The position numbers and the translations under genes were made by a program. Below the pieces are notes generated by a model. It made no database searches and was not told the origin of the DNA. It saw only the letters and a list, made by a program, of their open reading frames with translations. Below are positions 1 to 32,270 of a stretch of 32,270 bases of DNA, piece after piece. This DNA is from Paracoccaceae bacterium (GTDB taxonomy: Bacteria; Pseudomonadota; Alphaproteobacteria; Rhodobacterales; Rhodobacteraceae): positions 1-32,270 of the forward strand of contig JAHRVG010000077.1 of the NCBI GenBank assembly GCA_019090795.1, given 5' to 3'. The number at the start of each line of letters is the position of its first letter. The first letter of the stretch is position 1.

Positions 1-216
1 ATGCCACAGCACTGGATTGTACAGGGGTTGCCGCTGTAATTTGGGGCGTATTCCCTGATAAAAGCGCGGGGGCCAAAGCACCGGATTTCTGACCGGCAAC
101 CTGATTTTGCGGCGCGGGCCGGAGGTCAGTTGCCGCTGGCGTGGTTTGCGGCGCAGTTTGGGTATTAATGCTTTGTGTCAATGTTGCATTTCCGGATGCC
201 ACAGCACTGGATTGTA
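1..216. repeat. 21-base direct repeat pair inside the partial left-edge gene
   Basis: Bases 1-21 and 196-216 are identical (atgccacagcactggattgta). They are 195 bases apart, exactly 65 codons, so on the minus strand both copies encode the same peptide core QSSAVA in the same frame. This suggests a repeated module in the disordered region of the protein; a third copy may lie beyond the left edge. Confidence 0.75.
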
Positions 217-616
217 TCTGAATATTGCTTGTAAAGGGTTCCGACACCTCCGGAACCCAGACAGTCTGCGAAAAAAATGTTGCTTTCCCCCCTTGGTTTA
301 GGGGCTGGGTAAAAAACTGCGCCTGTGGGCCCGTTAGAATTTCGAGCCTGTTCAACTTGGGTACAATAGTCTGGGTCAACAGTGACTCGCCAATTTCCGC
401 CCCAGATTGTTGTGGGCTAGCGTCCGTGGCTTCTTTTGGGCCCTCTTGTACGTTTTGGGCCGCTAGAAGCTTTGTTCGAGGGGTGCCCAGAACCAGTTCG
501 CCAAACTCTGTGCTAGGTTTAACTGCATGCAGCGTCGCTTGAACTGGCGCGGAACTACCTTTGCCAGATTGCCCCACTTTCAAAATGGACGTAAAAATAT
601 TCATACTTTGTTCCAT
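1..616 (-). CDS. N-terminal part of a Gln/Thr/Pro-rich protein, possibly FliK-like (partial)
   Basis: The minus strand is open without a stop from an ATG at 616 to the left edge, giving 205 codons, so this is the first part of a longer gene. GAAGG lies about a dozen bases before that ATG; a second in-frame ATG is at 604. The protein begins MEQSMNIFTSILKVG and then becomes low-complexity, rich in Gln, Thr, Ala, Pro and Ser, with no membrane segment or cysteine. Such a disordered N-terminal region is typical of flagellar hook-length control proteins (FliK), which keep their conserved domain at the C-terminus, here outside the window. That assignment is a guess from composition. The gene follows the sigma-factor gene by 13 bases and is probably cotranscribed with it. 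It contains an in-frame 21-base repeat. Confidence 0.55.
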   Translation of the reverse strand, partial: MEQSMNIFTSILKVGQSGKGSSAPVQATLHAVKPSTEFGELVLGTPRTKLLAAQNVQEGPKEATDASPQQSGAEIGESLLTQTIVPKLNRLEILTGPQAQFFTQPLNQGGKATFFSQTVWVPEVSEPFTSNIQIQSSAVASGNATLTQSINTQTAPQTTPAATDLRPAPQNQVAGQKSGALAPALLSGNTPQITAATPVQSSAVA

Positions 617-629
617 CGAAAGGAAACCT

Positions 630-1376
630 TCAATCTAGCATTTCTAGGTGGAAACCGCATTTGGGCAACTCTCTTCGCAACCGCATAACAGCATGTCTTT
701 CTATTTGGCGCAGCCGAGTCTGGCTCATTTTCATTTCATTGGCCAGATCACGCGCACAATCCGGCTCCGGTTTCAGTTTCAGCCGCCTAATGATTTGTTG
801 TTCGGTGGGGGACAAAATATCCATCGCACTATAGAGCGCGCGCGACAGCGCCCTTGAAGAAGACTTTGCCAACACTTGCTCTTCCGGGTTCAAGTCAGCA
901 CACCGCAATGTTTTTATGCCATTATTCCCGGCACCATAAGAGGCCGCATCCAAGGGTACTCCCCCCTTTATCGCCCTTTGGGCATTGCTTAACTTTTCAC
1001 CTTGCAACCTGCCTCCGCAAGCATCCACATAAATCCGGGAAGGAATATCAATAACCACTTTGACCCGCACCAGCGCGGAAGATATTCCCGCCGTTACCCA
1101 CCATTTGGCGTAAGATGAAAAGCGGACTTTAAACGATAGATCAAAGCTATCGGCCGCCCGCATCAACCCTATGATACCCTCTGCCACCAAATCCTCTAAA
1201 TGCACGGGGTTATTTGACCAGACGAGGGCTTGTGCCCAGACCAGCCGCGCATGAGAGCGTACCAGAACCTCCAGAGATTTTCTGTCGCCCTCCTGTTGCC
1301 AACTCTTCAGAGCAACACGTTCTTGATTGGCGTCCAACACAGGTTCTTGCAGTGCAGCGTGATATGACAAGGACAT
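630..1376 (-). CDS. RpoH-like alternative sigma-70 family factor
   Basis: This 248-residue protein has the layout of a small group 3 sigma factor. Region 2 runs from about residue 20 to 110: RSHARLVWAQ resembles the LVxSHLRLV segment of RpoH, and FSSYAKWWV resembles the ATYAMWWI helix that recognises the -10 element. A C-terminal region 4 (about residues 185-240) contains LSPTEQQIIRRL and a helix-turn-helix ending in QIERHAVMRLRREL. It is shorter and much more divergent than housekeeping RpoH, so it is probably a paralogue with a specialised regulon. The stop lies 13 bases before the Gln-rich gene at 616, suggesting an operon. If that partner is flagellar, this factor could serve motility genes, but nothing seen here proves it. 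Confidence 0.8.
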   Translation of the reverse strand: MSLSYHAALQEPVLDANQERVALKSWQQEGDRKSLEVLVRSHARLVWAQALVWSNNPVHLEDLVAEGIIGLMRAADSFDLSFKVRFSSYAKWWVTAGISSALVRVKVVIDIPSRIYVDACGGRLQGEKLSNAQRAIKGGVPLDAASYGAGNNGIKTLRCADLNPEEQVLAKSSSRALSRALYSAMDILSPTEQQIIRRLKLKPEPDCARDLANEMKMSQTRLRQIERHAVMRLRRELPKCGFHLEMLD

Positions 1377-1485
1377 AGCCTAAAACCACCTTACATTTCA
1401 TGTATAGTAAGAATAGAAATACACGCCACACGTAAAATGGAAAGTAATCTTTGGTTTATGTAATTTTAACTATAATTAACAAATT

Positions 1486-2232
1486 CTAATCATAGTAATT
1501 GTTAACCCGCACAGTATCCCTATGTATCTCACCCATCACAGCTTCGGAAATACTCTTTTTCCAGTCGTTACCGTTAAAGACATTACTGTGCAGTTTAGTC
1601 AAATTGATGCTTTTTTGCCCGAACAATTGTTTACCGACATGGGAACCCATGTGCTTCATGTGCCTGCTCACGCGGCTCTTATCATCTTTCCGTTTATGAT
1701 CCGCCAAATTGTATTGAGGCTGCCCGTCCCAATACTCCTTCAACGACAAAAACACACCTTCACGGAAACTTTGGCAGCACACTTTCTGCTTTTGAAATTC
1801 CGGGCTCTCAATCAGGCGGCAATAGGAATTTACCATTACCAAAAGAACTTCGGGTTCACACTGAATGGGAAACACGCAATCTTTGATAAGATTTAAAAGT
1901 GTATCTCCGATTAGCAACCCAAGTTCAAAAGACACATTTGCTTGGCTACTTGACTCCATCCAGCCATGCTCTTTGAAGATAACAATCATCGCCCCGAAAG
2001 GAACATCCGCACAGAGCTCCTCAGCCAACACATCACCCAAATGAATCTCGGGCAAAAGCTCTATGTGCTCCGAGACAATACAGCTGCGACTTACACCCGA
2101 TTTCGCACTCAGCGGAACTGTGCGCAATGGCAGTATCAATCCCAATAGGCGCGTAACTTCCTGACACTTCCTGCTGTTAGCAGCAAAAATATCACCCTTC
2201 CAAATACTCTCGAGCAGCTTCGTATTTTGCAT
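1486..2232 (-). CDS. hypothetical protein, 248 residues, family not recognised
   Basis: The ATG at 2232 is preceded by GGAG at a 5-base distance, so the start is well supported. The product is soluble, without a signal peptide or clear membrane segment. It has scattered cysteines (including a CC pair near residue 152) and a basic C-terminal third (around HKRKDDKSRVSRHMKHMG) that could bind nucleic acid or be disordered. I recognise no domain. The gene is visibly more AT-rich than the genes to its right and is flanked by AT-rich spacers, which suggests separate acquisition. It points the same way as the sigma-factor gene, 109 bases upstream of it. A structure-based search would be the way to place it. 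Confidence 0.65.
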   Translation of the reverse strand: MQNTKLLESIWKGDIFAANSRKCQEVTRLLGLILPLRTVPLSAKSGVSRSCIVSEHIELLPEIHLGDVLAEELCADVPFGAMIVIFKEHGWMESSSQANVSFELGLLIGDTLLNLIKDCVFPIQCEPEVLLVMVNSYCRLIESPEFQKQKVCCQSFREGVFLSLKEYWDGQPQYNLADHKRKDDKSRVSRHMKHMGSHVGKQLFGQKSINLTKLHSNVFNGNDWKKSISEAVMGEIHRDTVRVNNYYD

Positions 2233-2522
2233 GGTTTCTCCAAGATATTCCAGTGTTCCTTAACATTAAAACCGCTTACTCAATGACAACACAACCATTA
2301 ATAGTTCTTAGACGATGTTTAGAGAAGTGTAAAATTGTTAATGTTGTTACACTAAATATAGGTGCCTGCGGTCATGCCTTTACTATATATGTGTTCATAT
2401 GTGAAAAAAATGGCACTAAAGTAGAGCTTTTATCGTCATATTTACCCTGAAAAGGGAATTCAGAATTACTACTTTAACTTAACATTTCCTAAAGTTGTTT
2501 TAAGAAATTAGTAGCCCCCACT
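2233..2522. other. AT-rich intergenic spacer with an inverted repeat
   Basis: No convincing gene is seen in these 290 bases. The spacer is markedly AT-rich and should hold the promoter of the unknown gene starting at 2232. An inverted repeat, GTGTAA at 2327-2332 and TTACAC at 2347-2352 separated by 14 bases, could be a regulator site, but it has no second copy that I noticed. The spacer ends where the transposase remnant begins. Confidence 0.45.
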
Positions 2523-2735
2523 TTAGGTGGCGACCACCCCGCAATACTTGATCTTCTCAAAGAATCTCTGAATCAAGTGTCGCGCATTGTAAAATGCTCT
2601 ATCATAGTATCTTTGGGATTTTCGATTGGATTCAAGTGGCGAGACAACCAGCGTTCCGGCCAAAACGAACAGCCCAATAGCTGTGATCCAGCTCCTTGTC
2701 CGTTGTCCGGGGACAGCTGGCCTGCAAACCATGAG
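2523..2735 (-). pseudogene. IS5-family transposase remnant (C-terminal fragment, frameshifted)
   Basis: Read on the minus strand, the last 45 or so codons before the stop at 2523 give a typical C-terminal IS5-type transposase segment: ESNRK, then YYDRAFYNARHLIQRFFEKIK, ending GVVAT. In intact relatives this is a PKSNRK...YDxxLYKxRHLIENFFxKLKQxRxIATRYDK block carrying the catalytic Glu. Here the equivalent of that Glu (HLIEN) reads Gln (HLIQR), and the protein stops right after VAT. Upstream, a different frame gives TDKELDHS, resembling the ADKxYD region, so at least one frameshift lies near 2655-2670. No inverted-repeat ends could be identified. It lies about 100 bases past the CoA-ligase stop codon. 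The left half of the call is less certain. Confidence 0.65.
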
Positions 2736-2841
2736 AGGGGCCATGTGCCGAACGTGCTCGGTTGCATGTGGCGTGTGTGAACAATGCGGAATTTTCCAAA
2801 GGATGACATCGCCTAGGCTGCATGCAGGCCCGATTAGACGC

Positions 2842-4377
2842 CTACACCCGCAGTTTAAACCGCTGGATTTTCCCGGTTGCCGTTTTCGGTAGATCATCCA
2901 CGAAATCAATCCAGCGCGGATACTTCCACGGGCCGACAGATTCTTTCACATGCTCCTTGAGCAACTCAAACAAACCTTCCTGTGACACGCCGGAATTCAG
3001 CACCACAAAGGCTTTGGGTTTTGTCAGGTTTTCATCATCCTCATGGGCAACAACGGCAACCTCCAGAACACTGGGATGAGCAACCAGCGCCTGCTCCACC
3101 TCAAACGGGGAAACCCAACGCCCTGATACTTTGAACATATCATCGGTGCGTCCACAATAAGTGTAATATCCCTGCTCATTGCGGGTATATTTGTCACCTG
3201 TATGGGTCCACTCGCCTGCAAAAGTCGCCCGCGATTTGGCCCGCTGATTCCAATACCCGTCAGCAGCGGAACCGCCTGAAACCAGCAGCTCGCCGATCTC
3301 GTCCACACCCACCTCACTGCCATCTTCATCCACCAACCGAAGTTTGTACCCGGGAATTTCCTTGCCAGAGGTGCCATAATTCACGTCATCCGGCCAATTT
3401 GACAGGAAAACATGCAGCATTTCGGTCGAACCGATGCCATCCAAAATATCGACATTCATCCGCTTTGCCCAGTTTTTGCCCACATCTTCAGGCAAAGCTT
3501 CGCCCGCAGAAATGCACAGTCGCAGTCGGCTTGATCCGTTCTGCGGTGTGCAACTGTTATCCGCCAGCATTGCCGCATAAAGCGTTGGAACACCAAAGAA
3601 CAGGGTCGGGTTATAAGTGTTCATAACGTCAAGAACCGTCTGCGGCGTAGGTCTACCAGCGAATAAAACCGCGGTAGCGCCAACCGCCATCGGAATGGCC
3701 ATTGCCGCACCGTACCCATAAGCAAAGAACAGTTTCGCGGCTGAAAAGCATATATCACCCGGCTGCAATTCCAGCACTTGTTTGCCAAAATGCTCTGCCA
3801 CATACATCGGGCTGGAATGCACATGCCGCACACCCTTTGGGGCACCCGTAGATCCAGAGGAATACAGCCAGAAAGCGGTTTCGTCGCTACAGGTATCGGC
3901 AGTTTCGGCGGTGTCATCCGCCGCTTCCAACAAGGTTTGTAGATCGGGGTAGTCCTGCCCGTCCCCATCAACAACAACAACCTGGTGCAATGAACCCATC
4001 TGCGGGATCAGCGGCTCTATCACCGGTAACAGGCCTGCAGATACAAACAACGCCTCTACCCGGCTGTCCGTGAACATGTATTCATACTGGTCCGCCGTCA
4101 GCAGCGTGTTCAGGCAGACCGGCACCACACCAGCGCGCAGAGCGCCCCAATAGACCACCGGCCAATCCACCGTATCGTGCATCAGTATCGCCACGCGAGC
4201 TTCCCGCTTGATCCCCATGCTACGCAACAGATTGGCCATTTTGTAAGTGGCGGTCTGTAACGCACCATAGGTCAGCGTGTTCTTCCCCTCAATAAACGCC
4301 AGCTTGTCGCCCAACCCCTGTTCAACGTTGCGATCCACGAAATCACTGACGGCATTATACGGCCTAGGTGTATCCAT
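2842..4377 (-). CDS. badA: benzoate- or 4-hydroxybenzoate-CoA ligase
   Basis: This 511-residue member of the ANL (AMP-forming acyl-CoA synthetase) family matches the benzoate-CoA ligase subgroup. It activates the acid with ATP and CoA in the cytoplasm, the entry step of anaerobic aromatic degradation. Visible motifs are the P-loop YSSGSTGAPKG (172-182), FFAYGYG (217-223), GIGSTEM (314-320), HTGDKY (392-397), GRTDDMFKVSGRWVSP (409-424) and the C-terminal PKTATGKIQR with catalytic Lys503. The length is close to that of known benzoate-CoA ligases. Whether benzoate, 4-hydroxybenzoate or both are used cannot be decided from sequence; the hcr genes make both reasonable. It stands alone, with an IS remnant downstream. 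A copy of the shared GTA-N6-TAC element lies 37-63 bases upstream of its start. The short C-terminus (KLRV) could be natural. Confidence 0.88.
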   Translation of the reverse strand: MDTPRPYNAVSDFVDRNVEQGLGDKLAFIEGKNTLTYGALQTATYKMANLLRSMGIKREARVAILMHDTVDWPVVYWGALRAGVVPVCLNTLLTADQYEYMFTDSRVEALFVSAGLLPVIEPLIPQMGSLHQVVVVDGDGQDYPDLQTLLEAADDTAETADTCSDETAFWLYSSGSTGAPKGVRHVHSSPMYVAEHFGKQVLELQPGDICFSAAKLFFAYGYGAAMAIPMAVGATAVLFAGRPTPQTVLDVMNTYNPTLFFGVPTLYAAMLADNSCTPQNGSSRLRLCISAGEALPEDVGKNWAKRMNVDILDGIGSTEMLHVFLSNWPDDVNYGTSGKEIPGYKLRLVDEDGSEVGVDEIGELLVSGGSAADGYWNQRAKSRATFAGEWTHTGDKYTRNEQGYYTYCGRTDDMFKVSGRWVSPFEVEQALVAHPSVLEVAVVAHEDDENLTKPKAFVVLNSGVSQEGLFELLKEHVKESVGPWKYPRWIDFVDDLPKTATGKIQRFKLRV

Positions 4378-4413
4378 TTCGTTGTTTCTCCCCTGACAAT
4401 GCCCTTAAAGTCG

Positions 4414-4440
4414 TATTTATGTACTGCTTTACTAGTTAGG
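4414..4440. promoter_or_regulatory. copy 1 of the shared GTA-N6-TAC operator, upstream of the CoA ligase
   Basis: The left half-site is TATTTATGTA, followed by a 6-base spacer (CTGCTT) and the right half-site TACTAGTTAGG. On the opposite strand it begins CCTAACTAGTA, close to the CCTAATTAAGTA of the copy before the hemerythrin gene. It is the weakest of the four copies, but the fixed GTA-N6-TAC core and AT-rich arms are kept. It lies between the ligase start (4377) and the ubiD terminus, where the ligase promoter must be. Candidate regulator: the BadM-like protein at 12228-12647 (inference). Confidence 0.6.
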
Positions 4441-4609
4441 TGGATCGTAGCAAAGAAAGATCGTCATGACAACGCTTCTCCCTAAAGGCTGGGATACCCC
4501 TATCGGGTACTCTAACGGCATAACGGTGCCAGTGGGGGAAATTATTTTTGGCATTTACTATCGTACGGTTTGCAAGAATGCCCGCTGCCAAACACAAAGT
4601 GCTGCGCGC

Positions 4610-6091
4610 CTATTTGAACAAATCCGGTAGGTTTCGCGTGATTAGATCGACAGCAAAACTTGCATCTTCAGGGTTTGTTGCCATGACATCCCCCCAGTCT
4701 CGGGATGTTTCGCTTTCGATTTTGTTTGTTGCGTCAATCCCTATTTTTCCAGCAAGCCCCGGTTGGGGTGAGGCAAAATCAAGATAGTCCATCGGCGTAT
4801 TCTCCAAAACCATAACATCACGTCCCGGGTCCATTCGCGTGGCCAAAGCCCATGCAATATCATCCCAGTTTGACGGGTCAATATCATCATCGACCACCAC
4901 AATTATCTTGGTATAGCTAAACTGCGGTAGCATGCCCCAAAGCGCCATCATCACCCGCCTTGCCTGACCGGGATAACGCTTATTGATGCTGACAACGGCC
5001 ATGCGATAGGAACAGGCTGCAGGGGGAAGCCAAAGATCACGGATTTCCGGAATCTGCGCCCGGATGGTTGGCAAAGCAAGTTTGTTGAATACTTCACCAA
5101 TAATCGCCGGTTCATCCGGTGGGCGACCAGTATAGGTTGACAGATACAGCGGATCGCGCTGATGGGTAATGGCTGTCACCTGCACCACGGGAAACGGCTC
5201 GGCGGTATTGTAATACCCAGTGTGGTCGCCAAACGGCCCTTCCGGTGCCATTTTATCAGGTGAGACCCACCCCTCAATCACGATCTCGGCTTCTGCCGGA
5301 ACCAGCAAAGGCACTGTTTTGGCGGGAACAAGGCGCGGGCGCGCACCGCGAATTGCACCAGAGAATGTCAGTTCGGATACGGTTTCAGGCAACGGCAGCG
5401 CCGCCGACAACAAGGTCGCCGGATCTGCACCTATAACGATGGCGACGGGGGTTGGTTCCCCGTTGCTGGCCCAACTGCGATGATGCGCAGCACCTCCGCG
5501 ATGGGGCAACCACCGCATGATCAACTTGTCGCGCCCCAGAACCTGCGCACGGTAAACACCGGCATTGTAATGCCCAACCTCTTGAATTTTAGATCCGAAA
5601 GGGCGCGTCAACACCACAGGCCAGGTAATCAACGGCCCTACATCTCCGCGCCAATGGGTCTGAACCGGAATAGTTGCCAGATCAACCTCGTCCCCTTGGC
5701 TAACAACCTCTTGCACAGGTGCTTTGCTGCAAATTTTGGGTCGTGTTAAAAGTGCTGCTTTCAACATCGGCCACCGCGACAAGGCATCGCGCAACCCATC
5801 CGGTGCGCTTGGGGTTCTCAGCGCTGCAAGAAAATCCCCCAGGTCACCAAGATGGTCAACACCAACCCCAAGCCCGGCTGCAACACGCCCTTTGCTGCCA
5901 AAAAGGTTCACAATCACTGGCATGTCAGCGCGGCTGCCATCCGCGCGCAGGGGGTGATCAAACCGCAAAACCGGCCCGCCCTTTTCCAGAACGGCACGGT
6001 GCGCAGCGGTCATCTGATAGCGAAGGGAAACCGGTTCAGACAAGGTTTTGAACTGACCAGTATCGTCGCACCAGTTCAGAAAGCTGCGCAA
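4610..6091 (-). CDS. ubiD: UbiD-family prenylated-FMN decarboxylase, probably 4-hydroxy-3-polyprenylbenzoate carboxy-lyase
   Basis: UbiD removes the carboxyl group of polyprenylated 4-hydroxybenzoate in ubiquinone synthesis, using prenylated FMN made by UbiX (not in this window). The 493 residues counted from the TTG at 6091 include the cofactor/metal segment NAGVYRAQVLG (176-186), IMRWLPHRGG (191-200) and the acidic catalytic segment EGPFGDHTGYY (284-294). The TTG has no ribosome site, and homology-like sequence (RDYPPYPSLRSFLNW) continues upstream of it. AAAGGA at 6127-6132 is correctly spaced for a start at ATC (6121) or ATT (6118), so translation probably begins there at a rare codon. The gene is divergent from ubiTUV, and the two share an Fnr-type palindrome, which supports a ubiquinone role over a catabolic decarboxylase. 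Confidence 0.87.
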   Translation of the reverse strand: MRSFLNWCDDTGQFKTLSEPVSLRYQMTAAHRAVLEKGGPVLRFDHPLRADGSRADMPVIVNLFGSKGRVAAGLGVGVDHLGDLGDFLAALRTPSAPDGLRDALSRWPMLKAALLTRPKICSKAPVQEVVSQGDEVDLATIPVQTHWRGDVGPLITWPVVLTRPFGSKIQEVGHYNAGVYRAQVLGRDKLIMRWLPHRGGAAHHRSWASNGEPTPVAIVIGADPATLLSAALPLPETVSELTFSGAIRGARPRLVPAKTVPLLVPAEAEIVIEGWVSPDKMAPEGPFGDHTGYYNTAEPFPVVQVTAITHQRDPLYLSTYTGRPPDEPAIIGEVFNKLALPTIRAQIPEIRDLWLPPAACSYRMAVVSINKRYPGQARRVMMALWGMLPQFSYTKIIVVVDDDIDPSNWDDIAWALATRMDPGRDVMVLENTPMDYLDFASPQPGLAGKIGIDATNKIESETSRDWGDVMATNPEDASFAVDLITRNLPDLFK

Positions 6092-6171
6092 GCTCGGGTA
6101 TGGAGGGTAATCGCGAATGATAGTGTTCCTTTGATAAGTAATCTTGCGCCTAACAGCTAAGAAACGACGCC

Positions 6172-6191
6172 AACTTGACGATCGTCAAGTT
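6172..6191. promoter_or_regulatory. perfect 20-base Crp/Fnr-type palindrome between ubiD and ubiTUV
   Basis: AACTTGACGATCGTCAAGTT is an uninterrupted perfect palindrome. Its core TTGAC-GATC-GTCAA has the TTGAN6TCAA architecture of Fnr/FixK/AadR boxes, with C/G instead of the usual T/A at the fifth position. It is about 80 bases from the ubiT start and 60-90 bases from the possible ubiD starts, so it could control both directions. The same 14-base core recurs at 11336-11349 beside the crp/fnr gene. Confidence 0.78.
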
Positions 6192-6261
6192 ATGGTGGCT
6201 CACCCTCGGATAAAGAGAAAAATACGCTCCTGCCAATTCGACTGCCGCGAAAGGACACCCT

Positions 6262-6804
6262 TTGCCTCAGGATATGCCGTTGATTCCGATATTTCCTCCG
6301 GTGCTTGCGCGCATATTTGCGCCATTGCCCCTTTTGCCGCTATCCCTATCGCTGACCGCCTATTCAAAAAGGGTCGCCAATAAGCACCCTGGCCTTTTCC
6401 GCCGTCTAGGAGAGCACGATCACGCGCGGTACATTCTTGATCCAACCGATTTGCCGTTTGTCATTTGCCTTGAACCAAAAGGCGGCACACCACGGGTATT
6501 CGCAATCCGTGGATCAGCGGAGGGTGATGCGCGGATCGCAGGCCCGCTCGCGGCGCTACTGGGATTGGTACATGGCGCTTTTGACGGCGATGCGTTGTTC
6601 TTTTCCCGTGATTTGGTGATCGAGGGAGACACAGCAGCCGCCTTGGCATTGCGCAATGCAGTCGATGATGCCGAACTTGATATTTCAGAAGAAATCGCGG
6701 CAATGTCAGGCCCGTTTGCACAGCCGTTGCAACGGCTGTTTGCCTTTATCCAAGGCCGGAGCGGCGTGTTTCTATCGCGCCCCGAGGAGGCCACACTGTG
6801 GTAA
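6262..6804 (+). CDS. ubiT: UbiT, SCP2-domain accessory factor of O2-independent ubiquinone synthesis
   Basis: This 180-residue protein has the SCP2-like lipid-binding fold of UbiT. A hydrophobic N-terminal stretch (about residues 5-30) is followed by an ALxxxxLGLVHGAFDGDALFFSRDLVIEGDT core, where FSRDLxIxGDTxxxLALRNAxD is the family signature. In the known system UbiT binds ubiquinone intermediates and acts with UbiU and UbiV when O2 is absent. The TTG at 6262 is preceded by AAAGGA at a 6-base distance; an in-frame ATG at 6274 is too far from it. The stop overlaps the start of ubiU, so the three genes form one translationally coupled operon. Transcription is probably set by the Fnr-type palindrome about 80 bases upstream. 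Confidence 0.88.
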   Translation: MPQDMPLIPIFPPVLARIFAPLPLLPLSLSLTAYSKRVANKHPGLFRRLGEHDHARYILDPTDLPFVICLEPKGGTPRVFAIRGSAEGDARIAGPLAALLGLVHGAFDGDALFFSRDLVIEGDTAAALALRNAVDDAELDISEEIAAMSGPFAQPLQRLFAFIQGRSGVFLSRPEEATLW

Positions 6805-7781
6805 TGGAAATCGTCTGTCCAGCAGGCACACCGGCGGCATTACGCGCGGCAGTAAGGGCCGGTGCCCACACCATCTATTGCGGTTTTGCTGATGAAACCA
6901 ACGCCCGCAACTTTCCAGGGTTGAATTTTGATCGTACCGAAATGCGCGAAGGCGTGGCCTTTGCCCATGGCCACGGTTCAAAAGTTCTGGTTGCAATTAA
7001 CACTTATCCGCGTGCCGGATCTGAACATATCTGGCACAGTGCCGTATCAGACGCCGCATCTGCGGGCGCTGATGCGGTTATTCTGGCCGATCCGGGTTTG
7101 CTGGATTATGCCGCGCGTCATCATCCGCAATTGCGCCGCCACCTGTCGGTTCAGGCGGCTGCCGCCAATGCGGATGTGATCAACTTTTATGCCCAGAGTT
7201 TTGGCGTAAAACGGGTTGTTCTACCCCGTGTTCTATCGGTGGCTGAAATCGTTGCGATCAATGCACAAACCGAGGTTGAAACCGAAGTGTTTGTTTTCGG
7301 CGGCCTGTGTGTCATGGCCGAGGGGCGCTGTTCTTTGTCCTCCTATGCCACCGGCAGATCACCCAATATGAATGGTGTCTGTTCTCCGGCCAGCCATGTA
7401 GAATATCACGAGAGCAACGGCACACTGGACGCGCGCCTTGGCGGTTATGCAATCCACCGTGTCGGCAAAGACGAACCAGCTCCCTACCCGACATTGTGCA
7501 AAGGATGTTTTAGCGCTGGCGAAAAATCCGGCCATCTGTTCGAAGACCCGGTAAGCCTGAATGCCGAACAACTGATCCCTCAACTGCAAAAAGCTGGCGT
7601 CACCGCACTCAAGATCGAAGGGCGGCAACGGTCACGATCCTATGTTGCCCAAGTCGTGCGCAATTTCCGGGCCGCAGTCGATGCTCTCGACGCCGGATTG
7701 CCGATGCCCCAAGGAATGTTGGCACGCCTATCGGAAGGTCAGGCAGTGACAACCGGTGCCTATAAAAAGACATGGAGATAG
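6798..7781 (+). CDS. ubiU: UbiU, Fe-S peptidase-U32-family protein for anaerobic ubiquinone hydroxylation
   Basis: UbiU and UbiV form a heterodimer that hydroxylates the ubiquinone ring without O2, using prephenate as oxygen donor in the characterised system. The 327 residues have the U32 fold, starting VMEIVCPAGTPAALRAAVRAGAHTIYCGF. The four cluster cysteines are visible as C171, C178, C195 and C234 in GGLCVMAEGRC, NGVCSP and YPTLCKGC, with spacing very close to that known for UbiU. The GTG at 6798 has GAGGAGG seven bases upstream, inside the ubiT terminus; an ATG at 6804 is less well placed. U32 proteins can also be RlhA or TrhP tRNA/rRNA enzymes, but pairing with UbiT and UbiV settles the call. 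Confidence 0.92.
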   Translation: MVMEIVCPAGTPAALRAAVRAGAHTIYCGFADETNARNFPGLNFDRTEMREGVAFAHGHGSKVLVAINTYPRAGSEHIWHSAVSDAASAGADAVILADPGLLDYAARHHPQLRRHLSVQAAAANADVINFYAQSFGVKRVVLPRVLSVAEIVAINAQTEVETEVFVFGGLCVMAEGRCSLSSYATGRSPNMNGVCSPASHVEYHESNGTLDARLGGYAIHRVGKDEPAPYPTLCKGCFSAGEKSGHLFEDPVSLNAEQLIPQLQKAGVTALKIEGRQRSRSYVAQVVRNFRAAVDALDAGLPMPQGMLARLSEGQAVTTGAYKKTWR

Positions 7782-7786
7782 TAGGA

Positions 7787-8680
7787 ATGGAACTCACCGT
7801 CGGTCCCAATCAATTTTTCTGGAAATCCGATCAATGGGCGGCACTCTATAACGATCTTGCCGATGCACCAGTGGATCGCGTGGTTCTTGGGGAGGTGGTA
7901 TGCTCCAAACGCCTGCCGTTTTATCAGGACCGTATTCCAGAGGCAATTTCTACGCTGCTGGCGGCCGGAAAGCAGGTTTCCCTGACCAGTCTTGCGCTTG
8001 TCACCCTGAAACGCGAACGCAAACTGACAGAGCAATTGTTTGAGATGGGTGTGGGTATCGAAGTGAACGATCTGACCGCACTTGCCTATTTACCACAAGA
8101 CACGGCATTTTCTGTCGGCCCGCTGGTGAATGTCTATAACGAAAGCACCTTGAAATGGCTTGCCGCGCACGGTGCAACCCGCATTTGCTTACCCCCCGAA
8201 CTGCCCCTTAAATCCATCCAAGTACTGGCCGCCGCCGCCAAAGATCTGGATGTTGCGATCGAGGTTTGGGGATACGGGCGTATTCCCCTTGCGATGTCCG
8301 GGCGCTGTTATCATGCGCGTCTGCACAACCGGACCAAGGACAACTGCCAGTTTGCCTGCGATCAAGATCCCGACGGGCTTGAGGTGCACACCCTTGAGGA
8401 TCAGCCCTTTCTGGCGATGAATGGTGTGCAAACATTGTCTGATTCCTATGCTTGTGCCACCCATCAGGTCAAGGCTTTGACTACAGCGGGTGTGTCCGCT
8501 TTGCGCCTTTCACCGCAATCGGAGGATTTTACCCGCCTATGCCATCTTTTTCACCAACGCATGGGCGGCGCGCTTGATGCGGATACTTTTGCCGCCAACG
8601 CCCGCGATCTGGGGACCGGGATGCGCCTGTCTGATGGTTTTCTCAGTGGTGCGCGCGGGGCGGATTGGTCTGGTAGCTAG
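7787..8680 (+). CDS. ubiV: UbiV, Fe-S partner of UbiU in anaerobic ubiquinone hydroxylation
   Basis: This U32-family protein begins MELTVGPNQFFWKSDQW. Counted from the ATG at 7787 it has 297 residues and the UbiV cysteine pattern C39, C174, C187 and C191 (VVCSKR, SGRCYHARLHNRTKDNCQFAC), which binds a 4Fe-4S cluster in the known protein. An ATG at 7772 overlaps the ubiU stop and would add five residues, but the GGAG at 7774-7777 sits better for 7787. The stop at 8680 is almost back to back with the convergent alkB terminus at 8684. Together with ubiT and ubiU it should let the cell make ubiquinone during anaerobic respiration. Confidence 0.91.
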   Translation: MELTVGPNQFFWKSDQWAALYNDLADAPVDRVVLGEVVCSKRLPFYQDRIPEAISTLLAAGKQVSLTSLALVTLKRERKLTEQLFEMGVGIEVNDLTALAYLPQDTAFSVGPLVNVYNESTLKWLAAHGATRICLPPELPLKSIQVLAAAAKDLDVAIEVWGYGRIPLAMSGRCYHARLHNRTKDNCQFACDQDPDGLEVHTLEDQPFLAMNGVQTLSDSYACATHQVKALTTAGVSALRLSPQSEDFTRLCHLFHQRMGGALDADTFAANARDLGTGMRLSDGFLSGARGADWSGS

Positions 8681-8683
8681 CCG

Positions 8684-9838
8684 TTAACCTGCCCCCTTAG
8701 GCGCCGGATATTCCCACGTTTTATAAGGGCCCCAATCGGTAATTTCTGGATAAAACTGCCGCCGCCATGCGCGAACTTTCGGGTTGAACATACGGCGCCA
8801 CAGGGGCGGAACCATCGCCAGTGCAGTCATCGGAGGATACCCTGTCGGAAGCTGTGGCACCTCGGTTTCATCATAAACCTGCAACAACGGATAGCGGCGC
8901 ATCGGGTGCACATGGTGATCTGCATGGCGCTGTAAGTTTATCAACAACAGACCTGAAACCCGATGGGCGGAATCCCAAGAATGATGCGGTCTGACAGGCT
9001 CATATTTTCCCTCGCCCAGATATTTGCGGGTCAGGCCATAGTGTTCCACATAATTGGTCAATTCCAGCTGCCAGATAGCGACAATCGCCTGAAAGGCAAA
9101 CAACCCAATGCCTACCCAGCCGCCAATGGCAAAGGCAATCCCTAGGAAGATGGCCTGCAAGGCAAGATATTTCCAGATTGGATTGGCAAGATGCCACGGC
9201 GATCTATCACGCCGCGCCAGCATTGCCTTTTCCGCCCGCCACGCAGACCCCGGCCCTTGCCACAATACCCGCGGAAACGCCCGTAGGAAGCCCTCGTTAT
9301 AGCGCGCAGTCACCGTGTCGCGCGGGGTGCCGACATGGGGGTGATGCACCAGCATATGTTCGGTACGAAAATGCCCGTAAAGGACCAGCGCCAACAACAA
9401 ATCACCCAGATTGCGCTCGTAACGGTTTGGTTTATGCATCAGTTCATGCGCGTAAACGATGCCGACAGTTCCGGTGGTGACACCAATGCCAAACATGATG
9501 CCAAAAATCTCGGGCTGTGAACGCCCCCCAACATGGGTCAGATACCACAGGGTGCCAAAAACCAGACAAAACTGGATCGGGAACCAGATCCATGTCAGCA
9601 GGCGAAACCAGAATAGCTGCTCAACAGGGGTGTCAGGGTCTGGATTGCGCAGGTTGCGCCCCAGTACCGTGTCCAGCAAGGGCATCAACACCCAGCCGTA
9701 AAGTGGGATCAACAAGATCGTCCAACCACCCTGCACCACCGCCAGAATCACAAGAGGAACAAACGTGAGGGTCAACCAGTAGGGCCACGCGCGTAGCGGC
9801 GCGTATTCTTGAGTGGAACCGGCAGGTAATGAAGTCAT
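8684..9838 (-). CDS. alkB: alkane 1-monooxygenase (AlkB-type membrane di-iron hydroxylase)
   Basis: The 384-residue integral membrane protein carries the histidine boxes of the AlkB family: HELMHK (131-136), HMLVHHPHVG (161-170), NYVEHYG (262-268) and LQRHADHH (302-309). It has six or so hydrophobic membrane segments between and before them. AlkB hydroxylates the terminal carbon of medium-chain alkanes using O2 and rubredoxin; no rubredoxin gene is next to it. Its ATG overlaps the P450 stop codon by four bases, so the two hydroxylases are one operon with P450 first. It is odd to find two O2-dependent hydroxylases inside an island of anaerobic genes. The paralogous xylene monooxygenase XylM has similar boxes but is less likely given the HELMHK box. 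Confidence 0.9.
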   Translation of the reverse strand: MTSLPAGSTQEYAPLRAWPYWLTLTFVPLVILAVVQGGWTILLIPLYGWVLMPLLDTVLGRNLRNPDPDTPVEQLFWFRLLTWIWFPIQFCLVFGTLWYLTHVGGRSQPEIFGIMFGIGVTTGTVGIVYAHELMHKPNRYERNLGDLLLALVLYGHFRTEHMLVHHPHVGTPRDTVTARYNEGFLRAFPRVLWQGPGSAWRAEKAMLARRDRSPWHLANPIWKYLALQAIFLGIAFAIGGWVGIGLFAFQAIVAIWQLELTNYVEHYGLTRKYLGEGKYEPVRPHHSWDSAHRVSGLLLINLQRHADHHVHPMRRYPLLQVYDETEVPQLPTGYPPMTALAMVPPLWRRMFNPKVRAWRRQFYPEITDWGPYKTWEYPAPKGAG

Positions 9839-11253
9839 AATACAGCATCCTTGTCGGAGGGAACACGCGGGGTGATGCGCAGATGAATGCCATCACGGGC
9901 GCGCACGGTCAGATGGGCAACGGGCATTGGATCCCGCCCCTCGACCCGCTCAAACCGATAAGCCCGCACCAGCATGGACAGCAGCAAAACCCCTTCGGCC
10001 ATTGCAAATGCCGATCCCGGGCAGACCCGCGCACCGGCGGAAAACGGAATATAGGCCGAACGCAGGCACGCCTTGCCATTGGGCGTTTCAAACCGCGCGG
10101 GATCAAATTCATCCGGACGCTCCCACAACCGCTCATGACGGTGCAGGTGCCAGGGGCTAACGATCACTTGCGAGTCTTTTTTAACATCGCGATCGCGGAA
10201 CCGTTCCGGACAAGCTGCCTCGCGCACGAACATCGGCACCGGGGGATAGAGGCGCATGGTCTCGCGAAATACCGCCCGCGACAGGCGCAATTTGGACAGG
10301 GTCGAGAAATAGATTTTGTCCGGCTCAAAAGCAGCCTGCGCCTCTTGTGCCAGCTTGTCCTGCCACTTGGGATATAGTGCCAGCAAATAAAGTGCCCACG
10401 CCAGCACGGCTGCCGATGTTTCATGCCCGGCCAGAAAAAATATCGCAACCTGATCGACCATTTCGTCACGCTCGAACAGTTTACCAGTTTCAGGGTCCGG
10501 TGTGGTCATGATCTTGGTGGCAAGATCCTGCGGCGCGGTGCCCTCGGCGATGGCTTTGGCCCGCGCATCCGTAAGCTGGCCAATCAGATTGCGGATCGTT
10601 CGCGCCGTCTCCAGTGTTTTACGTGAATGAAACTTTGGGAACCATTTTGGCAACGGCAGTACCGCCGTAATATTGGCGACAGGTTGTGCCTTTTGGTGTT
10701 CGCGAAAACAGGCAAAAGCAGCAGACGCAATGTCACTTTCAACGGGCACGGAAAATAGCGTACGGAAAATAACATCCATCGCGACATGACTGGTCTCGGC
10801 CTCAATTTCAACGGGGTGGCCATCGGCAAGCGAATGCAAACGCGCCACCGCAGCGGTGCCGCTATCCCACATTGCGGGAAAAATGCTGCGCAAGCGCCCC
10901 CCCTCAAAGGCCGGGTCAATGATCCGGCGCTGACGGGCCCACAGATCACCGTTCGAGATAAATATAGACTCCCCCAACAGGGGTTTTAGCCCGACCCGCA
11001 TTCGGTCGGATTTCGGAAAATCATGGGGGCGTTGCTTAAGAATCAGATCGACCAGATCAGGATCATTACACAAGTAGGAGCGAAAAAACGGGGTCCGCAT
11101 TTCTGCCATCCAAGCTCGGTAAAGATGGGCTGGCTGGGCAGACAGAATATCCTTTTTGAAAAGGCGAAAATAGGTCCAGATCGAAACCCGCCCTTGTCGG
11201 GATAACGGTTTGGGGGGCAATTTCTTTGGTACCTTGGGACTTTCGTCAAACAC
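9835..11253 (-). CDS. cytochrome P450 monooxygenase
   Basis: All core P450 motifs are visible: the I-helix FFLAGHETSA, the K-helix ETMR with YPPVPMFVREA after it, a PERF-like segment (DEFDPARF), and the heme loop FSAGARVCPG, whose Cys is about residue 411 of 472. The overall style (no signal anchor, AGHETSA, FSAGAR) is that of soluble bacterial P450s related to fatty-acid/alkane hydroxylases; I cannot name the CYP family. I start it at the GTG at 11253 (VFDESPKVPKK), which has GGAGAG five bases upstream. The longer in-frame ATG at 11349 would make the first codons out of the Fnr-type palindrome and lacks a ribosome site. It overlaps alkB and is transcribed with it, divergent from the crp/fnr gene. 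Confidence 0.88.
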   Translation of the reverse strand: MFDESPKVPKKLPPKPLSRQGRVSIWTYFRLFKKDILSAQPAHLYRAWMAEMRTPFFRSYLCNDPDLVDLILKQRPHDFPKSDRMRVGLKPLLGESIFISNGDLWARQRRIIDPAFEGGRLRSIFPAMWDSGTAAVARLHSLADGHPVEIEAETSHVAMDVIFRTLFSVPVESDIASAAFACFREHQKAQPVANITAVLPLPKWFPKFHSRKTLETARTIRNLIGQLTDARAKAIAEGTAPQDLATKIMTTPDPETGKLFERDEMVDQVAIFFLAGHETSAAVLAWALYLLALYPKWQDKLAQEAQAAFEPDKIYFSTLSKLRLSRAVFRETMRLYPPVPMFVREAACPERFRDRDVKKDSQVIVSPWHLHRHERLWERPDEFDPARFETPNGKACLRSAYIPFSAGARVCPGSAFAMAEGVLLLSMLVRAYRFERVEGRDPMPVAHLTVRARDGIHLRITPRVPSDKDAVL

Positions 11254-11335
11254 ATAAACTCTCCACAATCCCAGGGAACCGAGTTGATACCCACCTGATT
11301 TTCCACAGGTTTTCAGGTGCAACCCCTTGTTGTCA

Positions 11336-11349
11336 TTGACGATCGTCAA
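11336..11349. promoter_or_regulatory. second exact copy of the Crp/Fnr-type palindrome
   Basis: TTGACGATCGTCAA is identical to the core of the site at 6175-6188. It lies about 90 bases before the preferred P450 start and about 130 bases before the crp/fnr start, so it can serve the P450-alkB operon, the regulator gene or both. Two exact copies of a 14-base palindrome, both in divergent promoter regions, are unlikely to be chance. Confidence 0.75.
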
Positions 11350-11376
11350 ATTTCACCCCAAGAATCATACCGCGAC

Positions 11377-11390
11377 CTTATTATCGTCAA
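11377..11390. promoter_or_regulatory. degenerate half-copy of the Crp/Fnr-type site before the regulator gene
   Basis: CTTATTATCGTCAA keeps the right half (ATC-GTCAA) of the palindrome but not the left half. It is about 90 bases upstream of the crp/fnr start, nearer than the full copy, and might allow weak autoregulation. The call rests on a half-site only. Confidence 0.35.
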
Positions 11391-11478
11391 CTTCCTGGGC
11401 CACAATGGGCTTACGCTTTGGCGGCAAAGCCACTAGCTTGGCCCTTACAGGGCACAGCCAAGGTGGTGAAAGGTCAGG

Positions 11479-12195
11479 ATGCAACGCAACAATAAAAATC
11501 AGCACCCTTGCGGGAATTGCGCCTTTTACGGCGAAAGCATCTGGCAGCCGGTTGCAGGCGACTCCGTTTCAGTTCTTATGCGCGGCTTTACCCGCAAGAA
11601 TTTGCAAAATGGGCAATCACTTTACCTGCAAGGTAGCGAGGGCAGCGGTGTCTTTTGTGTATCAAAGGGATTAATCGCGCTGCGCACCCATCACATGGAT
11701 GGATCCTCAACCCTGTTGCGATTGGCCTATCCTGGTGAGATCATCGGATTTCGCGCTTTTCTGGGAAATCGCCCACACCAAACCGAGGCTATCGCATTAC
11801 TGCCATCGCGTATCTGCACCGTAGCACGCCGCGGGGCCAACCAAATCATGCGGGCCAACCCGGAGGTGTTGGCGCAACTTGCCGCACGTTGTATTGACGA
11901 AATTGACAGAAATCATGCGCAAATCATCGCAACTGCCACCACCTCGAATAAACAACGCCTGAAAGACCTTATGCTATTTTTAATGGAAAAGCACGGGAGG
12001 CCTGTCGAGGCTGGGCATCTAATGCGACTGCCGCTTTCAAGATCAGATTTGGCAGATTTGTTGGGGGTTCAACCTGAAACCCTGTCCAGATTGATCAAGC
12101 GATTAGAAGAAGACGGGTTCTGCTCCATCACTGGCAGAAATGTCTTACTCTCCAGCCCGTCCCTATCTCATCAAAAGATTGCGCAGCCGCAATAA
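11479..12195 (+). CDS. Crp/Fnr-family transcription regulator (AadR/FixK-like)
   Basis: The 238-residue protein has an N-terminal cyclic-nucleotide-type beta-roll (about 25-145), a dimerisation helix and a C-terminal winged helix-turn-helix. The recognition helix QPETLSRLIKRLEEDG carries the E-x-x-S-R triad by which Fnr reads TTGA, matching the TTGAC-N4-GTCAA boxes seen nearby. It has an N-terminal C11-x2-C14 pair and further cysteines at 60, 113 and 138, but no third N-terminal cysteine as in classical Fnr. O2 sensing by a 4Fe-4S cluster is therefore possible but not assured. In Rhodopseudomonas palustris the Fnr relative AadR is needed for anaerobic benzoate and 4-hydroxybenzoate use, and position in the island suggests the same role. 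A weak site upstream hints at autoregulation. Confidence 0.88.
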   Translation: MQRNNKNQHPCGNCAFYGESIWQPVAGDSVSVLMRGFTRKNLQNGQSLYLQGSEGSGVFCVSKGLIALRTHHMDGSSTLLRLAYPGEIIGFRAFLGNRPHQTEAIALLPSRICTVARRGANQIMRANPEVLAQLAARCIDEIDRNHAQIIATATTSNKQRLKDLMLFLMEKHGRPVEAGHLMRLPLSRSDLADLLGVQPETLSRLIKRLEEDGFCSITGRNVLLSSPSLSHQKIAQPQ

Positions 12196-12227
12196 GGTCT
12201 GTTTTTTCCACACTCCAGGCTCTAGGG

Positions 12228-12647
12228 CTATTCCGCCGCAGCCCGCCCCTTGCGGCGCTCGATCTGCATCAGCATCGTCGAAATCGTCGTTGCGCCCAGC
12301 GTTGCTTTGGCAATGTCGTCGATCTCACACATGATGTCGAACACTGCCCATTCCACATCCGTCGCCTTACCCTCATCGTTCAGCTTGCAATCGCCGGAAA
12401 CATCCTCAAACAGCGCAATCACATCCAGCAACGTCACGCGGCGCGCGTTGCCGCTAAAACAATAGCCCCCCCCGACGCCACGCACCGATTTTACCAATCC
12501 GGCACGCCCTAGCGTGTGCATGACTTTGGCCAGATGGTGCGTAGAGACGCGAAACTTCTCACCTATTTCAGCGACAGAAACCTGCTTCTCTGGGTCAGAT
12601 GCCAGTTCTATCAGGGCAAAAATTGCCAGACGGCTAGACTTCTGCAT
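12228..12647 (-). CDS. badM: Rrf2-family transcription regulator, BadM-like
   Basis: This 139-residue protein has the Rrf2 winged helix-turn-helix: MQKSSRLAIFALIELA, SVAEIGEKFRVSTHHLAKVMHTLGRAGLVKSVRGVGGGY. It lacks the three closely spaced cysteines of IscR and NsrR; its only cysteines are C63, C87 and C107, so Fe-S binding is doubtful. In R. palustris the Rrf2 protein BadM represses the benzoyl-CoA reductase operon and works with the acetyltransferase BadL. Here a GNAT gene lies directly upstream on the same strand, 38 bases away, giving the same pair. It is the best candidate to bind the four GTA-N6-TAC elements in this window (inference). The orthology call depends on context as well as family. 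Confidence 0.8.
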   Translation of the reverse strand: MQKSSRLAIFALIELASDPEKQVSVAEIGEKFRVSTHHLAKVMHTLGRAGLVKSVRGVGGGYCFSGNARRVTLLDVIALFEDVSGDCKLNDEGKATDVEWAVFDIMCEIDDIAKATLGATTISTMLMQIERRKGRAAAE

Positions 12648-12685
12648 TTACCGTATTCCCCTGTTATTCAACCACAAACCCGCCA

Positions 12686-13159
12686 TCACAGCTCCATTTC
12701 CAACTGTATGTAAGGCCCTGCTACCATGCCTTCGCTGCGAAAAAAAGCCATATGCAACGCGTTTTGACGTGGCACCATTGTGCGAATGGTTGTTATGTCA
12801 GCGGCCGTAAATTCCGCCGAAATCGCCATAAACAGCTTCTCACCAATACCCTGCTGACGAGTGTCTGCTTCCACGGCAAATCCAAAAACCCAGCCGCTCG
12901 GTGCGCTGCCGAATTCCCAACCGCGCACAGCTCCGACGATATAACCCAACACTTTGCATTCTGCTTCGCCCGCACTGCAAGCTACCAGAAAAAACCGCTC
13001 GTCCAAGCGGCGGGTGGAATATCTTTCATAAATATCCTGCCAGTATTCCGGCTTGGCTATCTCGGTAACCCGTTCATCCAACGCGATAATAGCTGGAATA
13101 TCACCGCTTTGAATGCGGCGGATTTCGATCTCGCTTTGCTCTGGCTCCGCACTACTCAT
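12686..13159 (-). CDS. badL: GNAT-family N-acetyltransferase, BadL-like
   Basis: The single-domain GNAT protein has 157 residues from the ATG at 13159, which has GGGGA about six bases upstream; a GTG at 13189 would add ten residues with no ribosome site. The acetyl-CoA loop is visible as VEADTRQQGIGEKLF, preceded by the strand WVFGFA. In R. palustris BadL acetylates aminobenzoates and the products relieve repression by BadM. This gene forms an operon with the BadM-like gene and is divergent from hcrC, so the same small-molecule signalling is a reasonable hypothesis. GNAT proteins vary widely in substrate, so a protein or other small-molecule target cannot be excluded. Confidence 0.78.
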   Translation of the reverse strand: MSSAEPEQSEIEIRRIQSGDIPAIIALDERVTEIAKPEYWQDIYERYSTRRLDERFFLVACSAGEAECKVLGYIVGAVRGWEFGSAPSGWVFGFAVEADTRQQGIGEKLFMAISAEFTAADITTIRTMVPRQNALHMAFFRSEGMVAGPYIQLEMEL

Positions 13160-13203
13160 ATTCGTCCCCGTACCGTTTTCAAACTGCACTCATTCTACTC
13201 TAG

Positions 13204-13235
13204 TATTTAAATAGGTATAATGGTACTTTAATTAG
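13204..13235. promoter_or_regulatory. copy 2 of the shared operator, overlapping a perfect -10 box, between badLM and hcr
   Basis: The half-site TATTTAAATAGGTA, a 6-base spacer TAATGG and the half-site TACTTTAATTAG form the same GTA-N6-TAC element as the other three copies. A consensus TATAAT at 13216-13221 lies inside it, placed to serve hcrC (start 13271); its -35 box is poor. A protein bound here would cover the -10 and could repress hcr and, in the other direction, the badLM operon. Confidence 0.72.
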
Positions 13236-13270
13236 CATTTACAACAACCACCCGCAGAAAAGGCCAGCCT

Positions 13271-13738
13271 ATGAAGCAGATTATCAGCCTTTCGATCAAT
13301 GGTAAACAATTTGAAGACGCAGTTTCAGATAACATGCTGCTGATCGACTATCTGCGCAATACTAGGGGATTAACAGGGACAAAAACCGGTTGCGATGGAG
13401 GCGAGTGTGGTGCTTGTACCGTTATAATTGACGGGCAGGCACGGCCTTCTTGCATAACGCTTGCCTCAACATGCCACGGCGCATCTATCGAAACCATTGA
13501 GGGTCAGGCCCGAAACGGCATCCTAACCCCATTGCAACAGGCGTTTCACGAAAACCTTGGCACACAATGTGGATTTTGCACACCGGGCATGATCCTGACC
13601 GCCGAGGCCTTACTCCGCCACAACCCCGACCCCAGTGAGGACGAGATTAAACAGGCACTGGGCGGCAACCTCTGCCGCTGCACCGGTTATGTCAAAATCA
13701 TCAAATCCGTGCGCACTGCAGCAGAGGCAAATCCATGA
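13271..13738 (+). CDS. hcrC: 4-hydroxybenzoyl-CoA reductase, small 2Fe-2S subunit
   Basis: The 155-residue subunit is the electron-entry module of the xanthine-oxidase-family reductase that removes the para-hydroxyl of 4-hydroxybenzoyl-CoA to give benzoyl-CoA. The plant-ferredoxin-type cluster is bound by C41, C46, C49 and C61 ([11 protein letters not shown]...SC), and the second cluster by C100, C103, C135 and C137 (QCGFCTPG...LCRCTGY). Its length fits the family. It is the first gene of a tightly packed operon, and its stop overlaps the ATG of hcrA by four bases. The gene order small-large-medium matches hbaBCD of R. palustris. Expression is probably controlled by the operator 36-67 bases upstream. 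Confidence 0.93.
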
Positions 13739-16053
13739 TTGAACCGATAAAAGGCACTGTCGTCGGCCAACCCGTTCCACTGGTGGACGGCATCGAAAAA
13801 GTCACCGGCAAGGCGGTTTTCACCGCTGACCTGATTGCGCCCGACAACCTGACAGGTCGTATTCTGCGCTCGCCTGTCAGCCATGGGCGGATCATTCGGA
13901 TTGATACCTCCAAGGCTGAAGCACTGGAAGGTGTAACAGCCATTGTGACAGGTGAAGACTGCGCCTTCACCTATGGCGTAATTCCCATCGCCATGAACGA
14001 ATACCCCATCGCCCGCGACAGGGTGCGCTATCGCGGTGAAGCGGTTGCTGCTGTTGCCGCCGTGGATGCCCGCACCGCTGAGGCCGCCCTGGAGTTGATC
14101 GAGCTGGAAATCGAGGAACTGCCTGCGGTTTACACCCCAAAAGAATCCCGTGCGGTGGGGGCCGAATTACTGCACGACAACAAGCCCGGCAATCTGGAGC
14201 GGGAAGTTCACCATGAATTTGGCAATGTCGAAGACGGCTTTGCCTCTGCTGATCTGGTATCACAAGAGGTTTTCCACTGCGCCGAAATCAATCATGCGCA
14301 AATGGAACCCCACGCCGCGCTGGCCGAATACGACGTTTCACGCGACCACCTGACCTTGCATTCCGTCAGCCAAGTACCGTTTTACGTCCACCTGACCTTG
14401 GCGCGGTGCCTTGAAATGGACACCTCGCACATTCGCGTTGTTAAACCCTTTGTTGGGGGCGGCTTTGGCTCGCGCACCGAAACCCTGAACTTTGAAATCA
14501 TCGCCGCCTTATTGGCCCGCAAAGCAGGCGGCAAGGTGATGATGCAGCTGACCCGCGAAGAAACCTTCATCACCCATCGCGGTCGCCCCGACACCGAAGT
14601 CAAAATGAAAATCGGCCTGAGCAAATCCGGAAAAATTACCGCCGCCGCGTGCGAGGTGGTGATGAGCGGCGGTGCCTACGCAGGCTATGGCCTCGTCACC
14701 ATCCTTTATGCAGGCGCATTGCTGCACGGTATTTATGATGTGCCTACGATTAAATACGACGGCTATCGTGTCTACACCAACCACCCGCCCTGTGGTGCAA
14801 TGCGGGGCCATGGCACGGTGGATGTACGCCACGCCTTTGAATGCCTGCTTGATCGTATGGCACGCCAGCTGAACCTCGACCCGTTTGAGGTACGCAAGGC
14901 CAATATGCTGGCCGCCCCGATGTTCACCGCCAACGGGTTGATGATCAATTCCTACGGGCTGCCGGAATGTCTGGAAAAGGTCAAAGCCGCCAGCGGATGG
15001 AATGAACGCATCGGCCAAATGCCCGAGGGGCGCGGCCTGGGAATGGCTTGTTCGCATTACGTCAGTGGAGCTGCCAAGCCGGTACACTGGACCGGCGAAC
15101 CCCATGCGGTTGTGTCGATGAAACTTGATTTCGATGGCGGTATTACCGCCTTTACCGGTGCCTCCGACATCGGCCAAGGCTCGACAACAATTGTTGCCAT
15201 GGCCGCCGCTGAAATCCTCGGCGTTGATCTGGGACGTGTTCGGGTTTTGACCAATGACAGCGCGGTGACACCCAAGGACAATGGCTCCTATTCCTCACGC
15301 GTCACCTTTATGGTTGGCAACGCCGCAATCGAGGCCGCCAAAGCCATGCGCGAAAAACTGGTCGCCGCCGCTGCTACGAAACTCGATGTGTCACCCGATG
15401 AGGTTGAATGCGAAGGCGAAAGCTTCTTCGTTGCCGGTAGTAGCCAATCCGCCCTGCCGTTTCAGGACGTAGCCATCGCCGCCTTGGCCAGCGAGGGCAC
15501 CATCAACGTCAAAGGTACATTTACCACACCCGTAGAGGCCCAGGGCGGTAAACATCGCGGTGGCGCTGTAGGGTCGACCATGGGCTTTAGTTATGCCGCG
15601 CAAGTTGTTGAAGTTGCTGTTGATCCAGATACTGGACAGATCGCAGTCGACAAAGTTTGGGTCGCGCTCGATTGCGGCTTTGCCATCAACCCGCTGGCGG
15701 TTGAAGGCCAAATTGAAGGCTCTGTCTGGATGGGTATGGGGCAAGGATTATCAGAGGAAACCCATTATAAAAACGGCCTGCCGGTTCACGGGAATTTCCT
15801 TGATTATCGCGTACCGACAATCGTTGAATCTCCCGACATCGAGGTCCACATTGTTGAGAGCATAGACCCTTTAGGCCCATTCGGGGCCAAAGAAGCTGGC
15901 GAAGGCGCGCTTTCCGGCTTCCCCCCCGCCCTTGCAAATGCGGTAGCAAATGCCATCCAAACCGACGTGAATTTTCTCCCCCTCACACCGGACAGGCTGC
16001 TCGTCGCCCTCAATAAATCCCGCCGCGCCGCCCGCCGCAAGGAGGCATCATGA
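13735..16053 (+). CDS. hcrA: 4-hydroxybenzoyl-CoA reductase, large molybdopterin subunit
   Basis: The 772-residue catalytic subunit binds the molybdenum cofactor. Visible motifs are GGGFGSRTE (241-249), [17 protein letters not shown] around the middle, [17 protein letters not shown], and the active-site segment [13 protein letters not shown] with Glu720 in the position of the conserved catalytic Glu. The size is typical of the family. The enzyme reduces rather than hydroxylates its substrate and needs low-potential electrons. Overlaps at both ends with hcrC and hcrB (ATGA in each case) imply coupled translation and a stable 1:1:1 complex in the cytoplasm. A different CoA-ester hydroxylase of the family is made unlikely by the hcrB cluster loop. 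Confidence 0.93.
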
Positions 16054-17009
16054 GCGACACACTCCCCAATTTTCAACTCCTGCGTCCCGACACAATTCAG
16101 GCCGCCGTTGCCATATTGCATGACACAGAAAACGCCAAGCTCTGCGCAGGTGGCACCGACCTGATCGTCAACATGCGGCGGGGTCTCGCCACACCGAAAG
16201 CTTTGGTGGATCTGACCGCTATCAAAGAGATGCAGCAGATCACCAATGACACAGAGGGCCTGCATATCGGTGCCGGTGTGACCCTGTCGGAACTGGCCCA
16301 GAATACCCCCCATTCCGCCATTGCCCAAGCGGCCCTCGCCATCGCTGGCCCCGGCCACCGCTTTGCCGCAACAGTGGGTGGCAACCTCTGCCTAGACACC
16401 CGCTGCCAGTATTATAATCAAAGCCATTGGTGGCGAAAATCCAACGATTTCTGCCTGAAATATCGCGGCGAAACCTGCCACGTTGCGCCCTCTGGAAACC
16501 GCTGTCGTGCGGCGTTCACCGGCGACTTGGCCCCTGCCTTTTTGGTACTGGGTGCCGAAGTCGACATCGCAAGCCCCCAAGGTATCCGCCGCATCCCGCT
16601 TGCCGAACTTTATAGCGGCGACGGGACCGATTACCTGACTTTGGCTGACAATGAAATCGTCACCAAAATCCACCTGCCGCCCGGCTCGGCAAAATCCGTC
16701 TACGGCAAAATTCGTATCCGTGGTGCCCTCGACTTCCCCCTTGCAGGCGTGGCCATCGCGGCCAAGAAATCCGCCCGTGAAACCCGCTTTCGCATCGCCT
16801 TAACCGGCACAAATTCCCGCCCTGTCTTACTGGACGACCCCGCGCCATTCACCACAAACGACAGCGCGGAAACCTATTTTTCGGCCCTCAACAAAGCGGT
16901 GCAAAAGGCCGCCTCGCCGCAGCGCTCGACCATCACCGCTCCTTTGTATCGCAAACAATCCATTGGCGCGCTGGCTGCGCGTTTGGCGCAAGGGCTGACG
17001 AATGACTGA
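16050..17009 (+). CDS. hcrB: 4-hydroxybenzoyl-CoA reductase, FAD subunit with the extra 4Fe-4S loop
   Basis: The 319-residue FAD-binding subunit carries [15 protein letters not shown] near residues 31-45 and [21 protein letters not shown] near 100-120. Its decisive feature is an insert with cysteines C119, C135, C143 and C152. This spacing of 16, 8 and 9 residues is the one that binds an additional 4Fe-4S cluster in 4-hydroxybenzoyl-CoA reductase and is absent from ordinary xanthine dehydrogenases. The cluster is thought to let electrons flow in the reductive direction. The insert makes this the strongest functional call in the hcr operon. The stop overlaps the start of the next small gene by eight bases. 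Confidence 0.94.
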
Positions 17010-17259
17010 AGAACCGCCGGGTAAATATTGGCGCGACGATGGCATTTTGCACATCGACGTGCGCGGCCTTGGCCCGCCCGAACCAATGGTGGCAATTCTA
17101 TTCCACATCGAAAAACCCGAAGAGGTCGGCCCCGTCATCGTGCATCATTTCTGCGAACCAATCTATTTCTACCCCGAGCTTACGGAAATGGGCTGGAGTT
17201 ATGAAATCATCCCCGGCGAACCCGAAGAAGTGCGCCTGATCCTAAGGCAAAAGACATGA
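17002..17259 (+). CDS. DUF2249-like small protein in the hcr operon
   Basis: The 85 residues include HIDVRGLGPPEPMVAILFHIE and EPIYFYPELTEMGWSYEI, the pattern LDVRxLxPPEPMxxIL...EPxxLYPxLxExGxxYE of the DUF2249 (TusA-like) family. Members are often found with hemerythrins and nitric-oxide-related genes; their biochemical role is not established. Unlike TusA it has only one cysteine, C52 in HHFCEP, and no CPxP motif. It overlaps hcrB by eight bases and the membrane-protein gene by four, so it is translated with the reductase. A link to electron supply, metal handling or protection from NO or O2 is possible but not shown. Confidence 0.7.
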   Translation: MTEEPPGKYWRDDGILHIDVRGLGPPEPMVAILFHIEKPEEVGPVIVHHFCEPIYFYPELTEMGWSYEIIPGEPEEVRLILRQKT

Positions 17260-18506
17260 GCATGCTGATGCTCTCCGGTGCCAAAGACCGCCTGCTGCCC
17301 TCCTCAATCCCTTTCCGCTTTTTCGCCAGTGCCAGCGTTTTCCACATCCTGTTCTGGATCGCCCTATTGATGGGTGCCGATGATCTGGCCACATTCAACG
17401 GTGGCACGGGCTGGGTGTTGGCCGCCATCCACCTCGCGACACTAGGCACCTTTGCCATGACCGCAATGGGTGCAGCATTTCAGCTATTACCAATCGCCAC
17501 CCGTCAACCGCTGGTGCACAACTGGCCCACCTATCTGACGTTTTGGCTGTTCATGCCCGGCACCCTGATCCTGACATTTGGCATGGCCACAACATCCATG
17601 GCCGCACTCACCGTTGGCGGCATCGCCACCAGCTCTGGATTGTTGGGTTTCGCCCTGCTCACCGCAGACAACCTGCGCCGCGCCAGCAGCCTGCCACTTG
17701 TCACCGCCCACGGCTGGATCGCGATGATTTCCGTGCTCGCGCTCACTGTCCTTGCCCTATTGCTGATCTTCGATCTGGACACCGGCTTCCTGCCCGACCA
17801 CCGCGCCGCCGCCGCAACCCACATGTCATTTGCCGCCTTTGGTTTCATGGGGGTGTTGGTGTTTGGTTTCAGCTATGTGCTGATCCCAATGTTCGCCCTG
17901 TCGCGCGCCCTGCCGCCACGCATCGGTTGGATGGGGCTGGTATTCTCCGCCCTCGCCCTCGCCTTCGCGACCCCTGCCCTGCTCCTTGAGATCACAATCC
18001 TGCAATTCGCTGCTCTGCTCTGTGCCCACATTTCCGCGGCCGCCTATCTTTGGCAAATGCGAACCGCCTTCAAAACCCGCATGCGCAAACGCCTTGGCCC
18101 TGCGTTCATCGTGATCCGCGCCTCATGGGCACTGCTGGCTATCAGCCTGCTCGTCGCCCTCGCAACCCTGCTGGGCGCCCCTATCCCCAATGGCGCGACC
18201 CTGTTCGGGTTCCTGCTGCTGGCCGGATGGTTGCTTACTTTCCTGCTCGGCGTTCTGCAAAGGATCATGCCATTCCTTGCCTCGATGCATGCCAACCCCA
18301 AGGATGGCCGCACCCCGTTGCTCTCAGAACTGACAGCGCAACGACCGCTGGATATCCACATGTTCTGCCATGGCGCCGCGCTGGTGCTTGTCGCCACCGG
18401 CATTGTCACCGACATCACCCTGTTGATCGCCACAGGTGCAGCCATAGGGCTGATCGGCGCAATAGCCTTTGCCACCTTCGCAGCACTTGTCATCCGGAAA
18501 CTTTAG
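17256..18506 (+). CDS. polytopic membrane protein, NnrS / heme-copper-oxidase-subunit-like
   Basis: The 416 residues form about twelve hydrophobic segments with short loops. Recurrent conserved-looking histidines and prolines occur in AIHLATLGTFAMTAMGAAFQLLPI and THMSFAAFGFMGVLVFGFSYVLIPMF, a pattern seen in NnrS and related cytochrome-oxidase-subunit-I-like proteins that sit beside DUF2249 and hemerythrin genes in denitrifiers. NnrS is a heme and copper membrane protein that affects nitric-oxide stress; whether this protein binds heme is unknown. It is the last gene of the hcr operon and meets the convergent quinone-reductase gene with a four-base overlap of the stop codons. The family assignment is by pattern only. 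Confidence 0.65.
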   Translation: MSMLMLSGAKDRLLPSSIPFRFFASASVFHILFWIALLMGADDLATFNGGTGWVLAAIHLATLGTFAMTAMGAAFQLLPIATRQPLVHNWPTYLTFWLFMPGTLILTFGMATTSMAALTVGGIATSSGLLGFALLTADNLRRASSLPLVTAHGWIAMISVLALTVLALLLIFDLDTGFLPDHRAAAATHMSFAAFGFMGVLVFGFSYVLIPMFALSRALPPRIGWMGLVFSALALAFATPALLLEITILQFAALLCAHISAAAYLWQMRTAFKTRMRKRLGPAFIVIRASWALLAISLLVALATLLGAPIPNGATLFGFLLLAGWLLTFLLGVLQRIMPFLASMHANPKDGRTPLLSELTAQRPLDIHMFCHGAALVLVATGIVTDITLLIATGAAIGLIGAIAFATFAALVIRKL

Positions 18507-19084
18507 AAATTGGCCTCAAGGTGGGCGTCCCAACGTTCAAAATCACCCTCGATATCCGGATTTTTTAGCACATCAAAACAGGTGAAACTTGGCAGCTTGG
18601 TCATGCCAACAAATTCCTGTGCCTTGTGAAAGCCCAGAAAAACACCATCCACTCCCTTGCCCTCAAACAATTGCTCAGGGTCGCTCATTGCCACTTCCGG
18701 GGCATTCCACGTGGTCGAGACCATATAACTGCGCCCCTGCAAAAGCCCGCCAGTGCCATATTTCCGGCTTGGATCTTTGCGGGTGCGGCCATCATCAAGG
18801 AATATTTCACCCCGACCAAGCATATACACCTCGTCGATGTATTTCTTCAGACCCCACGGAACCCCGAACCAATAGACCGGAAATTGGAATATCACAAAAT
18901 CAGCCCAGACCATATTGTCAATTTCGGCTTCAACGTCCCAATCGTCTTCAATGTGGGTTAGGCGCACCTCATATCCCTTTGCCAATAAAACCTCGTCCGC
19001 CCGCTCTACCAGAGTTCGGTTCAGGCGACCCGGCGACATATCCCATTTCTGGTGACCGTTGATAATAAATACACTTTTTCCCAT
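18503..19084 (-). CDS. mdaB: MdaB-like flavodoxin-fold NAD(P)H:quinone oxidoreductase
   Basis: This 193-residue protein, from the ATG at 19084 with AGAGGA nine bases upstream, begins MGKSVFIINGHQKWDMSPGRLN and contains ADFVIFQFPVYWFGVPWGLKKYIDEVY, the FMN and quinone-binding segment of the MdaB/NQO family. Later come GGLLQGRSYMVSTTWNAP and FLGFHKAQEFVGM. Such enzymes reduce quinones by two electrons and protect against oxidative stress. The gene is convergent with the hcr operon and divergent from the hemerythrin operon. The shared operator at 19222-19252 lies in that divergent region, so it could respond to the same regulator. A TTG at 19102 would add six residues but is less likely. Confidence 0.82.
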   Translation of the reverse strand: MGKSVFIINGHQKWDMSPGRLNRTLVERADEVLLAKGYEVRLTHIEDDWDVEAEIDNMVWADFVIFQFPVYWFGVPWGLKKYIDEVYMLGRGEIFLDDGRTRKDPSRKYGTGGLLQGRSYMVSTTWNAPEVAMSDPEQLFEGKGVDGVFLGFHKAQEFVGMTKLPSFTCFDVLKNPDIEGDFERWDAHLEANF

Positions 19085-19221
19085 GCGCCATTCCTCTCGC
19101 AATCATTGTTCTCCTTGAGAGCTTAGGCTCATGGCCCGGATCGACAAGCCTTGAATTGTATTGTTAGCCCAACATACAATTGCAACCCCACGTCTCGGCA
19201 CGTCAATTGCCCTTGCCGTTG

Positions 19222-19252
19222 CCTTATTTAGGTATTACAGTACTTAATTAGG
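19222..19252. promoter_or_regulatory. copy 3 of the shared operator, before the hemerythrin operon
   Basis: The most symmetrical copy: half-site CCTTATTTAGGTA, spacer TTACAG, half-site TACTTAATTAGG. A candidate promoter, TTGCCG (19213-19218), 17 bases, TACAGT (19236-19241), has its -10 inside the element. The korA promoter shows the same TACAGT -10 in the same 17-base spacing. A bound repressor would block RNA polymerase. Confidence 0.7.
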
Positions 19253-19278
19253 TTAATAGACAAACTTTGGGGAAACCA

Positions 19279-19776
19279 ATGGATTTTTCAAGCCGAATTG
19301 CCCAGTTAATTCACGAAGACCACAGCGAAACCATCGCCCTGATCGAACTATTAGAGGGGATGGTGGCCAAGGCACGGCGAAATACCCCTGATGTTAGTGA
19401 TCCGCAGGTCAGCAAAACCCTGCAAAAGACCGCTGCAATGATCGCCCATGAAACCCGCGGGCACTTCAATTTTGAGGAAACCATGCTGTTTCCCATCCTG
19501 GAAGAGGCCGGCGACGTGGCCATTGGTGCCCACCTGCGAGAAGAACATGCCAGCATCCTGCCTTTGGGCGAGCAGGTCGAAACCCTCGCCAGCGCGGCCC
19601 TTATCGACGGGTTTACCGACGCTAGTTGGGCCGAATTCCGAAACCTGACCGGCGAAATGACCGAGCGCATGCTCGCCCATATTCAGAAAGAGGAAATGGC
19701 CCTTTTGCCGCTTCTCGAAGACTTACTGGACCCGCAAATCGACATGGAACTGTCGCAAGCATTTGCATCCGCATAG
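19279..19776 (+). CDS. hemerythrin-like HHE-domain protein
   Basis: The 165-residue helical protein carries the ligand set of a hemerythrin-type di-iron site: H12 and H15 in HEDH, H57 in HETRGHFNFEE with H62 and E66, H85 and H90 in HLREEH, and H134 with E138 in HIQKEEMALLPLLE. Such proteins bind O2 or NO, or handle iron. The ATG at 19279 has GGGGA a few bases upstream; a TTG at 19267 is a worse start. It leads a two-gene operon with the tandem-GNAT protein nine bases downstream. Sharing the operator of the aromatic genes suggests it guards O2- or NO-sensitive enzymes such as BcrCBAD, or senses these gases (inference). Confidence 0.85.
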   Translation: MDFSSRIAQLIHEDHSETIALIELLEGMVAKARRNTPDVSDPQVSKTLQKTAAMIAHETRGHFNFEETMLFPILEEAGDVAIGAHLREEHASILPLGEQVETLASAALIDGFTDASWAEFRNLTGEMTERMLAHIQKEEMALLPLLEDLLDPQIDMELSQAFASA

Positions 19777-19785
19777 GAGAAACCG

Positions 19786-20760
19786 ATGACGACCAATCTT
19801 AAAGCCCTGACTGCCAACGACCTAGAGGCGGTCATCATCATCGACCGCGCCCATACCGGAACCTCGCGGCGTGGCTATTTCGAAAAACGGCTGGCGGCAG
19901 CAACCGACCGCCCAAAAGATTACGTCTATGTCGGCCTGCACATTGACGACACGCTCGCCGGTTTCGCTTTTGCCAAACTGGTCGAAGGCGAGTTTGGCAA
20001 GCTCGGTGCCAGCGCAGCACTTGATGCTATCGGGGTCAATCCGGCGTTTCAAGGTCAGGGCGCGGGCCGTCAACTGCTGGCCGGAATCGAAAGCATTCTA
20101 ACCGCAAAATCGGTCTCCCAGATCACCAGCCAGGTCGATTGGTCAAACCAGACCATGCTGGGCTTTCTGGCCAATGCAGGTTTTACCCTCGATAGCCGCA
20201 TGGTGCTTGAGCGCTCGACCGAGGTGATCGGTACTGCTGATGCGGTGATGGGCGAAGACGACCAACCGCTGGAAATTGATTTCTCCTCGCCCGATAGCGA
20301 TGATCCGGACGCCCTGTCCCACGACAAGGTGCCGGTCCGCACGATGAAGGAGAACGACCTCCGCTCGCTGATTTCCATTGATCGCAAAAATTTCGGAACC
20401 AAACGCGCCGCCTATTTCGAACGCAAACAATACGAAGTACTGCACGCCTCGGGCATCCGCGTTTCACTGGTCGCGGAATTGGATGGTTACCCGGTCGGCT
20501 TTATCATGGCGCGGGTGGATTATGGTGAATTCGGCCACGCGGGCCAAGAGGCGGTGATGGACACAATCGGTGTCGATCCGGGGTATCAGGGCCATGGTGT
20601 CGGCCAAGCTCTAATGGTACAGTTGGTGGCGAACCTCTCGGTGCTGCAAGTGGAAACCCTGCGCACAGAGGTGGAGTGGGATGACACCGGAATTATCCAT
20701 TACCTCAGTAAAACAGGGTTTAAACCGGCACAACAGATTACCCTGAAGCACCGTTTGTAA
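19786..20760 (+). CDS. tandem GNAT-domain acetyltransferase
   Basis: The 324 residues hold two GNAT domains joined by an acidic linker (about 155-180). Each has its own acetyl-CoA loop: LDAIGVNPAFQGQGAGRQLL (80-98) and the matching DTIGVDPGYQGHGVGQALM (259-277). The halves also share AxDL..IIxIDR, RxxYFExR and EFGxxGxxAxxDxIGV, so the gene arose by internal duplication. Both halves keep the Q/R-x-x-G-x-G/A pattern, so both may be active. The substrate is unknown; in this context acetylation of an enzyme such as the CoA ligase, or of an aromatic amine as with BadL, is worth considering. It follows the hemerythrin gene in one operon. Confidence 0.82.
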   Translation: MTTNLKALTANDLEAVIIIDRAHTGTSRRGYFEKRLAAATDRPKDYVYVGLHIDDTLAGFAFAKLVEGEFGKLGASAALDAIGVNPAFQGQGAGRQLLAGIESILTAKSVSQITSQVDWSNQTMLGFLANAGFTLDSRMVLERSTEVIGTADAVMGEDDQPLEIDFSSPDSDDPDALSHDKVPVRTMKENDLRSLISIDRKNFGTKRAAYFERKQYEVLHASGIRVSLVAELDGYPVGFIMARVDYGEFGHAGQEAVMDTIGVDPGYQGHGVGQALMVQLVANLSVLQVETLRTEVEWDDTGIIHYLSKTGFKPAQQITLKHRL

Positions 20761-20790
20761 GACGTAAAACCCTGGCCGCACAATAAGAGA

Positions 20791-21276
20791 CTAAAAATCG
20801 TTAGGTGGTTTCTCCGCCTTTTCTTTAGTGCCCTCTTCAAAATTTTTATCCATGTTAAAATCCGGCATTCTGAACACCAGCCAATAGCTGATTGATAAGG
20901 CAAAAACCACTGAAGCAATGCCCCAAAGATACTCCGGTTCGGTTTCTCTCAAATCAAGGATAATCACCTTTCGCGCAATGGCCATCAATGCAGTGGCAAG
21001 CACGATTTTAACATGGATAACATCGTCGCGCAGATACACTGTTATGTTGATAAAAATCTCGATCGCAATCAACACGGCCATAAAGGCACCAAAAGTCGCC
21101 AGCATATCATTGATTGTCAATATGTAACGCGGAGGGCTAAGCATTTTCTGATACAAAGTCCAGCCAACGTCAACGACACCCATGACAATCACAATAACCA
21201 TTAGAATGGCCATAATGCGCACCGCAAACCGGATAACAATTTGCAGTTTTTCGATCAGGGGTTCATCAGATATCAT
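20791..21276 (-). CDS. psiE: PsiE-like inner-membrane protein
   Basis: From the ATG at 21276, which has GAGAAG about five bases upstream, the product has 161 residues with four hydrophobic segments. It contains FAVRIMAILMVIVIVMGVVDVGW, LATFGAFMAVLIAIEIFINI and the family block HVKIVLATALMAIARKVIILD, typical of PsiE (phosphate-starvation-inducible E). The last 20 residues are charged and cytoplasmic. The function of PsiE is not established. The gene lies between the tandem-GNAT gene, with which it is convergent, and the flavodoxin gene, past a likely terminator. It has no evident tie to aromatic metabolism. A longer start at 21363 lacks a ribosome site. Confidence 0.78.
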   Translation of the reverse strand: MISDEPLIEKLQIVIRFAVRIMAILMVIVIVMGVVDVGWTLYQKMLSPPRYILTINDMLATFGAFMAVLIAIEIFINITVYLRDDVIHVKIVLATALMAIARKVIILDLRETEPEYLWGIASVVFALSISYWLVFRMPDFNMDKNFEEGTKEKAEKPPNDF

Positions 21277-21440
21277 ATTTTCTTCTCTAAATGTTGTGTT
21301 CTCTGGCCTGAGGCTTGTGAAAATATCTACCGCCCGCAACACGGACTCAATCCAAACCAACACGTCACTAGGATAAAAGCTAACCCCAAGATAAGTAAAG
21401 CGACACCGACAAATAAAGTGCTACCTTGAACAAAACAGAG

Positions 21441-21466
21441 ACAGCCCTACAAACAAGCAGGGCTGT
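21441..21466 (-). terminator. Rho-independent terminator of the dch-bcr-flavodoxin operon
   Basis: ACAGCCCT (21441-21448) and AGGGCTGT (21459-21466) form a perfect eight-base stem with a ten-base loop. On the minus strand it is followed by TCTCTGTTTTG, a moderately T-rich run. It lies 35-60 bases past the flavodoxin stop and before psiE, so it should end the operon that begins at dch. Confidence 0.75.
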
Positions 21467-21500
21467 TCACGTTCAGGGCGCAAGGGAACACCACCCATAG

Positions 21501-22013
21501 CTACCCAAGCGCCGCTTGAACCTGCTTGACCCAAGCCTCACAACGGGCGTCTGTTTCGTCGTCTTGCGTGTCCTCGTCAATCGCAAGGCCCACAAAATGA
21601 TCCGCGCTCGCCGTTAACGCCCGACTGGCCCCGAAATCATAGCCCTCAATCGGCCACTCCCCGATTACAGTAGCGCCTTGGCCGGAAACCGCCTCGGCCA
21701 GATCGCCCATGGAATCAAGGAAATAATCCCCGTAACCCACCTGATCCCCCAGCCCGAACAGCGCCACAACCTTTTGCGAAAAGTCGATGGAATAAAGATT
21801 GGGCCAGAATTCTTCCCAATCCGGCTGTTTGCCGCCATTATCCAGTGTCGGCGTACCCAAAATCAGGATCTCGAACTCCTCAAAATCCTCATTTGAGGCC
21901 TCGGCGATGTTGATAACCTCAACCTCCCCGTCGGGAAACAATTTCTGTATCCGTTCGGAAACGTCCTCAGTGTGACCCTCATCCGTGCCGTAAAACAAAC
22001 CAATAGATGCCAT
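21501..22013 (-). CDS. fld: long-chain flavodoxin in the benzoyl-CoA reductase operon
   Basis: The 170-residue protein is a flavodoxin: FMN phosphate loop GTDEGHTED (9-17), first ring loop GTPTLDNGGKQPDWEEFW and second ring loop GLGDQVGYGDYFLDSMGDL, with the extra strand of long-chain members. It is small and acidic, as expected for an electron carrier. It follows bcrD by 15 bases, so it is cotranscribed with benzoyl-CoA reductase. In known class I clusters this place is usually filled by a 2x4Fe-4S ferredoxin, and no ferredoxin gene is visible here. The simplest reading is that it carries electrons from KorAB to BcrCBAD, or serves as backup under iron limitation (inference). Confidence 0.92.
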   Translation of the reverse strand: MASIGLFYGTDEGHTEDVSERIQKLFPDGEVEVINIAEASNEDFEEFEILILGTPTLDNGGKQPDWEEFWPNLYSIDFSQKVVALFGLGDQVGYGDYFLDSMGDLAEAVSGQGATVIGEWPIEGYDFGASRALTASADHFVGLAIDEDTQDDETDARCEAWVKQVQAALG

Positions 22014-22028
22014 TGTTAACTCCTTTTC

Positions 22029-22874
22029 TTAAGATGCCTTGAGGTGCATACCCGATGCCGCCAACTTGTCATGACGGAACGCGCCCCAGAGCGCGGCCCC
22101 GATGGCACCGGCAAAAATCGAATCCGTGTGGCTGGTAACTTCCGCTGTCACCCCGCGCATTTTGGCCAGTTCTTCACGCATCGCTTCAACCAGCCCTTCG
22201 TCCTGCGCCAGACCGCCTGTCATCATCACCAGCTCATTCTTGACGCCAATGGATTTCAGCAACCGCGCAAGGCGACTGGCCATCGACAGGTGAATCCCCT
22301 TGAGGATATTGGGCGAGGTAATCCCCCGCGACACCATATTGATTACATCGGTTTCCGCCAGAACGGCACAGATGCTGGATACGTTTTCCGGATTATCCGC
22401 CGAGACCGACAGCTTGCCGATTTCATCCTGCGCAATGCCCAAATACCGTGCGATGTTTTCCAGAAACTGGCCCGAACCCGAGGCGCACTGGCTGGTCATT
22501 TTGTAATTCGTCACCTTGCCCGGATCATTGGTAATAATCGCGCGCCCGTGCAGCGCGCCGCAATCCATAATCGCGCGGCATTCCGGGTCAAGAAATCGTG
22601 CCCCCCGCGCATGGCTGGTCATCGAATAAAAATGCCCTGTATGAAACGGGATGCTCTCGCCCTCGCCTGTGGTCGCAATGTAATCAAGGTCACTTTCCTT
22701 GATTCCCGCCTCCTCCAGCGTTTGGTCAAAGGCTTCGCGTGCCAATTGCATCGGATCACGTTGGCGAATGCGCATGATGGATTTTGCCAGCCACTCCTCG
22801 CGCCCATCCTCTACCCGGAAAATCGCAGCCTTGACGGCCCCGGTTCCCACATCAATTCCTGCAGCCAGGGTCAT
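22029..22874 (-). CDS. bcrD: benzoyl-CoA reductase delta subunit (ATPase/activator module)
   Basis: The 281-residue ASKHA-fold subunit begins [17 protein letters not shown] (ATP phosphate loop) and has [21 protein letters not shown] with C130 and a second conserved cysteine at 169 ([11 protein letters not shown]). With BcrA these bind the 4Fe-4S cluster shared between the two ATPase subunits. Two ATP are hydrolysed per electron pair to reach the very negative potential needed to reduce the benzene ring. The ATG overlaps the bcrA stop by four bases. The equivalent in R. palustris is BadG. An activator of a 2-hydroxyacyl-CoA dehydratase would look similar, but the four-gene set with dch and kor rules that out. 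Confidence 0.94.
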
Positions 22875-24184
22875 GCGTCTATTCCTTCCATGCGACCGGA
22901 CGCAGCGCGGCGGGCAAACTCGGCCCCCCCAAGCGCACCGGTGTAAATTGAATCCGGATCAATGTTGATCTGCACCTCGCCGTAGTTTTCAAACACCAGC
23001 TTTTTCAACTCGCGCACTGCGGCCTCGTTTTTGGCCACACCGCCGGTAAAGGTGAACTGGTCCTCAACCCCGCCGGATCGCGACAGGATCGACATGGCGC
23101 GCAGGATAATGGCGCGGTGCAAACCCGCCAGAATATCCTCGCGTTTTTCACCCAACGCCAGACGGTCGCGCAGCTCGGCACCCGCAAACACGGTGCAGGT
23201 CGAATTGATCCGCGCCGGCTTGGCCGATTTCATCGCCAACGGTCCCAGCTCATGCAGACCCATGTTCATCTCGTCCGCAATATAACCCAGATAACGGCCA
23301 CAGCCCGCCGCACAACGGTCGTTCATTTGGAAGTTTTCCACGATACCGCTGGCATCTACCTGAATGCCTTTGGTGTCCTGTCCGCCAATATCCAAAACCG
23401 TGCGCGTGTGGGGATACATCATATGCGCCCCCAGCCCGTGGCACAGAATTTCGCTGCGAATATGTTCTTTTGAAAACGGCAGCGTCACGCGGCCATAACC
23501 GGTACCCACCAGATAGGTTTCCTCCAGTTCAATTCCCAAAGCACGATCCACACGCCCTGAAAAATCACTGGCCTCTCCCTTGCTGATCCGGTCCAGCGCG
23601 CGCTTGAAATTTTCACTCAGCGTGCCCTTGGGCGGGCGATTTTCAACCGCGATAATGGATTTGTCATAGACATTCAGCAGCATGTCATAGGGCAGCTCCG
23701 CCTCGCGCGCCACTTCTTCGGAAATCGACAGATAGCGTGATCCGGCGATATCGCGGAAGAAATCCGACTTGCGGTCTGATTCCGGTGCAAACATTGGCGG
23801 CGCTTCTCCGCGCAGACGCTTGAACACCTCGGCCAAGGCCTGCTTAACCCCGTCTTCGATCTTCTCGAACCGTTCGCCTTTGACTTGCGAAATGCAGGTT
23901 TCTTCCAAATCTCCCAGCTGTTCCAAAAACTGCTCCAGCCGGAAAGAGCGCTCCAGATCCCCCAGAAACGCCTCTGCCTCGGCGGTATTTTCATCCCCGT
24001 CGAATTCACGCCGAAACAGGTTGAAACGCGCGTCGACCATCGCCTCTTGCTGCGCCACCCGACAAGCGGTGTCATAGTTGGAGCGCGAGTTGGTAATCCC
24101 GCGTCCCAGAATTTCCTCGTTCTCGTCCATCAACACGGCTTTGGTGGTGGTGGACCCCAGATCAATTCCGACAAAAGTTTTCAT
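22871..24184 (-). CDS. bcrA: benzoyl-CoA reductase alpha subunit (ATPase/activator module)
   Basis: The 437 residues have the ASKHA ATPase fold with phosphate loop [15 protein letters not shown] (5-19) and a roughly 150-residue insertion before the second half, as in the Thauera/R. palustris type alpha subunit. [13 protein letters not shown] (265-277) and [19 protein letters not shown] (288-306, with C291 and C295) mark the nucleotide and cluster regions. It pairs with BcrD and shares the 4Fe-4S cluster at their interface. It overlaps bcrB and bcrD by four bases at each end. The insertion distinguishes it from the shorter Azoarcus BzdQ type. The R. palustris name is BadF. Confidence 0.94.
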
Positions 24185-25488
24185 GCTGCTGCCCCCGCAC
24201 CGCTGCGTTTCTGTTCAACCATTTGAAAGTAGCTTTCCAACCGGTTCTTGACGTTGGCAGCCGAGAAATAACGCGGATCCACCAGATCGGTTTCAATGAA
24301 CGCCGCCGGTTTGCCCGTGCGTTTTTCGACCTCTCGCATAATCAGCAATTGCCCCGCCGAAAAGCTGTTACAGCTTTTGATCGAGTTGATCAGCAAGCCA
24401 TCCGCCTGATATTCGTTGATATAGTCGGACAGCATGTCAATGCGCGATGGTAGGCTGCGGTTAGTGTAAACCCCGAGGCAATATTCCGCGAGGGTTTCAA
24501 GCGGTCGGTCAGGATCATGGCGAAAACCGTAATCATAGGTGCCCCCCACCTTGGTATAGCTGGACGCCACTACGGTCGCACCTTCTTCATAGAACATTTT
24601 CCAGAACTGGCGGAAACTGGTGTAATTTGGCGGGCCCTCCACAACCAGTCGGTATTTCTCCTCACCCATGGGGCCGTCTGGCGTCACGGGCCCAAGACCC
24701 TTGAGCATGCGGTCATCCACCTCATCGCGCAGAAAACGATAGTAATCAATCGCATCATCCGTGCCGCGAAATGCGCCGAAAATCGGACCGATATAATAGA
24801 TACCGCCAAAATAGGCATCAATCGGAGAGCGCACATGTTTGCCGCTTTGCAGGATGTAAACCAGATCATCCTCGGCCTTGGCCGATTTGCCCAGATACTC
24901 CCGCAGGCGATCAATATCAAACTTCACGCCGCTGACTTCCTCAAGCACCGGAATAACGTTTTCTTTCAGTTGCTTGACCATGTATTGAATCATATTCGGC
25001 GTCACCTTACCATCAGCCACATAGGGCGTCTGCAAGAAAATCGTCGGGCATTTATACTGCTCGCGCAGCAGTTCGAACCACTTCAAAAAGGTGAAACAGC
25101 CGGTGTAGGACAGCAGCAAAACATCCGGATCCGGCAGCTTTTTACCGTTCGGCCCGATGTTGCCTTTCATCATCATACCAATGTCAGATTTCACGTATGT
25201 GCAGACATCCTCCGAGTGGCCAGCCCGTTCCGCCTCCATGATATAGGCGCCGGATTGCTTGCGCAGCCCGCTTTGAATCGCGTTCACTTCTGGCAGGTTA
25301 TTCACCAGATCAAAACACATCAGCAGCTCGTTCAGATTGCCCGGCACAAAGGTCGAGGCAACCTTATCCCCGTTCTCCTTTGCATTGGTCAGGCGGTCAT
25401 AATGCGCCGTCATCATCTGCTTTTGCTTGATCATCGACGCATCTTTTTCAACGTCGGCAGGACTGGCTTTTAAAAGGGGCTTTCTCAT
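24181..25488 (-). CDS. bcrB: benzoyl-CoA reductase beta subunit (ring-reducing module)
   Basis: This 435-residue protein of the HgdB-like dehydratase/reductase family begins [19 protein letters not shown]. It forms with BcrC the module that binds benzoyl-CoA and Fe-S clusters. Cysteine-bearing segments include [37 protein letters not shown] and [42 protein letters not shown], the last being a family signature. The ATG at 25488 has GGAG seven bases upstream and overlaps the bcrC stop as ATGA; an upstream ATG at 25500 is less likely. The equivalent in R. palustris is BadE. Confidence 0.93.
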
Positions 25489-26660
25489 GCGGCGCTCCAT
25501 AATTTGATTGAATCAACAAAGGTTCCTGCCTGCTCGCGAATTGGCTGCATCTGGCCGGAGTTTTCGGCGTATTTGAAGGCGATGAACGGAATGCCTGCCG
25601 CCTTCAGGACGTTTTGCAGCATCGGACGATCCAGCAGCGCCGGATCGCAAAAGCTGGTAGAGGCAAAGATCACACCCTCCGCGCCGGTCTCCTTCACCGC
25701 GCGCACCAGAAACTGGCCTTTTTCCTCTTCATTCGGCTCGTACTTCGCGGCAGTCGACATCGAGTGATGCAGGAAGGCTTGCGACAGATTGTAGATCGGA
25801 TCACCCTCCAGCGGCACGTCGCCAATCAACCAGCGCGACACCAGCATGAAATCATCGTCGACGACAAAACAGCCTGACAATTCTAGTGATTTAATCAGAT
25901 TCAGCGGCGGTTGTTCGCAGAACATCCCAGTCACAACCACACGGCTGTTATCCTTGATCGGACGGCTTTCCGACTGGGCCGCATCAATATACTGGCGCAG
26001 CAAAACGGAGTGTTCCTCAACCGGCAGAACCAGCCCGGCACGCACCACCAGATAAGCCTCGGAGGCCGGAGCCAGCCACGGTTTTTGCGCCCGCAACGTA
26101 TACAGCTCATTCACCAACTGGCGGTTCTCGTTGTAAACCTCAATCGAGTTGCGCAATGCCTCGTCGGTGATTTTTCTGCCCGATATCTTTTCCAGATCAG
26201 CGCGAAACTCGTTCATCTCACCCATGTAAAACGTACCGCCAATCTCATCCTGATAGGTTTGCGGCACATCGAAATATTTGGAATAGACCTCTGGAAACAG
26301 CATTTTCCACATGCCCGACAGGTTGCGGATCACGTCGCAGATCGACGGAAACAGCATGCCATCCACAAAATCCAAACGCCCCGTGACACCCAGCTCCACG
26401 GTAGACCGCGGAATGCGGCAAATGTAGCTTTGATAGTAAGCATCACCGTGAATAACTTCCAGATTATCGCCGCCACCCATGATCCCCAGAGGCAACATGC
26501 CCGCCGCGTGGATAATTTCGCGCGGGATATAAACCGGCAGATAACCAATCACTTTGCGCCCCGCTTCGGCAGCTTTCCATTCGCGTGCAGTGGTGAAATT
26601 CAGGTCTTCATAAAGTTCCTGACACCGGGCAACGATCTCGCTTGTGGTTGGATTTGTCAT
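25485..26660 (-). CDS. bcrC: benzoyl-CoA reductase gamma subunit (ring-reducing module)
   Basis: The 391-residue HgdB-like subunit begins MTNPTTSEIVARCQELYEDL and contains GYLPVYIPREIIHAAGMLPLGIMGG, the N-terminal family signature, CRIPRSTVELG and ASTSFCDPALLDRPMLQNVLKAAGIPFIAF. These carry the cysteines expected to hold the 4Fe-4S clusters near the substrate. The ATG at 26660 has GGGAG six bases upstream and overlaps the dch stop, so the order dch-bcrC-bcrB-bcrA-bcrD-flavodoxin is translationally coupled nearly throughout. An ATG four codons upstream exists but is worse spaced. The equivalent in R. palustris is BadD. Confidence 0.93.
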   Translation of the reverse strand: MTNPTTSEIVARCQELYEDLNFTTAREWKAAEAGRKVIGYLPVYIPREIIHAAGMLPLGIMGGGDNLEVIHGDAYYQSYICRIPRSTVELGVTGRLDFVDGMLFPSICDVIRNLSGMWKMLFPEVYSKYFDVPQTYQDEIGGTFYMGEMNEFRADLEKISGRKITDEALRNSIEVYNENRQLVNELYTLRAQKPWLAPASEAYLVVRAGLVLPVEEHSVLLRQYIDAAQSESRPIKDNSRVVVTGMFCEQPPLNLIKSLELSGCFVVDDDFMLVSRWLIGDVPLEGDPIYNLSQAFLHHSMSTAAKYEPNEEEKGQFLVRAVKETGAEGVIFASTSFCDPALLDRPMLQNVLKAAGIPFIAFKYAENSGQMQPIREQAGTFVDSIKLWSAA

Positions 26661-27424
26661 GTGTTCTCCCACTTGGCTTTGCGCTTCGCGAGAAAGGCCT
26701 CAAGCCCTTCAACCGCATCATGCGTTGACATTAATTCGTTCAGATAGAGGTCTTCGACCGCCTGCAATTTGGCGACCATGCGTTCAGTAAATCCCATCCG
26801 CGCAGCGCGCACCGCAAACCGCAGGGAACCGGCACTTTTACGTCCCAGATGTTTATCAAAATACGCCAGTGCCGCTGCTGTCGGATCATCCGCCAACGTG
26901 TCCACCAGCCCCATTGCCAACGCTTGCGTGCCGGAAACACTGCGGCCAGAATAAAGCAAATCCTCTGCGCGGGCTTGGCCGACCCGTTCGGGCAACAGGC
27001 AAGACGCAGCGGGCGCGAACACCCCCAGCATCATTTCCGGCTGGCCCAGATTGGCGGTTGGGGCTGCAAACAAACAATGCCCCGCCATCGCCACCTCCAG
27101 CCCGCCACCCAGACATTGACCGTTGATCGCAACCAACACCGGCAACGGATATTTCAGCATGGTTTTCACCAGTGCATGCAGCGCAGCCAACATTTCCGCA
27201 CAACTATCCGGTAAATGTTCTTCAACACTGGCCCCAAAGCTGAAATGCGGCCCCTCGGCCTCTAGCAGCACCGCGGTCAAATCCTTGTTGGCTGCATGAT
27301 CCCCAAAGGCTTCATCTAGCGCGGCTATCATTTCCGCATCCACGATATTGGCCCTGGGCCGGTTCAGCACCAGCCGCAGCAGCGCACCATCACGATCAAG
27401 GCTTATGCCCAGGGGTCCGCTCAT
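26657..27424 (-). CDS. dch: cyclohexa-1,5-diene-1-carbonyl-CoA hydratase
   Basis: This enoyl-CoA hydratase/isomerase family protein adds water to the product of benzoyl-CoA reductase, giving 6-hydroxycyclohex-1-ene-1-carbonyl-CoA. The CoA-binding loop reads GPHFSFGASVEEHLPD (58-73), a segment characteristic of dienoyl-CoA hydratases, and the second oxyanion loop reads NGQCLGGGLEVAMAG (101-115). It has 255 residues from the ATG at 27424. An in-frame ATG at 27448 sits only two bases after GGAG and could be the true start, adding eight residues. It leads the bcr operon, as in Thauera, whereas R. palustris uses BadK-type enzymes instead. The partner genes had and oah are not in the window. Confidence 0.87.
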   Translation of the reverse strand: MSGPLGISLDRDGALLRLVLNRPRANIVDAEMIAALDEAFGDHAANKDLTAVLLEAEGPHFSFGASVEEHLPDSCAEMLAALHALVKTMLKYPLPVLVAINGQCLGGGLEVAMAGHCLFAAPTANLGQPEMMLGVFAPAASCLLPERVGQARAEDLLYSGRSVSGTQALAMGLVDTLADDPTAAALAYFDKHLGRKSAGSLRFAVRAARMGFTERMVAKLQAVEDLYLNELMSTHDAVEGLEAFLAKRKAKWENT

Positions 27425-27503
27425 GCGTACACACGGCCCCGGAAACATATCTCCTGTTTTCCATCTTGTGCCATGCGGGTCTTTCTCCTTGTGGTTGGCT
27501 GTG

Positions 27504-27532
27504 TTGACAGCGGCGATATTCCCTATTACAGT
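27504..27532 (+). promoter_or_regulatory. sigma-70 promoter for korAB
   Basis: TTGACA (27504-27509) and TACAGT (27527-27532) are separated by 17 bases and point toward korA. The predicted start of transcription, about 27539, falls inside the operator that follows, which fits repression by a bound protein. The hemerythrin promoter has the same TACAGT box and spacing. Confidence 0.65.
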
Positions 27533-27560
27533 AAATAAGTACTCGAATACTTTAATTGGG
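27532..27560. promoter_or_regulatory. copy 4 of the shared operator, between dch-bcr and korAB
   Basis: Half-site TAAATAAGTA, spacer CTCGAA and half-site TACTTTAATTGGG: the inner five bases, AAGTA and TACTT, are a perfect inverted repeat. It sits in the divergent promoter region of the benzoyl-CoA reductase and 2-oxoacid oxidoreductase operons and could control both. It is the place where the R. palustris BadM site would be expected, upstream of the reductase genes. Confidence 0.73.
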
Positions 27561-27616
27561 TCAAGCACGAAAACCAAAAGCCCCCGCAACCGCTTGCAAT
27601 CAGGATAGCCATCACC

Positions 27617-29359
27617 ATGACAACACCTCCGATAGCCAAGAAAAGCGTCTCCATTTCAATCGCCGGCGCGGGGGGCGCTGGTGCCATGACCGCAGGCGGC
27701 ATTCTGCTTGAGGCCGCTGGAAAATCCGGCTGGTACGGTATGATGAACCGCTCCGTTGGCCCGCAGATTCGTGGCGGAGAGGCCGCTGCCCTACTGCGCC
27801 TCGCCAATCATCCGGTAGAATGTATGAGCGAGGGCTTTGATCTGCTGATCGCGATTGACTGGAAAAACGCCTCCCGCTTCGCCGCTGAAATGCCGCTCAA
27901 GAAAACCGGCCTAGTCATTGCCGACCCCTCCGCTGGCGACGTACCCGATGCGATCACCGCTTATGGTGCCGAAGTGATCGAGGTCGAGATCAAGAAGTTG
28001 GCTAAATCCGTTCCCGGCGGGCGCGAGAACATGGTTGCCGCCGGATTAGCTGCCGGGTTTATCGGTCTGTCGGAAGACTTTTTGATGGAAATTATAAACG
28101 CCAAGCTGGCCCGCAAGGGTGACGCAGCTGTAGAGTCCAGCCGCCTCTGTTTGGAGGCAGGCTTGAAAGCCGCTGCCGAAATCGCCCGCAACTTTGAAAT
28201 TGGTGCGGCGGACATGAAAAACAAAGGCCGCTGGCTGATTACCGGAAACGAGGCCGTTGGCTTGGGCGCAATTCGGGGCGGCGTGCGCTATGCCGCCGCC
28301 TATCCTATCACCCCCGCGACCGAGGTTCTGGAATGGCTTTCCCCCGCGCTGGCCAAAATCGGTGGCGCATTGGTACAAGCCGAGGATGAACTCTCCTCGA
28401 TCAACATGGCCATTGGCGCATCCTACGGTGGTCGGCCCTCGATCACCGCAACCTCTGGCCCTGGCTTGTCCTTGATGATGGAATCCCTCGGCCTCGCCGC
28501 CGCAGCCGAGGTGCCGGTTGTGGTCGTCGATGTAATGCGCTGTGGCCCCTCAACCGGCATCGCCACCAAATCCGAACAATCCGACCTGAACATCGCTGTC
28601 TATGGTTTCCACGGCGATGCACCACACGTAGTTTGCGCCCCGCTCTCCGTTGCCGATTGCCTCTATACCGGCCAATGGGCCGTGCATCTGGCCGAGGCAA
28701 TGCAGGTTCCCGTCATCGTCCTATCCGATCAGTCCTTAGGCCAAGCCCGCGTGCTGATGAAACGCCCCGTCAATCTGTCCTTCCTCGCCAATCGCAAGGT
28801 TTACAAACAACAATCCGATGAACCTTACATGCGCTACGCCATCACCGCCGACGGGGTTTCCCCGATGGCCATCCCCGGCACGCCAGGGGGGCAATATACC
28901 GCTGACGGTCTCACCCACTCTGTGCGCGGCACCCCCTCAACCCAGCGTTCCGACCAGCAGAACCAGATGGACAAACGCCACCGCAAAGTTGCCGATTTCG
29001 ATTATGGCATCCACTGGGGCGAAGTTTCCGGGGTCGGCGAAGAACTCGTCATCCTGACATGGGGATCAATCACTGCACCGGCAAAAGAAGCCATCCGCAC
29101 GCTGAATTCCGAAGGCATCGACGTCAAACTCGTCGCCATGCGCCTGATCTCTCCCTTCCCCAAAGACGCCCTGCTAGAGGCGCTGCAAGGCGCAAAACGT
29201 ATCCTCATCGTGGAACAAACCCATGCGGGCCAGTTCCACAGCTACCTGCGCGCCAACTGTGACCTGCCGGGCGAAATCCGACAGTTCCACCGCCCCGGCC
29301 CGCATCTTATTAGTGCCACCGAAATCACCTCTCAAATCCGCGATTGGGCCCAGTCATGA
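27617..29359 (+). CDS. korA: 2-oxoacid:acceptor oxidoreductase, fused gamma-alpha subunit (KorA)
   Basis: The 580-residue protein joins the gamma domain (about 1-190, SISIAGAGGAGAMTAGGILLEAAG and SVGPQIRGGEAAALL) to the alpha domain (about 205-580) with the signature YPITPATE (229-236), SGPGLSLMMESLGLAAAAEVPVV, and a C-terminal WGSITAPAKEAIRTL transketolase-like region. With KorB it oxidatively decarboxylates a 2-oxoacid, 2-oxoglutarate in the Thauera benzoate pathway, to the acyl-CoA and passes electrons to a low-potential carrier that feeds benzoyl-CoA reductase. Its start and the operator-bearing divergent region tie it to bcr. The stop overlaps the korB start by four bases. Substrate choice cannot be fixed by sequence alone. 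Confidence 0.92.
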   Translation: MTTPPIAKKSVSISIAGAGGAGAMTAGGILLEAAGKSGWYGMMNRSVGPQIRGGEAAALLRLANHPVECMSEGFDLLIAIDWKNASRFAAEMPLKKTGLVIADPSAGDVPDAITAYGAEVIEVEIKKLAKSVPGGRENMVAAGLAAGFIGLSEDFLMEIINAKLARKGDAAVESSRLCLEAGLKAAAEIARNFEIGAADMKNKGRWLITGNEAVGLGAIRGGVRYAAAYPITPATEVLEWLSPALAKIGGALVQAEDELSSINMAIGASYGGRPSITATSGPGLSLMMESLGLAAAAEVPVVVVDVMRCGPSTGIATKSEQSDLNIAVYGFHGDAPHVVCAPLSVADCLYTGQWAVHLAEAMQVPVIVLSDQSLGQARVLMKRPVNLSFLANRKVYKQQSDEPYMRYAITADGVSPMAIPGTPGGQYTADGLTHSVRGTPSTQRSDQQNQMDKRHRKVADFDYGIHWGEVSGVGEELVILTWGSITAPAKEAIRTLNSEGIDVKLVAMRLISPFPKDALLEALQGAKRILIVEQTHAGQFHSYLRANCDLPGEIRQFHRPGPHLISATEITSQIRDWAQS

Positions 29360-30186
29360 ACATACCGTCAAACAGCTTCACCAACAAAGATTTCACCTCT
29401 GATATCAAACCCGTCTGGTGCCCCGGCTGCGGTGATTTCCACGTCCTGCTGTCAATCACCAAAGCCCTCGCTGCCCTTGGGCGCCCACCCGAAGACATCG
29501 CCGTAATTTCGGGTATCGGTTGTTCTTCTCGCATCCCCGCCTATACCAACTGTTATGGTTTCCACGGGGTGCACGGGCGTTCCCTAGCACTGGCTGCGGG
29601 GCTCAAGGTAGCGCGCGACGACCTGACGGTGATGGTGATGAGCGGCGACGGCGATGGGTTTTCCATCGGCGGCAACCACTTTTTGCACGCCTGTCGGCGC
29701 AACATCGACATGACCTATATCGTGATGGATAACCGCGTTTACGGCATGACCAAAGGTCAGCCCTCCCCCACCACCGAACCGGATTGGGACAGCGCCCTTT
29801 CCCCGGGTGGCTCTGGCCTGAACCCGTTCCAACCGCTGGTGATCGCGCTGGCCTCCGGTGCCAATTTCGTCGCCCGTGAGTTTTCCGGCAACATCAAATC
29901 CACCACCCAAACCATTATTGAAGCCGTTAAGCATCCCGGATTTTCCTTCGTCGAAATCCTCAGCCCCTGCGTCACCTTTCGCCCTGATGAAAAGGAATGG
30001 AAAAAGCAGGTACACAGTGCCTCGGTCGAGGAAACAAGCGATCCGGCCCAGGCGGCGCGCCGGATTATGACAGATGACGGCATGAACACCGGCATTCTTT
30101 ATCGCGGCACCCGCGCCCCGTTCAAATCCAAAGTGTCGGACGAGCACGGCGACATTAACGCATTGGAACAGGATTTCGAAATCTAG
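29356..30186 (+). CDS. korB: 2-oxoacid:acceptor oxidoreductase, TPP-binding beta subunit (KorB)
   Basis: The 276-residue subunit binds thiamine diphosphate and a 4Fe-4S cluster. It shows VWCPGCGDFHVL near the N-terminus, SGIGCSSRIPAY, the TPP motif SGDGDGFSIGGNHFLHACRRNIDMTYIVMDN, and YGMTKGQPSPTT. A further cysteine in EILSPCVTF completes the usual set of cluster ligands. The ATG at 29356 overlaps the korA stop; a TTG four codons upstream is unlikely. It is smaller than pyruvate-specific homologues and matches KorB of the aromatic pathway. It is convergent with the amidohydrolase gene, 17 bases away. Confidence 0.92.
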   Translation: MNIPSNSFTNKDFTSDIKPVWCPGCGDFHVLLSITKALAALGRPPEDIAVISGIGCSSRIPAYTNCYGFHGVHGRSLALAAGLKVARDDLTVMVMSGDGDGFSIGGNHFLHACRRNIDMTYIVMDNRVYGMTKGQPSPTTEPDWDSALSPGGSGLNPFQPLVIALASGANFVAREFSGNIKSTTQTIIEAVKHPGFSFVEILSPCVTFRPDEKEWKKQVHSASVEETSDPAQAARRIMTDDGMNTGILYRGTRAPFKSKVSDEHGDINALEQDFEI

Positions 30187-30203
30187 GGTAACCTCGGAAA
30201 GCT

Positions 30204-31367
30204 TTAAACAGGCATCCGCGCCTCAATCATACCCGAGAGCCAACTGGAGCCATAGGGAATCGCCTCGTCATCAAAATTATAGGCAGGATGATGGCACATC
30301 GGCGTGTCCCCATTGCCAAGGAAAATATACGCGCCGGGCCTTTCTTCCAGCATATAACTGAAATCTTCGGCGGGCATTACTGGGTCCGCATCATCAATCA
30401 CAGTTCCGGCAATCGCGCGCGCAACCTCTGCCGCATAGCCAGCGTTCTCCGGTGTATTCACCGTCACCGGATACCCCCCGCGCCAGATCACCTCTGCAGT
30501 GGCCCCGTAAGCCATGGCTGTCCCCGCCACAATCTCTCGTATGCGTTTCTCCGCCAGCCCCCGGTTTTCAGCCGCGAGCGTACGCACTGTCCCCGCCATA
30601 CGCACCTCGTTAGCGATCACATTGCTGGCCCCGCTATCGGTCACAAATGTTCCCACAGTCAGAACGACCTGTTTGATCGGGTCCACACTGCGCGACACCA
30701 CAGTTTGCAACGAGATCAAAATCTGCGCCGCAACCAGGGTGGTATCCACAGCCTCATGTGGCATCGCAGCATGGCCGCCCTTGCCATGCACTAAAATTTC
30801 GAACTCATCAGCTGAGGCCATAAACGCCCCCGGTCGGGTCGCAAAATGACCCACTGGCAGACCGGGCATGTTGTGCAATCCATAGATTTCCTGAATGCCG
30901 AACCGATCCATCAGCCCGTCTCGACACATCTCTAACCCACCGCCTCCGCATTCCTCGGCGGGTTGGAACACCACCACTGCTGTTCCGTCAAAATTTCGTG
31001 TCTCGGTCAGATATTTAGCCGCCCCCAGCAACATTGCGGTATGCCCGTCATGGCCACAAGCATGCATCACGCCTTTGGTCTGCGACGCATAGTCCAGCTC
31101 TGTAATCTCAGTGACCGGCAACGCATCCATATCCGCTCGCAACCCTACCACTTTACCGCTCTTGGTTACTCTTCCGTTGATCACCCCAACAACACCGGTA
31201 CGCCCGACCCCCTCGACCACTCCGTCACAGCCAAACTGCCGCAGCAGTTCAGCCACCCGAGCAGCCGTGCGGTGAACCTCGAACATCAGCTCCGGATGGC
31301 GATGGAAATCCTGTCGCCAACCGATAATTTCCGCGTGCATTTCCGAGTATCGGTTCTTGATTGGCAT
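30204..31367 (-). CDS. M20-family amidohydrolase, hippurate-hydrolase-like
   Basis: This 387-residue metallopeptidase of the M20D aminoacylase/carboxypeptidase group has metal-site motifs LRADMDALP, MHACGHDGHTAMLLGAA (C104 and H106 when counted from the ATG at 31367) and FQPAEECGGG (E138-E139). The dimerisation region contains GHAAMPHEAVDT, and the C-terminal ligand is PMCHHPAYNFDD. The family splits N-acyl amino acids; hippurate hydrolase frees benzoate and glycine, which would feed the ligase and reductases of this island. Indole-acetyl-amino-acid or other N-acyl substrates are equally possible by sequence. It has a weak GAGAG ribosome site and no copy of the shared operator upstream. Confidence 0.83.
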   Translation of the reverse strand: MPIKNRYSEMHAEIIGWRQDFHRHPELMFEVHRTAARVAELLRQFGCDGVVEGVGRTGVVGVINGRVTKSGKVVGLRADMDALPVTEITELDYASQTKGVMHACGHDGHTAMLLGAAKYLTETRNFDGTAVVVFQPAEECGGGGLEMCRDGLMDRFGIQEIYGLHNMPGLPVGHFATRPGAFMASADEFEILVHGKGGHAAMPHEAVDTTLVAAQILISLQTVVSRSVDPIKQVVLTVGTFVTDSGASNVIANEVRMAGTVRTLAAENRGLAEKRIREIVAGTAMAYGATAEVIWRGGYPVTVNTPENAGYAAEVARAIAGTVIDDADPVMPAEDFSYMLEERPGAYIFLGNGDTPMCHHPAYNFDDEAIPYGSSWLSGMIEARMPV

Positions 31368-31382
31368 CTGCTTAACTCTCAA

Positions 31383-31689
31383 TTTTGAACAGCCCTAGGG
31401 CACCCCAAACACTGAAAGACCATCCTTCGCATTGCAAGAAAATTCATTGCAGCCATTGTGCGTTGGTAACCTTCGCATCTCTGGACTACCCCCTACGCGA
31501 TCCCGTCAATCCAGAATAGCTGCACCAATATGTGGGTGTAATTCTCTAAGAACCATAAAAAGGTATTTTTGAAACCCACTCAGTCAATATGACTTCTACC
31601 CCGTTAACTCATGATAAGGTGCAGTTATCATGTCTTAGTAATTTATCAAGAAGGTCCATCAGTTTCCAAGTAAGTTTCGCGTGCGAAAC
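31383..31689. other. intergenic region between the amidohydrolase and parB, with a 23-base inverted repeat
   Basis: No gene is seen in these 307 bases. The one distinct structure is CATGATAA (31610-31617) and TTATCATG (31625-31632), perfect eight-base arms around a seven-base centre. It lies about 60-80 bases downstream of the partition gene, so a centromere-like or regulator-binding role is possible. Trailing sequence after parB shows no clear terminator, and no repC-type gene follows. Confidence 0.5.
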
Positions 31690-32270
31690 CTACTTTCGGT
31701 TCGCCATACTTCGGACCCGTTCCAGAATTTGACGGGCCTCATAGGGTGACAGCCCTTGTCCCGTCAGACGGATTGTCAGCCCGTTCTCGAACAGATCAGC
31801 CTTCACCACCCCACCAGATGCCAAACCCAGTGCTTCTAATTTTTGCCCAGCCGCAACGGTCGCAGGTCGCCCGCCCCGCGCCGGGTCTTTCTCAGCTTTC
31901 TCGGTCGCCATCACTGCATCCAGAACCTGCGTCTCCTCTGCAGCAGAGCCCGACACACTCTGCGCCAAGGCTTGCCGAAACGGCTCTGCCCCCATTGCGC
32001 GCAAACTCGCAGCCAACTGCAAACCCGCGCGTTCAGACAGATCAGTAGGAAAGGCCAGTAAATCCCCAAGTGATTCATGAATCATTGCAAAGCTGCGGAT
32101 CTTGGATCGCTTCGCCTTTGAGGCAGAAGCAAATAATTCGTTAACAGCCGCCTGCACAGATTCAAACACGCCCTGCCCCGCCGCAACCGCCGCCAGCCGC
32201 CCCCGTTCATAGTGGCTCAGGTTGGCGCGGATTTCGTTCTCCTCCACCATCGCGACATAAGCCTCCGTTG
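31690..32270 (-). CDS. parB: ParB/RepB-family plasmid partition protein (partial, C-terminal part)
   Basis: The minus strand is open from the right edge to the stop at 31690, so the N-terminus lies outside the window. The visible 193 residues start TEAYVAMVEENEIRANLSHYERGRLA, the end of the ParB nuclease-like domain followed by the segment that leads to DNA binding. They continue with ASKAKRSKIRSFAMIHESLGDLLAFPTDLSERAGLQLA, characteristic of the plasmid partition ParB/RepB proteins of alphaproteobacteria. The C-terminal part contains a basic linker and LTGQGLSPYEARQILERVRSM. In a repABC plasmid repC would come next on this strand, but it does not. So this is either the ParB of another replicon type or a displaced copy. 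Confidence 0.77.
   Translation of the reverse strand, partial: TEAYVAMVEENEIRANLSHYERGRLAAVAAGQGVFESVQAAVNELFASASKAKRSKIRSFAMIHESLGDLLAFPTDLSERAGLQLAASLRAMGAEPFRQALAQSVSGSAAEETQVLDAVMATEKAEKDPARGGRPATVAAGQKLEALGLASGGVVKADLFENGLTIRLTGQGLSPYEARQILERVRSMANRK

Follow-up and report, generated by a model that had tools for sequence, protein, structure and literature searches.

The AT-rich palindrome that occurs four times in this benzoyl-CoA reductase cluster very probably serves as operator for the cluster's own BadM-like Rrf2 repressor, as the same element accompanies badM in many bacteria; through it, BadM would hold the aromatic operons off until an aromatic signal appears. What the analysis shows directly is the site, its conservation, its placement ahead of the starts of operons and the fact that it occurs together with BadM. 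The window (the whole stretch of DNA analysed, 32,270 nucleotides) contains the following features.

2842..4377, minus strand: benzoate-CoA ligase family gene (TIGR02262, 786 bits, cut-off 375)
4406..4440, minus strand: predicted operator copy 1, the weakest, ~45 bp upstream of the benzoate-CoA ligase start
11479-12195: Crp/Fnr protein gene, beside badM
12228..12647, minus strand: badM-like Rrf2 regulator gene, candidate repressor (TIGR00738, 96 bits, cut-off 73; PF02082, 88 bits, cut-off 30)
12686..13189, minus strand: badL-like GNAT acetyltransferase gene (PF00583), adjoining badM
13207..13241, plus strand: predicted operator copy 2, between badL and hcrC (profile E 2.3e-4)
13271..17009, plus strand: hcrCAB-like genes, 4-hydroxybenzoyl-CoA reductase (TIGR03194 above cut-off, two models just below)
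19224..19258, plus strand: predicted operator copy 3, ~40 bp upstream of the hemerythrin start (profile E 1.4e-4)
19279..19776, plus strand: hemerythrin-domain protein gene (PF01814, 60 bits)
19786..20760, plus strand: two-domain GNAT acetyltransferase gene (PF00583, two stretches), downstream of the hemerythrin gene
21501..27412, minus strand: benzoyl-CoA reductase operon, with flavodoxin, bcrD, bcrA, bcrB, bcrC and dch (TIGR01752, TIGR02261, TIGR02259, TIGR02260, TIGR02263 and TIGR03189, each above cut-off)
27524..27558, minus strand: predicted operator copy 4, between dch and korA (profile E 0.0046)
27617..30186, plus strand: korAB-like genes, 2-oxoacid:acceptor oxidoreductase (TIGR03710 above cut-off, beta-subunit models below theirs)

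The start of dch is approximate, and the two hcrCAB-like models just below cut-off are TIGR03193 (257.5 vs 257.8) and TIGR03195 (400 vs 404.6). The hemerythrin-domain protein contains conserved histidine and glutamate residues, as judged across 27 proteins, which are candidates for a di-iron site. The identity of ORF 17256-18506 as alkB was a wrong guess. The bcr genes lie at 22029-26672, so that badM is linked to benzoyl-CoA reductase genes, a linkage that marks the BadM system.

The window BadM belongs to the Rrf2 family, scoring above the curated cut-offs of both models, and the sole other match to it in its own genome is at 32% over residues 4-81. Seven residues of the predicted DNA-recognition region (S35, H37, H38, L39, A40, K41 and V42) are kept in at least 90% of 82 BadM sequences. 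Cysteine is missing from 46 of these 82 sequences, the most frequent cysteine column is filled in 27, and the cysteines of the window protein (63, 87 and 107) are not conserved across the set; a cluster held by three conserved cysteines is thus not expected, and the three that define the IscR/NsrR iron-sulphur subgroup are not conserved among the 82 BadM relatives. A GNAT gene lies directly upstream of badM, and a badL match stands beside badM in all 80 loci inspected, the best 80 of 148.

All four copies named in the original prediction are present where they had been placed, with the first base of GTA-N6-TAC at 4421, 13215, 19232 and 27539 and with 12, 15, 14 and 14 A/T, respectively, among the 16 flanking bases. 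The AT-rich half-sites and the six-base spacer therefore stand, but the element is longer than described, being a palindrome of ~34 bp with GTAC at its centre; GTA-N6-TAC shows this palindrome off its axis. Two additional GTA-N6-TAC dyads, at 4413 and 27531, overlap reported ones at a distance of 8 bp. A separate tally of second dyads relied on a matrix tuned on the very sites it scored. In the aligned sites the palindrome is long and GTAC is nearly invariant, and the sites in BadM loci occur in both orientations. Over 17 pairs in 102 oriented sites, the matched fraction was 0.557 about the GTAC centre vs 0.487 about the middle of GTA-N6-TAC, which was rejected as the main axis even with sites picked by a matrix symmetric about it. 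The second GTA-N6-TAC centre gave 0.403, and the control axes at +2, +6 and -4 gave 0.228, 0.252 and 0.291. Column-shuffled controls had about the same value at every axis, so the symmetry is a property of the consensus rather than of site-by-site covariation.

The four copies are genuine and exceed chance by far. When the window was searched for GTA-Nn-TAC whose 16 flanking bases include 11 or more A/T, spacing 6 yielded six dyads, and spacings 2-5 and 7-11 none; first-order Markov sequences (n=500) contained a mean of 0.10 such dyads at spacing 6, with a maximum of 2. A 35-column matrix derived from 102 sites of other genomes and no window site gave the four copies its top four distinct scores in the window (44.0, 42.0, 39.1 and 26.0 bits), where 100 column-permuted matrices peaked at 11.6 bits on average and at 25.4 bits at most. 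Among typed patterns, a short one allowing two mismatches was too loose, giving 84 matches in the own genome and 608 when reversed; a longer one matched none of 130 loci, and another matched 1 of 10. Elsewhere in the analysis, one set of ten stretches was author-selected, and one round of gene calling was crude, though none of the counts depends on it.

Conservation was followed in the best 80 of 148 loci encoding a BadM relative, with flanks of up to 10 kb per side, many of them shorter; no record among these 80 is named R. palustris. The matrix made solely from the window's four sites found 145 matches in them, as compared with a mean of 1.7 and a maximum of 6 for 60 permuted matrices. In these best 80 of 148 loci, a site lies upstream of korA in 9 of 10 cases, benzoate-CoA ligase in 11 of 13, hemerythrin in 21 of 26, hcrC in 27 of 40 and badL in 39 of 67 (28 without), the last being a pattern that suggests autoregulation. 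By contrast, seven operon-internal genes of the same best 80 loci have no upstream site in 203 cases (hcrA 0/36, hcrB 0/34, bcrA 0/11, bcrB 0/14, bcrD 0/20, korB 0/8 and badM 0/80). Eleven of these 80 loci lack a site at 18 bits, a cut-off set without a null. As the sites were collected around BadM genes, these operon-start counts alone cannot name the regulator. The matrix scores make copy 1 clearly the weakest of the four, and a profile-model search at E<=1 missed it both in the whole genome and in the window alone; its support comes mainly from the ligase genes of the other loci.

The promoters originally named, those of CoA ligase, hcr/badL, hemerythrin and kor, are the same ones that carry sites in relatives. 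For the predicted dch-bcr/kor target, the kor part is supported by sites in relatives and dch-bcr indirectly, since dch has no upstream site of its own (0/11) and the common site of relatives falls between kor and had or bcrC. The proposed inclusion of mdaB finds no support, as the site lies ~120 bp away from its ORF, and the matches listed for the best 80 of 148 BadM loci include none to mdaB. Where relatives lack the reductase, the site can be situated between badL and boxC.

For a profile model (R1), 56 sites were taken from the 69 non-window ones listed for loci L018-L053, the 13 omitted being mostly weaker or near-duplicate; its E-values are rough. In the own genome it reported, at E<0.05, three of the window's four copies and one more strong copy, a density that is not random. 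This fifth copy (G000:C107:22498-22531) lies upstream of a putative phenylacetyl-CoA oxidation operon, so the earlier statement that there was no fifth copy is true of the window but not of the genome, and the regulon is predicted to reach beyond the cluster. Among the own genome and 60 relatives, matches at E<0.05 occurred only in G000, G010 and G037, the three genomes with BadM. Three of the 56 training sites, in L032, correspond to the G010 contig, and three G010 matches are thus training sites; at least one further training site, in L049, is apparently in G220, as judged from an identical neighbouring site. The first matrix, from window sites only, is free of this overlap. A further G010 site, at a TRAP transporter, is weak (E 0.29, 29.9 bits) and is a lead.

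Across 385 alphaproteobacterial genomes, matches at E<=0.05 were found in 17 of 22 with BadM vs 19 of 363 without, and at E<=0.005 in 15 of 22 vs 2 of 363 (Fisher 6e-20), kinship being ignored in both comparisons. The class scan scored 18 candidates per genome under strict filters, so matches were missed in both groups; targeted scans of the BadM genomes only raised those with a site from 17 to 21 of 22, G262 having none in either scan. All 15 bcrC genomes have a match, and bcr and the motif are thus inseparable by that set alone; a site occurs in 7 of the 8 BadM genomes that lack bcrC, whereas a match occurs in 2 of the 59 boxC genomes that lack BadM, which separates the motif from the pathway genes. 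The BadM genomes are also aromatic-degrading genomes. G342 (assembly 94% complete) has a clear had-oah-dch-bcr site and no BadM match. Strong sites thus track BadM across genomes, in line with its nomination as the regulator, and comparative genomics upholds a regulon wider than the reductase that includes the hemerythrin operon.

The element may instead belong to another regulator that accompanies the pathway, the Crp/Fnr protein for example, with BadM a bystander, a reading favoured by the adjacency of that gene to badM and by AadR, a Crp-type protein that activates the bad operon in R. palustris (PMC6191541). This is improbable, as the window Crp/Fnr protein has no match listed in the best 80 of 148 BadM loci (tblastn E<=1e-10, flanks of up to 10 kb) and the element is unlike an Fnr box, two copies of TTGACGATCGTCAA lying elsewhere, at 6175 and 11336. 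The Fnr-type pattern TTGAT-N4-ATCAA is never matched perfectly; allowing up to two mismatches gives 23 matches (~15 expected), none of them at the four sites. A chance gathering of four AT-rich palindromes is barely credible: AT-rich stretches score easily in small genomes, and several of the 19 BadM-less genomes matching at E<=0.05 are of 0.8-1.6 Mb, but the permuted-matrix, Markov, position and genome-wide results contradict it, as does conservation at orthologous promoters.

An AT-rich core promoter common to these operons would also explain elements ~40-70 bp upstream of several starts, one of which holds the TACAGT of a TTGACA-N17-TACAGT pair; it is very unlikely in view of the long palindrome, the nearly invariant GTAC, the two orientations and a strong enrichment in BadM genomes not expected of ordinary promoters. 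That pair, at 27504-27532 for korA, is the only part of the original claim of -10 boxes overlapping three copies that the promoter scan recovered: the TACAGT of site 3 and the TATAAT of site 2 are present but were not flagged in a hexamer pair, and a promoter-like pair at site 1 ends at 4444, just beyond the element.

On the preferred reading, that of a BadM operator, BadM would occupy the ~34-bp GTAC-centred site, probably in the form of two dimers or a single extended one, on or beside the promoters of benzoate-CoA ligase, badL-badM/hcr, hemerythrin-GNAT, dch-bcr/kor and the distant putative phenylacetyl-CoA oxidation operon. These operons would stay off until an aromatic signal frees BadM, the signal being, by analogy with R. 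palustris, acetamidobenzoate made by BadL.

Somewhat better than an even bet is the wider reading that BadM is a general benzoyl-CoA switch of anaerobic degraders, and that the same badL-badM pair runs the oxygen-dependent box pathway in relatives without the reductase. One Rrf2 repressor and one long two-dyad operator would then serve uptake, CoA activation, 4-hydroxybenzoyl- and benzoyl-CoA reduction, electron supply, a phenylacetyl-CoA side route and an oxygen- or NO-binding hemerythrin, the signal chemistry being kept and the downstream pathway swapped. The result offers a precise, testable operator for a regulator whose target operon and ligand are known and for which the accessible portions of the literature surveyed give no consensus site, and it predicts which genes anaerobic aromatic degraders handle as one unit. 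The addition of hemerythrin and acetyltransferase to that unit suggests an oxygen guard for the oxygen-sensitive reductases, and the sites before boxC suggest one kind of switch common to aerobic and anaerobic benzoyl-CoA routes.

The system resembles BadM-badDEFGAB of R. palustris in its badL-badM pair near benzoyl-CoA reductase genes, its Rrf2-type regulator and its benzoyl-CoA target. It differs in its predicted targets, which here add hcr, a separate ligase operon, kor, hemerythrin-GNAT and the distant putative phenylacetyl-CoA operon, and in relatives had, oah, ABC-type binding proteins and boxC. PMC6191541 describes the badL-badM pairing in R. palustris and others, the binding of BadM to a 212-bp badD promoter fragment and the loss of this binding with 2-acetamidobenzoate at 10 mM but not at 5 mM; the words operator, inverted repeat, footprint and palindrome are absent from that text.

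IscR, NsrR and CymR belong to the same Rrf2 family, and the BadM profile matches chains of all three, as well as entry 4cic, named 'BADM/RRF2 FAMILY' by its depositors. Unlike IscR and NsrR, the BadM set is without the three conserved cysteines. The ~34-bp two-dyad site is longer than the operators generally described for IscR, NsrR, CymR and other Rrf2 regulators of solved structure.

BzdR/BoxR belong to a protein family other than that of BadM. In Azoarcus they are specific regulators of benzoyl-CoA routes (PMC4424350), a role also predicted here for BadM. Unlike under BzdR/BoxR control, a BadM-type site precedes boxC in several alphaproteobacteria.

All four GTA-N6-TAC copies of the original prediction are present in the window where it had placed them, and GTA-Nn-TAC with AT-rich flanks (n = 2 to 11) occurs in the window only at n = 6, with six examples where first-order Markov sequences average 0.10. 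These six comprise the four reported copies and two further dyads, starting at 4413 and 27531, each of which is shifted by 8 bp from a reported copy and overlaps it. The middle of GTA-N6-TAC is not the main axis of symmetry; globally, the element is most symmetric about GTAC. The consensus of 102 oriented sites is TAAATAgGTATTnnaGTACynwwwTAcnnnwTTTA, and the TAC of GTAC and three more bases are invariant among 56 aligned sites. Secondary dyads number 98 at plus or minus 8 bp, versus 7 at all remaining offsets within 40 bp, and a natural reading is that two BadM dimers would bind one element with overlapping footprints.

The window is an entire contig of a 3.63-Mb genome (141 contigs). Family searches of the window identified benzoate-CoA ligase, ubiTUV, a Crp/Fnr-type regulator, a BadM-like Rrf2 protein, a BadL-like GNAT, 4-hydroxybenzoyl-CoA reductase, hemerythrin, a two-domain GNAT, flavodoxin, bcrDABC, dch and korAB. 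The perfect palindrome TTGACGATCGTCAA occurs twice in identical form, before ubiT (6175-6188) and between the P450 and Crp/Fnr genes (11336-11349); these are perhaps sites of the Fnr-like protein of the window, tying anaerobic ubiquinone synthesis to it. A hydrophobic protein of 416 residues (17256-18506), probably a many-helix membrane protein, matches neither Pfam nor NCBIfam families at 0.001, recurs in at least 25 of the 80 best BadM loci (out of 148), often adjoining hcrB, and is possibly an undescribed family linked to the aromatic pathway.

Two of 60 relatives encode BadM (E ≤ 1e-15): the congeneric G010, at 64% identity, and G037, related at class level, at 49%. A matrix built from the four window sites only, as had been proposed, gives strong matches upstream of kor and hemerythrin in both genomes and, in G010, upstream of badL/hcr and the ligase as well. 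In the best 80 of 148 BadM loci from a scan of named genomes (1.25 Mb), this matrix gives 145 matches of at least 17 bits, whereas 60 column-permuted versions averaged 1.7 and never exceeded 6. The 145 matches collapse to 102 sites in 59 of these 80 loci, and when each locus is scored with a 35-column matrix built without it, 69 of the 80 have a site of at least 18 bits.

The predicted extension of the regulon beyond the reductase, to hemerythrin among others, is supported by the genes preceded by a site. The counts leave out genes at a locus end or with the start not reached and, for ligase, dch, korB, hcrA and hcrC, any match below 50% identity; in no gene class did permuted matrices average more than 1.35.

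Genes with an upstream site (≤350 bp, 14 bits) in the best 80 of 148 BadM loci
korA: 9/10
ligase: 11/13
hemerythrin: 21/26
hcrC: 27/40
badL: 39/67
bcrC: 4/17
second GNAT: 2/26
416-residue ORF: 1/25
dch: 0/11
sigma-factor match: 0/1

At the same settings, no site precedes the operon-internal genes hcrA (0/36), hcrB (0/34), badM (0/80), bcrA (0/11), bcrB (0/14), bcrD (0/20) and korB (0/8).

The window's own genome and the 60 relatives were scanned with a sequence-only profile model of 56 sites from outside the window, with random density of the motif as the outcome that would speak against an operator. Matches below E 0.05 occur solely in the three BadM genomes (best among the other 58, 0.068) and in the own genome recover all but one of the four window sites, together with a new site, which is matched on both strands (42.7 bits, 35-column matrix).

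Genes around the new site (G000:C107:22498-22531; own genome, contig C107)
5' of the site: paaG, paaI, paaK and TetR-type genes
Downstream, same strand: FlK-type thioesterase; 911-residue molybdopterin oxidoreductase; iron-sulphur subunit
Downstream, same strand, continued: second PaaK-like ligase (607 bits, cut-off 646); alpha/beta hydrolase

From its domain content, this operon is read as a putative anaerobic phenylacetyl-CoA oxidation route supplying benzoyl-CoA. Thioesterase homologues with an upstream site occur in loci L023, L026, L041 and L050 and in G010. A weaker copy of the element (L130:8004-8038; G010:C614) lies immediately 5' of the TRAP transporter operon dctPQM of G010, a possible aromatic-acid uptake system.

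Among 385 genomes of the class, evenly sampled from a larger group, BadM (E ≤ 1e-25) is encoded by 22. Taking no account of kinship, the motif is found in 15 of these 22 versus 2 of the 363 others at E ≤ 0.005, and in 17 versus 19 at E ≤ 0.05. Four of the five BadM genomes left (G102, G158, G394 and G316, the last at locus L144) show a strong site adjoining badL, while no site was found in G262. All 15 genomes with bcrC have a motif match and 14 of them BadM; boxC is present in 79 genomes, and only 2 of the 59 without BadM have a match; the site is found in 7 of the 8 BadM genomes without bcrC. From these counts, again uncorrected for kinship, the site tracks BadM more closely than the box pathway and is kept in the absence of the reductase.

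Other predicted targets in relatives include had (recognised by similarity in five loci with sites, and in two of these also by TIGR03201 above cut-off), a TIGR03200-like oah (442 bits, cut-off 464), binding proteins resembling the branched-chain amino acid ABC type (below cut-off), a KorC-type subunit and an unclassified protein of 133-140 residues (four loci). The had and oah genes adjoin dch in genomes G404 and G342, and had lies between dch and kor in G010 and G037. The own genome, rated 100% complete, has no had at E ≤ 1e-40 (the dch-korA gap of the window is 27412-27617), and gives matches of only 32-34% to an oah fragment. Another predicted target is boxC, identified by TIGR03222 above cut-off in loci L072 and L082, and a BadM-type site lies between badL and boxC in 5 of 10 stretches examined. 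In loci L181, L182, L183, L186 and L188, from genomes without a bcrC match, badL-badM diverges from boxC with such a site between them. The boxC of the own genome lies on contig C69, among whose listed matches there is none to the motif at E ≤ 1. A badL-badM unit with a 24.6-bit site before badL, neighboured by a Mo hydroxylase, an ABC transporter and a benzoate-CoA ligase, is carried by an Agrobacterium plasmid typed as conjugative (NZ_CP123840.1, locus L195), so the unit can reside on a mobile element.

The hemerythrin retains the His and Glu residues expected for a di-iron site and might bind oxygen or NO close to the oxygen-sensitive reductases. An iron-sulphur sensor role for BadM is disfavoured by the absence of cysteine from 46 of 82 BadM sequences. 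The two-domain GNAT encoded after the hemerythrin (window 19786-20760) has a homologue in G010 with weak similarity to BadL (25%, E 5e-9), and might act on the kind of aromatic amine that BadL uses.

In literature surveyed by title and opening of the abstract, neither a BadM operator consensus nor BadM control of box genes appears; since two main BadM papers lie outside this coverage, an operator may already be in print. According to PMC6191541, BadM represses badDEFGAB in R. palustris, aminobenzoates are acetylated by the BadL homologues of M. magneticum and G. metallireducens, and binding of BadM to its promoter is blocked by 2-acetamidobenzoate at 10 mM but not at 5 mM. By analogy with R. 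palustris, the predicted BadM-controlled operons would be kept off until a signal of the acetamidobenzoate type arrives.
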